Shown here: positions 1-64,000 of the stretch, piece by piece
Layout: every line of letters begins with the position of its first letter
Numbering within the stretch: position 1 is the stretch's first letter
Made by a program: the position numbers and the translations under genes
Source of the DNA: Deroplatys truncata
Lineage: Eukaryota > Arthropoda > Insecta > Mantodea > Mantidae
DNA length: 64,000 bases
Assembly (NCBI GenBank): GCA_030765065.1
Contig: CM060984.1
Location: 99,801,488 to 99,865,487, forward strand
Direction of reading: 5' to 3'
The notes under the pieces: model-generated
What the model was told of the DNA's origin: nothing
Databases searched by the model: none
What the model saw: only the letters and a program-made list of their open reading frames with translations

Positions 1-468
1 CGTTTATTTGCGTGTGTATATCAGGTCAGATACATCTGTTTTAAAGAAAAAAGAGAAGGAATTTTTTTTGTGCACCGTACATTGCTACGTATAAATTGCA
101 AGTGTGTATTCTGCTCTTTTTTGAGATAATGTCAGCGTTGGTCACAGTAGGTGTGACGTGGTTTTTTTTTAACTTCCAGTTCGAGGTTTCTCACTGAAGA
201 TATCATTTTGTTTTTTCTTCTGTTTAAAATCTTGGTATTGTGTCCAAGTTGTTTGCGTGTCATGCTTGTGTAAACCGTATGTTGGTATAAGTTTCTGATA
301 TTTCGTCGTGGGCGCTTAATTGTAATACTCCTGGTACTGTTTTATTTGGCTATGTTCTGAGATTGCTACTTACATTTATGTGATGCTATAAGTGCGTAGT
401 TTGGTGTAATCTGTATTGCTTTTTCATATTGTTTATTTACTGGTTGTGTTATCTTTTGTGCTGCAATC
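1..468. other. Left-edge non-coding sequence, possible LTR-element leader
   Basis: No gene recognised. The T-rich sequence leads directly into the gag-like ORF that starts at 469, so it may be the untranslated leader of the same retroelement. No 5' LTR or primer-binding site could be identified; the element may begin outside the window. Confidence 0.3.
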
Positions 469-795
469 ATGCCTAAGCGACGTACTACGCAGAAATCTGA
501 TGTGGCAATTGCTCCAGTTAGCGAGCATAGTGAAGTAGAATCTATTTCCAGTACTAGTACACCTGTTGTTACTCAGATATTACCAGTGATGCCTAATCCG
601 CCTGTGTCGGCGAGTACAGTGCAGTCAGCTGTGTGTCGCCCGGTCATTGACCCCTCTTACTTTGAGAATTCCAGTAAGTTGTCGGCATACGAATTTTTTC
701 AGAATTTTGAAATGGCTACTACTGCTAATGGCTGCTCTGAGGAAATGTTAATGATGATAATTTTGCTTCACCGTTGCCAAGTTTGGTTCATTTAG
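469..795 (+). pseudogene. Gag-like ORF fragment of a Ty3/gypsy-type retroelement
   Basis: A 108-codon ORF begins with a basic N-terminus (MPKRRTTQK), then a Ser/Thr/Pro/Val-rich linker, then a segment around residues 65-95 (SKLSAYEFFQNFEMATTANG followed by CSEEMLMM) that resembles the capsid start of LTR-retrotransposon Gag proteins, in which a hydrophobic helix with FxxFE is followed by N-G-x-x-x-E. Ordinary Gag proteins are several hundred residues long. Here the frame stops soon after that motif and coding potential continues only in broken pieces to about 1100, so this is a decayed or truncated copy. The polypurine tract near 7207-7216, beyond an inserted non-LTR element, probably belongs to the same unit. 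The family call rests on a short motif and is tentative. Confidence 0.4.
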
Positions 796-2005
796 TTACG
801 CAATGCATATTTTGGGGGGAAAATGCTTCACAATTATTCATTTAAGTAAAAGTTTCAGGAGCTACTACCAGCCTTGCCAGTATCTTCACCTAATTAGGTT
901 TGATGTGCCTCTAATATGGACCAGTACGATGTGGATGTTGATGAATCCGCTATATGTGTGTTACCAGATTTTGGAAAATTTGCACTGGAATTTTGTGGTA
1001 AAAAGAATAGGGGGAAAAAACATCACCTGTAAGTATGTAAACATTGTGAGTGCTAAAGTTTGGACGAATGAAACAGTTTCACGACTCACACAGGTATGCT
1101 AAATTTTTATTGTTTCACTGACTGATGCTTAATTAAGCTTTGCTTTTCAGGAATGTGTGATATGAATGTCTCTGCTAAATTAAAAGTGTATTATTATTTT
1201 GGTGTAACTTAAATTTTGAATTATGTTTTGGGCATTGCAAATGATTTGTTTTGTTGTGTTATGCTGCAGAAATGTGCTGAATGTGTACCATGTACTTAAT
1301 TGAGCTTTCATTTTCAGGAATGTTCTGTGACAATATTGTTTTGAGTAAGGATGTGATGTTGTTTTGTTGCATTCGATTTGATTTGATTTGATTTTGGGTT
1401 TCATAATGATGCTGTGATCTTTTATTTGCAGGAAATTGTTGCATGAATAGTGTGTGTATGTGTGTGTATATTTGAGGTTATGTGATATATGTGAGATTTG
1501 CCTCGGTGGAAGTGCCAAAGTGTAACCCCGATGGCGTAGTGTGAGGTTATGTGAGAAATATGAGTTGATATTTGCCTCGGTGGATGTGCGTAAGAGTAAC
1601 CCCGACGGTGCTAATGTGAGAGATGAGATGATGTCAGCTTCGGTGGAAGTGCCAAAGTGTAAATGTGTAGTTGAAGTGTAAATGTGTTGATTTTTCAGGA
1701 AGGCTACATGTACCTGGAAAGTTGATGTGATGTGATGATTTCAGAGATTTTGCTTATTGGTGTTGCTGTAACGTGTTCAGTATAGCGTGTGTGATGAATT
1801 CACACGAGAGATTAAATGGATGGAAGTGATTGTAATGAGAATAATTTTTTTTCCTGTTTATGCAACAAGTTTAGTACCACCTTATATAGCAAATTTTAAT
1901 ACCACCTGTTTTCCAGCTTAATTTTGATTCGGAGGATGTGGATGCAACAGTATAATGACATGTTATTTGTGTCATTCCTGAAATGTTAATGTGCTTTCTT
2001 TAAGG
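796..2005 (+). other. Interior of the split retroelement, non-coding, with diverged tandem units
   Basis: No intact ORF. A short readable stretch at about 919-1040 (starting MDQYDVDVDESAI) ends at a GTAAGTATG motif. Several TTTTCAGGAA or TTTGCAGGAA strings follow at about 1146, 1311, 1430 and 1694, resembling splice acceptors. From 1500 to 1665 a diverged unit of about 65-75 bp containing TCGGTGGAAGTGCCAAAGTG recurs three times. This part is joined to 5901-7216 if the non-LTR insertion is removed. Confidence 0.35.
1500..1665 (+). repeat. Diverged tandem repeat, about 65-75 bp unit, three copies
   Basis: The string CTCGGTGGAAGTGCCAAAGT followed by GTAACCCCGATGG at about 1501 recurs as CTCGGTGGATGTGCGTAAGA followed by GTAACCCCGACGG at about 1573 and as TTCGGTGGAAGTGCCAAAGT near 1639. 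Units are separated by GTGAGG/GTGAGA-rich spacers. Confidence 0.6.
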
Positions 2006-2018
2006 TTATGCCTATGTT
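2006..2018. repeat. Target-site duplication, left copy
   Basis: TTATGCCTATGTT here is repeated exactly at 5888-5900, flanking the non-LTR retrotransposon. A 13-bp duplication is typical of target-primed reverse transcription. Confidence 0.93.
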
Positions 2019-2096
2019 CTATTTCTATTTTGAAAAGGGGTGGGTTTTATGCCCAAGCACTGCGACCTTAAGATCTATTGCGCATCCCCCCTATCA

Positions 2097-4163
2097 TCAG
2101 TTAAGTAGTCTGTTGCTCGATATGAACTTAACCAGACTGCTAACTGAGGCTTTCGATAGTTCATCTATCTTTGGAAAGTGACTGCCAAAAATACTTGCTC
2201 TTTGACACGCAAGAGCAGGGCAATCACATAGTAGATGAGTAACAGTCTCATCTCCTTCTAGACATCTATTACAGATAGGGTTGTTAACCAATCCCATTCT
2301 GTATAGATTAAACTTTAGGGCACAGTGTCCTGTAATGAATCCTGTTGCCCATGCAAGTCTTCTTCTGCTAAGACCGCGCAAGTATTTTGCCCGGCTGTTA
2401 TCCAGGTCTGTAATGAACAACTTGGAATGTCTGCAGCCCTCAATGGAGTTCCAGTAGTTCTTGTGTTCTGCTTGAGCCCAGCACTTAATAGCCTGTTTCA
2501 CTGGTCTGTAGGACACTCCCAGTACAGGCTCCGGACCAAAAAATGGGATTTCACTGCCAATCTTGGCTGCTTCATCTGCTTTCTCATTGCCTGGTATACC
2601 TATGTGTCCTGGAACCCACATAAGTTGAACCTTATTGTGTTCAGCCAGTGCCATTAAGGATTCCCGGCATTCTGAGACAAGCTTTGATTTTGTTGATGGT
2701 GATTCAAGTGCTTTAAGAGCAGCTTGACTGTCTGAGAGAATAAGAACACTTCTATTCTTATATCTCCTTTTAATGCTTTCCATGACACTGGCTAGGATTG
2801 CATAAACCTCAGCCTGGAAAACTGTAGCTAAGGTACCAAGACTATAAGAAATCTTGGTATTGTTACCGTAAAGCCCAGCCCCCGTTCCCGATTTGGTTCT
2901 AGAACCATCAGTATACCAGATTGGGCCTTTGTTATTATGAGGTTTTACCAGTCTTTCCCATTCACTCCGCTGTGGATAGGATACCGTAAATTTCAAATCA
3001 AACTTAAATCTTGTTTCAAGAATGTCAGTCCCCATGTTGAGTATCTTTTGTACATTCTTATCCCAAGGAAGCTTGAGATGATTAATATGTCCAGTATTAG
3101 ACACTTTGGTTTGGCGACAAATACGGTGATACGCGATCATGGCTTCTGCCTTCATCCATAGGTGGAGAGGTGTGAGCCCAATCAGCATCTCCATAGCCGC
3201 AGTTGGAGTAGTTTTGAAAGCTCCCATAATTGAAATGCAGAAGGTCCTCTGTAATTTACAGAGTTCCTTTCTGCACACCATTAAATTAACTCTAGGCCAC
3301 CACATCAGTGCGGCATAAGAGAATATAGGTCTCACCATAGCAGTGTATATCCAATACACTATGCTAGGTTTCAGACCCCATGTCTTACCAAGCATACCTC
3401 TACATGTCCAAAAGACTCTGTAGGCTTTGGTAATACATAATTCCATATGATGTTTCCAAGTTAATTTCTTGTCTAAAACAAGCCCAAGATATTTAACTTG
3501 TGTTGAATAGGGCACTACCTCACCAAAGAGAGAGAGTCTGGTTAAATCAGGCCCCCTTCTCCTGGTGAAGGGTACCACTACTGTTTTGCTTGGATTAACA
3601 GTTAGATTATTCATCTTGCACCAAGCTTCCACTTTCTCAAGCGCCGTTTGTAGCACTTGAGAAACTGTGTGAGGAAATTTACCTCTTATGATTATTGCAA
3701 TGTCATCTGCAAAACCTACTGTGAAGTAACCATCACTATTGAGTGCGCAAAGAAGTGTGTCCACTACAAGGTTCCATAGCAGGGGTGATAAAACACCCCC
3801 CTGCGGGCAGCCCCTCTCCGTGGACACATCCAGCGTCTCCCCACATAGATTCATGGTTATCTTCCTATGTTGTAAGACAAAACGTATCCACTCACAAAGA
3901 AGTGAAGGTACATCGTGTCCATAGAGGGCGTTCGTCACGACGTCACAAGACGTCGTGTCAAACGCACCTTCAATATCAAGAAAGGCACCAATGGCTATTT
4001 CTCTGGTATTAAGCGCCTTCTCAATAGTCGAGACCACTTGATGAAGTGCTGCTTCCGTTGATTTCCCTGTTTGATAGGCAAATTGGTACTTGTTTAATGG
4101 ATGTTCCATTAAAACGTAATCCCTAATGTGCCTATCCACTAACCTCTCCAAAGTTTTAAGCAT
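2097..4163 (-). pseudogene. ORF2 C-terminal part: reverse transcriptase palm, RNase H and CCHC knuckle
   Basis: This open stretch of 688 codons carries the reverse transcriptase motifs FLDIEGAFD (motif A, catalytic Asp), RGCPQGGVLSPLLW (motif B) and GFADDIAI (motif C, with FADD instead of the commoner YADD). After a thumb/linker region comes an RNase H domain with its acidic residues in TDGS, QAEVYAI, SDSQAA and NEKADEAAK. Near the C-terminus a CNRC...H...C segment forms a zinc-knuckle-like CCHC motif. The enzyme would copy element RNA at a nicked chromosomal target and remove the RNA strand. The frame is fully open for 2 kb, so decay is slight. It is not an independent gene: it is the downstream half of ORF2, separated from the endonuclease half by a frameshift near 4207, and its apparent start codon (MLKTLERL) lies inside the reverse transcriptase domain. 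Confidence 0.92.
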
Positions 4164-5710
4164 AAAAGAGGAGAGATTAATAGGGCGATAAGCCTTAGCC
4201 TGGGCGTAACTAGGACGCCTGGTTTAGGTATAAACACCACCTTTGTTTGTCTCCAAGCCATGGGTATATATCCATAAGCTAGACAAACTCTAAATATGCC
4301 ACAAAGTAGGGATTGAAGTGAGTCAATACCATATTGTAGAAATGCAGGGATGATTAAATCAGGGCCTGCCGATTTGTATGGTCCGAACGACTTGACAGCC
4401 AATCGTATTTTAGTGACATTGACTACGCTCCTGATTAGGTTCCAATCCTCTCTGTCCAAAGAAAGATGGTCCAGATTTGGTTGCCCCTTCACAGAATTGC
4501 TGTCATTGTCTACCTTAAAGTCTGGAAAGTGAGCCCTCGCAAGTTGCAGGAGCGTCTCAGAACCAGACTGTGTGTACGTGCCATCAGGCAGTTTAATAGT
4601 GCTCACAATTTTTTTAACACCCTTTGCCATATGTTTCATGAATCTTGCACTGCTGGGAACGTTCTCCATCCCCTGGCAGTACTCCCTCCACGAATTCCTT
4701 TTGGCTTTACGTATTTCTTTGTTATAATTGGTGAGGGCTTGTCTATATGAATCCCAATCACCAGTTCTTTTTGCAAGTCTAAATAACTTCCTTGCTTTCT
4801 TCCTAAGTCTGCTTAACTCTTTAGTCCACCAAGGCACCAGCCTTGGCGAGTAAGCTACCTTAGGCTGACAATTTTGATAATAGGATAGGAGAATTGACCG
4901 TTGTATTTCATCAACGGCAAACTCCACATCCAATATCGAACGAATGTTCCTTGAGAAACCCGATGTCAATGCTGATAGATCTCGTCTATAACCGTCCCAG
5001 TCAGTTTTCCTCGGATTTCTGTAAATCACTGGTAGAGTGACTTGTGCTTTAATATTGAAGCATATGCATCTATGATCAGAGAGAGTGATCTCCGATGATA
5101 CACGCCAACTTGAAATTAGGTTCTCAATAATATTAGTCCCTAACGTTATGTCAATGACTTCCTCCCTTCGCAAGGTTACAAAGGTTGGTTCATTACCTCG
5201 ATTTAGAATATTAAGGTTTGTACTCACCAAGTACTCCATTAACTTTTCTCCTCTGTGATTGATATCAGTGCTCCCCCACAGTGTGTGGTGTGCATTGGCA
5301 TCAACCCCCAGGATTAACTCCTTTCCATTCTCTCCGCAGTGGGTCACAAGGTCCCTCACTGCTATCGATGGTGGATCAGAGTCTTCGTAAGGGAGGTAGA
5401 CGGAAGAGAGTATTAAAACTCTTCTCTCTCCTGCCTCCTCCACTATTGTTTGGATTGTAGTTACATCCCTAGAACAGTGCTCAGTAAGAAGCAATGCGTT
5501 TATCCAATTCTTAGCATAAATACAAGATCTTGGATTATTATTACTAGGTCTATATATAGTGCCCTTAGTACAACTGATCCCTCTAATTGAACCTCTGAAG
5601 AGCCAAGGTTCCTGTATGAGAGCAATATCAACATTGTCTTCAACAAGTTTCTTACTGAGAATGGCTGAAGCTGCCTTACAGTGCTGCAAGTTAATTTGAA
5701 CTATTTTCAT
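4139..5710 (-). pseudogene. ORF2 N-terminal part: AP endonuclease and start of reverse transcriptase
   Basis: The first ATG in good context is at 5710 (MKIVQINLQHCKAA); upstream codons in this frame begin with GTG, so 5710 is preferred. Endonuclease landmarks are N7 in INLQH, E34 in IQEPW, GVDANAHH, DITLG and the terminal SDHR, the exonuclease-endonuclease-phosphatase fold that nicks target DNA. The reverse transcriptase fingers follow, with KSAGPD and FIPKPG. Immediately after FIPKPG the frame shifts and ends in unrelated residues. The start lies 26 bp after the ORF1 stop codon, a close ORF1-ORF2 arrangement common in these elements. A single missing base explains the break; the bases after the break encode the expected YAQAKAYRPINLSS motif in the next frame. 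Confidence 0.9.
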
Positions 5711-5736
5711 AATTGCATTAACCCACAACACTTACC

Positions 5737-5887
5737 TTAAGCAGTACCCGATGCGGATCCTCCAGAGTCCCCTATCTTCGTCTCCGGACTGTCTCCGCCA
5801 TCGCTGCCTGCCTTCTTTGCTTTGTCTGCTACTGCCTTCCCCTCCGGGTCAGACAGGATCTTAAAAAGAGCCCTGTCCACCCCGGTA
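5737..5887 (-). pseudogene. ORF1 C-terminal remnant of the non-LTR element
   Basis: From the right boundary the minus strand reads open for about 50 codons in a hydrophilic, Lys/Asp/Gly/Ser-rich segment (including GVDRALFKILSDPEGK) to a TAA at 5739-5737. Position, composition and the short spacing before ORF2 suggest the tail of the ORF1 nucleic-acid-binding protein. The upstream part, where zinc knuckles would lie, was lost by 5' truncation. Confidence 0.6.
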
Positions 5888-5900
5888 TTATGCCTATGTT
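5888..5900. repeat. Target-site duplication, right copy
   Basis: Exact repeat of 2006-2018 (TTATGCCTATGTT), marking the 5' end of the inserted non-LTR element. Confidence 0.93.
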
Positions 5901-7216
5901 ACATGTTTTTGAATTTGCAGCATGTTGAATGAGACGTCAGTGAACATGTTTTGTTTTCGCAGTAATTACTGTCCAAGAGAAAAAGTGAAAGTTGAGATAA
6001 AGATGATGATGATTGAAGTAATGATGATGATTGAAATACTGATGATAATAATGAGATGAGGAAGATAGTAATGTAGAGGAGAAATTGTATTAGTGACAAG
6101 AGTATGACAATCGTAGTTGAAAGCATGTCACGTGGTGTAGTTTGGAGATGTACTGTGGATGTATTTTGTAGTTTGTAGCAATATATACCATAGTTTGAGT
6201 AGCTAGTTAAGGAGTGTTGTGCATAATTTGGGCCATGTTCAGTATGAATGCTTCCATTTCATTGTCATGTGTGAATGTCTTGTAAGTGCACTTATTTTCT
6301 TTTGTTAGTGGTACCAGCTGGTCATTAAGAGTTAATATTGGGATCCCAAATGTGTTTTTCTGTCATGTTATTGTATGAAAAAGTCACTGTTGCTGATATA
6401 ATGTTAATGTATTCTGAGTCTGTTCTAATGTCATATTTGGATTGTGAAGCATTGTGAGTTAAATTTTGGATGGCAACCCTCTATAAAATTTAGTTCTTAT
6501 GTCAATATGTAGTTATTTTTTTCTCTTTCTTTGCCCCATGTCAAAAGAATTTTGAGTGCAAACCTTTAAGCGTTTCAAATATTTGATTGTACATGACATT
6601 CTGTTCTTTTTTATGTGTGATTGTTTGTTGGAGCACCCTTTCTACTGTTTCGTGGTGTTTGTTGTAGTTATTTTGCTGATGGCGGAGCTCGAGAGGACAA
6701 GATGAGCATCCCCACGTGGCACACCAGAAGTTCCAGAAACACCACAGGGAAGCTGTCGGGCAGCCACTACACTGCTGTGGCATGAGGAGCCACTATTTTG
6801 GGGGGCAGTCCAAGCCAGCGACTGCCCACCCCGTTGTCATCGCCAAAGACCTGCAGTAACAACAACACTACAGCCAGGATAAGTCGTCGTTGTGGGTACA
6901 CTGTAAATTCACCCACAAACAGTTTCATCGGACCATCACTCTCAGGTGCAGTGTAGTGTGCGTGTGGACAGAGGCAGCGTGGTGTGTGTGCGTGTGCGGG
7001 GTGCTCGAGCATTAGTGCTCTAACAATATGATCCGATAAGACTCGAGACTCTCGAACAAGCCATCTAAAAAAAGCAACAAATTTGTGTGGGTATTTATAA
7101 CACATGTTTTTTTCCTCTCTCTCTTTTTGTATGTCATTTTTGTTCTTTTATTGTCTTTTTTGTGTTTGTTTGCCTTGTGTCGACGAGGGCGTCGACCTCG
7201 GTGGCCAGGGGGGAGA
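5901..7216 (+). other. 3' interior of the split LTR-type element, ending in a polypurine tract
   Basis: No intact gene. At 5990-6065 there is a GATGAT/ATGATGATTGAA simple repeat. The GC-richer part from 6660 to 7000 has no readable pol domain. The last bases, AGGGGGGAGA at 7207-7216, form a polypurine tract directly before a TGTGACG sequence, the usual junction between a retroelement interior and its 3' LTR. Confidence 0.4.
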
Positions 7217-7756
7217 TGTGACGTATGCAAAGATGATAGGATATACGTCTCTGGTCACGGAGATTCGAGATGGCAGTTGGTTTGGGGTGGGGGTAAGTTA
7301 GGGGATAGCGTCTCCGACGCTACAGGAAGTGTCGTTTGGGACAAAGCAGTCAGTGGGTAAGCTCCAAGTAGGAAGGACGTAGAACTGCCTTCTCCGTGCT
7401 AGACAGGCATGATGGCCTCGCTCGGCAGACATGTGGGCTACAATTGTAACAGCTAAGTATCTGTCTTTATCTAATTAAACTGTTAGCCATGTGTTTTCGT
7501 GCAGGGTTATTTATGGTAGTGTAGTGTCCTTTACTTCCTTAAGCCATGTAACGTTTTGGAATAGTAATTATTTTGGTGTTTAACTTAGCTGCGTCCCCGT
7601 CGTAGCCTCGCCATGTGAAGATCTTATTAGTTTACCGGTAACCTTTTGCAAGCGAGTGTCTCCCCATCATTTTCTGAATATTATTTAGTAGAGGCTACGA
7701 CAATATCTAACTGTTTCTCTACTCGGAACTGGAACACCAGGCAATTTATCGTGACA
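7217..7756 (+). repeat. Possible 3' LTR of the split retroelement
   Basis: The segment starts TGTGACGTATGC straight after a polypurine tract and can be drawn to CGTGACA at 7756, giving TG...CA ends and a plausible length of 540 bp. No second LTR copy exists in the window to confirm either boundary, so the right end is a guess. Confidence 0.35.
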
Positions 7757-8614
7757 TTGCCTACACACCTGTCAACATGATTCGGTTTTCACATACGTGT
7801 CATACACAAAAAGTCTTTATTCAAGAGAAAATTTGAGTACCATTTCCGGGTTGTGATAATCCGATAATCCAATCGCACACAAATACACACGCATCTCACG
7901 TCTGTACACAAGAAGCAATAACAGTTGACTGAAGCCCGCTGCCACATGTCTGATAAGTGGAAGAGCCCGTGGCCTTGAGTTCATTCAGACATGTCGCACA
8001 AGACTGCCGTGCAATTCCCGGCCAGAGCGCTGAAGGACCGCTCTGTACTTATCGTAGTGTTCAAAGAGTGTTTGAGGATTGTGAGGTGGATATAGTTATC
8101 GAGGTTGGAGATTCATTATCTGAAGATGACAGTGACTTGAATGAAACTGGACCGAACTAATTCGTAAGTTAAACAATCCAATAAGTATTTATCGGCCACA
8201 TGTAACATCATTTTCATGTTTATGTTTGCTTGCATTTAGGAATTATTTAGACCCTTATCTTTGTAGGTGTACATTGCTTAAGATAAAAGTTGACAATGTC
8301 AATTAACTATGTAGGTATATATATACATATATGTTATTTTACATGAATTATGAGCAACATCTTCATTTCCTATACCTACAGTTAAGCGTTAACAATTTTA
8401 AAATTTAGAATAGAAAGTTAATTGAGAAATCGCAGTAAACACATCATAAAATGTACTCAAGTACGGCTGAGTTGAACCAAAAACAATTTGGCAACGTAGG
8501 CATGTGACCAGCGACACTTACAAAGCTGCAAGGTCATGGCACCCCACTGCTCCCCCTGTGACACCAACCACAGCACCCCTCCTCGAATTAACAGGTCATT
8601 AACAGCATAAGGTA
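7757..8614. other. Non-coding stretch with one short hypothetical ORF
   Basis: A 67-codon ORF at 7957-8160 (+) ends in an acidic segment (EDCEVDIVIEVGDSLSEDDS) that could be the N-terminal tail of a transposase, but it stops at once and nothing conserved follows. The rest is AT-rich and nothing was recognised. Confidence 0.3.
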
Positions 8615-10022
8615 TACACAGGATGAGCTTTAAATCCACCTACGAACTTCAGGGGGTGATTCCTACTGGAAATGAAGTACAAAGGCCCATATCGCCTTGT
8701 GTGCTGAAATGCATAGTTTTCTCGATAGATAGCTCTCACGACATCCTCTCATAACTTGCAGCGTGCTTTTCTGTGTTGCAGATAGTGCGATTTAAGCAAT
8801 GTAGAAGCACAATGGACCGGTTTTCATTGCAGAAACAAGCCGAGATGGTGTTCGTGTATGTCCAACCAGGTGGAAACGGTCGAGAGGCAACACGGATGTA
8901 CCGCGCCACAGGATGTAGCCTGACAGACAGCACCACCCACATCACATAACATTTGGAGCCATTTTTCGGCGTTTGTGTGAGCATGGGTTCTTTGAGACAG
9001 ACGAGTGTTCAGGGCACAGTGGTGGAACTTGTTCTCCATGATATTGGGAACAACTTTGGTACAAGCTCTAGCAATTGTCCTGTCAACATGGTGTAAGCCA
9101 AAGGAGGGTTATCTGTATCCTACATGACGATGCTACTATCCCTATCACCTCCAATGTATGCAGGAATTATCACCGGCGGATTTTCCCCCACGGGAAAGAT
9201 TCTGTCGCTGGTTTGTGTAACAGGTCATCACAATTATGGGATTTCTGTTTTCATTTCTCTTCACCGATGAAGTGATCTTTGGTAGAGATGGCATCATTAA
9301 CCTACATAATCATCATCTGTGGGTTATAGAAAATCCTCACTGAATGGTTAGAGCGTCTCATCAGCGACGGTTTAGAATCAATGTTTGGGCAATGATTATT
9401 CGCCTACTTGGACCAGTTATTCTTGCATAGTGTCTGAAACCTATGTGGACTTATTGCAAAACACTCCGCCTCCATTGTTGGAGAATGTGCCTTTGGTAAT
9501 ATGATAAGCAATGTAGCTGCAGCACGATGGAGTGCCAGCCCACTTCCGCATTAATGTTCGCCGACACATCTTCCCCAGACGTTGGGTAGGACGTGGAGGC
9601 CCTCTGCATGGCCTGCTCGATCAGCGGACTTAAATCACCTGGATGTTTATTTGTGGGAACATCTGAAAAGCATTGTGTACGGTGAGCCTGTTCCTGATGT
9701 TCAGACCCTTCAACAGGGTGACCACGTAGCCTGTGACGACATTCAGACAGATCCCGGAACATTCGAATGAGTGAGACAATCCATGATGTGACGTGTGAAC
9801 GCGTGCATTGCATCCCATGGAGGCCACTTTGAACATCTGTTGTGATATGGATGATTCAGGCCATGTACTGTGTGCCAGGGCTCTTTATTTGTTGTCGTTC
9901 TTCAGTGCCATCTACCAAGAAAATTATGCATTTCCGGACACAAGGCGATATTAACTTTTGGCTCCATTTCCAGTAGGAACCACCCCCTGAAGTTTGTCGG
10001 TGGACTCTAAACTCACCCTGTA
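8615..10022 (+). mobile_element. Tc1/mariner-superfamily element with long terminal inverted repeats, inactive
   Basis: The ends are inverted copies of each other. The left end reads ACAGGATGAGC and the right end, reversed, ACAGGGTGAGT. Similarity continues through ACTTCAGGGGGTG, TTCCTACTGGAAATG, ATCGCCTTGTGT and GAAATGCATA to about 8735 on the left and 9900 on the right, giving inverted repeats of roughly 120 bp. TA dinucleotides flank both ends (8615-8616 and 10021-10022), as expected for TA-target insertion. The size of 1.4 kb is normal for the superfamily. Inside is a degenerate plus-strand transposase related to the one at 16144-17255. Confidence 0.85.
8812..9845 (+). pseudogene. Degenerate rosa/DD41D-like mariner-superfamily transposase
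   Basis: Readable pieces in order are an N-terminal start (MDRFSLQKQAEMVFVY then GGNGREATRMY), YPYHLQCMQELSPADF before the catalytic core, the first acidic motif LFTDEVIFGRDG with ENPH after it, RFRINVWAMI, the second motif LQHDGVPAHF, and AWPARSADLNHLDVYLW containing the third. It ends HGGHFEHLL and a stop at 9845. Several frameshifts and stops separate these pieces, so no transposase is made. All three acidic positions can still be recognised. Spacing between the second and third is about 38 residues here after indels, against 41 in the related copy at 16144. Confidence 0.82.
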
Positions 10023-10992
10023 TAAACATACCTTTACCTTTAAATGGGGGAAATAGGAACATTTTGTGGAGTGATTCAGTTATGGTGTCTGCTCATTATA
10101 TTAACAACTACCATGCAAAACAGCGGGAGGGAGTCGCTAGAAATTGAGGTATTTGCGATTACCTTAAAAAAGAGAAAACTGAAATGGAATCGAAAACAAG
10201 AGAAGCGGGTTACATGCAGTTTATCAGAAGGTTTTGGCGTTCAGAAACTTCAGTGTATACATCTATAGAATTGAATAAATGTAATTCAGACATTTCGACA
10301 CCATTTCATTACACATATATTTACTGTAAAAGAAATAAATATAACAAATGATTCCTACCATTCTAAACAGGACGGATTGTTGCTTTTAAAGTCATCCTCC
10401 TGTTTGCTTAAGACTAAGACCATCTATGTATATTACAATAAAATGTAACCGGCTTTTTACCATGCATCCTCTGCAGAGTATAACTATTTTGTACTCAATG
10501 GTATTCTCCGTGTAGGCTTTGCAAATCCTTTTTAGTATTTTATGATTGAAAACGCAAGGTCTTTTACAGCCTATGTCCGTCAGATAGATAGGGCTTCTCA
10601 ATGGTGAAAGAACTATCAAAATCGGTTTAGTTGTTTTTGAGATTACTCTACATACGCAAAGATACTGTGCGATTTTTCCTCCTGGCCCTACTCAGCTGGA
10701 TGCGCAGTAGTTGGACGGGCGCATTATCTCCCGGGAGGGGTTTTGGGTTAGTTGTAGGAGAAAGGCCGCTACGTACCTTAAGCATTTCTTTTGCACCGCG
10801 CTAGGGAATACTGCCGGTCTTTTCTCCCCTCCATTCTCCAACCTTCACCTCGTTTGCGTTCCTGCAGGGTCAGGTCGAAAAACTCGTACTATACATACAC
10901 ATTTTCTGTCTTCATAATGCATAGTATAGATCCCAGAAACTATTTGTCTCTACTTAAAAATATATTCTAGCAGTCAAAATAATGGAGAGAAA
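10023..10992. other. Non-coding, unassigned repeat-like sequence
   Basis: No gene recognised. The part at 10515-10680 (including ATAGGGCTTCTCAATGGTGA) and the GC-richer part at 10690-10880 look like old transposon or SINE debris, but no second copy was found in the window. Confidence 0.3.
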
Positions 10993-11848
10993 ATTCTAAT
11001 TACGTTCTCTACTAGGTATAGAAGTATTGCATTCCACCCAAAAATTCGATACCGAAATTTCGCCGAAAATACATGTTTTGGGGCCCCTGAATACAAAAGA
11101 ACACTTTTAGAAAAATATCCGTGTATGTGTCTGTGAACAGCATAACACAAAAACGAAAAGTCGGATAAATACCAAACTTGGTATTTAGGTTCATTGTCTT
11201 TCAAAGATGCGACACGACGGTTTTCAAGAAAATCCCCCACTCCAGACTACCCTTTACATGGAAAATGTTTCGAAAATTTTTATTTTCTCAAAAATGGTTC
11301 TAACAATTTTGATAAAAACGTCATGTTTAAGATATCTCCATAGCAAATGAAATGTATTTCTTGAGTTTTTTGGGAATGTCCCCAAAAGTCCTCTTCTTTC
11401 TGAATGGCTTTTGCATAACTGATAAATCGTAAGACATAGACAAAGTTTTTCTACACAAAAAATATAGAGCTTATTAAAACACACAAATTATGTCATATGA
11501 TTTTTTTTATTATTTTTTTGTGGAGTGAACCATTTCCGATATATTCCTTGTTATTTATTTGAATTTTTCAATACTATACTTTTTCTCAAATGGGAATTCA
11601 TTATCAGTTTTTTTAAATGTCCTGGACATACAAAGACGATGGAATACTCCACGTAGCAACCAGCTCTTAAAATATTTGACTATCGCTTAAAGCCTACCTT
11701 ATTCCCCTTGCACTTACAAGAAAATTAGCAACAAGATAATTTATGCAAATGTTTATATCGATTAACATGAAGTAGATAGAGAATAAGAGTTTGCATAAAT
11801 AGTTTTTACAAGAGTAGAAAAGGTCATGTGAGTTTAACACATCAGACT
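10993..11848 (-). mobile_element. TCTGATG-family element, minus strand, diverged
   Basis: The 3' terminus is at left (ACGTTCTCTACTAGGTATAG) and the 5' terminus at right (AAAGGTCATGTGAGTTTAAC then ACATCAGA). The internal order matches other copies: CACCCAAAAATTCGATACCG, the GTGTCTGTGAACAGCAT block, CTTTACATGGAAAATG, and the block ending near 11690 in GACTATCGCTTAAAGCC. The CA-type microsatellite is very short in this copy, which suits an old insertion. Confidence 0.85.
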
Positions 11849-12259
11849 TTATTTAATATGCAGAAAGAAGAAAATCATATTAGAGTTTACGTGTTCCGAA
11901 GTCTTTCCAGATTTTTCATTGTATACGTTTTATAATTCTTTGAAATTGTAGAGATTTTTCAATATTTCCATGCATGGTGCTTACAAACTTTATATTTTAT
12001 ATGAATTTAGTAGAGAAATTGTTATATAATAACCGACAAGTTTAGATTGACGGAGGAGTAATTTTAAGAAGTCACAAAACCTGAGGCGTTAATGAGGAAG
12101 TGCAATATTAGCATTAGTAATTCTAATTCCTGGCTTTGACACTTTTCCCTCCATCAGATCAAACCCACTTTTACAAACAAACCCACAATTACTAATATTA
12201 TACGTCAGATGTGCTCTAATAAGTGTATGTAAAATATGTAAACATCACACATGAAAAAC
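11849..12259. other. AT-rich spacer, nothing recognised
   Basis: No gene or element end seen. Part of it (ATTTTTCATTGTATACG, GACGGAGGAGTAATTTTAAG) resembles 27400-27600, suggesting an unassigned old repeat shared by the two places. Confidence 0.35.
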
Positions 12260-13115
12260 TCTGTTGTGTCACATTCACATGACTTTATCTACCTCTATCG
12301 TTTATTAGTAGGTATAAAATATTCTTACCAAAGCTTATGTTTCTATTATCTTAACTTTCATTCACATAAACCTTTGCAGAAATAGCTACATTACACATTT
12401 ATTTATAGATACAAAGAGAACAGCGACAGTCAAATGATTAAGAACTGGACGCTATGTGCTGGCCTTAAAATTCGATGCTCTTTCCATGAAATCGCCAGAA
12501 GCAGCTGAAAACCGACAGGACTTTAAAAGAATGACAGTTTTGAACAATTCGAACCATTATTAACGGATATCTCAGAAATGGCTTATGCCACAAAAATTAT
12601 TCGTAATAAATTGTTTTTTTTGTAAAGATATCCACATTTTTTGTGTAGTACTTTTCGTCTATCGCTTAACTTTACCAGTTATGCAAGATTATACAAAATT
12701 CCTTCCGGATGAAGAAGACTTCACAGTCTATTCCCAGAAAATTCAAGATATACGTTTAATTTGTCACGTAAATATCCTTAATATATGATATTTTAATCAA
12801 AATTGTTAGAGCCAGTTTTTATAAAATCAAAAGCTTCGAAAAATGTTGCATGTAAAGGGTAGTTTGGGGTGGAAAGATTTTCCTGAAAGCTTTCGTGTCG
12901 CATCTTTGAAATACTGAACTTAAATACCCACAAGTTTGGTACTTTTCCGACTTTTCGTTTTTGAGTTATGTCGTTCACAAACACACGGACCTTTTTCTAA
13001 AAATGCTTTCGGGGGTGAGGGGGTTAAGGGGTCTGAAACCATAATTTTCGGTAAAATCTCTACGTCCAATGTTTCAGTGAAATACAATACTTACTATACT
13101 AGTAGAGAAAGTAAA
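12260..13115 (+). mobile_element. TCTGATG-family element, plus strand, old subfamily
   Basis: It starts TCTGTTGTGTCACATTCACA after an A-run and ends AGTAGAGAAAGTAAAA. It belongs to a diverged subgroup, with TTTATTAGTAGGTATAAA and CATAAACCTTTGCAGAAATA near the 5' end, also seen at 18690 and 35042. The microsatellite is almost absent. Confidence 0.85.
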
Positions 13116-13679
13116 AGTTGAAAAAGTGGCGTAGTTTTGAATTAATTAGTAAAACTAATACAATGAAAAAAATCTTGAAAGGCGTCAAAACATGTCAACT
13201 ATAATATCGTTTGTTCTATCTGTGTGCTGGGAATGAGATTTTGCTCTATGTTAATTTGCCTGCTAGATTTATTTTTAAGTGGAGACGAGTATTTACTGGA
13301 GTCGCTCTCATGTGGGCTCGAGCAAAATGTTCCAGACACGATCTAATGAGATATTGACAAGTTAACTAGCTAATGTAGCTCATGGATTCGTCAGGCAGAA
13401 AACATAGCATTCCAGATTTTCGCGATGTTTCCTCCAGTTGTAGTGGTAACTGGACGTCCTGAACGTCATCATAAAAACGCAGCATTTAAACTCCGCAGCC
13501 ATTTTCTTCACTACAGAAAATTATGACGAAGAATCTTCCAAAGTGGAATGAAGTTCCATTATGCTTCAGTTGGCGTTAAACTTTTAAATACGAAGTATTG
13601 AGTCACTATACGACGTGACATTCGATTTTATCAGTTTTCGGACAAGGCCTCAACACATGTAGTGTGCAACACTGTAACA
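13116..13679. other. Non-coding spacer, nothing recognised
   Basis: No ORF of interest and no repeat boundary seen. It separates a TCTGATG-family copy from a SINE. Confidence 0.3.
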
Positions 13680-14070
13680 ACCATCGAGCGAGATGACTTT
13701 GCGGTAAATTGTGAGACTGGCATTCGTGATGTCCCGGGTTCGATTTCCATCGAGCCGATCACTCTAATCTTGAGTTTCTCGTGGTTTCCCGGTGTCGCTA
13801 AGCAAACTGTCATGGCACTTGGGGGTGGCTCGGGACTTAGGCACAGCTGACCGGCATCAGAATTGACACCGTGTTGGAATCGATGTTGCGCTAGCGCACA
13901 TCATCGTCCGGATCTGGTCACCTTTCGGGTCTCCCCTTCATCCTTTCCTCCCAGGGGTCACGTTAAAAGCAAAAATGACAGACTGTGGCCTACTTGCGGT
14001 GCAATGCTCAAGTTATTGGACGCCTGCTCCCAACTCTTATCAACCAAGCTAATGGAAGTGCATGTATGAA
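13680..14070 (+). mobile_element. SINE-A (tRNA-headed), plus strand
   Basis: The head has a tRNA-like pol III promoter: an A-box-like GAGCGAGATGACTTTGCGG and a B box GGGTTCGATTTCC near 13737. The body contains TTTCTCGTGGTTTCCCGG and then a block shared with 31165-31260, 59265-59340 and, reversed, 17476-17520 (CCGGATCTGGTCACCTTTCG and CCCAGGGGTCACGTTAAAAG). These elements move with LINE enzymes and encode no protein. Confidence 0.75.
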
Positions 14071-14340
14071 ATGGTACGCTGCGCCATCTAAAGATCACAC
14101 TAGAGAACTACCCATGCTATTTGTTACTACCACCATCTCTGTTTCAGTACGAGAACTTTCTCTTCTGTATTTAAATAGGAGAAACATTTATAATAAATAA
14201 CAATTATTTAAAACAATAACAATTTGTTTTCTACATAAACATATCCACTACCGGCATTGTACTAAAACTAGTAAATGGTCAAACTTTTAGCAAATTATTA
14301 AGGGTGCATGTTAAAACCCTAAAAAGCGATATCTAAAAGT

Positions 14341-14470
14341 CTCTGCGGTCGAGTAGTTTGGCTTCCGAACTCAGAGGGCGGGTTCGATTCCCGGCTGGGA
14401 TGAGGAATTCATGCCCGCTCTCCCACAGAGTCTGGAAGTATGAATGTGTGAGTGAATGTGCATGTATGTT
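14341..14470 (+). mobile_element. Short tRNA-headed SINE (SINE-D), plus strand
   Basis: A tRNA-like head (GCGGTCGAGTAGTTTGGCTT, B box GGTTCGATTCC at about 14381) is followed by a body with AGAGTCTGGAAGTATGAATG, which recurs at 57407-57425 in a second copy. It ends just before a TCTGATG-family terminus. Confidence 0.65.
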
Positions 14471-14484
14471 TAACAGTAAACAAA

Positions 14485-15118
14485 TCTTATGTTACATTCA
14501 CATGACTTTCTCTACCTTCTATCTTTCATTAGTAGCTATACAAACTATTCTTACCAAAACTTATTACTTTCTCTACTACGTATAGTAAGTAGGAAAAGTA
14601 TTGTATTGCACCCAAAAATTCGATACCGAGATTTCACCCCCTGAATAAATAAAAAACATGTTTAGAAAAAGGTCCTTGTGTGTCTGTGTGGATGTGTGTG
14701 TCTGTGAACAGCATAACTCAAAAACGAAAATTCGGATAAATACCAAACTTGGTATTTAGGTTCAGTAGTATCTTTCAAAGATGCGACACAAATATTTTCA
14801 AGAAAATCCCCCTAGCCCAGACTACCCTTTACATGGAACATTTTTGGAAAGGTTTGAAATGTATATCCAGAATTGGGAGTGGGGGATTTTCTTGAGAACA
14901 TTTGTACCGCAGCTTTGGAGGGTACTGAATTAAATACCAAGTTTGTATTTATCCGACTTGTCCCTTTTGAGTTATGCTGTTCACAGACAAACACACGACA
15001 TACATGCGGACCTTCATCTAAAAATGTCTCAAAACGTGTATTTCCGATGAAATCTTGGTATATCGAATTTTTGGGTGGAACGTAATACCTTCTCTACCTA
15101 TATGTACTTGGTACAGAA
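14485..15118. mobile_element. TCTGATG-family fold-back composite
   Basis: The 5' terminus, plus strand, lies at 14485-14560 (TCTTATGTTACATTCACATG). At 14564 it runs into the reversed 3' half of a copy (ACTTTCTCTACTACGTATAG) that reads to about 14852, and then turns into a plus-oriented 3' half that ends near 15118. The two 3' halves face each other and could pair as a hairpin of about 250 bp per arm. Confidence 0.7.
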
Positions 15119-16013
15119 AGTAAAAATCTGATAAAACCAACGTAAAGAATACCTGCAGTTCAGCGAGCAATAACATCATCAGTTGCTTCTCCAGTCAAAG
15201 CCCCTGATAAGACCAAAAATGTTAAAGGGGTCTTACAAATAAAACATTATAAAATAAAGTTGCATTTTACTCTTGCCTACATGATGTATGAATGTTTCTC
15301 CAGCGTTTCATTAGTCCTTTCCATTTTACCTATTTTATAAAAACTCTCATTTGCATTTGTCTATTTCTACCAAACTATTTGTAACACGCTCGAACGTGTT
15401 TGTAAGTTTTCTAAGATATATTTTCGTACAAATTTTGGAAGGAATTCTCTCCTCTGCGCTTCTTCTCTTATAGGTCTAATAATTCATAAACTGAATAACG
15501 ATTCATATCGATTCGTTTACACCGCTGCAACTTCTTCCGGAAGTTTAAATTGGATTCCATAGTTATGCAAACCTGGAGAAATGGCTGTATCGATTTAATT
15601 AATAATTTGCTGATGACAACTTACTACGCAAGGGAGCGCGTAAATCTGTGACATATCACTGCTAAGTTAGAAACATTCCAGTCCAAACTTGAATAATGTT
15701 CATATTTGTGGATACATTACAGCGAACCACGAAAGGATTAATCCCATGCACGTAACTGTTGTATATTATACTGGTGTATAAAATCTGTAAAGTCAAGATC
15801 TAAACAATAAAAGCTATAAGCATATGGCCTGCAAAATGAAAATCTTCAAGACAATTTAATAATAATCCCATTATCATCATCATCATCCTTTATCTTCTGT
15901 ACACCTACACACATACTTGTGTACAAAGCAATAAAGCTTTATGGAGTACACATATAAATGACTAAATCCCTAGCGCTTAAAATATAGATAAAGATAACTT
16001 TTAACTGCAAATA
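15119..16013. other. AT-rich non-coding stretch, nothing recognised
   Basis: No ORF, repeat or RNA gene was recognised. A short CATCATCATCATC run lies near 15875. Confidence 0.3.
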
Positions 16014-17387
16014 CAGGTGTATCTTTATTGGTGTCATATATTTGGGGCACATGTTCCTGACATCAAAACAGTAAGAAAAGTTCATATGTACACGGGTCTG
16101 AAAATCAACCGTTTCGTTGTTATAGGTAACATTTTATATATATTCCATGAGTGAACAGACGAATATGACTACACGTATGGCCGTGCAGACGGCAATGCAG
16201 CACGAGCACGCGAACGTTATACTGAAAGGTAGCCTGACAGGCCGTTACCTTGTGCAAGAACATTCGCACGAAATCACCAACGCTTGAGAGAGAAAGGCGC
16301 ATTTGAGAGGAGTACTAGGGATGTTGGGAGACCAAGAGCGGTACGAGGCATTCAGCTTGAAGAACGAGTTCTTCGTGCTGTGGATGCAGACCCATCACAA
16401 AGCACAAGACGTATGGCTGTAAGGGAAAGAGTTAGTCATATGACTATCTGGAGAATTCTGCATGAAAATCTTCTGTACCCGTATCACCTTCAACGTGTGC
16501 AAGGCTTAAATGAGGCGGACTTTGAGCCAAGAAGACGTTTCTGTAAACGCATGTTACAGCAGTGTGCTGTGTTCATTAATTTCCTGGCCTGTATCTTATT
16601 CACGGAAGAAGCTGATTTTACTCGCGACGACATCTTCAATTTTCATAACACTCATAACTGGGCATTTGAAAGTCCTAATGAAGTACGACAGGACAACTAT
16701 CAACAGAGGTTCTCTCTCCACGTTTGGGGTGGAATCATTCATGATCACCTTATTGGTCCATACTTCTTCCCTCCCCGTCTGAATGGACATCTCTATCTCC
16801 AGTTTCTCAGAAATGAGTTGCATCACTTAACTGATTATGTGCCTCTGGACATCATCCAACAAATGTGGTTTTTACACGATGGTGCTCCAGCTCATTTCAG
16901 TATGATAGCTCGTAAGTTTTTGAATGATTGATTTCCGCAAAGATGGATTGGCCAAGGGGGACCCATTGCATGGCCTGCTCGATCGCCTGATTTGAATCCA
17001 ATGGATTTCTTCGTCTGGGGACTTTGAATTTTCTAACGAACTCGGTGCATATGTTAACCATGTTGGCCGTTCAGACCCTTTCAATTTATACAGTATCCCG
17101 TTGTGCACCTGATGTTAACATTTTGAGAGGACGTATCTAAATTGGATTTGACCAAATACAAAACACACCAGGAATTTTCAACAGAGTACGCCAGAGCATG
17201 GAACGCAGGCTTACTGCATGCATCAAAGCAAGAGGAAGCCACTTCGAGCAATTTTTGCAACTTTCGATTTTGTGTTGTAACTCTGATATAAATGATTTTC
17301 AGACCAATGTTCATATGAACTATTGTTATTGTTTTGATATCAAGAGCACGTCCCCCATATATATGACACCAATAAAGATACAACTTG
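16014..17387 (+). mobile_element. rosa/DD41D-like Tc1/mariner-superfamily element, inactive
   Basis: The terminal inverted repeats are clear. TGTATCTTTATTGGTGTCAT at 16018 is repeated in reverse as ATGACACCAATAAAGATACA ending at 17382, and similarity continues through GGGG to about 36 bp. TA dinucleotides at 16012-16013 and 17388-17389 fit TA target duplication, with one indel near the tips. The 1374-bp unit carries one plus-strand transposase pseudogene. It shares a transposase family, but not its end sequences, with the element at 8615-10022. Confidence 0.9.
16144..17255 (+). pseudogene. rosa/DD41D-like transposase pseudogene
   Basis: The N-terminal helix-turn-helix region is readable from about 16160 in a shifted frame (YGRADGNAARARERYTER). 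From 16284 a 215-codon open stretch includes FERSTRDVGRPR, MTIWRILHE, YPYHLQRVQGLNEADFEPRR, the first acidic motif with a changed residue (LFTEEADF where FTDEA is usual), HVWGGIIHDHLIGPYFF, and the second acidic motif HDGAPAHF. After a TGA at 16929 the same frame continues with AWPARSPDLNPMDFFVWG, holding the third acidic residue. Forty-one codons separate the second and third acidic positions, which is the DD41D spacing. The tail reads RQSMERRLTACIKARGSHFE near 17190-17250. A changed first catalytic residue, one stop and later frameshifts make it inactive. Confidence 0.88.
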
Positions 17388-17424
17388 TATATTCCAGTAC
17401 GTACGGCAAAGGTAAAGCTACGTA

Positions 17425-18246
17425 TCACAGAGGGGCTCCCGGAACCGGGCAGAGCACAGCGAGTGGGTCGTAACGGCCCTGGGAGGGAAGCATGGGAGGA
17501 GAGAACCAGATCAGGATGCCATTGCCGCAAGCATGGACAGGGTCCTTAACGTTTACAGGTAAAACGCATCCGACTACGCCCGGTTTCTGCCCACAAGCCA
17601 TCAACCTCCAGGGACCCGGAGCGCAGCCCAATTGGAGGAGAGATCTAACTGAGCGCGACTGCAGCGACGCCAGGGAACAAACCTTTACAGAGTGCAACCC
17701 ACCGCTCGGCCGCAACCTGCCGAACATCGTCGCCTGGTCCTACAGTCCTGAAACAGATGACAACGAAGATGATAAAACAATTAAATTGTGTTTTATTTTA
17801 ACTACTGTGGTCCTTAGCGTCCCATTCTATATTGGGCGTGAAAGACCGATAATTTTGCTCAGAGGCCTCTTCATCAAGTTTGAGGTTCTTTTACGTGCCG
17901 TAAATTTTCAACACGGAACCACCGGCTTTGCTTCCCTTCCGAAGGAAGCCATGCTTAAGCCCGAAAAAATCCATCGCCCTTCGCCGGGTTTAACCCGCGA
18001 CCTCGGGAACTGGACTTGGGAGTATGGTAACCACTACACCACGGAGGACGACAAGGAAGATGCTGGGTACAGGAAATGAGAGGGAGGAGAGTCGGTGTAA
18101 AACATGAACCACCCCAGCATTCACCTGTCGACCCGGGAAAACCGCAAAAAAAACCATGGGGCAGAGTATGCGGTCGCCGGGGTTTGATCCCAGGACATAC
18201 CGAATGTAGGCCACAGACGCTGCCGCCTGAGCCATCGCGCTCGGTA
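17425..18246 (-). mobile_element. SINE-A, minus strand, split by a SINE-B insertion
   Basis: Reading right to left, the tRNA-like head (GCGCGATGGCTCAGGCGGCA, B box GGGATCAAACCCC) is at 18246-18180. Then follow CGGTTTTCCCGGGTCGACAG and TGAATGCTGGGGTGGTTCAT. After the inserted SINE-B the body resumes at 17758 with CAGGACTGTAGGACCAGGCG and runs to the pol-III-independent 3' part near 17425. The order is identical to the plus-strand copy at 58913-59405. Confidence 0.82.
17771..18049 (-). mobile_element. SINE-B (tRNA-Val-like head) inserted in SINE-A
   Basis: The head on the minus strand reads TCCGTGGTGTAGTGGTTACC, very like the A-box half of tRNA-Val, with B-box-like GCGGGTTAAACCCG. The body contains GGAAGGGAAGCAAAGCCGG, GGCACGTAAAAGAACCTC, GGCCTCTGAGCAAAATT and TTTCACGCCCAATATAGAA. 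The flanks GACAACGAAGAT (17759-17770) and GACAAGGAAGAT (18050-18061) are a 12-bp target duplication with one mismatch, so the insertion is later than the host SINE-A. Confidence 0.85.
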
Positions 18247-18689
18247 TTTTTGTACATTACAGCTAATTTATTTTTATACCCTTTCTACCAATTATTCATA
18301 TTAATGTATATTATTCTAGCTATTTCCTGTTGACCATGATAATATGGGTCGGAAATTGTTGCAATGAGATAATAGTATGATGATACACATTCTGTAGGTT
18401 GCTAGAGACAAGATTCATCCGTTAATCATGATTATATGCTAACAGGGAATAGGTACACTTTGCATGCGCTCTGGAGAACAAAAACAACCATTTGGCATTT
18501 CAGAATATGCTGCTTAAAAGGTTATGAGGATTCAAAGTAACAAAAGTTAATTTTTCGGAAACAATTAAGCCACAAAAAGGTTATTTTACATAAATTGTGT
18601 ATTTTGTCGGCACATGCCCTTCTATCTCCAGAAGTAAGCTTTTATCTGACTTTTAACGTTTCACAGATGTGTAAAACTCGATAAAAAAA
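18247..18689. other. Non-coding spacer, nothing recognised
   Basis: AT-rich sequence between a SINE head and a TCTGATG-family 5' end. No ORF or repeat boundary seen. Confidence 0.3.
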
Positions 18690-19546
18690 TCTGATATGAC
18701 ACATTCACATGAGGTTTTCTATCCTCTATCTTTATTAGTGGGTATACAAACTATTCTTACTAAAGCTTATTTTTCTACCTACTACATTTAATCCAAATAA
18801 ACCTTTGCAAATATAGCTGCATTACACAGTTCGTTATAAGTACAAAGAGAACAGCAATAGTCGAATGTTTAAGAGCTGGACGCCATATGCTGGCCTTAAA
18901 CTCCCATACTGTTTTCATGGAATCGGGAAAAGCAACTGAAGATCTATGGGATTTTAAAAGAATGACAAGCAGTAAACAATTGAGCCTTTATTAACGTATA
19001 TCTCAGAAGCGGCTCATACCTCAAAAGTTCTATTTAAAATAAATTGTATGTTTTAAAGAGATCTAAATTTTTTGTGTGGTACGTTTTCGACTATCGCTTA
19101 AGATTTACAAGTCATACAAGATTATACAAAATTCCCTCCGAATGAAGATGACTTCCTAGGCTATTCTCAGAAAATTCAAGAAATGCATTTTATTTGTCAT
19201 GTCTTTCAAGTTATTTTTCATATATGCTATTTTAACCAAAATCGTTAGTCATTTTTTATTAAATCCAAATTTTCTTAAAACGTTTCATATAAAGAGTAGT
19301 TGGGGGGAAGGAGATTTTCTTGAAAATCTTCATGTCGCATCCTTGGAAGATTGGTGCTAAACTCAAATACCAAATTTGGAATTTATCCGACCCCTCGTTT
19401 TTGAGTTATGCTGTTCATAGATAGATACACAGACACACACACGAACGTGTTTCCAAAATTCTTTATTTTGATTCAGGGACCTCAAAACAGGTATTTCCGG
19501 AGATATCTCGGTATCTCGGTACTTACTATACGTAGTAGAGAAAGTA
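18690..19546 (+). mobile_element. TCTGATG-family element, plus strand, old subfamily
   Basis: It starts TCTGATATGACACATTCACA after a run of seven A and ends TACTTACTATACGTAGTAGA then GAAAGTAATAA. The interior follows the order of 12260-13115, and the microsatellite is short (ACACAGACACACACACG). Confidence 0.88.
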
Positions 19547-19856
19547 ATAAAGAGAACATCAAAAAATATTTGCAGAACATTCCCGATATATGAGTACATC
19601 CTTAATTATAATCCCAACATTTGAAAACATATATTTTAATAAACGTATTTACAGATTTTTTGAGATAATAAAAGATAACGAGCATTCTCCCAAGTAAATG
19701 GGTGTCTGCAGTAGCGAATTCTATAAAAATATTCGCCTTGCAGCTTTAAAAGGCATGTGATTGAAGTATGAGGTTTGGTAATTATCAGATTGTTTATTAT
19801 GACTTGTGTTGTTATGGGCTGAATTATAGACGGGCGAGTAGAACTTTTAGTAAAAA
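19547..19856. other. Spacer with a very diverged TCTGATG-family fragment
   Basis: About 19660-19800 can be matched weakly to the element interior (AAAATATTCGCCTTGCAGCT for the usual AAAACCTTCGTGTCGCATCT). Otherwise nothing was recognised. Confidence 0.35.
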
Positions 19857-21206
19857 TCTGATGTGTTACACTCACATGATTCAACTCTTGTACAAACTAT
19901 TTTTACAAACGCTTATTCTCCATATGCTTCATGTTATCGAGATGTTAATCTTATTGCTAATTTTCTTGTAGATGCAAGGGGAATTGATAGGCTTTAAGCT
20001 ATAGTCAAATATTTTAAGAGCTGGTTGCTATGTGGAGTATTCCATTCTCTTTGCATTACTAGAACAAAAAAAATGAATAACGAATTTGAGAAAAAGTATA
20101 AGTATTAGAAAATTTAAGGGAATAACAAACAATATCTCGAAAATGGTTCACTCAACAAAAAATGTATATGACATAAATTGTGTATTTTAACGCGATCTAC
20201 ATTTTTTGTGTAGTAAAATTTTCTCTATCTCTTATGGTTTACCAGTTATGCAAAAGTCGTTCACGATGAAGAATACTTTTGGAGACATTTCTAGAAAATT
20301 CTAGATATACATTTCATTTGTCATGAAAATATCTTAAACATATGATATTTTAATAAAAATCGATAGAGCCATTTTTGAGAAAATTAAAATGTTCGAAAAA
20401 TGTTCCGTGTAAAGGGTAATCTGGGGTGGGGGGATTTTCTTGAAAACCTTCGTGTCGCATCTCTGGAAGATACTGAACCTAAATACCAAGTTTGGTGTTT
20501 ATGCGACTGTTCGTTTCTGAGTTATGCTGTTAATAGACACACAGACACACACACGGACATGTTTTCAAAAATGTTTTTACTTTCTCTACTACGTATAGTA
20601 AGTAGGGGAAGTATTGCATTCCACCCAAAAATTCGATACCGAGATTTCACCGGAAATACATGTTTTGAGACTCACTGAATCCAAAAAAAAGCATTTTTGG
20701 AAACATGTCCGTGTGTGTGTGTGTGTCTGTGTGTCTGTGTGTCTGTGAACAGCATAACTCAGAAACGAGTCGTATAAACACCAAACTTGGTATTTAGGTT
20801 CAGTATCTTCCAGAGATGCGACACGAAGGTTTTCAAGAAAATCCCCCCACCCCAGACTACCCTTTACATGGAACATTTTTCGAAAATTTTAATTTTCTCA
20901 AAAATGGCTCTAACGATTTTGATTAAAATATCATATGTTTAAGATATTGTCATGAGAAATGAAATGTATATCTCGAATTTTCTGGGAATGTCTCCAAAAG
21001 TATTCTTCATTGTGAACGACTTTTGCATAACTGGTAAACCATAAGAGATGGACAAAATTTTACTACACAAAAAATGTAGATCGCGTTAAAATACACAATT
21101 TATGTCATATACATTTCTCTAGTTGAGTGAACCGTTTTCGAGATATTGCTTGTTATTCCCTTAAATTTTCCAATACTTATACTTTTTCTCAAATTCGTTA
21201 TTCGTT

Positions 21207-22990
21207 TTTACTTTCTCTACTACGTATAGTAAGTAGGGGAAGTATTGCATTCCACCCAAAAATTCGATACCGAGATTTCGCCGGAAATACATGTTTTGAG
21301 ACCTCCTGAATCCAAAAAAAGCATTTTTGGAAACATGTCCGTGTGTGTGTCTGTGTGTGTGTGTGTCTGTGTGTGTGTCTGTGTGTGTGTGTCTGTGTGT
21401 CTGTGAACAGCATAACTCAAAAACGAACAGTCGGATAAGCACCAAACTTGGTATTTAGGTTCAGTATCTTCCAGAGATGCGACACGAAGGTTTTCAAGAA
21501 AATCCCCCCACCCCAGACTACCCTTTACATGGAAGATTTTTCGAAAATTTTAATTTTCTCAAAAATGGCTCTAACGATTTTGATGAAAATATCATATGTT
21601 TAAGATAATGTCATGAGAAATGAAATGTATATCTCGAATTTTCTGGGAATGTCTCCAAAAGTATTCTTCATTGTGAACGACTTTTGCATAACTGGTAAAC
21701 CATAAGAGATAGACAAAATTTTACTACACAAAAAATGTAGATCGCGTTAAAATACACAACTTATGTCATATACATTTCTTTTGTTGAGTGAACCGTTTTC
21801 GAGATATTGCTTGTTATTTCCTTAAATTTTCCAATACTTATACTTTTTCTCAAATGCGTTATTCATTTTTTTTATGTCCTGGACATGCAAAGAGAATGGA
21901 ATGCGCCACATAGCAACCAGCGTTAAAATATTTGACTATCGCTTAAAAGCTACCATATTTCCCTTGCATCTACAAGAAAATCTGATGTGTTACACTCACA
22001 TGACTTTCTCTACTCTTGTACAAACTATTTTTACAAACGCTTATTCTCCATATGCTTCATGTTAATCGAGATATCGAGATGTCAATCTTATTGGTAATTT
22101 TCATGTAGATGCAAAGGGAATATGCTAGGTTTTAAGCGATAGTCAAATATTTTAACGCTGGTTGCTATGTGGCGCATTCCATTCTCTTTGCATGTCCAGG
22201 ACATAAAAAATGAATAACGCATTTGAGAAAAGGTATAAGTATTGGAAAATTTAAGAAAATAACAAGCAATATCTCGAAAACGGTTCACTCAACAAAAGAA
22301 ATGTATATGACATAAGTTGTGTATTTTAACGCGATCTACATTTTTTGTGTAGTAAAATTTTGTCTATCTCTTATGGTTTACCAGTTATGCAAAAGTCGTT
22401 CACAATGAAGAATACTTTTGGAGACATTCCCAGAAAATTCGAGATATACATTTCATTTGCCATGACATTATCTTAAACATATGATATTTTCATCAAAATC
22501 GTTAGAGCCATTTTTGAGAAAATTAAAATTTTCGAAAAATCTTCCATGTAAAGGGTAGTCTGGGGTGGGGGGATTTTCTTGAAAACCTTCGTGTCGCATC
22601 TCTGGAAGATACTGAACCTAAATACCAAGTTTGGTGCTTATCCGACTGTTCGTTTTTGAGTTATGCTGTTCACAGACACACAGACACACACACAGACACA
22701 CACACACACACACAGACACACACACAGAAACACACACGGACATGTTTCCAAAAATGCTTTTTTTGGATTCAGGAGGTCTCAAAACATGTATTTCCGGTGA
22801 AATCTCGGTATCGAATTTTTGGGTGGAATGCAATACTTCCCCTACTTACTATACGTAGTAGAGAAAGTAAAAATTACCAATAAGATTGACATCTCGATAT
22901 CTCGATTAACATGACGCATATGGAGAATAGGCGTTTGTAAAATTAGATTGTACAAGAGTAGAGAAAGTCATGTGAGTGTAACACATCAGA
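21207..22990 (-). mobile_element. TCTGATG-family third-level copy, minus strand, split by a plus-strand copy
   Basis: The 3' part lies at 21207-21978 with a long microsatellite, ending CATCTACAAGAAAA. The 5' part resumes at 22874 (TTACCAATAAGATTGACATC) and ends with CACATCAGA at about 22989. The uninterrupted equivalent at 45165-45190 reads straight through this junction. Confidence 0.82.
21979..22873 (+). mobile_element. TCTGATG-family innermost full copy, plus strand
   Basis: A complete 895-bp copy from TCTGATGTGTTACACTCACA to GTAGTAGAGAAAGTAAAAA. Because its empty site is known (CAAGAAAA|TTACC), it defines the ends best: the element sits between A and T with no duplication visible beyond the shared A-run. 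It is nearly the exact inverse of the adjoining minus copies, so 21207-22873 is a long inverted repeat. Confidence 0.9.
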
Positions 22991-23222
22991 TTTTTTTATG
23001 TCCTGGACATGTAAAGAGAATGGAATGCCCCACATAGCAACCAGCGTTAAAATATTTGACTATCGCTTTAAACCTAGCATATTCCCCTTGCATCTACATG
23101 AAAATTACCAATAAGATTAACATCTCGATATCTCGATTAACATGAAGCATATGGAGAATAAACGTTTGTAAAAATAGTTTGTAAAAGAGTACAGAAAGTC
23201 ATGTGAGTGTAACACATCAGAT
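22990..23222 (-). mobile_element. TCTGATG-family 5' segment, minus strand
   Basis: Only the 5' quarter is present (ATGTCCTGGACATGTAAAGA to ACATCAGA). It shares private variants with the 5' end of the next copy (CTTTAAACCTAGC, CATGAAAATTACC, AAAAGAGTACAGAAAG), so one is a duplicate of the other. Confidence 0.8.
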
Positions 23223-24098
23223 TTTTTACTTTCTCTACTACGTATAGTAAGTAGGGGAAGTATTGCATTCCACCCAAAAATTCGATACCGAGATTTCACC
23301 GGAAATACATGTTTTGAGACCTCCTGAATCCAAAAAAAGCATTTTTGGAAACATGTCCGTGTGTGTGTCTGTGTGTGTGTGTGTGTGTCTGTGTGTGTGT
23401 CTGTGAACAGCATAACTCAAAAACAAACAGTCGGATAAACACCAAACTTGGTATTTAGGTTCAGTATCTTCCAGAGATGCGACACGAAGGTTTTCAAGAA
23501 AATCCCCCCACCCCAGACTACCCTTTACATGGAAGATTTTTCGAAAATTTTAATTTTCTCAAAAATGGCTCTAACGATTTTGATGAAAATATCATATGTT
23601 TAAGATAATGTCATGAGAAATGAAATGTATATCTCGAATTTTCTGGGAATGTCTCCAAAAGTATTCTTCATTGTGAACGACTTTTGCATAACTGGTAAAC
23701 CATAAGAGATGGACAAAATTTTACTACACAAAAAATGTAGATCGCGTTAAAATACACAATTTATGTCATACACATTTCTTTTGTTGAGTGAACCGTTTTC
23801 GAGATATTGCTTGTTATTCCCTTAAATTTTCCAATACTTATACCTTTTCTCAAATGCGTTATTCATTTTTTTATGTCCTGGACATGCAAAGAGAATGGAA
23901 TGCGCCACATAGCAACCAGCGTTAAAATATTTGACTATCGCTTTAAACCTAGCATATTCCCCTTGTATCTACATGAAAATTACCAATAAGATTAACATCT
24001 CGATATCTCGACTAACATGAAGCATATGGAGAATAAACGTTTGTAAAAATAGTTTGTAAAAGAGTACAGAAAGTCATGTGAGTGTAACACATCAGATT
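23223..24098 (-). mobile_element. TCTGATG-family full copy, minus strand
   Basis: A complete copy from ACTTTCTCTACTACGTATAG to GTGTAACACATCAGA. It is very close in sequence to copies at 21207, 21979 and 44407, which suggests recent amplification. Confidence 0.88.
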
Positions 24099-24490
24099 TT
24101 TTTGTCTTGGATATGCAAAGAAAGGGGATATGTGGGAAAGAGAATGGTGCTGCACCTAGCAACCAGCTATTAAGAGATATGTATGTGCTTAAAGGCTACT
24201 GTATTTCTATATTGCCCGTGTAAATATACATTCCCCTTACATCTACAAGAAAATAAGCAATAAGATAGAGTCTGCAAATGTTTATCTCGATTAACATGAA
24301 GTAGATGGAGAATAAGCGTTTATAAAAATAGTTTGTACAAGAGTAGAGAAAGTCACGTGAGTGTAACACATCAGATTTTTTTTATTCAGGGGGTCTCTAA
24401 ATATGTATTTCCGGTGAATTCTCGGTATCGAATTTTTGGTTGGAATACAATACTTCCCCTACTTACTATACGTAGTAGAGAAAGTAAAAA

Positions 24491-24960
24491 TGCCTTTGGA
24501 GTCAGGTGGGCGCTCTGGTAATCGGTAATCCCAATGTGTGTCTTTCTTGGGAAATCTTAATATCGCCTTTTTAAACGGAATGCAACCTTAGGACATATTG
24601 GATACGGGTAAGCGTACGCCTAGGCCTGAGTTTTTCTGATCTGACTCTCTTTTCCAACTCCGTCTCAAACCAGTCTTGAGTGAGAAAAGCCATTTCAGTA
24701 ATGAAACATTGATAAACACATAATTAACATTGGAATTCTGCTTTTTATTAGCCTTCCATTTTTATATCCTGTTTACTCTCGTATATGGAAACAAATTTCC
24801 TTGTAACTACTATTAACATAGCATGAGTTACAACAAGTAAAACATTTTCAAAGATAAATACACAATTTTTTCTGAAACATTAATTTTACAATCGGAAACA
24901 TCACCCATTGAAATAATAATATGCATGATTTAGATAAATTAAGCTTTGTTTATATTAGTA
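24491..24960. other. Non-coding spacer, nothing recognised
   Basis: No ORF, repeat copy or RNA gene recognised. Confidence 0.3.
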
Positions 24961-27070
24961 ATAATTCCACATTATGCTTTATTTGTTAAAATTATGCATT
25001 AATTTTTATGATTATGCTATATTTTTATAATGCTTTTGTTTCATATAAATAAACTTCAATATCTTAATGCAGTTTTTGTGACAGTAAAGTAAGTTTGTGT
25101 TATAAAAATAATATAAAGTTATACAAGAACACACTACAATAAGAGAACAGTGCTAAAGAATGAAAATCTAGTCATCTATGTCACTCTCAGTCTCTCTAAC
25201 ACACTCTTGTGGTTAATTAATTGCAAGTTGTTGGTGAGATTCAAGATTTTCTTCTGTTCAGACAATTGAGCTTTTCTCAACTGAAGCAGATGATAGAGGA
25301 ACCATTATTGCCTTCATTGCTAGCTTACTTAGCGTAGGCACCTTTGGAATGTTTCTGTCAGAAGGATAAAACAGTAATAAAAGACAAATTTTCTTCCTGT
25401 GCCATTGCTGCATATGTTGATGTTTTTTCCATTAGAATATCAATGTTAAGGAAGCGCTTCAGTTCACCTGAAGTGAAGATGGAATAAATCTGCTCAGGAA
25501 CGGCTAATGATGGATCTAAATTCTGAACTTCCTTCCAGTAGCCTTTTGCAGGATGATTCACTCATATATGTCTCAAGTTTTTACATGCTACACAGAACTT
25601 TGAAGCAATGAAGAACTGATGATAGAATGTCAGGCCTGTGTTGCATCAGTACTATCTGATTCCAAAATCTGTATTTGCTTACAAATACAATCAGAAACTT
25701 CAGACAGAGTTCTGAGTTGAAGTTGAAGGGCTTCATTTTCAACCAGTCGTTTTAAATTTGTTAAAGCAGCACTACCTTCACCATCTTCCAGTTCGATCCA
25801 ACGTTTAACTGCATTGAAATTGATACTGTGATATTTTCATGCCTTCAATCACGTGCCCCAACGAGTTATTTTTCTGGAACTGGTGGTAGATCAAATTCTT
25901 CCGATTTTTTAAGCAGTCTAGTAATCTCTCCCTTCTGGCTGCAGTTTTCATTAAAGCAGTTTTAACAGCTGCAATGAATTCATTAGCAATTTTGAGCGAA
26001 AATCTAACCTCTTTAGCACAAAGACGCTATACATGAACCCAACAGGTAGAACGTAAAAGCTGAGGTGCAACTCCAGTCATTCCCCTGCCAGCAGAAAGCA
26101 CTGTCCGGTACTAAAATAATGAAATTAGATTGTGAACACTATTAAGATCTAGAGTGTCAAATAATAAATTTGCTATAACATAAGCATTGCAATGTTGTAC
26201 AATTTTGGTTTTCACAAGACGGGTTTTCTCGCCCACAACACCCAATGGAGAAACAAGAACATTCACCACCTTACGATTCTTTAGATCTGTCAACAGATTT
26301 GGTTTTCTGGAGATCTTCAGCACACTTGTCTTCTCAGAGTGGTTTCACTGGGAGCCTGTTTCATACTTGTAGCTTTTGCTATCCACTGAGGAAACTATTC
26401 GTTGCGGAAGACATGCCATGGAATACCAGCAGAAGTGAATGCTTTGACCATTTCTTTCATATTAAGCTTTGAACTTTCCATGCGCTGCCATACTTGAGAT
26501 ATAGTACCGGTACATATGCTGCTAGGGACGCCTGAAGTTGAACCATGTCCATCATTCTCTTTCTGAGATCTACATTTAAAACTTTCCACATACTTATGCA
26601 CAATGGACTTCTTTACAGAATTAATGCACTCTTAATATAAGGTACATAAAAGTTTCCCTTTTCAGCCACAAGATAATCTGCTGGGAACTCACGAACGCTT
26701 TTAATTGCATTTACAGCAGTTTTTGGCATGCTGGTGTTCAATAGATGTAAACTGCTTGATTCAGATTGTATACTGACAATAAAACCGTTAAACTTCACGC
26801 ACAAGATGTTCATTGCTGAAATTCCTAGCTTTTCATTGTTGTTGGAAATATTGTTAATTTCTGCATTGAATCTATTGTTAGATTTTAAACAGGCAGTTAA
26901 TTTCCAAGAATTATGCTTTATATTACATATTGTGCTTTCATGCTTTATTTTTTAAAATTATGCTTTCAAAAATGATTTTTCCCAGACCCTTAGACCTCCA
27001 AAATCATTCGGGCAGCAACCACATGTGCAAAGCCCTGTTATGCTTTTTATGTTTATTATGCTTTTGGGTT
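24961..27070 (-). mobile_element. Degenerate hAT-type element with TTATGC-rich flanks
   Basis: A decayed transposase (25200-26830) is bordered on both sides by clusters of TTATGC motifs. On the left, ATTATGCTTTATTTGTTAAA then ATTATGC near 24974. On the right, TCATGCTTTATTTTTTAAAA then TTATGC near 26938, and TTATGCTTTTTATGTTTATT near 27040. Subterminal motif clusters are usual for hAT elements, which fits, but terminal inverted repeats and an 8-bp target duplication were not found, so the ends are approximate. Confidence 0.5.
25200..26830 (-). pseudogene. hAT-family transposase pseudogene with CGGBP1-like N-terminus
   Basis: Read on the minus strand in broken frames. The N-terminal segment near 26730-26570 (MPKTAVNAIKSVREFPADYL, then VAEKGNFYVPY and HKYVESFKCRSQ) resembles the CGGBP1-type BED-like zinc finger, in which cysteines and histidines bind DNA; here some positions are lost. 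A middle segment near 26320-26110 (RKVVNVLVSPLG, HCNAYVIANLLFDTL) matches the start of the hAT catalytic core. It is followed by GVAPQLLRSTCW and FIAAVKTALMKTAARRERLL. The C-terminal piece at 25561-25358 (NHPAKGYWKEVQNLDPSLAV) matches the region before the hAT dimerisation domain. Many stops and frameshifts show it cannot be expressed as one protein. Confidence 0.7.
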
Positions 27071-27767
27071 GAAGTGGCAATAATATAATACAATAATTAA
27101 TGTAATAATAAGAATAATAATTATGAACCTATAATTGATGATACCTATCATTGAGCACATTTTATAATAACTACAAATTTAACTTTCTTATCATGTCTCA
27201 ATTTTAGCTCCATCTACAAACCTTTGAAATTGAGTCTTATGAAAAGTTACTAAAGAATGCATTTGTCTCCACTTTAAAAATAATTTACTAACCGAAAGAA
27301 AATTCTGTTTTAATATGTAGAAGGAACAAATGATAATACAGGTTACCTGTTCTGGCGTTTTTCAGTTTATGTATTTTATTAGTTTTATTTTTGATCGAAA
27401 ATTGCACCGATTTTTCAACTTTTTCATGTATGGTGTTTACAAAATATTTTATATGAAATTAATCGAGCAATTTCTTTGATATAATATCTGACCGATATAA
27501 TTAAAGCTAACGGAGAAATACGTTTGTGAAGTTGTAAAAACTGAGGTGTTAATGAAGTTCAATATAATCGTTGATTACTCCTGACTTCGACATGTTTTTT
27601 TTCTCCGTCAGAATAAACCCCAATTTCCCCTGTAATTTCAAGTGTTAATAGAACAAGTTGTTCTAAACGTGTGTAAATGGATTTTGCAAACATCTCGGAT
27701 GCAAAAGTTGAAAAATCAGTGAAAATATTAGACACTGTGAGGAAACTAAATTCAGTTTTATTTATGG
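27071..27767. other. AT-rich non-coding stretch
   Basis: No gene recognised. About 27400-27620 resembles 11920-12150 (ACAGGTT..., TTTTTCAACTTTTTCATGTA, GAAGTTGTAAAAACTGAGG), an old unassigned repeat. Confidence 0.35.
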
Positions 27768-28815
27768 ACGCTCTTTAACTACTATGGTTCTTAGCATCCC
27801 ATTCTATATTGGGCGTGAAAGGCCGGGATTTTGCTCAGAGGCCTCTTTATCAGGCTTGAGGTTCTCTTACGTGCCGTAAATCTACGACACGGGACGACAG
27901 GCTGTACTTCCCTTCCGAAGGAAGCCATGCTAAGGATTTTTAAGCTAAAAAAATTTGATGTGTTACACTCACCTGACTTTCTCTATCTAGTACAAACTAT
28001 TTTTACAAACGCTTATTCTCCATATGCTTCACGTTAATCGAGATGTTAATCTTATTGCTAATTTTCTTGTAGGTACAAGGGGAATATGGTAGGCTTTAAG
28101 CGATAGTCAAATCTTTTAAGAGCTCTATGTAGCGCATTCCATTCTCTTTGCATGTCCAATACATAAGTATTGGAAAATTTAAGGGAATAACAAGCAATGT
28201 CTCAAAAATGGTTCGCTCAACAAAAAATGTATATGACATAAATTGTGTATTTTAACGCGATCTACATTTTTTTTGTAGTAAAATCTTGTCTATCTCTTAT
28301 GGTTTACCAGTTATGCAAAAGTCGTTCACAATGAAGAATACTTTTGGAGACATTCCCAGAAAATTCTAGATATACATTTTATTTGTCATGAAAATATCTT
28401 AAACATATGATATTTTAATCAAAATCGTTAGAGCCATTTTTGAGAAAATTAAAATTTTGGAAAAATGTTCCATGTAAAATGTAATCTGGGGTGGGGGGAT
28501 TTTCTTGAAAACCTTCGTGTCGCATCTCTGGAAGATACTGAACCTAAATACCAAGTTTGGTGTTTATCCGACTGTTCGTTTCTGAGTTATGCTGTTCAGA
28601 GACACACACAGACACAGACATACATCCATACACATGCGTTTTTGGATTCAGGGGGTCTCAAAACATATATTTCTGGTGAAATCTCGGTATCGAATTTTTG
28701 GGTGGAATACAATACTTCCCCTACTTACTATACGTAGTAGAGAACGTAAAAATTATCCATCGTTCTCCGTCGGGTTTGAACTCCCTACCTCGGGAACTAG
28801 AGACACTGTGAAGCT
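27768..28815 (-). mobile_element. SINE-B, minus strand, split by a TCTGATG-family insertion
   Basis: The body lies at 27768-27953 (TTCTATATTGGGCGTGAAAG, GCTCAGAGGCCTCTT, CCTTCCGAAGGAAGCCATGC) and the head remnant at 28752-28815 (GTCGGGTTTGAACTCC, CCTCGGGAACTAGAGAC). In the intact copy at 17771-18049 these parts are adjacent across CGAAAAAATCCATCGC, so the insertion hit the A-run before T. Confidence 0.8.
27954..28751 (+). mobile_element. TCTGATG-family element inside SINE-B, plus strand
   Basis: A complete copy starting TTTGATGTGTTACACTCACC and ending TACGTAGTAGAGAACGTAAA. The surrounding SINE-B provides an independent empty-site comparison: A-run on the left, T on the right, no other duplication. 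Confidence 0.88.
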
Positions 28816-28919
28816 AATAAAATGAAAAATATTGAATAACGCCAGGACACATATCGTTTGTTCTTTGTGAATATTAATAGTTAGAATTTTCTGTTGATTA
28901 ATTTGAGTCTTTCACGTAC

Positions 28920-29778
28920 ATAATAGGTAGAGAAGGTACTGCATTTCACCCAAATTTCGATACCGAGACTTCACTGGAAATACATGTTTTGAGGCTCCCT
29001 GCATAAAAAAAGAAAGCATTTTTATAAAAGGTCCGCGTGTTTCTATTGACATACCCTGTGTCTGTGAAGAGCATAATTCGAAAAAGAAAAGTCGGATAAA
29101 TACCAGACTTGGTATTTAGGTTCAATATCTTCCAAAGATACGACACAAAGTTTTTCAATAAAATTTTCCCGACTCAAACAATCCTTTACATGGAACATTT
29201 TTTAAAATTTTGATTTTCTAAAAATAGCACTAACGACAATGATTAAAATGCCATATATATGAAAAATATTTACATGACAAATAAAGTTTATAATTTGAAT
29301 TTTTGGGGAATAACCTATGAAGTACTCTTCATTCGGAGGGAATTTTGTATAATCTTGTATAACTTGTAAACGTTAAGCGATAGACGAAAACGTACTACAT
29401 AAAAAGAGTAGGTTTCTTTAAAACATACAATTTATTTAAAATAAGTTTTTGTGTGTCATAAACCACAGAACAGTTTCTGGGATATCCGTCCTTAAAGGTC
29501 CGATTTGTTCATTTATTGGTCATTCTCTTAAAAGTCCTTTCAACATTCAGTTGTCTCTCGCGATTACATGGAAACAATATGAAATGTTAAGGCCAGCATA
29601 CAGCCTTCGGTTCTTAAGCATTTGACTGTCGCTTTTTGCACTGTATCTAGAACGTTCTGCAAAGTTTATTTGGATTAAAATGTAGTGGATAGAAAAATAA
29701 GCTCGAGAAAGAATAATTTGTATACCCGCAAATAAACGATGGAGGGCAGAGAAAGTCATGTGAATGTATCACATCAGA
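28920..29778 (-). mobile_element. TCTGATG-family element, minus strand, old subfamily
   Basis: It starts near ATAATAGGTAGAGAAGGTAC and ends AAAGTCATGTGAATGTATCA then CATCAGA. Microsatellite degraded. The interior (ACCAGACTTGGTATTTAGGT, CCTTTACATGGAACATTTTT) matches the family. Confidence 0.83.
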
Positions 29779-30473
29779 ATTTTTAAAGTGGAGACGAAGA
29801 CTTTGGAGATGGTATATTATACATAGATTGATTCATTTACGATTTCTCTGAGGTGCTAATGCTAAATTTAAGTAAGTGCTGCGCGAACAGTTGTGGCAAC
29901 ATTGCTTATTTGTAACTGAAGTGTTCTACTGTCCATACAAAACTTTTGAATTACCCTGTAGTACCATTATGGATTTTTTGTTTTTTCCCATCTCGTAGTT
30001 TAATATAGGAGACAAAAAGTGTGTGTGTGTGTCCTGAACGGGCTCTTTCTATTGGATTGCAATATCAGCATCATCTTGTAGGGCACAGTTTTCCTCCCAC
30101 TTGTTTCTAAGTTTGTTACACGCACGTGACTGTGTTTTCAAGCATTTGTTTACGAGAATTGGTCAACTTCTGCGACGTTCTTTCAAACTGCGAAAGAAGT
30201 TTCATTTCCAGATTCGTTGAATTTGATTACAAATAACGAGATGAGTATTCTAAGTTTTTAAACAAAGTCCTGAGCTTCTGACTTAATAAATACATTCAAG
30301 TCGCGTATTTCGAATTTATAATATGTAGCCATCCCTTGTTTAATTGGCAAGTAACTATTTTATCTACCAAGCTACCCCGTCTTTACAAAGAAATATTGGG
30401 AAACTGCAGGATAAGCCCGCGGAGAACAGTGAGACTTTAAAGGAAAAAAATAACGAGCACCTCTCTAGTATCC
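29779..30473. other. Non-coding stretch, nothing recognised
   Basis: No coding or repeat signal was recognised apart from a short GTGTGTGTGTGTGT run at about 30020. Confidence 0.3.
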
Positions 30474-31275
30474 ACCGAGCGAGGTGGCTCAGGCGGCAGG
30501 GGACCCCCACTCTCAACCCATGGGTTTTTAGCGGGGTTTCCTGGATCGCCAGGCGAATGCTGGAGTGGTTTCTTTCAGCCCCCGAATTTCCTGACCCTCG
30601 TTTCTTCCATTTATCATTTCATTCATCCATCCCGTTGGTCTTTTTCAGGATAGGAAGTGTTGGCGATGGTGTTTCGGTGCAGCGTGGCAGAGGAAAAGAC
30701 TGCTCTCTGTGAACTCTCCCCGTCCCTCTGCTTTCAGCTGGCTGCCGGGGTATCCGAACCCCCTTGAGGGGCATTGAAGCCCCTTTGTGTGAGGTGGAGT
30801 CCCCCGTCTGCCGAGGTGTCTACTTCTGGAAACTTAGGGACCCTGTCATTGCGTACTGTCGCTTCTGGATTCGTCCGCTCGGTGTCTCCTCTCGCCTCAT
30901 TTCTCCAAGGATGCCCCCTCATGGGGCGTAGGCACAATATTCCCTCTGGCCGAGTCCCCTCCGTTAAGGAAGACAAGATAACATAGTAGCTTTTGAAAGA
31001 TTTCTCCTGGCATTTGGCGAGACTGCTGAGGTCCCCTTCCTGCCTGGGAGCTGTCTCGTCTGCACCTGGGATCCCCAGATTGCGGGTAACTAAGGTAGGG
31101 CTAGCTGGCTTCAGGATTAGTGCCAATTGGAATTGTTAGGGACTCCGTCCTTGTTAGTTCACATAGTCATCCGAATCTGGTCGCCCTTCAGGTCTCCCCT
31201 TCATCCCAGGAGTCATGATGGAAGCACAAAGGGCCCACGTGTGGTGCGTGTTCCAGTTACTGGAGGCCCCTTCTT
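30474..31275 (+). mobile_element. Long SINE-A relative, plus strand, next to exon 2 of the PRR5-like gene
   Basis: The head reads GAGCGAGGTGGCTCAGGCGG, followed by GGGGTTTCCTGGATCGCCAG and GAATGCTGGAGTGGTTTCTT, as in the SINE-A copies. The terminal block (CCGAATCTGGTCGCCCTTCA, GGAAGCACAAAGGGCC) is also shared. The roughly 450 bp in between has no counterpart in the shorter copies, so this is either a longer subfamily or a copy carrying an insertion. It lies antisense to the host gene, ending about 55 bp beyond the exon 2 donor site. Confidence 0.65.
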
Positions 31276-31330
31276 CTGACTACTCCTAACTTTACCTACT
31301 ACAGCCAGGTGATAAAGTGAAAATGCATAC

Positions 31331-31603
31331 CTTGACTTGCACGAATATGGCCTCCAGGGCTGGCAGGACGTGGCAGTAGAAATGTGTCCAGGAGGCAGCA
31401 AGGCTGCCGACGAGATCCTCACCTCTCTGCTCCACTTGCTCCAGGAGTAAGCAGGCTGCGGCAGGTAGCAGCGTGTTCTGGTAGTACTCGAAAATGAAGG
31501 CACCTGCCTGTGAGCGGAGCAGCACTCGAATGTCGTTGTGTAGAGCGGTGAGCTGACCTCTCACAAACAACGGGGCAGCGTATCCACTCCGTTTCTGTTG
31601 ATT
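31331..31603 (-). CDS. PRR5: PRR5/PRR5L (Protor) family, exon 2: HbrB-like domain
   Basis: PRR5-family proteins are TOR complex 2 subunits that bind Rictor and help direct growth-factor signalling to AGC kinases in the cytosol. This 91-codon exon reads on the minus strand from an acceptor TTTACTAAACAG to a donor GTATGC at 31330. A second acceptor nine bases later (AATCAACAG) would also keep phase 0, making 88 codons. The peptide contains IRVLLRSQAGAFIFEYYQNT, LVGSLAASWTHFY and VLPALEAIFVQVK. These match position by position the start of the HbrB-like domain of animal PRR5 proteins (the LL...G.F..EY.QN.LL, SLA..W..F and VLP.L.AIF signatures). The frame has no stop and GC content is well above the surroundings. 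The rest of the domain must be in exons further left or outside the window. Confidence 0.88.
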
Positions 31604-31910
31604 CTGTTTAGTAAACAAATCAGAACTGATGATTTCCCACGCGGTTCAAACCACGACTAGCTTAGGGTTAATTAATTAATTAAAATCAATTTATTGTTAC
31701 AGTGTATAAAATTAGATTGCGAGGAGTCAAATGCGATATCCTTTTTCTGTAATTAAAATGCTGCCTTTTTATTTCCCGGCAATTTATAGCACTGTCTGTT
31801 GATCAATTAGAGTTGATGAGGTCTGTTAAACAATTTTCTACACATGTTAAGAATCGACAAATATACCTTATCTATTACGGCATTGGCTAAAGTCTAAGGT
31901 TATACATAGG

Positions 31911-32383
31911 AAGGGGACACCTCACAACTTCGACCTACATAGACACATTGTAGCTACTACCCTGAGGAGAAAGGGATGAAGTGAAGGAACCACAGGAGGC
32001 TACAGACTGCAGGCAAACAGGCCACAGAGACGCGTGGGAGTTCTTAACAGTTGCAGGTTCGAGGACGCGTCCCACGCTGGAGCTGCCTAGAAAGAACAAT
32101 GAACGCCTCGTCGACCAAGCAATCTTCTAGTGTCCAGGAAGTATTCTGTCCTTTTAGCTACCATCCACAAAACCTAGAGTACAAGTGAAAGATGAGAAGG
32201 AAACGGAATGAAAGGGAAATGATGGAAAGGTAATTGTGGTAGGTGAGAAATCAACCCAGCATTCGCCTACCGACCAGGGAAAACCACGAAAAACCCAGTC
32301 AGTGTGGGTGGTCTACTGGAATCGAACCTAGTACCTCAAGAATGTGATCCTTACAAATTTGCACGGAGCCATTCTCGCTCGGT
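31911..32383 (-). mobile_element. SINE-C (about 480 bp, tRNA-headed), minus strand
   Basis: The tRNA-like head is at the right (reversed B box GGAATCGAACC near 32320). The body includes GGGAAAACCACGAAAAACCC and, further left, GAAGGAACCACAGGAGGCTA, GCCACAGAGACGCG and GGGGACACCTC. The same order recurs at 38335-38826. The first part of the body resembles SINE-A (exchange of the CCGGTTTTTCGTGG block). Confidence 0.78.
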
Positions 32384-32736
32384 GATTAAAAACTTATTTT
32401 GCTATCCACGTTAGGTTAATTACTACATGTTTTATCTGAAAATGATTACAAATTTAGTAATAAGACAGACAGCATACTGAAATAACGTTCAAAATTTACC
32501 GAGAGCACGGAGAAATAAATTCAGAGGACGTAGTCATGGTGGTGAAAGCTGCTCTTCTATGGTCGCAGTAACAGTTCTTTCGAAGAAAAACAATAGGGTA
32601 TCGGAAACTTTCAATTAAAATCTCTCAGATGACGCACATAATCTGGAAAATGTAATCATATTGCAGGGAATATTTCGAAAGGACTAGGCTACTTAAAACA
32701 TTACTTTATACAAATTGTACACGTAAGCTTTGCACT
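32384..32736. other. Intronic spacer, nothing recognised
   Basis: No repeat or gene feature recognised. Confidence 0.3.
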
Positions 32737-33572
32737 TTTTTACTTTCTCTATTACGTATAGTAAGTAGGGGAAGTATGGTATTCCAGCTAAAAATTCGAT
32801 ACCGAAATTTCACCGGAAATACATGTTTTGAGGCCCCTGAATAAAAAAAAAGCATTTTTGGAAATATGTCCGTGTGTGTCTGTGTGTCTGTGAACATCAT
32901 AACTCACAAACGAACAGTCGGATAACACCAAACTGGGTATTTAGGTTCAGTATCTTTCACAGATGCGACACGAAAGTTTTCAAGAAAATTCCCCCACCTC
33001 AGATTACCCTTTACATGGAACATTTTTCGAAAATTTTAATTTTCTCAAAAATGGCTATAACGATTTTGATTAGAGTATCATGTTTAAGACATTTTTATAG
33101 CAAATAAAATACTTATCTTGAATTTTCTGAGAATGTCTTCAAAAGTATTCTTCATTGTGAACGACTTTTGCATAACTGGTAAACCATAAGAGATAGAAAA
33201 ACTTTTACTACACAAAAAATGTAGATCGCGTTAAAATACACAATTTATGTCATTTTTTTGTTGAGTGAACCATTTTCAAGATAGTGCTTGTAATTCCCTT
33301 AAATTTTCCAATACTTCTAGTTTTTCTCAAATTCGCTATTCATTTTTTTGTCCTGGTAACGCAAAGAGAATGGAATACTCACATAGCAACCAGCTCTTAA
33401 AATATTTGACTATCGCTTAAAGCCTACCAATTCCCCTTGTATCTACAAGAAAATTAGCAATAAGATTAACATCTCGATATCTCTATTAACACGAAGCATA
33501 TGGAGAATAAGCGTTTGTAAAAATACTTTGTACAAGAGTAGAGAAAGTCATGTGAGTGTAGCACATCAGATT
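32737..33572 (-). mobile_element. TCTGATG-family element, minus strand
   Basis: Nearly complete copy from TACTTTCTCTATTACGTATA to GTGTAGCACATCAGA. The microsatellite is short (GTGTGTGTCTGTGTGTCTGT). Confidence 0.9.
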
Positions 33573-33582
33573 TTTTAAATTA

Positions 33583-33845
33583 AGTTTCTCTCTATAGCTT
33601 ACGGTTACCTACTTATAAAAAGTTATTCAGGGTATAACCGCAATGTAGGGGACTTCAGACATTTTTCACTGAAAATTCAATAAACGTTGTATTTGTTATG
33701 TCGAATGTGTGTTATTTTAACCAAAATTGTCACACAAATTTTTGAGAAATAAAAGAAATAACGACTTATCCACTATTCGGGTATTCGGGATAGGGGAAAT
33801 GTCGCGAAAAACTTTTATCCGACTTTTTCATTTTTGAGGTATGCT

Positions 33846-33908
<63 letters not shown>

Positions 33909-33975
33909 AAACACACACGGACACATTTTTTTATAAAAATGCCTTTCTTGAATTCAGGACTTCAAAACATGTATA
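33583..33975 (+). mobile_element. TCTGATG-family fragment with CT/CA microsatellite, plus strand
   Basis: Only the middle-to-3' part is present (CTTACGGTTACCTACTTATA through TTTTTGAGGTATGCTGTTC). The microsatellite here is an uninterrupted (CT)n of about 37 bp followed by (CA)n of about 24 bp at 33847-33908, an unusual variant. Confidence 0.65.
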
Positions 33976-34724
33976 TTCGCGGATTTAATCATTGGAGTTA
34001 AGGGAAATTCTTGAAAAACTAAGTTACATGTCGTAAATAACAGTTAAAAGTATTTTAGCTGTTCATACAAAAAGGCCACAACCCACTTTTCATTTCAGGA
34101 TCGATCCATAAATATTTGAAAGCACTTTCAGTCAAGGTAGATTATTTCAGTGATACAGTATTTAGCTTATTTCTCATTTGAAGGTATGCGCTAGATAAAT
34201 ATTTTAATGCGGCAGAGTAAAATCACATACCCATCTCTTCCACTCTACCACCATCAAAATAATTACAAAAATACTATTGCGTCAACACAAAAGAAACAAT
34301 GCAATGCTCTTAATTTATTTTACGTCGTTTGAGCTGCGTGTCATATCGCGACGCACCGTTAGGAGATACCTACCTCTTACGGTATGTGGCGGACAGTTAG
34401 CCTTTTAGGTCTCATCCCGTACCATACCAACTTGCTTCTTCACGTGCTCACAGAGGCCTTAGACCTGTATCTCTGCTTCTATACGTGACGGACATATGGC
34501 AGCTTAGAGACGTGTCCACAGAGACCTTAGTGATAGGCAACTGTATCTCTGCTTCTACACGTGCCGGATAGATGACATTAGAGTGCCGTCCAGTCTACCT
34601 GCTTTCATTATCTGTTGATAAATGGCAGATCATTCATTGCACATTTACCAACTATTTTCATTTTTACTATTGCTTTAGAATTAAGGTGAAACTTTGCTTC
34701 ATGGTATTAAATATCCAGTCCGGA
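33976..34724. other. Intronic spacer with a short tandem duplication
   Basis: At 34440-34595 a unit of about 75-80 bp containing TGTATCTCTGCTTCTA and ACGTGxCGGA is present twice in tandem, diverged. Nothing else recognised. Confidence 0.45.
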
Positions 34725-34845
34725 ATTTCCCTTGGCGACTGAGGGAATACGAAAAAATCCCAGTCTGATTGGCCGGCCTATGGTATTTGAACCCTGGACC
34801 TTTCAAATACGGGCCACAGAAGTTACGTTACTACGTAAAAGAGCA
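34725..34845 (-). mobile_element. tRNA-like SINE fragment, minus strand
   Basis: Reversed B-box-like TTTGAACCCTGG at about 34789 with CGAAAAAATCCCAGTC on its 3' side, the arrangement seen after the heads of the other SINEs in this window. Family not certain. Confidence 0.45.
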
Positions 34846-34851
34846 AGTTAA

Positions 34852-34933
34852 GGAGGCCTCAGAGCAAAAATTTCCGGTCTTTCACGCCCAATATAGAAGG
34901 GACGCTAAGAACCATGCAATTAAAGAGCGACCA
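34852..34933 (+). mobile_element. SINE-B 3' fragment, plus strand
   Basis: AGGCCTCAGAGCAAAAATTT, TTTCACGCCCAATATAGAAG and GACGCTAAGAACCATG match the 3' third of SINE-B. An A-run follows at about 34937. Confidence 0.75.
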
Positions 34934-35041
34934 TAAAAAAAAAAAACATTAAACGGCCGGTCCCCCATGGCCGCCCTCGCTAAGATGGCTAACGTTGGTG
35001 CTTCGTAACACAGGAATTAAAATGAAGTAGATGGAAAAAAA

Positions 35042-36876
35042 TCTGAAGTGTTACACTCATCTGAATTTCTCTACCCTTTATCACTTATTAGTGGATATAC
35101 AAACTATTCTTACGAAAGTTTACTTTCCTATTTACTTCATTTTAATCGAGATAAACCTTTGCAGAAATAGCTGCAATGCACATTTTGTTATAGACACAAA
35201 AGAAACAGCAATAACAAGATGTTTAAGAACGGACGCTAAATGCTGGCCTTAAAATTTGCATTCTGTTTCCATGCAATTGCGAGAAACAACTGAATGTCGA
35301 CAGGACTCTAAACGAATGACAATGTATTGAACAATTCGAATATTAATTAGAATATCTCGGAAATGTCTCATGCCTCAAAAAAGCTGTTTGAAATACGTTG
35401 TGTTTTCAAGAGATCTACATTTTCTGTGTAGTATTTTTTGTCTATCGCTTAAGGTTTACCAGTTATGCAGGTTTATGTAAAATTTCTTCCGAATGAGAAC
35501 TACACAGACTGTTCCCAGAAAATTCAAGATATAAATTTTATTTGTCATGTACAATCTTTAATATATAGTATTCTTCAAAATCGTTAGCGCCATTTTTGAG
35601 AAATACAAAATGCCAAAAAATGTTCCATGTAAAAGGTAGTTTTGCCCGGGTGGATTTTCTTGAAAAACTTCGCGTCGCATCTTTGGAAGATATTGAGCTT
35701 AAATACTATGTTTTAATCCTACTTTTCGTTTTTGAGTTATGCTGTTCACAAACACACGAACCTTTTTCAAAACCTCCTTTTTTGGATTCAGGGGCCTCAA
35801 AACCTGTATTTCTACTGACACGACGCAGTTATTAATGAAAGGCATTTGTATGTTGTGTAAAGTCAATTAAAATGTGTTAATTGTAAATGAGAGGAAGAAA
35901 AGGAAAAATGAATAACGTCAAAAGTGAAATACGTTATAAAGAAGGAAACGAAAAATGCTGCATTAGCAACAACAAAAGTATGTAAAATATAATAAATATA
36001 ACAAAAGAGAACATCTGAAGCGAAAAACGTTTTAAAAGGAATTATAATTGTAAATATGTTATCTATATTACTATATGATATATTTAACTTAAAGATATCG
36101 TAAAACTAAATGTATTTATTTCGTTATGGTTAGCAACCAAGCACAGAAAAGTAAAACAACATTCAACTTCTTTGAAGCACTGCTAAACATTTTCTAAAGA
36201 AGAAGACGCTTCATAAAAATTTAAAATCTCATATCGATTCGCAAGGCGAATTATGTTATTGTTTCCATAATGAAAGGGTAAATAGCTAACTGTTGAACTA
36301 CAAAGGCAAGTCAGCAGGCATTATTGTAAAAATGTAATTAGGGAATTCTTATCTGAAAGATATTGTTCATCGTTTAAACACTCGCATTGCCGGTAAAATA
36401 AAACTCACTTTTTTGTGAAATTAAATTATTGCAATTACTATTTAACTGTCTTACTTTACATATACGAAAATACACCCTAGAGAAGAGTCATTTGCTATAA
36501 ACCGAGCTATACGTATTTTAAATAATTTAAAATACAACGGAAAAATAAAATAAAGTACGTATTAACAACATTATCACGCATAACAAACACAGTATATTCC
36601 AACAATAACTGAGTAAAGGAAATTTCCGCCAAGAATCACTTCCACAAAGTCAGGCAGATACGTATACTACCAACTGCTTTAATCAGCGCGGTAAATCAAA
36701 TCAGGCAATTCAAAGTTAGAGCATCCGAGATTACAGATCATCGAGAACTTAAATTCAGAGATCAATCCACCAGCTTCGGAGCTGAGAAAGGCAGGCAAAC
36801 CGCTTCAAATCTCAGTATCGAAGTTCCGGGTGGAATACAATACCTTCTCTACTTAATATGCATGTGGTAGAGAAAG
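35042..36876 (+). mobile_element. TCTGATG-family element interrupted by about 990 bp of unknown DNA
   Basis: The copy starts TCTGAAGTGTTACACTCATC, runs to TGTATTTCTACTGA at about 35818, and resumes at 36811 with ATCTCAGTATCGAAGTTCCG, ending GTAGAGAAAGTAATAA. It belongs to the older subfamily. Confidence 0.8.
35819..36810. other. Unknown AT-rich insertion inside a TCTGATG-family copy
   Basis: This segment of about 990 bp separates two parts that are contiguous in every intact copy. It has no ORF of note, and no clear terminal inverted repeat or target duplication. Ends are approximately CACGACGCAG and AACCGCTTCA. Confidence 0.5.
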
Positions 36877-36945
36877 TAATAAGCTTTAGTAAGAATGGTT
36901 TGTATGCTCACTAATAAATGATTAAGCTAGAGAAAGTCGTAAATT
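36877..36945 (-). mobile_element. TCTGATG-family 5'-end fragment, minus strand
   Basis: GAATGGTTTGTATGCTCACT and GCTAGAGAAAGTCG are the reversed 5' terminus of the old subfamily, directly abutting the preceding plus-strand 3' end. Confidence 0.55.
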
Positions 36946-37126
36946 TGTTTGAAATCGGTCGAAGTTAAGCGTTAGGATACTAAGCCTCCAAATTGAGTTT
37001 GCAGCTGAATATTTCCTAGCTGAGGGTAAAGGCTCTGAAGTTTTGTTTGCTAAAATAATTGCTGCAATGAAATATACGAGTTATTTTCGAAATGCTTTAT
37101 TATCATTCATTACCTTATGCCATACA

Positions 37127-38155
37127 CTATTTTTCCACATAGTCACCACCGTTATTCAGGCACTTGTCGTAACGGGAATGCCTTCGTCAAAGAATGATGC
37201 CGCCTGTGATGAAAGCCAAGTCTGCGCTTCTTGTTTCACATTGTCATCGTCGTTGAAATGTTTTCCACCAAGGAATTTCTTCAGATGAAAAAACAGTTGA
37301 AAATCGATTGGTGCCAAATCCGGACTGTTGGGAGGGTGGTCGAATTGTTCCCAAACAAATGATGCGATCAGAGCTTGAGTTTGTTTGCTGTGTGTGGTCA
37401 GGGCATTGTCATGAACCAAAAGGATTCCACGCAAAAGCCTTTTGTTCTGTATTGCACGATGGAACTTTCGTAGTGTCTCACAATACACGCCTTTGTTGAT
37501 TGTCGCATTCCTGGCGAGGAATTCAACCAGCAAAACACCTTGTCTGTTCCAGAAAACCGTGCACATGAATTTGCGAGTGGACATCGTTCGTTTTTATTTC
37601 TTCTTCACGGGGATGTTGTTTGACTCCACTCCATAGGTTGTTGCTTTGATTCAAGAATGGTGTGAGACACCCATGTCTTTTCACCTATAACGATATGCAT
37701 TAGCAATTCATTGCCTTCCTCACCATATCGCGTGGGAAAAATCATTGCAGCAGCCGTAGCTTGCTCTTCTGCTCATTAGTAAGATTTTTGGCACCCATCC
37801 TAAGCGATCCGTCACAATGTTGTATCGGACTGGCCTTGAAATTTGTGGAAAATACGAGGACAACACTGATATAGTGAAACTTCTGTCCTCCGAATGTTTT
37901 CTTCCACAGCTTGCACCAAATCATCTGTGATCACAAACGGTCGGCCGCTCCGTGGCTCATCACACCTATTTTCACGGCCTTCGTTTTCACGAAAACTGTC
38001 TAACCCACTTCCTCACCATTCCATCACTCATTATTGTTTCCCGATAAGACTCACACAATTGGATGAATGATTGCTGGCGTAACGTTTCTTGCATTCACAA
38101 AACCAATCAATGAATCTGACTTACAGCCGGAGGGTCGTTCGATTGTTTTGAACAT
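37127..38155 (-). pseudogene. mariner (DD34D) transposase pseudogene
   Basis: The minus-strand reading starts at 38155 (MFKTIERPSG) and ends with GGDYVEK and TAG at 37127, 343 codons, almost exactly the normal mariner length of about 345. In order there are LIGFVNARNVTPAIIH in the N-terminal DNA-binding region, WVSHTILESKQQ after the first acidic site, MSTRKFMCTVFW, the second acidic motif VHDNALTTHS and the third HPPNSPDLAPIDF. Thirty-four residues lie between the last two aspartates. The first acidic site reads GEKTW instead of the usual GDETW, so a catalytic residue is lost. Several frameshifts and stops add to this; the longest open part is 37584-37156. No terminal inverted repeats were recognised, and a SINE abuts the N-terminal side. 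It lies in intron 1 of the PRR5-like gene, same strand. Confidence 0.9.
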
Positions 38156-38334
38156 TCCAAAACGCTCTAACAACAGGAAAACACAAAGTGACGATCGCTC
38201 GCAGCTGCATCTGGCTTCCTATTGAATGGAGGAAGTGATCGCGCATGCTTAAAAGCGTGACTGCAGCGCTGCAGTGGCAAAATATTAAAACGGTGTTTAC
38301 TTTAAAACACGACTTGTACATGTACCCTGCGTGG

Positions 38335-38826
38335 GGTAGACAGCGGAGGGGAACACCTCGCGCACTACGAGAAATCTATTTTGACTATTACCCCCAGGAG
38401 GAAGGGAAGAAGTGAAGGAGCCACAGGAGACTACTAGCCACAGTCAGATAGATCACAGAGACGCGCGGAAGTCCCTGCCAGTTGCTGGCCGGAAGACCCG
38501 TCCCACTACTTGAACTGTTCAAAGAGATCGATAAACAAACCGTCGAATTAAGCAGCCCTCTAGCATCCAAGAGGAATACTCTTTCCTTGGAGGAAGCATC
38601 CGCGTCATCTGTCCAGCACCGCTACGCACCACGAGACCTAGAAGCACGACTTAAAGGCGAGAAGGTAACGGAAAGGAGGGAAAGGAAATCGTGGTAGGTG
38701 AGAAACCACCACGACCAGGAAAGGCGACGAAAAACCCAAGGTTAGAGTGGGCGATCGACGGGAATCGAACCCGGGACCTCCCGGGGCCTCACACGTCAGC
38801 GCGGAGCCGACTCACTCAGCACTGTG
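38335..38826 (-). mobile_element. SINE-C, minus strand
   Basis: Second copy of the element at 31911-32383, better preserved. The tRNA-like head has reversed B box GGAATCGAACCCGGGA near 38760. The body holds GGCGACGAAAAACCCAAGG and GAAGGAGCCACAGGAG, ending GGGGAACACCTCGCGC at the left. Confidence 0.82.
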
Positions 38827-39344
38827 TGATACTGTTCTCATAGTTTATCATGTAATTACAACTTCGCCGTGAAACACTGTGGAATTGCAGCCAACTTTCA
38901 ACTGGCCTTGGATCCGCAGTTTTGGATCAACGTTTTACACCTCCTGAAGATTAATCAACTTTTCTATAATATGCACATCAATACTATGAGTTGTATCGTG
39001 TCTTTTTCCTGTAACAATAATTGCGATTGCGATATGACTATTTGTTAAAGTGGCATAAATCAATAAACTAAAAAAATAAATAAATAAATAAAAGCATATC
39101 ATATCTAACAGGTCTTCAAATGAATTAAAACCAGAATTAATTTATCTAGTTCACTCATGTATTAAGTGATCCATACTTGATATAAACGGCTTGAATTTGA
39201 GGCAATTGCGGTACCTAGACGTACAAATGTGTATTTTCAGTGTCGCCAACTGTGTTATCCTTCATTCTGTTAATTTCGAAATTAGTCTTTTTTATTGTTA
39301 ATGGAAATTCAAATAAGGTCTACATTCATAAATGTAAATCAAAT
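38827..39344. other. Intronic spacer, nothing recognised
   Basis: No gene or repeat recognised apart from an AAATAAATAAATAAAT run near 39075. Confidence 0.3.
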
Positions 39345-39920
39345 TTTATCTTCTTCTTCTTCTTCTTCTTCTTCAAAGAATCTCCAACCATCTCTTTCTG
39401 AGTCTGCCTACAGTTCATCCTATCGGACCATGTATACATTAGTGTTGTGTTTTGCATTGTTTCTGTGTTCCTTTCACCGTTGCTGAACATCCTTCAATTT
39501 GTTGTTCATATTAAAAATCTATGTCTAATATCTTCATTTTTATGCAATCCAATTTTGTACAATCTCTTTAAAAATTTCATTCCAGAACCCTGTATGTTAT
39601 TTACCTGCCTTTTAATTAATGCCCAAAATGAACTTCCAGAATAATTTAGGTGAAGCTATGACTTTGCAAAATGTTGTTTTGTTACTTTGCGTACTTTGTT
39701 TCTAAAAGTTCTATTAACTGTTCACATATCTTCTGGAACTTGGATAGTTTATTTTTTATACCATCTCTGTCATAGTTAATGTCATTTCACAAATAGCTGA
39801 AATAGTTGACTGTTCTATTATTTAATTATTAATTATTATTTTCATTTGTTCAGGTTTATTTCCTCGAAACATCATTCCTTTTGTTTTTCCAGTGGGTATT
39901 GCAGATTAATTGTTTTTAAT
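39345..39920 (-). pseudogene. Non-LTR retrotransposon reverse transcriptase C-terminal fragment with GAA tail
   Basis: On the minus strand, in shifting frames, are KTKGMMFRGNKPEQMKI and IIEQ, then NDINYDRDGIKNKLSKFQKI, KMKILDI and, near the end, VGRLRKRWLEIL, followed by a (GAA)n stretch at 39350-39374 seen as TTC on the plus strand. This order (K-x-M-x-F-x-G-K, strand with YLGC, KFxxICG, GRPRKRW) is the thumb and C-terminal region of an endonuclease-type non-LTR element; the simple-repeat tail is its 3' end. It is heavily decayed and 5'-truncated. Confidence 0.62.
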
Positions 39921-41369
39921 ATTAGAAAATATAAACACATTTAAATACCTGTAGTGCAATATTTTAGAAGTAGTATTCACTAGATGTGTCAAATTTTTAT
40001 GTTTATTTATATTTATAAGACAATTATAAGGATACATCTTTTAATTGTTTTATTTTATATTGTTGTATTATACAATGAGGTACAGATTCTTGCAGGATAA
40101 TTTCTGAAGCTTTCATTATATCACTACCAATAAAACAGCTAGTTATGCTCTATTTTTGCGATCCATAATCCACAATTAATAAATAAAGCAGTATAGTATT
40201 AATTTTGGATGAGAATTACTCATCTAGGTTAAAAGCCTTTGAAGTAGAATATCTTTACGTTATTAGCACCACGCTTTGGGCACCAAACTTGAGGTAGTTG
40301 CAGCCCCACGTATGATACAAAGTTTCCGGTGGCCTTCGCCCCACTTTTAAAATAATCAACTTTGTATTTTAATGTTTATTTGAATATTATATATGTATGC
40401 CTCGGCTGCGTCAGTAGTAATTTTTAGAACACGTATCTCTTAGCAGGGGCGGTACGGCTAAAGAATGAAGGCTTACACAAATTTTAATTGTATTTAACTT
40501 CGTTTTATTGATCTTTCACACGATTAAATAACACTTCACTGATGTATCCTACTGTAGAGCTGTGAGATTATTGTTAATTGTACTCTTTAACACGCAAACG
40601 TTATATTATTCACGCCGTAATGGATTCAGTATGTCTCACACTGAATATGTATCGAGTGAACTGCTCGGGAACGCTGCCTGCTAGCGTCTGGCTTTTACCG
40701 CTTAAATTCGTACATTTACCCTATTTTAAGTATCTGATTGGCTAATCCTACTCCAATAAAATACTTCTATTTAACTTAAGTTTTTTCTAGTTGTTGATTG
40801 GCTATTTATAAACTGTTTCAAATGTTGCATTATTGTTCCAAGAATTATTAGTATCTAGCATTATTAAACCTTCTAATTTATTGTTGTCTCAAGGTTACCT
40901 ACTTGTTAGCAACTTTCGGCTTCTACATTGTAATTCTGTTTGCTACGAAGGGTATTTTGCTTCTATTCTCACAACTCCTACATTGTTAAATGACGTAATA
41001 CATTCACATAACATTATTATATATGTACATAATAATATAAACATAATACAATGATTGCTACATACATTTTATATATTATATTATACACATATTGCTCTAA
41101 GGCGGGTTGTTATTAAATTTATATTATATAATTAGACTGATATCATTTTAGTGTTAAAAATACTGCCTCATCTTTACCAATATTCAGAATGTACTCGTAA
41201 TTACGTGGATAGTCCTGATAATACTCATCCCTTCAGAACGCGCGTCATATTGTCCACAGTTATTAACTTTAGTTCCTATATTAACTTTTCCTATCCATCC
41301 CAGATGTACTTATCATTCTTCTTAGAGACAAGGTGTCTTCTAATTAAAATTTCTCATTAAATGCGATTG
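39921..41369. other. AT-rich intronic stretch, nothing recognised with confidence
   Basis: No ORF or known repeat. Sequence around 40260-40760 is less AT-rich and contains GTCTCACACTGAATATG and similar strings that might be old LTR material, but there is no second copy to compare. Confidence 0.3.
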
Positions 41370-42083
41370 TTGTGCTATTAAGCTTTGTTCTCTTTCATGG
41401 CATAAATTGTTTTCTTACGCTGCTGAAGATTCACTTAGGAACCACGCATCTGAGTGCTGCGTTTCGCTTCGATGATATGGCAACACGAAGGAGGGAAATG
41501 GCTTCATACCTTGAAAATCTGTTCCACAGGCCTGGTACAGAAAATACACATATGACAGCTAGAGCCTCACTTGTCTAACTCGTCTAGTGCTAACAAAAGC
41601 TTTAAGTAGTTGTCTTGTGTAAACATTCATTCATTATCTGTTTACCCTCCTCTTATGTAGGACTTACACCCCCCCCAGGACTTACAAGCAGGTGCCTGGG
41701 GTCAGAGGCCCGTCGAGGAGCAGACGCTCATGGATCAGACAGAGCATCCAGGATGGGTGATCAGCCCGATGCCTGGTATGGGATGAAGGAAGTAGATGAA
41801 ACGAAATGTTGGTGAAATGAATGAAAGGAAAGGTGATGAAGTTGGTGGAATGAACGGCGGGGGAAACCGGAGAACCCGGAGAAAACCCGCCCAGACGCCG
41901 CTTCGTCCACCACAAATCCCACATGCAGGTCCCTGGGATTGAACCCGGGCCGCCTCGGTGGGAGGCGAGCGGTCTAACCACTCGGCCACGGCGCAGCCCC
42001 CTTGTGTAAACAGATTCTGAATAAAACTTCCTGCTGTGTGAAAATATTTATACTTACTCATAATTAAGTATCCTTTCCTCAAA
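41370..42083 (+). repeat. Partial 5' LTR of a Ty3/gypsy element, split by a SINE
   Basis: The sequence just left of a primer-binding-site-like TTGGTGAGCCC contains an AATAAAA polyadenylation-type signal at about 42019 and is interrupted at 41614 by a SINE with a perfect target duplication. The left boundary is not defined and no matching 3' LTR was found. Confidence 0.4.
41614..42012 (-). mobile_element. SINE-E (tRNA-Ser/Leu-like head) with perfect 12-bp target duplication
   Basis: The duplication CTTGTGTAAACA occurs at 41614-41625 and 42001-42012. The SINE proper, 41626-42000, reads on the minus strand from GGGCTGCGCCGTGGCCGAGT (A box TGGCCGAGTGG) through B box GGGTTCAATCC to a body with CGGGTTTTCTCCGGGTTCTC, and ends in an AATGAATGAA tail. 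Its size of 375 bp, tRNA head and simple tail are typical. Confidence 0.92.
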
Positions 42084-42103
42084 TTGGTGAGCCCTACACG
42101 AAC
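42084..42103 (+). other. Primer-binding site-like sequence of a Ty3/gypsy element
   Basis: TTGGTGAGCCCTACACGAAC sits between the LTR-like segment and the gag remnant, and resembles the TGGTGACCCCGACGTGA type of tRNA primer site common in insect LTR elements, with several changes. Confidence 0.55.
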
Positions 42104-42159
42104 CATTATTTTTACGTATCTTGGATTTCACTATCTCCTGTTTTATGCGTTCAATGCTG

Positions 42160-42830
42160 ATGAAATGGAGGATCTCCACGAACAAACACGCCAGCTTTAG
42201 GAGATATATAAATTCTACTACAACTGCAGTAGCAACAGTAACACCACTACCAACAGCAGTCTCAGGTTTGTCTATTACCAGGTTAGTAACGGTGTAAGCC
42301 GAGTCAGTGTCAAGCTGCCAGTATTTTGGCTCTATAAAGCAGCAATATGGTTTGCGCAGGCGCTGTTCAGCATCACCAGAATCACCAAATTAGTGCGAAT
42401 ATGCTTACGTGGTGTCACAACAGGACAGCCGTTACGGCTGAAGTGGAGGATATTACCATCACATTCCCATAGCATAATGCATACGTGAACTTACCCACCG
42501 AATTAATACGCCACCTATCCGTATCAGAGGAACAGCATGTGCGGCAATTACTGATGGAAGAGCGGTTCGGGAACTGCAAACCATCCCAGTTCTTGCGATC
42601 ATTCGCAAGGACGTAGGTAAATGACAACCTATACAGCAATTGTGATGTCAGCGCCTATTACAGCAGATTCAGCCTATCCTGCAAAAGCAAGCAAAAATAC
42701 CGCTTGTCCAGGTAATGGCGCTGGTGGGCAAAATTCACTCCGGCCGTCATTCCTGCCAATGTTCCGCCGATATCGCTCCACCAGCTAGCGAGATTAGTGC
42801 ACCCGCACGACGCGTTGATGATCTAGCATA
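42160..42830 (+). pseudogene. Ty3/gypsy Gag pseudogene
   Basis: Fragments in order include SVKLPVFWLYKAAIWFAQA near 42310, ISRI-like ITRITKLV, then RHLSVSEEQHVRQLLMEERF near 42505-42565, and CKPSQFLRSF with VNDN after it. These match the conserved capsid core of insect Ty3/gypsy Gag proteins (LPPFW...WFAQAE, L-S-x-S-E-E-Q-R-V-R-Q-L-L, KPSQFLR). Stops and frameshifts are frequent. No zinc knuckle or protease is readable afterwards. Confidence 0.72.
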
Positions 42831-43815
42831 ACAAATGGGAACAGTGCAGTCTTCTTTGAGTTTCCTTTCCCATAATAGTTATTTTAAATGCACCAATCGC
42901 TCTCGCGGCCGATCTGAATCAGCCAAAACAAATCCCGACATCAAACTGCTGCTACCACGAGTAGGTGCCTCGCTCCATACGACCCCGCATAGCCAAGAAG
43001 GATTTCTACGATGTGCTTCAGAATGGTACAGTGCGCCCTTCTGAGAATCCATAGGGATCGCCGTTGCAACTAGTGCCGAAAAAGGGCAAGCACTGCGTCC
43101 AGTTACCAAGCCTAACAGTTTGATTTGCAACTCTTCGCGCATCTAGGAGAGCTCATATTAAAATCCCGTACCACCTTCTACCATCCACATTCCAAAGGAT
43201 AGAAAGCTTTCAACAGCGTTTTAAGGCTCCCATATATGCCTATCCAGTATATCCTGGTTAGAGGCTCTACCTATCGTGATAGGGAGGATATTGATGTCTC
43301 TTCGCTAGAGCTTCTCTACAGCGAACTACTTCGACTTTACGGAGAGTTTATAAACACAGCGAACAACCAATGCTTTAAATTTGTGCTCAAACTGAGACAG
43401 AAGAGGGCAACTCTGTCCAGTATCGGCTGCCCATTACGTTCATTACAAATCCATTTGATATTCAAAGACTTGATCAGATGCTCCCACGCTCTCCTGAGGA
43501 ACACAGCAACAGTGTAGTCCTGCAGCATCCATACACAGAACCCTATCCTGTACTAGGGATGAGAAGACTTTCACCCTATTGATCTATAGCAAACCTATTC
43601 GGGTCAACATTGGCAGGGTGAAACTTGCATTTACTTTGTCAGAGGAACACATCTCGCCTTCCTCTTAAGATGTCTCCATTGCTGCTGACCAGCCTACAAC
43701 GATATCTACCTCCTCAAGAGACGCCACAGGACTTACAATCCGCTCAGGACGTCGTGGGAAATTCACAAACTCTTTCCGCCCCTAGATTCTCCGACTCTCC
43801 AGAGGGGTGAAGTTG
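42831..43815 (+). pseudogene. Ty3/gypsy integrase C-terminal pseudogene; reverse transcriptase missing
   Basis: Pieces of the Pol C-terminus are readable: SRTTFYHPHSKG near 43160 (integrase core, normally TTAYHPQSNG), YRDREDIDVSSLELLYSELL then RLYGEF near 43270-43350 (a conserved post-core motif), FKDLIRCSHALLRNTATV near 43460, DEKTFTLL near 43565, and IRSGRRGKFTN near 43745, the usual end of such Pol proteins. A polypurine stretch CCAGAGGGGTGAAG follows at about 43799-43812. Protease, reverse transcriptase and RNase H, over 2 kb, are absent between this and the Gag remnant, so the copy is internally deleted. Confidence 0.72.
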
Positions 43816-44406
43816 TGTTTAGAACTTAACTTTGTCTAACTTCATTATATAGTTACTGACAAAAGATTTTAGTTAGTTACGGAAAATACTTGTGCGGAAA
43901 ATACTTCAGGCTAAAATGTCCAATATATAGCGTTTGCTGTTCATGTTTTGATTATGTATGTCGGCTGTTTATGGTGTTGTTCTAGATCTGCATTTGCTAT
44001 TTCCCAGCCTTGGGTTTTTATGGCTATATACATCAAGGCTATACACACGTCACACAAAAGAGTTCCATTCTTTTCACTACAGCCGCCACAACAATATTTA
44101 AGAAAGTTGGTGAGCGCACAAGCAGCAGCCTGCCTAAACGCAGTAGGTAGACTTAACAGAACAATGTTACCTTTCTGACTCTCAAATTATTGCGCTATGG
44201 GCATCATTAAATTGTGTTTCGGTGTTTCCTTTTCCTTTTATTGTCATGTTTTAGATATGTGTGCATTTTAATTATTATAACGTAAAAACAGATGTAGTGG
44301 TTGTAAACAAGCTGCATTTTGTTAAAAAATACACATTCCAAATACGACCCTCTGTAGTAGACTGCTGAAATCACGATAGGATTTTAACTTTCTATGATTC
44401 GAATAT
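43816..44406. other. Intronic stretch after the Ty3/gypsy remnant
   Basis: It may start with 3' LTR sequence (TGTGTTTAGAAC after the purine tract), but this does not match the sequence before the primer-binding site. Nothing else recognised. Confidence 0.3.
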
Positions 44407-45297
44407 ATTTTTACTTTCTCTACTACGTACAGTAAGTAGGGGAAGTATTGCATTCCACCCAAAAATTCGATACCGAGATTTCACCGGAAATACATGTTTT
44501 GAGACCTCCTGAATCCAAAAAAAGCATTTTTGGAAACATGTCCGTGTGTGTGTCTGTGTGTGTGTGTCTGTGTGTGTGTGTGTCTGTGTGTCTGTGTGTG
44601 TGTGAACAGCATAACTCAAAAACGAACAGTCGGATAAACACCAAACTTGGTATTTAGGTTCAGTATCTTCCAGAGATGCGACACGAAGGTTTTCAAGAAA
44701 ATCCCCCCACCCCAGACTACCCTTTACATGGAACATTTTTCGAAAATTTTAATTTTCTCAAAAATGGCTCTAACGATTTTGATGAAAATATCATATGTTT
44801 AAGATAATATCATGAGAAATGAAATGTATATCTCGAATTTTCTGGGAATGTCTCCAAAAGTATTCTTCATTCTGAACGACTTTTGCATAACTGGTAAACT
44901 ATAAGAGATAGACAAAATTTTACTACACAAAAAATATAGATCGCGTTAAAATACACAACTTATGTCATATACATTTCTTTTGTTGAGTGAACCGTTTTCG
45001 AGATATTGCTTGTTATTTCCTTAAATTTTGCAATACTTATACTTTTTCTCAAATTCGTTATTCATTTTTTTATGTCCTGGACATGCAAAGAGAATGGAAT
45101 GCGCCACATAGCAACCAGCGTTAAAATATTTGACTATCGCTTAAAAGCTACCATATTCCCCTTGCATCTACAAGAAAATTACCAATAAGATTGACATTTC
45201 GATATCTCGATTAACATGAAGCATATGGAGAATAGGCGTTTGTAAAATTAGATTGTACAAGAGTAGAGAAAGTCATGTGAGTGTAACACATCAGATT
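44407..45297 (-). mobile_element. TCTGATG-family full copy, minus strand, young
   Basis: A complete 0.89 kb copy from TTTACTTTCTCTACTACGTA to GTGTAACACATCAGA. It is very similar to the copies at 21207-24098 and has a long GTGTGTCT microsatellite at 44543-44606. It is uninterrupted and so is a good reference for the nested copies. Confidence 0.92.
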
Positions 45298-45404
45298 TTT
45301 TTATTTACATATGCTTTATTGGGCCGATATCTTATTTGTTACATCCAATATCACTTCATTAACACTTTGTTTTCTCCCGAAACAAGCGTCCTAATTTTAT
45401 TTTA

Positions 45405-46118
45405 GGTAGAGGAAGTGTTGTATTCTGCTTAAAATTTTAGTACCCTGCAAATGCATGTTTTGAGGTTGGTGAACCCTAGTAACAACATTACAAACAACAT
45501 TACAAGGACGCGCGCATGTAGGTATATAACAAAATTCAGAAACGAAATTTAGGATAAATGCCAAACTTCGTATATTAACTCCAGTATCTTTAAAGAATGC
45601 AATACGAAGGTTTTCACCAAATTTTCTCACTCTTTGGTGGAAAATTTATCATTTTAAATTTTTCTAAATATTTTGTTAAAATATCAATTTTAAATTATTG
45701 GTGAGAAAATTAAAAGACATATCTAGATTTTCCTCTGTGAAGTGATTTTCATTCTGATTAACTTTTGCATAAACATGTGTAACTGGAAAACCTTCTACAG
45801 AACAAAACGGAATTATTAAAACACAATTCGTGTATTTTAATAGCGTTCCTGGTACATCACATGTTTCGAGTTAGTTATTTTCTCTCCTTTTTTAAAAGCT
45901 CGTTACTATGAGTTATGATATAAACAGATACATATTTTTTCTGCATATCATATAATATCTATGTCCCTGTTGCTTAATTTAAAACCAATATAGGTAAATA
46001 TTTACTATAAATAACATAACGTCTATAGAAGAACTTTAATATAAATAATGCAATACATAAGTAATGTATGTACATTTATGATAAGTAGAGAATGTTATAT
46101 GGCTGTTACACAGAGATT
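45405..46118 (-). mobile_element. TCTGATG-family copy, minus strand, very diverged
   Basis: Recognisable blocks are TAGGTAGAGGAAGTGTTGTA, ATGCCAAACTTCGTATATT, ACGAAGGTTTTCACC and a terminal GTAGAGAATGTTATATGGCT. It represents an ancient wave, much older than its neighbour. Confidence 0.65.
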
Positions 46119-46769
46119 ACTTTCTCATTAATGTTGATTGGAATGTTCGTACGAACAATGGCATTTTTCAATACGAACATTTTTCAAAGCTTTTACTGTA
46201 AGTAAAGCACTTTTTTATACATCAAACGTCAACATGTTTCATATGTTTGGTTAAGTTTAGGTTTTCTTTGATTCCAGAAAAATAAAACTAAAATAACGTG
46301 AAATAAAATAAACCATTAACGAATAATTAAATTACGTTACGTTACGCCTATCAATGTGCCATGAAGGTGCGTTGCTTTAGATTTAGAAAATGGCAGCTCT
46401 ACGATTGTGCAATCGGAAAGAACGCCTGATGGAAAGAAAACTTAAATATAACAAAGGCATGGGGAAACAAATAAATATATGTGGGAAGAACAGAGGCTAA
46501 ATTAGGAAAATAACAAATGAACGAAGAAAGTACGAAAAAAATGGAGTGTAAAGGTAACCAAGAGGCAGATGAAGAGAGAATGAAAGAAGCAAAGGAAAAA
46601 AAAGTAAAATTAATAAAAGTAAAAGTTTGCTAAAAATGGAAGGAAAAGAAAACATGAATAGCAAAATAAAAGAGAGAGGGAACGAAAATAAAGATAATAA
46701 TAAAGGAATGAAGAAAGAAAAAAAGAAAAAAAGAAGAGAAATTAAGCAGAAAATAAGCAAACGACTTAC
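46119..46769. other. 5' end of intron 1, purine-rich on the plus strand
   Basis: AT-rich to about 46490, then a long A/G-rich tract (46500-46750), which on the transcribed strand is a pyrimidine-rich stretch immediately after the exon 1 donor. No gene recognised. Confidence 0.5.
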
Positions 46770-47036
46770 AGCGCTGTGGAAGGCTTCGTGGACGGCAGCC
46801 CTGAGATGCAGCCACTCCTGCCGGAAGTGACTATCCCAGCCTGCCGCGAAGCGAGCCTCTGCTCCTGGTGAAGACGACTCCGGTGTGCCGGGAACAGAAG
46901 GAGAGGCGGCTTCTACCAGCCGCGTCAAAGAAAAGCGGAACATGGGATCCAGATTGCGTAGTCCGAAGTGGAGCTCTCCCCTGCTGGTCACCGTGAACGT
47001 GGGCAACCTCTTCAGTCTTCCTAGGCGACCCGCCAT
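46770..47036 (-). CDS. PRR5: PRR5/PRR5L (Protor) family, exon 1: N-terminus
   Basis: Minus-strand exon of 89 codons from the ATG at 47036 (MAGRLGRLKRLPTFTVTSRG) to a GTAAGT donor at 46769. An in-frame upstream ATG at 47075 would add 13 residues; 47036 is preferred because the basic MAGRLGRLKRL start is typical of this family, but this is a judgement. Residues 50-70 are a Ser/Pro-rich linker. The end, EWLHLRAAVHEAFHSA, matches the helix that precedes the HbrB-like domain in PRR5 proteins (W..L...V...F) and joins in phase 0 to exon 2 to give a continuous alignment. The exon is GC-rich in an AT-rich area, with many CpG, consistent with a real first exon. The protein is expected in TOR complex 2. 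Confidence 0.82.
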
Positions 47037-47140
47037 CCTGACTCCCTCAGTCGCTCGCCCCCTGTAACATCGCATTCAGCTAGTTAAATATTGTTTGACT
47101 CTGCACCATTCTACCTCTACAGAATGCATTAAACTTTCCA

Positions 47141-48230
47141 GTTGTCATCGTGACTACCCTAAAATTCACCAGCTATATCAACGCTATCCTGTGCATTCAA
47201 CACTGTTTAACGCTGTACAATCGTACGCAGTCAATTTATCCAGGTAACCCATTCATCATTCCATCTCAGACATTTGCCCCCTCTAAAGTCACTATTCTGT
47301 CGTTCTCCACTGGTAACTCTGTACGATCATACCTCATCAAACCTTTCCAGGTGGCCCATCTATCATTGCTATCTCAGACACTTGCCCCCACTAACATCAC
47401 CATACTGTTGTAAACTCTGTGAAGCCATACCTCATGAACCTTTCCAGGCGCCATACATCTTCCTATCTCAGACACGTGCTCCAATAACATCACAATTCTG
47501 TAAGCAACACGGTTAACTCTGTGCAATCATACATCATCGATCTTTCCAGGCAACCCATCCATCATTCCTGTCTCAGACACTTGCCCCTTCTAACATCATA
47601 ATTCTGTGTGTTCAACTCTGGTTAACTCTATGCAATCACACCTCATCAATCCTTCGGGGATGACCCATCCATAATTCCTATCCCAGATACTTGCCCCCTC
47701 TAACATCACCATCCTGTCATTCAATATTGATAACTCTGTACAATCATACCTCATGAACTTTTCCAGGCGACCCATCCATCATTTATATCCCAGATACTTG
47801 CCCCTTTAACATCACCTTCCTGTCGTTCAACAGTGATAACTCTGTACAATCATACCTCATGAACTTTTCCAGGTGACCCATCCATCATTTATATCCCAGA
47901 TACTTGCCCCTTTAACATCACCTTCCTGTCGTTCAACAGTGATAATTCTGTACAATCATACCTCATGAACTTTTCCAGGCGACCCATCCATCATTTATAT
48001 CTTAGATACTTGCCCCTTTAACATCACCATCCTGTCGTTCAACAGTGATAACTCTGTACAATCATACCTCATCAATCCTTCCAGGTTTCTCAGAAACTTG
48101 CCCCTCTAGCATACTATCCTGTCGTTCAACACTGATAACTGTATAGTCATACCTCATGAACCTTTCCAGGAGACCCATCCATCAATCCTAACTCAGACAC
48201 TTGCTCTATGCTGTCTGTTCAATACACAAT
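47141..48230 (+). repeat. Minisatellite, 106-bp period, about ten units
   Basis: The unit contains AACTCTGTACAATCATACCT, CATCCATCATTTATATC and CAGATACTTGCCCCTTTAAC. The start of the unit falls at 47731, 47837, 47943 and 48049, exactly 106 bp apart. Units to the left are more diverged (recognisable from about 47220), and the last spacing is 87 bp. It lies about 100 bp upstream of the first PRR5-like exon. Confidence 0.92.
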
Positions 48231-49164
48231 TTTGAACGTCATATGGCTCCAACTCCTGGAGTATAAACTGGAATGCTGATAATGTCTTTGAAATTACAGA
48301 AACTGAATAATCAAAGAAATGTTCTGATGTAAATGATTCGTTAAGGTAGTGCATCTGTAAAATTTGGCCACACTCGAAAAAAAAACATTAATTTTTTATA
48401 ATAAAATACTCTGAACTTTAATGTTTAGGAAAATTCGTTTTTGTAGTTGGCGTATTTAAACTCCCAGTTCATTGGTGCCTATGCTAAAGCAAACAGGACA
48501 GAATGAAAATAATTTCAAACTGGCTTGACTAAAATTTTCACTCATTAAAGATCAACAAAACAATAGCCACTCGTATTCCCTTCTTGTTTCGTATTACAAA
48601 CGAAGCATCTCAAACAGAAGATTTAGGAATCATAATAGGTAGACCAGCGATGGGACAAGCACATAACATATAGGTATGTGCAACAGACTTCGTCAAATAA
48701 TCCACTTTTTTGTTATATTGCAGACATATTTGCCAACTGATGCTTTGTGTCTGGGATTATAGGATGGACAATTTGTTTTCCACTAACATTAGGTATGTCT
48801 TTAATATTAGTGCAAAAGGATTGATTAAAATATGACTGAGAAACTTATTGATTATCTACTAAAACTTTCATTTTCTGAAAGCTACGTTCACCAAATTATG
48901 TCTGATTAAATCATATGCAAATCTCTGTCATAATTACAGAACTAAATAATCTGACTTTGTGTGCTTGTGTAAACGTGTAAACAGGTGAGCTGCAGCAGCG
49001 AAGGCGCACAAAAAGAGGGACAAGGCACTCTTATCTTATTTTATAGACATTTAACGGGCGGCTTAGAGGACGCTTTACAAACCGAGTGATGCCCGTCTGA
49101 AACCTAGCACACATCAAATGCGTAACCATATGACAGTACTAGATCAGTCCAGGACTATACAAAA
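48231..49164. other. Non-coding stretch, nothing recognised
   Basis: No ORF, SINE head or family repeat recognised. Confidence 0.3.
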
Positions 49165-49387
49165 ACTCCGATGTGTGTGTTCACATGCCTTTATCTACTC
49201 ACTCTTCTACAAAGTATTCTTGCAAACACTTATTATTGTACCTACTTCTTGTTAAATCTAGATAAACTTTTATTACGATTTACCCATTTCGTAGTAGATC
49301 TAAGAAGAATACAGTACACTAAAGCGAATGTCAAATCTTTTAAAAAACGATACCTTTGAAATTCGGTTCTCTTTGGATGACAACGAG

Positions 49388-49391
<4 letters not shown>

Positions 49392-49432
<41 letters not shown>
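49392..49432 (+). repeat. (GA)n microsatellite
   Basis: About 20 uninterrupted GA units inside the 5' half of a TCTGATG-family copy, at a place where other copies have no microsatellite. Confidence 0.9.
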
Positions 49433-49438
<6 letters not shown>

Positions 49439-49925
49439 AGAAGAGAACGAATAGCAATTTGCAGTTAAAAACAATATAACATATTTGAAAATTCAAATCA
49501 ATAACAAAGATCTCGAAAATGCTTAACGCCACAAAAACTTTTATTTGAGATAAACTGTGTGGTTTAAAGAGATTTATTTCTTTTCTGTAGTACGTTTTTG
49601 TCTATCTGTTGTGGTTTACTAGTTATATAAAATTGTACAAAATTCTTCCTGTTAAAGAGGACTTCACAGGCTGTTACCAGAAATTTCAAGATATACATTT
49701 TATTTAGCATGTAAATGCCTTGAACATTAGGTATTTTAATCCAAATCGTTAGACCTAGTTTTGAGAAAATAGAAAATTTTGAAAAATCTTTCATGTGTTG
49801 GGTATTTTCGGGTGGGGGCATTCAGTTGAAAAACTTTGTGTCGCATCCTTGGAAGATTCTGAAACTAAATAATAAGTTTGATATTTATCGAATATTTCGT
49901 TTTTGGACTCTACTGTTCAAAGACG

Positions 49926-49931
49926 CACACA

Positions 49932-49988
<57 letters not shown>

Positions 49989-49997
49989 GCGCGCGCA
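49926..49997 (+). repeat. (AC)n(GC)n microsatellite
   Basis: About 30 AC units and then CGCGCGCGCG, at the normal microsatellite site of the TCTGATG family. Confidence 0.9.
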
Positions 49998-50030
49998 CAT
50001 GAAACTTTCTCTAAAATGGCTTTCCTACCG

Positions 50031-51696
50031 TCTCTACTACGTATACTCAGTGTTGCATTCCACCCAAAAATTAGATACCAATATTTCATTGGAAATACAT
50101 ATTTTGAGCCCCCTGAATAAAAAAGAAACACTTTCAGAAAAAGGTCCATGTGTGCGTCCGTAAACAGCATTACTCAAAAACGAAAGTCTGATAAATGCCA
50201 AATTTGGTAATTAGTTTCAGCATCTTTCTAAGATGTGACTCGAAGATTTTCAGGAAAATCCCCTCGCCCCAGACTACCCTTTACGTGAAACCTTTTTCGA
50301 AAATTTTGATTTTCTCATAATGGCTCTAACGATTTTGATTAAAATATCATATATTTAAGATATTTTCATAATATATAAAATTTATATCTTGAATTTTCTG
50401 GGAATGTCCCCAAAAGTCCTCTTATTTATGAATGGCTTTTGCATTACTGGTAAACCGTAAGAGATAGACAATATTTTTCTACACAAAAAATTTAGAGCTC
50501 GTTAAAAGACGCAATTTATATATTTTTGCTTTCTCTACTACGTATAGTAAGTAGGGGAAGTATTGTATTCCGTCCAAAAATTCGATACCGAGATTTCACC
50601 GGAAATACATGTTTTGACTGAATCCAAAAAAAAGTATTTTTGGAAACATGTCCGTCTGTGTGTCTGTGTGTCTGCCTGTGAACAGCATAACTCAGAAACG
50701 AACAGTCCGAGAAACACTAAACTTGATATTTAGGTTCAGTATCTTCCACAGATGCGACACTAAGGTTTTCAAGAAAATCCCCCCACCCCAGATTACCCTT
50801 TACATGGAACATTTTTTGAAAATTTTAATTTTCTCAAAAATGGCTCTAACGATTTTGATTAAAGTATCATATGTTTAAGATATTTTCATGACAAATGAAA
50901 TGTATATCTTGAATTTTCTTGGAATGTCTCCAAGAGTATTCTTCATTGTGAACGACTTTTGCATAACTGCTAAACCATAAGAGATAGACAAAATTTTACT
51001 TCACAAAAAATGTAGATCGCATTAAAATACACAATTTATGTCTTACATTTTTTTTGTTGAATGAACCATTTTCAAGATATTGATTGTTATTCCGTTAAAT
51101 TTTCCAATACTTATACTTTTTCTCAAATGGGAATTTGTTATTCATTTTTTTGTCCTGGTAATGCAAAAAGAATGGAATACTCTACATAGCAACCAGCTCT
51201 TAAAATATTTGTCTATCGCTTAAAGCCTACCTATTCCCCTTGCATCTACAAGAAAATTAGCAATAAGATTAACATCTCGATATCTCGATTAACATGAAGC
51301 ATATGGAGAATAAGCGTGCGTAAAAATAGTTTGTACAAGAGTAGAGAAAGTCATGTGAGTGTAACACATAAGATTTTTTTCTTGTGGAGTGAACCTATTT
51401 CGAGATATTCCTTGTTATTTGTTTGAGCTTTCCAATACTTATATTTTTTTCAAATGAGAATTCGCTATTTGTTTTTTTATGTCCTGGACATGCAAAGGGA
51501 ATGAAATGCTCCACATAGCAACCGGCTCTTAAAAGATCTGACTATCGCTTAAAGACTACCATATTCCGTTTGCACGTACAAGAAAATTAGCAATAAGATG
51601 CAAATGTTTATCTCGATTAATATGAAGTAGATGAGAATAAGCGTTTGTAAAAATAGTTTGTATAAGAATAGAGAAAGTCATGTGAGTGTGACACAA
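50031..51696 (-). mobile_element. TCTGATG-family middle copy of the nest, minus strand
   Basis: The 3' part lies at 50031-50524 (TCTCTACTACGTATACTCAG onward) and the 5' part at 51372-51696 (CTTGTGGAGTGAACCTATTT to GTGAGTGTGACACA). The missing middle is replaced by a third copy. Confidence 0.82.
50525..51371 (-). mobile_element. TCTGATG-family inner copy of the nest, minus strand
   Basis: A complete copy from TTTGCTTTCTCTACTACGTA to GTGTAACACATAAGA, with a short microsatellite. It sits in a T-run of the middle copy. Confidence 0.87.
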
Positions 51697-51812
51697 AATG
51701 CTTTTTAGATTCAGGGCCAACAAAACATGTGTTTCCATTGAAATCTCAATATCGAATTCTTGGGTGGAATACAATACCTTCTTCTGTTACTAGGTACGTG
51801 GTAGAGAAAACA

Positions 51813-52506
51813 ATAAATACAGCGAATTAGCAAGTGTACAACGGCAGTTTAAATTCTAAGATACCTGTAGTTTATTATAGATGTTAAACATGTAGAGTTT
51901 GAAACGTTTAATTTCTTGCAGTAGAACAAGTTTTATCAAACGTGTTGGGCGCTAGCTCCAGCATTCTCACTCCCGGAAGATCATCCTGGGAAAACCACCG
52001 AAGTCGCCGGATAGAACGTGAGAAAAAGTAAGTTAACTTACCTCAGCTGCAATGAGAAGTATTATTGTCAGCGGTATTGCTTCTCCAAGCAGCAACTCAT
52101 AACACAGATGGCGTTACTGCGTCAGATCTGCGCGTATGAACAGATGTTCCTGACGTTTTAATGACTTTTCCCCTCTAGGTCTTGTGGCTTGCTGCAGGTA
52201 ATACAGGCAGTTATGAACAAAATGTCCTTGATCTGTGATGTGTGCCCTGATTGGCCGAGACCTACTGACCTTCACTTTGACCCCTAAAACGATATACATC
52301 ACTTTGCTGAATATATTGAATTGCTAAACTTCGACTAAGGTTTACCTGTCTGTGATCGACAGGCAGAATCGATTATCTGTTTCCGGGGGTTACGAAACTT
52401 TGATTGCTTATGTCACGTTGCATTTTATGGACTTTTCCACATTCCAGAAATATTATGTTCTGTTCGTCACACCGTAATTCCAAAATCACACCTATAACAG
52501 TTACAG
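51813..52506. other. Non-coding spacer, nothing recognised
   Basis: A less AT-rich part at 51945-52020 (TGGGCGCTAGCTCCAGCATT, CTCCCGGAAGATCATCC) has no recognised relative in the window. Confidence 0.3.
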
Positions 52507-53342
52507 TTTTTTACTTTCTCTACTACGTACAGTAAGTAGGATAAGTAGGTATTGCATTCCACCCAAAAATTCGATGTTGAGATTTCACCGGAAGTATGTG
52601 TTTGGAGACCCCCTTAATAAAAAAAAATTAGAAAAAGGTACGCGTGTGAATAGCATAACTAAAACAAAAAGTCGGATACGTACCAAACTTGGTATTTAGA
52701 TTTAGTACCTTCCAAAGATGTGACACAAAGGTTTTCAAGGAAATTCCCTCACCCCAAACTATCCTTTATTTGGAACATTTTTCGAATTTTTTATTTTTTA
52801 AAAAATGGCTCTAACAATTTTGATTAAAATACAATATATTAAAGATATATACATGACAAATAAAACATATTTTGAACATTCTGGGAATAGTCTGCGAAGT
52901 CCTCTTCATTCGGAAGGAATGAAGAATTTACCTGCATAACAGATAAACGTTAAGCCATAGACGAAAATGTACTCATAAAAAATGTAGATCTCTTTAAAGC
53001 ATACAATTTATTTCAAAATTTTTTTTGTGGTATCAGCATTTTCGAAATATCCTTGATTAATGGTTTGAATTGCTCATTACTAAGCCAGTCTTTTAAAGTA
53101 CTATCGACTTTCATTTGTCTGGCGATGTCTTGGAAAGAGTATGGAATTTTAAGGCCAGCGTATACTGTCCAGTTCTAAGACATCTGACTATCGCTATGTG
53201 TAATGCAGCTATTTCTGGAAAGGTTTGTCTCGATTAAAATGAAGTAGATAGAAAAATACATTTTTGTAAGGATAGTTTGTATACACACTGTTAAACGATA
53301 GAGTACAGCGAAAGTCATGTGAAAGTAACACATCAGATTTTC
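52507..53342 (-). mobile_element. TCTGATG-family element, minus strand, diverged
   Basis: From TTTACTTTCTCTACTACGTA to GTCATGTGAAAGTAACACAT. The microsatellite has almost disappeared (ACGCGTGTGAATAGC). Confidence 0.87.
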
Positions 53343-53484
53343 AAGAAAGTATACAACTCCTTTGTCCCCAAAATAATGCAAAATCCTCATTTTGGTTGTC
53401 TCACACACAATCGATTGTCTTCTAACTAGAGATCTGTATGAGGAAAAACTACGAACATATGAAAGCAGCATCTAGTGGAGTATA

Positions 53485-54757
53485 TTTACATGACATTCAC
53501 GAATCACTGTGGTTTTGTTTTTGTATCATTTCAGGAAACTGTTCTTAAAAAAACTTTATTTTGCATCTACTTCACATTATTGAAAATAAATGTTTGCAGA
53601 AACGGTTACTTTACACATTTCGTTGTAGGTGCAATGGGAATACAGGAGACTGGAAGTGATAGTCAAACCTTTAAAAATCTGATTTGATACATTCACATGA
53701 CTTTCACTGTGCTCTATCGTTTTGTCTATAAAATAAGAATAGTATACAAACTATTCTTAGAAAAATTAATTTTTTATCTACTTCATTTTATTCTAGATAA
53801 ACCTTTCCAGAAATAGCCGCATTACATATTTCGTTATAATACACAGGGAACAGCGAAAGTCAAATGTTTAAAAACTGGTAGCTATACACTGGCCTTAAAA
53901 TGTCATATAGTTTTCATGACATTGTGAGAAACAATTCAATGTTGACACAACTTTAAAAGAATGGCTAAGTATCGAACAATTTCGAACCATTAATAACGGG
54001 TATCTCGGAAATGGCTGATGTCACAAAAGGACTTATTGAACTAAATTGTGTGTTTTAAAGAGATCTAAATTGTGTAGTACGTTTTCGTCTATTTATTAGC
54101 GTTTACCAGTTATACAAAATTATACAAAATTTCTTCCGAATGAAGGACTTCATAGGCTATTCCCAGAAAATTCAAGACATCCATTTTATTTGCCATGTAA
54201 ACTTCTTTAATATATGGTATTTTAATCAAAATCGTTTGAGTCATTTTTTGAAAATCAGAATTTTGAAAAATGAATCATGTAAAGGGTAGTTGGGAGTGGA
54301 GGAATTTATTGGAAATCTTTGTGTCGCATCTTTAAAAGGTAGTGAACCTAAATACAAAGTTTGATGTTTATCCGACTTTTCGTTTTAAGCCATGCTGTTA
54401 ACACACATACACACACGCGCACGGGTCTTTTTCTAAAAATGCTTTTTTAAATTTAGGGGGCCTAAAATATGTATTTTCGGTGAAATCTCGGTATCAATTT
54501 TTGGGTGGAATGCAATAGTACCTTCTCTACCTACTATATACCTGGTAGAGAAAGTAAAAAGGGAGTCGTTATATCCTGGCTTTGAAATTCCATACTCTTT
54601 CCATGCCATTGTTTTAAACAAACGAATGGCACATTAGCACTTCATAAACTTTATTGGAAAATTCCAACCAATGACAACGAATATCTTGGAAAAGGTTAAT
54701 ACCTCAATAAATGGGGTGCTTTAAAGGGACAAATACTTTTTGTGCGGTTAGTTGAAG
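53485..54757 (+). mobile_element. TCTGATG-family old copy split by a later copy, plus strand
   Basis: The left part 53485-53677 (TTACATGACATTCACG, GGTGCAATGGGAATACAG) and right part 54561-54757 (TTTGAAATTCCATACTCTTT onward) are consecutive in the family consensus. The insertion point is again an A-run (ACCTTTAAAAA). Confidence 0.7.
53678..54560 (+). mobile_element. TCTGATG-family inner copy, plus strand
   Basis: Complete copy from TCTGATTTGATACATTCACA to GGTAGAGAAAGTAAAAA, old subfamily. Confidence 0.87.
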
Positions 54758-56087
54758 CAGTATTCTATGCTATCCTAATATCATATTATAATAATTTATA
54801 TATCATATGTTAGTCTTGTAATCACAGTGTTTAACTATATTTCTATGCATGTTATTTTAATGTTTGTCAAATGTATTTTTCTCATATACGACGTATAACA
54901 TTTCCACTGAGCACAGTTTCAATGGGCAAGCGAGCGATTAACAAAGATTAAGAGAAACTTTCTAAAATAACAAAGGTATTTTATCAACTCTATATGCTAG
55001 AGAGATGTAGATGACTGATGCTCCAGGCATACCTGAAAAAATCTTGAAGCAGGAGATTCCTGTATTGTACTCAAACATGTGACTTTGTGAGAAGGAATAG
55101 GAGAAGCCTAGAACCCCTCCAGATTTCTTGAAAATTAGTAATCGCGCTTGTAAGGAACCAAACTCAAAATTCGAGGGAAAATTCAGCACACCAGATACTC
55201 CGAGTATATAAACTGATGTTTGGCAACGAAATTTAGTCTCCTCGCGAACTCACATGCATAACTAATCTGCGACACTCTGATAAAAAAATTCGCGTCAAGA
55301 ATTAATAATGGATCAATACACAAAGCAACATTCTGTGCACGGTAAAAGTACTTAAAGTGAACAATCTTCAGGAGGACTCAGTCGTGAACTCAAAGTGCTA
55401 TAAAAACTGTGTAACGGTTCGATAATTACGTGTCTTCATGAACAGTTAAATCGTGCGCGCGAGTGATAAGAAAGTAACTATTCGAGTGACAAGTGGTTAA
55501 CAAGTAAAACCAGTGCGAAATAACAATCACCATACAACGACGCGTCCAGCAATTAACTTTTGTAAAGTGAAAACGCGTATTCAGCTGGTTCCTCGTAATT
55601 TAATTCCAAGGCAAACAAAGTGTAAATGCGTTCAACCTAATGACACCAATTCTTGTAGAGCACTTATCAGATAACTTTCTAACATTAATTTTGAAATCAT
55701 TAAAATTAAACATCATATTCAGTTTCTTCATTATTAGTTTTCTTACGATTTACTCCCTAGAGATCTCCAACTCAATCTCATGCAACATATTAATAACACT
55801 AGTCTGCATGTTCAAACTTTTTGTCAGATGATTTCTTAAAAGTAGGTGTTCTTGAATCACGTTTTTATGCTGATTCCAGAAATAACTTCCGTTTTTTCTA
55901 TTACATCAGGTTTTTACACAAAATAAGAAGTAATGTTTTGACAATTTTACTAATGAGCGTAGAAAAGTATTCAAATACCATTTCACACAAGGTAAGTTTT
56001 TATTCAAGAAACATTTTAAGAATACTTTCAAGAACTCCCCTAATTATTTCATGACTACATTTTAACAAAACAAGAAGCCAAAGTGTT
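54758..56087. other. AT-rich non-coding stretch, nothing recognised
   Basis: No recognisable gene. Short ORFs at 54962-55189 (-) and 55640-56054 (+) match nothing I know and sit in AT-rich DNA, where chance ORFs are common. Confidence 0.35.
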
Positions 56088-56660
56088 TCATTTAATTTTT
56101 TTCACACTTTGTCTTCTTTGACTTCCTTGCAGATCCTTGAAGATGACTGTCCTCCTGAACATCCAACAGTAGTCGGCCATCATAGTTTCATTCCATCTCC
56201 CCTGGTATCTCCTCTTCATTTCCTTAATATCTTGGTGAAAACGTTCACCCAGATTTTCTACAAAGTAGTCGATATGTGAATGCAGAAAATGCACCTTTAC
56301 ACTCATGTTACAACCCATCTTCTTGAAATTTTACAACATTGTTTCGACAATGACCTTGTAATTAGGATCTTTGTTATTGCCTAACAAGTTTTCAGTGACT
56401 AATCGGAAGGCGGTCCATGCTTCTATTTCTCTCTCATTCATTGTCTTCTCAAAATCTTCATCCTTCATCAATTTCTTTATTTGAGGACCAACAAAAATTC
56501 CAGCCTTTAATTTGTCTTGTGTAATGAAGGGAAATTTCTTGGAAAGGTACTTGAAGCAGGGTCCATCCTGTGTAGAGCCCTTACAAATTGCTTCATCAAG
56601 CCCAAATTTATGTGTAGTGGTGGAGGCAATATCTTTATATCTCTATATCTCTATATTTTT
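56088..56660 (-). pseudogene. Broken copy of a conserved, repeat-associated arthropod protein
   Basis: Readable pieces in order on the minus strand are ILPPPLHINLGLMKQFVRAL at about 56640-56580, GIFVGPQIKKLMKDEDF, EIEAWTAFRLVTENLLGN, a stop at about 56332, MGCNMSVKVHFLHSHIDYF, and ERFHQDIKEMKRRYQGRW with MMADYCW after it. I know this order (PPLHIKLG, FVGPQIKKL, KVHFLHSH, GERFHQDI, RYQGxW, ADYCW) as a widespread uncharacterised protein that occurs in many copies in arthropod genomes; no function is established to my knowledge. This copy lacks about seven residues between ENL and GERFHQD, has a stop and a frameshift, and lacks any N-terminal part, so it is a pseudogene. Confidence 0.6.
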
Positions 56661-57014
56661 TAAGTGAAATTTTGAACAAACTATACGTGATAGAAAAGTA
56701 CTAAATGCAGTTCTGAAATCAGCATAAAAAAGTGAGTCAGAATCACTTATTAGTTTTCAGTCATCCGATATCATGCACACTAGTGTAATTAAGAACCGAC
56801 GGCAGCCGAGAACAAGAAAGGAAAAGGAGAGAACTTCGATACAGCTAACCACACAGAAGACACACTTGTACTTTGCAGGCTCAGCAATTAGTTAAATACA
56901 TATGAATTAGAGTCTAGCAACAAACTTATCAGGTACTACAAAATAAAGCTGCATAAGTAATTATAATAAGATTCAACTACAACCTGGCGTATAGTTTTTA
57001 TCTATCTCTTATGG
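56661..57014. other. Non-coding spacer, nothing recognised
   Basis: No repeat or gene feature recognised before the tandem array that starts at about 57015. Confidence 0.3.
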
Positions 57015-57288
57015 TTTACCAGTACTGCAAAATTAAACAAAACACTCATTCAGAATAAACGGGAGTTTTGAATAATTTTGCAATGCTGGTAAACCATAAA
57101 ACTCATTCAGAATAAACAGGAGTTTTGTATAATTTTACAATATGTTAAACCATAAAATTCATTCAGAATAAACGGAAGTTATGAATAATTTTGCAATGCT
57201 AGTAAAGCATAAAACTCATTCGGAATAAACAAGAGTTTTGTATAGTTTTACAATATGGTAAACCATAAAGCTCATTCAGAATACACAG
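57015..57288 (+). repeat. Tandem repeat with alternating unit types, about 56 bp each
   Basis: Units carry CTCATTCAGAATAAAC, then GGAGTTTTG, then either AATAATTTTGCAATGCTxGT (type A) or TATAATTTTACAATATG (type B), then AAACCATAAA. The order is A-B-A-B, a higher-order period of about 112 bp. The sequence resembles the TCTGATG-family segment CTTATGGTTTACCAGT next to GAATGAAGA. Confidence 0.85.
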
Positions 57289-57460
57289 GAGGTTGGCCGC
57301 GTAACCCATCGTTAAAGCATCTGCATGTTGTGCGAGGGGTTCCGGGTTCGAGTTCAGGCTGGGTGGAAATTTTTCTCTAGCCAAGATTATTCCCCATCCT
57401 CACCAGAGTCTGGAAGTATGAATGAGAGTGTGAATGTGTGTGATCTAATAAATAAAACCC
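57289..57460 (+). mobile_element. Short tRNA-headed SINE (SINE-D), plus strand
   Basis: The tRNA-like head has B box GGGTTCGAGTTC at 57343-57354. The body has AGAGTCTGGAAGTATGAATG, shared with 14341-14470, and an A-rich tail (AATAAATAAAAC). Confidence 0.68.
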
Positions 57461-57592
57461 AAAGTTTACCAGAAATCCAACGACAAGCGAATATGTTGAC
57501 ACATTGCTTATAGGCAATAATACATTCCAAAGAAAAGGCCGCCGATATGGCTATTGTAGTTAAAGGCGAGGTGTAAATGAAAGTTAAAAAAA

Positions 57593-57805
57593 TCTGATGT
57601 GTTACACTCACATGACTTTCTCTACTCTTCTACAACCTATTTTTACAAACGCTTATTCTCCATATGCTTCATGTTAATCGAGATACCGAGATGTTAATCT
57701 TATTGCCAATTTTCTTGTAGATGCAAGGGGGATTGGCTATAAGCGTTTAAGAGCTGGTTGCTATGTGGAATATTCCATTCTCTTTGCATTACCAGAACAA
57801 AAAAA
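57593..57805 (+). mobile_element. TCTGATG-family 5' fragment, plus strand, interrupted
   Basis: Starts TCTGATGTGTTACACTCACA and stops at CATTACCAGAACAAAAAAA, where another copy begins. The rest of this host copy was not found after the inner copy. Confidence 0.82.
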
Positions 57806-58717
57806 TTTGATGTGTTACACTCACATGACTTTCTCTACTCTTGTACAAACTATTTGTACAAACGCTTATTCTCCATCTACTTCATGTTAATCGAGATAAA
57901 CATTTGCAGAGCCTATCTTATTGCTATTTTTCTTGTAGATGTGAAGGGGAATATATACTTACCAGGGCAATTTGGAAATACAGTAACCTTTAAGCACATA
58001 TCTCTTAATAGCTAGTTGCTAGGTGCAGCACCATTCCCTTTGCCACAGATTAATACTCTTTGCATATCCAAGACAAAAAATGAATAACGAATTCCCATTT
58101 GAGAAAATAAGTATTGAAAAATTTAAGGGAATAACAAGTAATATCTCGAAAATGGTTCACTCAACAAAAAATATGTATACGACATAAATTGTGTATTTTA
58201 ACGCGATCTACATTGTTTGTGTAGTAACATTTTGTCTATCTCTTACGGTTTACGAGTTATGCAAAAGTCGTTCACAATAAAGAATACTTTTGGAGACATT
58301 CCCAGCAAATTCAAGATATACATTTTATTTGTCATGAAAATATCTTAAACATATGATATTTTAATCAAAATCGTTAAAGCCATTTTTGAGAAAATTAAAA
58401 TTTTCGAAAAATGTTTCATGTAAAGGGTAATCTGGGTTGAGAGGATTTTCTTGAAAACCTTCGTGTCGCATCTCTGGAAGATACTGAACCTAAATACCAA
58501 GTTTGGAGTTTATTCGACTGTTCGTTTCTGAGTTATGCTGTTCACAGACACACAGACACACACACACACACAGACAGACACACGGACATGTTTCCAAAAA
58601 TGCTTTTTTTGGATTCAGGAGATCTCAAAACATGTATTTCCGTTGAAATCTCGGTATCGAATTTTTGGGTGGAATACAATACTTCCCCTACTTACTATAC
58701 GTAGTAGAGAAATTAAA
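57806..58717 (+). mobile_element. TCTGATG-family full copy, plus strand
   Basis: Complete copy from TTTGATGTGTTACACTCACA to CGTAGTAGAGAAATTAAAT, inserted in the A-run of the preceding copy. Intermediate CA microsatellite at 58545-58584. Confidence 0.9.
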
Positions 58718-58912
58718 TATAATAATAAACTGGACTTTACACCTATCCAGAGAGAACTCAAGGTATAAATTTTATTTATAATGCAAATATCTTGAACGTT
58801 TGGTATTTTAATAAAAACTGTTAAAGCTATTTTTTTAAGAGTATGCAAAACCACGAAACATTTTGCATGTAAAGCGTAGGGGGTGGGGACGTTTTCTTGA
58901 AAATCTTCATGT
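58718..58912 (+). mobile_element. TCTGATG-family diverged fragment cut off by a SINE
   Basis: AACTCAAGGTATAAATTTTA and TTTTCTTGAAAATCTTCATG are middle-element blocks. The segment ends abruptly at the SINE-A start. Confidence 0.6.
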
Positions 58913-59405
58913 CCCATGGGGTTTTTCCTGGTTTTCTTGGGTCGCCAGGTGAACGCTAGGGTGGTTCATCTTCTAACACGACTCTCTTTCCTCTCATTTC
59001 CTGTACCCATCATCTTCCTTGTCATGTGTTTCAGGGTTGTAGGACCAGGCGACGGTGTTCGGCGGCTTGCGGCTGGGCGGTGGCTTGCGCACTGTAAAGG
59101 TTTCCCTGGTGTCCTGCGGTACTGCTCAGTTAGGTCTCTCCTCAGCGTGGGGCTCCGCTCCGGAGGACCCTGGGTGTTGCGGACTTGTGAGCAGGGATTG
59201 TGCGGCGTCGGATGCGTTCTATCTGGACACATTAGTGTCCCTGCCCATGCTTGCGCCCATTGCAATCCGGATCTGGTCGCCTTTCGGATCTCTCCCCTCG
59301 TTCCTTGCCTCCCAGGGTTCACGTTGGAAGTATAAAGGGCCAGCTGGCCGGCGTGAGGTGCTCTGCCCCGGTTCCTTTCCTTTTATCTTTATTCTACTTT
59401 CCACG
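58913..59405 (+). mobile_element. SINE-A, plus strand, lacking the tRNA head
   Basis: Begins inside the conserved GGGGTTTTTCCTGGTTTTCT region, with TGAACGCTAGGGTGGTTCAT, GTAGGACCAGGCGACGGTGT and CCGGATCTGGTCGCCTTTCG in the same order as the other copies, ending with a T-rich segment. The 5' head is missing, so it is a truncated copy. Confidence 0.8.
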
Positions 59406-59411
59406 TCTTGT

Positions 59412-60112
59412 TATTGGAGATAAGCGCTTATGCAAATAGTTTCATTGCAGGAACAAGAGGGTTACAGGAAACCGAAGCGATAGACGTCTAAAAGTGGATC
59501 GCAATATGTTGGCCTTTAAATTGCATACTCCTTCCATGACAGCATGAAATGTGACAAGGTTTTAAAAAACTACCAAGTGTTGAAAAATACAAACCGATAA
59601 CAACGGATATACCAGAAATAAGTGATGTTATAAAAAGTTAATTTGAAATAAATTCTGTGCTTTATAGAAATATACAATTTGTGTACTATGTCTTTGTTTT
59701 TCATTAATGGTTTACTAGTTATACATCATACGAAATTACTTCGGAATGAAGAGGTTTTCACAAGCTGTTCCCGGCAAATTCTGATATACAATTTATTTGA
59801 GAAGTAAACGTCTTTAATATATTGTATTTTAATCAAAATCATTAGTCTTTTTTTTTTTGGAAAATAAAAAATTTCGAAAAATTCTCCATGTAATGTGTAG
59901 CTGGGGGTGGGGGATTTTCTTGAAAATTTTCGTCTCGCATCTTTGGAAGATACTGAATTAAATACAAAGTTTGCTATTTATCCGACTTTTCGTTTTTGAG
60001 GTATGTTGTTCACAGACCGACAGACAGACACACACACGGGCTTTTTAAATCATGTTCTTTTATTTATGGGCCTCAAAACATGTATTTCTGGTGAAATCTC
60101 AGTACCTATATA
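59412..60112 (+). mobile_element. TCTGATG-family old copy, plus strand, truncated
   Basis: Blocks ATTGCATACTCCTTCCATGA, CCCGGCAAATTCTGATATAC and TTTTCGTTTTTGAGGTATGT in family order. The 3' terminus is replaced at 60113 by a minus-strand copy. Confidence 0.75.
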
Positions 60113-60113
60113 A

Positions 60114-60953
60114 TTTTACTTTCTCTACTACGTAAAGTAAATAGGGGAAGTATTGTATTCCACCCAAAAATTTGATACCGTGATTTCAACAGAAATATAT
60201 GTTTTGAGACCCCCTGAATCCAAAAAAAAGTATTTTTGGAAACATGTTCGTGTGTGTCTGTCTGTGAACAGCATAACTCAGAAACGAACAGTCGGATAAA
60301 CACCAAACTTGGTATTTATGTTCAATATCTTCCAGAGACGCGACACGAAGGTTTTAAAGAAAATCCTCCCACCCCAAATTACCCTTTACATACAACATTT
60401 TTCGAAACTTTTAATTTTCTCAAAAATGGCTCTAACGATTTTGATTAAAATATCATATGTTTAAGATATTTTCATGACAAATAAAATGTATATTTTGAAT
60501 TTTCTGGGAATGTCTCCAAAAGTATTCTTCATTGTGAACGACTTTTGCATAACTGGTAAACCATAAGAGATAGACAAAAGTTTACTACACAAAAAATGTA
60601 GATCGCGTTAATACACAATTTATGTCATATAATTTTTGTTGTTGAGTGAACCATTTTCGAGATATTGCTTGTTATTCCCTTAAATTTTCCAATACTTATA
60701 CTTTTTCTCAAATGGGAATTCGTTATTCATTTTGTTTACGTACTGGACATGCAAAGAGAATGGAATGCGCCACATAGCAACCAGCTCTTAAAGATGTGAC
60801 TATCGCTTAAAGCCTACCATATTCCCCTTGCACCTACAAGAAAATTAGCAATAAGATTAACATCTCAAATATCATGAAGCATATGGAGAATAAGCGTTTG
60901 TAAAAATAGTTTGTACAAGAGTAGTTAAAGTCATGTGAGTGTAACACATCAGA
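60114..60953 (-). mobile_element. TCTGATG-family full copy, minus strand
   Basis: From TTTACTTTCTCTACTACGTA to GTGTAACACATCAGA, with a short GTGTGTGTCTGTCTG microsatellite. Confidence 0.9.
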
Positions 60954-61385
60954 TTTTTTTTATTTGTTTAGCGTTAACTCATTCTAGGTAAACGCACAGT
61001 GCCCACTAGTGTTTGAATGCTTTTAAAATGCAAATTATTTAATGGAGAGAAGAAAATATCACATACTATCAGAAATACTTGCCATGAGCTGCAGAGTTGC
61101 ACTATATCCGCGGTGGTCCACAAAACAGAAGAGAATCTGACAGTGTATGCGTGCGCAGCATGGTCGGGAAATTTTATCACCACGTCATAATGCTTATCAT
61201 CGTAAACTCCGCATTCCGGTAGACGACGGGACCGAGGATGGCTTATCTCCAAGCAGAGAAAAACAACGTAAAAGTGACATGTTTACGACCTTGTATCGGC
61301 AGCCACTGTTGTACCTCAGGCTTGCTGCCAGGACCTTCAGTTTCAAAATTTAGACGAGCAAAGTTGATTCGACATAAACGCTTTC
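60954..61385. other. Non-coding spacer, nothing recognised
   Basis: Less AT-rich than its neighbours around 61080-61330, but no ORF with recognisable content. Confidence 0.3.
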
Positions 61386-61474
61386 TTCACACTTAGGGTT
61401 CTTCTTCTTCTTCTTCTTCTTCTTCTTCTTCTTCTTCTTCTTCTTCTTCTTCTTCTTCTTCTTCTTCTTCTTCT
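61386..61474 (+). repeat. (TTC)n microsatellite, about 29 units
   Basis: Uninterrupted TTC repeats over about 88 bp. A similar, shorter TTC run ends the non-LTR fragment at 39350, so this may be the tail of a lost minus-strand retroelement. Confidence 0.95.
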
Positions 61475-61519
61475 CCTCTTCAAGTGTTAGGTTCCTTAGC
61501 CAGCTCCTATGCCCATTTT

Positions 61520-62330
61520 ACGATCTCTACCACGTACAAAGTAGGTAGAGAAGGTATTGCATTCCACCCACTACCGAGATTTCATAAAAAAAATCTGATG
61601 TGTTACACTCACATGACTTTCTCTACTCTTGTACAAACTATTTTTACAAACGCTTATTCTCCATCTACTTCATGTTAATCGAGATAAACATTTGCAGACT
61701 CTAAGGGGAATATATATTTACAAGGGCAATATAGAAATACAGTAAGGCTTTAAACACATACATATCTCTTAATAGCTGGTTGCTAGGTGCAGCACCATTC
61801 CCTTTGCCACAGATTAATACTCTTTGCATATCCAAGACAAAAAAAATGAATAACGAATTTCCATTTGAGAAAACAAGTATTGAAAAATTTAAGGGAATAA
61901 CAAGTAATATCTCGAAAATGGTTCACTCAACAACAAAAAATGTATATGACATAAATTGTGTATTTTAATGCGATCTACATTGTTTGTGTAGTAACATTTT
62001 GTCTATCTCTTATGGTTTACGAGTTATGCAAAAGTCGTTCACAATGAAGAATACTTTTTGAGACATTCCCAGCAAATTCAAGATATACATTTTATTTGTC
62101 ATGAAAATATCTTAAACATATGATATTTTAATCAAAATCGTTAGAGCCATTTTTGAGAAAATTAAAATGTTCGAAAAATCTTCCATGTAAAGGGTACTCT
62201 GGGATGGGGGTATTTTCTTGAAAACCTTCGTGTCGCATCCTTGGAAGATACGGAACCTAAATACCAAGTTTGGTGTTTATCCGACTGTTCGTTTCTGAGT
62301 TATGCTGTTCACAGACAGACACACACTCAG

Positions 62331-62363
<33 letters not shown>

Positions 62364-63262
62364 GACACACAGACACACACACGGACATGTTTCCAAAAAT
62401 TCTTTTTTTGGATTCAGGAGATCTCAAAACATGTATTTCCGTTGAAATCTCGGTATCGAATTTTTGGGTGGAATACAATACTTCCCCTACTTACTATACG
62501 TAGTAGAGAAAGTAAAAACATGTTTTAAGACCTCTGAATCAAAAAATGAACATTTTTAGAAAAAGGTCCGTGTGTGTGTGATGTGTATGTTGTGAACAGC
62601 ATAAATAAAAAAACGTAAAGTCGGATAAATATCACACCGACAGTATCTTCAAAGCATGCGGCAAGAAAATCTTCAAGAATATTCTTCCACCTCATTCCTT
62701 TACATGGAATATTTTTCGAAATTTTGGCTCTAGCGATTTTTATTAAAAAACCATATGTCAAAGATATGTATATGGCAAATAAAATGTTTACCTTTTATTT
62801 TCTAGAAATAACCTGTGAAGTTCTCTTTATTTGGAAATATGTTTTTATAATCTTGTACACCTGACTGGTACACGTTAAACGATACGACACAAAATGTAGA
62901 TATCTTTAAAACACACAATTTGTTTATAATAACCTTTTTTGTGGCATAAGCCACTTCCGAGATATCCCTTACTGATGTTCGAATTGATCAATATTATTGT
63001 CATTCTTTTAAGTCCTGTCAACATTCAGTTGTTTCTCGCGATTGCTGCGAAAGAGTATGGAATTTCAAGGCCAGCACATAGCATCCAGTCCTTAAACATC
63101 TATCGCTGTTATCTTTGTATCCTAACGAAATGTGTAATGTAGCTATTTCTGCAAAAGGTTTATCTCAATATAGAAAAATAAGCTTTCATAGGTATAGTTT
63201 GTATAGTCACTCATAAGCGATAGTGCGTAGGGAAACTCATGTGAATGTAACACATAAGATTT
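61520..63262 (-). mobile_element. TCTGATG-family old copy split by a plus-strand copy, minus strand
   Basis: The 3' part is 61520-61590 (ATCTCTACCACGTACAAAGT, GAAGGTATTGCATTCCACCC) and the rest 62519-63262 (CATGTTTTAAGACCTCTGAA to AACTCATGTGAATGTAACAC). The gap is filled exactly by one young copy. Confidence 0.78.
61594..62518 (+). mobile_element. TCTGATG-family full copy, plus strand, young
   Basis: Complete 925-bp copy from TCTGATGTGTTACACTCACA to GTAGTAGAGAAAGTAAAAA, with a long CA/CAGA microsatellite at about 62312-62382. Very close in sequence to 57806-58717. Confidence 0.92.
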
Positions 63263-63263
63263 C

Positions 63264-63900
63264 ACCGGATATATTTCTGAATTTATTTGATTTTTTTAAC
63301 CAGATCTCTATAATTTTAACACATTTAATAACACCCAAATATTTAAAACGTTTCATCTGTTGCATTACTTTATATTCTAATAGTATATTCGTTCCCACCG
63401 TAAGCTTGCCCTTAAATGGCATGGTCTTTTAACTAGAGATATTTTAAAATCATGGCCTTTTGCTAAATTATGTAAGTTAATCTCTGCGTATTGCATTTTG
63501 TTTTCATTATCCTGTATTAAGACTGTCATCTCATAAACCTAAAAATTTCTGAATTACCAAGGTAAATTCCCGAATAAGTATTTAATTTCCATTTTCTAAA
63601 CATGTCGTTCATGTGAGTATTGAATAATGCTGGCGAGAGACTACAGCCTTGCCTTACACCTATTTTAGTGAGAATTTACTATCTCAATTTTTGCATTTAA
63701 GTTCAGACGCACTGTTGTTCTGATATAACGCCATTTTATTGCTCCCATTAATTCATTTGTGTTACCTCCTTTCTGGAAGATTCTCCATGGCAATTTTTTA
63801 TTGATTTTATCAAAGTTTTTACTATGTCTATAAAACTGAACTGCGTTTCACATTTAAATTTTCTTCTTTCTTCAGTAATTCTTTTCAAAGTGAAAATGGT
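63264..63900 (-). pseudogene. Non-LTR retrotransposon reverse transcriptase fragment
   Basis: On the minus strand, in broken frames, are FYRHSKNFDKINKKLPWRIF, then a segment corresponding to the VRQGCSLSP turn near 63650, a damaged catalytic FADD region near 63535, IQDNENKMQYAEINLHNLAK, a KGKLTVGTNILLEYKV segment, FKYLGV and KSNKFRNISG. This is the palm and thumb of the same non-LTR group as 39345-39920. The left end touches a TCTGATG-family terminus. Confidence 0.62.
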
Positions 63901-64000
63901 ATCTGACATTTTGACATTTAGGCAATAAATAAATTACAGTGAGGACAGTCAACATTATGACCAGTAGCGTAGCGGAATAAAACAATTTGTGTGGATATTT

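What the first reader, a model, noticed from the sequence alone, without database searches (positions are those of the whole stretch)
10993..63262. A dominant non-autonomous repeat family with Helentron-like architecture
About 30 full, nested or fragmentary copies share one layout. The 5' end is TCTGATG, with the 12-mer ACTTTCTCTACT about 22 bp inside. The same 12-mer in inverse orientation lies only about 5-7 bp from the 3' end, so the inverted repeats are asymmetric. A CA/CAGA microsatellite lies in the 3' third, and a TACTATACGTAGTA palindrome sits at the 3' end. It covers roughly a third of the window. Subterminal asymmetric repeats, an internal microsatellite, a 3' hairpin and no clear target duplication are the hallmarks of Helentron-associated elements such as DINE-1 of Drosophila. 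Insertion into A-runs and the lack of a CTRR end differ from classic Helitrons, so the family may be undescribed.
Basis: partly seen in the sequence, partly recalled or inferred. Interest (0 to 1): 0.78.

Follow-up and report, generated by a model that had tools for sequence, protein, structure and literature searches.

The report
Giant Helentron-type jumping-gene family
A third of this stretch of a very large genome consists of short parasitic DNA elements that are probably copied by a rolling-circle jumping gene, which we also found intact in the same genome; some of them ride inside virus-like giant elements that include huge mirror-image palindromes.

Summary
True 5' end: TTTTT-ACTTTCTCTACT plus palindrome; true 3' end: inverse 12-mer, short hairpin, CATCAGA, then target Ts. 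It covers 33.0% of the window. The 4.29-Gb genome holds 537,760 exact 12-mers, 120,382 exact 28-nt 3' ends and 103,007 exact 35-nt 5' ends. A coding partner exists: one locus read through 10 kb has a 2,408-codon frame (HUH Rep, PIF1 helicase, C-terminal EEP domain) between the same kind of ends; six more copies were checked at their ends. No fixed-length target duplication was seen: about five Ts come with the 5' end and the target T-run stays intact 3'. By the subTIR rule family and partner belong together, but to different subfamilies. Verdict: new member of a known kind, of extraordinary scale. The junctions led to something odder: palindromes of about 18 kb with Maverick ends and perfect 6-bp duplications, 574 identical tips genome-wide.

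The parts
11002..11846 (+). full-length HINE copy (older, 82-85% to nine others)
14483..15121 (-). both-ended but shortened copy (639 bp)
20579..23221 (+). nest: outer copy 20579-21209 + 22991-23221, split at its own T-run by copy 21210-22990, itself split by the minus-strand copy 21981-22868
21210..22990 (+). nested copy in the internal T-run of the outer copy: 5 Ts before the 5' end, 7 Ts after the 3' end
21981..22868 (-). full-length copy inserted at a 4-T target inside copy 21210-22990 (5 Ts before, 4 after)
23228..24096 (+). full-length copy inserted in the T-run behind the preceding copy's 3' end
27954..28747 (-). full-length copy
32742..33570 (+). full-length copy
44413..45295 (+). full-length copy
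50528..51373 (+). full-length copy
52513..53337 (+). full-length copy of a diverged subfamily (71-75% to the rest) with the same 5' 12-mer and 3' end
53678..54555 (-). both-ended copy found by the looser scan (878 bp)
57806..58714 (-). full-length copy
60118..60953 (+). full-length copy
61594..62513 (-). full-length copy
62480..62513 (-). example of the true 5' end: 12-mer subTIR, TACTACGTATAGTA palindrome, second arm AGTAGGGGAAGT
61594..61627 (-). example of the true 3' end: inverse 12-mer subTIR, ATGTG/CACAT hairpin, CATCAGA, then target T-run
62310..62382 (+). CA/CAGA microsatellite inside copy 61594-62513

Best explanation
A non-autonomous Helentron (HINE, DINE-1-like) family of about 0.8-0.9 kb. 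Inferred working: the Rep/helicase/endonuclease of resident Helentrons recognises the 5' end (T-tract + subTIR + palindrome), copies one strand by rolling circle, stops at the 3' subTIR-hairpin-CATCAGA, and joins the single strand immediately upstream of a T-run without duplicating target bases. Shown here: shared ends with an intact coding partner; about five Ts before the 5' end whatever the target run; the target T-run kept 3'; frequent insertion into the family's own internal T7 run, so that copies nest in copies; and coding copies with two tandem 5' ends, one of which starts at the outer 5' end and stops at the inner 3' end (end switching through nesting). The rolling-circle chemistry is inferred from the protein family.
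For: Partner: single frame of 2,408 codons in L039/L040 with Herpes_teg_N (OTU-like by recall), DUF6570, Helitron_like_N (98.7 bits) and PIF1 (101.9 bits), a C-terminal Exo_endo_phos_2 (27.9 bits when the domain is scanned alone, cut-off 27.4), and the motifs RGSPHEH, GKT, GDFN and SDH in order (their meaning is recalled). Its first 578-746 bp align to 9 of 11 window copies at 83.6-91.4%, its first 549 and 636 bp to the two older ones at 74.8% and 80.8%, and its last 30-33 bp to 11 of 11 at 85-94%. Seven partner copies examined: partner-type 3' end in 7 of 7, a 12-mer 5' end in 7 of 7, two tandem 5' ends in 5 of 7. Ten of 10 Rep loci of this group are 96.7-99.0% identical to it over about 3.6 kb. 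Eighteen of the rows listed for 152 Rep matches lie in frames of at least 2,100 aa without a stop inside the match (my count). T-runs: before the 5' end, five Ts in 84 of 100 listed T7 junctions; but by my sorting 61 of those rows lie in Maverick-type vehicles, and among the other 39 there are 23 with five, 10 with six, 2 with four, 2 with two and 2 impure. After the 3' end, mean 7.40 Ts (94 pure of 100 listed) against 7.58 in empty sites (60 pure of 69 outside one tandem array), p = 0.17. At a 4-T site: five Ts 5' in 3 of 4 (six in 1) and four Ts 3' in 11 of 17. Filled 3' junctions 8,823 against 35,416 empty T7 sites.
Against: The 3' hairpin is short and folds no better than shuffles (75 of 200 at least as good for the consensus). 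Last-60-bp identity between partner and the 11 copies is 34-40 of 60 (57-67%), below the 80% subfamily rule, so a closer partner may exist. The EN domain only just passes its cut-off when scanned alone, does not in the larger piece (24.1 bits), and has no PDB match at 0.01. Five element-borne Ts cannot be told from a 5-T duplication at targets of five or more Ts; only the 4-T site separates them, and there three insertions read at both ends gave 5/4 while a fourth (L041) gave 6/6; six of 17 3' junctions there have more than four Ts. The 3' pattern could not have caught a duplication beginning with A.
Confidence: 0.93

Rival explanations
1. A MITE: cut-and-paste DNA element moved by a DDE transposase, with a 4-5 bp A/T target duplication.
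For: Short, high copy, partly inverted ends; T-runs on both sides mimic a duplication.
Against: Ends are asymmetric (12-mer at 0 and at 22 nt); a 4-T target gives 5 + 4 Ts in 3 of 4 insertions read at both ends; the coding partner has Rep, helicase and an EEP domain. No dedicated DDE search was run.
Confidence: 0.03
2. A canonical Helitron (no endonuclease) or Helitron2 non-autonomous family.
For: Rep/PIF1 core shared by all; Helitron2 also has asymmetric inverted repeats and palindromes at both ends (PMC4067079, passages).
Against: No TC...CTRR ends and T-run targets instead of A|T (rules recalled; ends), and an EEP domain at the C-terminus of the partner.
Confidence: 0.03
3. Much of the copy number is passive: copies carried by other amplifying units (tandem array near the start of C1, Mavericks and their palindromes) rather than own transposition.
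For: Tandem array with a unit of about 3.4 kb and one copy per unit; palindromes carry several pieces each, and by my sorting 61 of 100 listed 5' junctions at the T7 site lie in such vehicles.
Against: Roughly 1,000 elements with this Maverick end (2,083 termini) cannot account for more than 100,000 exact HINE ends; other Maverick families were not examined.
Confidence: 0.05

Closest known systems
HINE / DINE-1 (INE-1) non-autonomous Helentrons (PMC4067079; passages and section 6 seen)
   Same: 12-15 bp subTIRs, inverted repeat by the 5' subTIR, 3' stem-loop, microsatellite, T-rich target, strings of Ts at boundaries, no target modification, coding Helentron partner
Helentron (Rep/helicase/AP-endonuclease; PMC4067079, passages)
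   Same: coding partner in this genome has that domain order and the same kind of ends
   Different: one 2,408-codon frame with an OTU-like region (recalled) and DUF6570; duplicated 5' end in 5 of 7 copies
Maverick/Polinton (PMC8097293; passages seen)
   Same: for the side finding: (AGT)2//(ACT)2 ends, 6-bp duplication, integrase with chromodomain and pol B in a 19,757-bp copy
   Different: at least 20 of the 44 end pairs listed on C1 are palindromes by tip or arm comparison; the one read through has no recognisable gene

Membership tests
HINE (non-autonomous Helentron) | identical subTIRs of at least 11 bp, asymmetric to the termini | tested here: met
   12 of 12 in the commonest form, at 0 (behind the T-tract) and 22 nt; single copies carry mismatches
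HINE (non-autonomous Helentron) | stem-loop near the 3' end | tested here: inconclusive
   5-bp stem in 3 of 3 3' ends folded while the loop varies, but energy not beyond shuffles
HINE (non-autonomous Helentron) | T-rich target, no target duplication | tested here: met
   few cases at the decisive 4-T site, one of four against
HINE (non-autonomous Helentron) | shares ends with a coding Helentron of the genome | tested here: met
[quoted passage not shown]
   34-40 of 60 in 11 of 11 copies
Helentron (partner) | Rep + PIF1 helicase + C-terminal endonuclease in one protein | tested here: met
   endonuclease only just over its cut-off, and only when scanned alone
Helitron (canonical) | 5'-TC and CTRR-3' ends, A|T target | tested here: not met
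   ends are ACTTTC and CATCAGA in T-runs; rule recalled
MITE of a DDE transposon | symmetric TIRs and fixed-length duplication | tested here: not met
Maverick/Polinton (side finding, element at C1:80867430) | (AGT)2//(ACT)2 ends, 6-bp TSD, integrase, pol B | tested here: met
Maverick/Polinton (side finding) | capsid genes | not tested
   three further ORFs without a Pfam match; not pursued
Already named Repbase/Dfam family | match to a library consensus | not testable with these tools
   neither library is available

The most novel reading that the evidence does not exclude
The Helentron pieces also travel inside Mavericks, and these Mavericks have thrown off a gene-less satellite: a near-perfect palindrome with two arms of about 9 kb (outer part shared with the Maverick's left non-coding end) meeting at one fixed tip. 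It is still integrated by Maverick integrase, is held at 16.4-18.6 kb in the copies with the exact tip, just under the 19.0-19.8 kb class that holds the coding element, and has its two arms copied anew from one another as it spreads. That is the build of a snapback defective-interfering genome of protein-primed DNA replication, here found as hundreds of genomic insertions.
Probability: 0.6. Interest if true: 0.85.

Novelty: new member of a known kind. Interest (0 to 1): 0.62.

Why it matters
More than 100,000 copies with perfect ends, intact coding partners and thousands of self-insertions with known empty sites make this a strong natural data set for how Helentrons choose and join targets; it already indicates where the boundary Ts belong in this family. 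The palindromic Maverick satellites, if confirmed, would be genomic evidence that Mavericks replicate like viruses, with defective parasites of their own.

Tried and rejected
MITE and canonical Helitron readings were considered and dropped (see rivals). An apparent extra A between duplication and Maverick end was my slicing error; one search shows perfect 6-bp duplications in 13 of 13. My first reading of '5 Ts in 84 of 100' was too strong, because I sort 61 of the 100 rows to Maverick-type vehicles; the script put 59 there and missed two rows of the 13.8-Mb palindrome, so I give 61 and 39. The palindromes as an assembly artefact: judged unlikely, because nine have different flanks and perfect duplications, lengths and arm variants differ by locus, and one tip recurs 574 times; no reads could be examined. 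Naming the organism: two paper searches gave no matching genome. Palindromic or non-autonomous Mavericks in print: searches listed none that I recognised from titles and abstract starts; that is no proof of absence. Helentrons in Orthoptera, or in insects with copy number: listings. Structure prediction was not used, since proteins from this source are not on the tool's list of allowed origins.
Full report
OBSERVATION. The repeated 12-mer and the palindrome are far beyond chance. Eleven copies with both ends were aligned; nine are 87-98% identical to one another, one is at 82-85% and one at 71-75%; a looser scan finds two more both-ended copies, one of them shortened. With fragments the family covers 33.0% of the window, against 0.9% in the reversed control. 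By the Helentron convention (PMC4067079, passages seen, section 6), the 5' end is T5-ACTTTCTCTACT-ACGTATAGTA-AGTAGGGGAAGT: subTIR, palindrome and a second arm, which fold into one 14-pair hairpin that 4 of 200 shuffles match. The 3' end is AGTAGAGAAAGT-C-ATGTG-AGTGTAA-CACAT-CAGA, then the T-run of the target. The 3' stem is only 5 bp and not thermodynamically special (75 of 200 shuffles as good).

SCALE. The window lies in a 4.29-Gb genome in 818 contigs. Exact counts on both strands: 12-mer 537,760 (reversed control 2,012), 28-nt 3' end 120,382 (control 0), 35-nt 5' end with its five Ts 103,007 (control 0). With two 12-mers per copy that is roughly 269,000 copy equivalents, or some 5% of the genome (inference from the exact counts and a length of 0.86 kb).

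PARTNER. A PF14214 search gave 152 matches, with 150 of 291 candidates scored. One group of nearly identical loci has frames of up to 2,543 aa; 18 of the listed rows have at least 2,100 aa and no stop inside the match (my count). One locus (L039/L040) was read through: ends of the same kind as the HINEs 10,030 bp apart, one 2,408-codon frame between them. Domains: Herpes_teg_N, DUF6570, Helitron_like_N, PIF1, and a C-terminal exonuclease-endonuclease-phosphatase domain (27.9 bits, cut-off 27.4, when scanned alone; 24.1 in the larger piece; no PDB match), with RGSPHEH, GKT, GDFN and SDH in order. This is the make-up of a Helentron. Nine of 11 window copies match its first 578-746 bp at 84-91%, the two older ones its first 549 and 636 bp at 75% and 81%, and 11 of 11 match its last 30-33 bp at 85-94%. 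By the published rule (11-bp subTIR for a family, 80% over the last 60 bp for a subfamily) they are one family but not one subfamily: 34-40 of 60 identical in 11 of 11. Ten of 10 sister loci are 96.7-99.0% identical to it, so the partner is young.

ENDS AND TARGET. At the family's own internal run CGTTATTCA-T7-ATGTCCTGG, 35,416 sites are empty (31 of the first 100 rows being one tandem array) and 8,823 carry a 3' end, so about 20% of the matching sites are occupied. Ts before the inserted 5' end were five in 84 of 100 listed junctions. That figure leans on repeats of the same insertions: by my sorting 61 of the 100 rows, all with five Ts, lie in Maverick-type vehicles (below); among the other 39, 23 have five, 10 six, 2 four, 2 two and 2 are impure (whose script mis-sorted two rows). 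Ts after the 3' end: mean 7.40 in 94 pure of 100 listed, against 7.58 in 60 pure empty sites of 69 outside the array; not different (p = 0.17). At a 4-T site, 5' Ts were 5 in 3 of 4 and 6 in 1, and 3' Ts were 4 in 11 of 17, 5-8 in 6. Of four insertions read at both ends there, three gave 5/4 (L044, L045, L047; L044 is the window's own copy) and one 6/6 (L041). Of 28 both-ended copies, deduplicated by flank, 18 have five Ts 5' (three of them, L056, L066 and L071, being one insertion carried by palindromes), while 3' Ts spread from 0 to 9. The simplest account is that about five Ts belong to the element and that it joins at the upstream border of a T-run, with no target bases duplicated. [quoted passage not shown] The T7 site shows 8,823 3' junctions against 17 at the T4 site, though the two patterns need not be equally conserved.

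NESTING AND END SWITCHING. The window stretch 20579-23221 is a three-deep nest. Five of 7 partner copies have two tandem 5' ends 646-679 bp apart; four show the same 30-nt junction, and the fifth agrees over the 20 nt seen. Six of 7 have HINE interior behind their 3' end; the seventh (C4) starts at the outer 5' end, directly behind another copy's 3' T-run, and stops at the inner 3' end with no HINE interior visible behind it. So a Helentron that landed in a HINE seems to have gone on moving with the HINE's 5' end.

A SECOND VEHICLE. The 5'-junction list showed mirror-image groups on C1. They are discrete elements. Two measured ones are 18,078 and 18,081 bp, with arms 99.4-99.8% alike; the first was read through and holds HINE pieces and a 76-bp tandem array in its arms. 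Its left half and centre have no frame above 143 aa; the three frames scanned (142, 129 and 103 aa) match no Pfam family. The terminus occurs 2,083 times (control 0). Of 100 listed C1 termini, 88 form 44 facing pairs. Thirteen of 13 elements checked, 9 palindromes and 4 of about 19.1-19.8 kb, start AGTAGT, end ACTACT and have a perfect 6-bp duplication: the end motif and duplication of Mavericks (PMC8097293, passages). A 19,757-bp copy has only a 160-bp terminal repeat, an integrase with chromodomain and a B-type polymerase, and shares its left terminal stretch with the palindrome at 96-97%; further in the match is patchy, and the palindrome's tandem array and centre were not seen in the pieces sampled. 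The palindrome's 37-nt tip occurs 574 times identically, which suggests one founder. It lies in 19 of the 44 pairs, all 16.4-18.6 kb, within 6 bp of the midpoint in 9 and within 152 bp in 17; 12 of the 25 pairs without it are 19.0-19.8 kb, and the rest range from 5.9 to 27.6 kb (at least the one at 26.1 Mb is a palindrome with a changed tip). In 4 of 4 loci the two arms are more alike (99.6-99.9%) than arms of different loci (96.8-99.4%). I read this as a Maverick satellite formed by snapback during protein-primed replication and mobilised in trans. Integration is shown by the duplications; the snapback step, arm re-copying and any packaging are inferred, and gene conversion between arms is an alternative. 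The AAV snapback satellites of PMC8235507 (abstract start only) are an analogy.

VERDICT. The finding is right and its class is known: a new, exceptionally numerous and probably still active non-autonomous Helentron family. The unexpected part lies beside it, in the palindromic Mavericks.

Noticed in passing
G000:C1:13829376-13847453, C1:26119218-26137298 and pairs listed (outside the window): Near-perfect palindromes, mostly 16-18.6 kb, with Maverick ends and perfect 6-bp duplications (9 of 9 checked); 574 identical tips genome-wide; the one read through has no recognisable gene
   Followed up: partly
G000:C1:80867430-80887186 (L088-L091): 19,757-bp Maverick with 160-bp terminal repeats, integrase-chromodomain and pol B frames, whose left part holds HINE pieces
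   Followed up: partly
G000, PF03175 search: 11,882 first-look candidates for a Maverick-type pol B, of which 76 were scored; many open frames of about 1,260-1,315 aa, so Mavericks may be very numerous here
   Followed up: no
G000:C1, about 20-123 kb (L001-L008): Tandem array with a unit of about 3,409 bp, one HINE copy per unit
   Followed up: partly
L009-L028: Other Rep (PF14214) loci, most with stops inside, not similar in DNA to the Helentron apart from HINE pieces in L018 and L025
   Followed up: no
window 2097-5731, minus strand: Non-LTR retrotransposon frames: EEP endonuclease, then RT and RNase H
   Followed up: partly
window 16284-16931: Tc1/mariner-like transposase frame (HTH_Tnp_Tc3_2 match, below its cut-off)
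   Followed up: no
window 47186-48086 and 57044-57291: Tandem repeats of 106-bp and 57-bp units
   Followed up: no
L039, first half of the Helentron frame: Long run of short peptide repeats, open in a second frame too (KMKNTKNLKGRE-like), inside the 2,408-codon ORF
   Followed up: no
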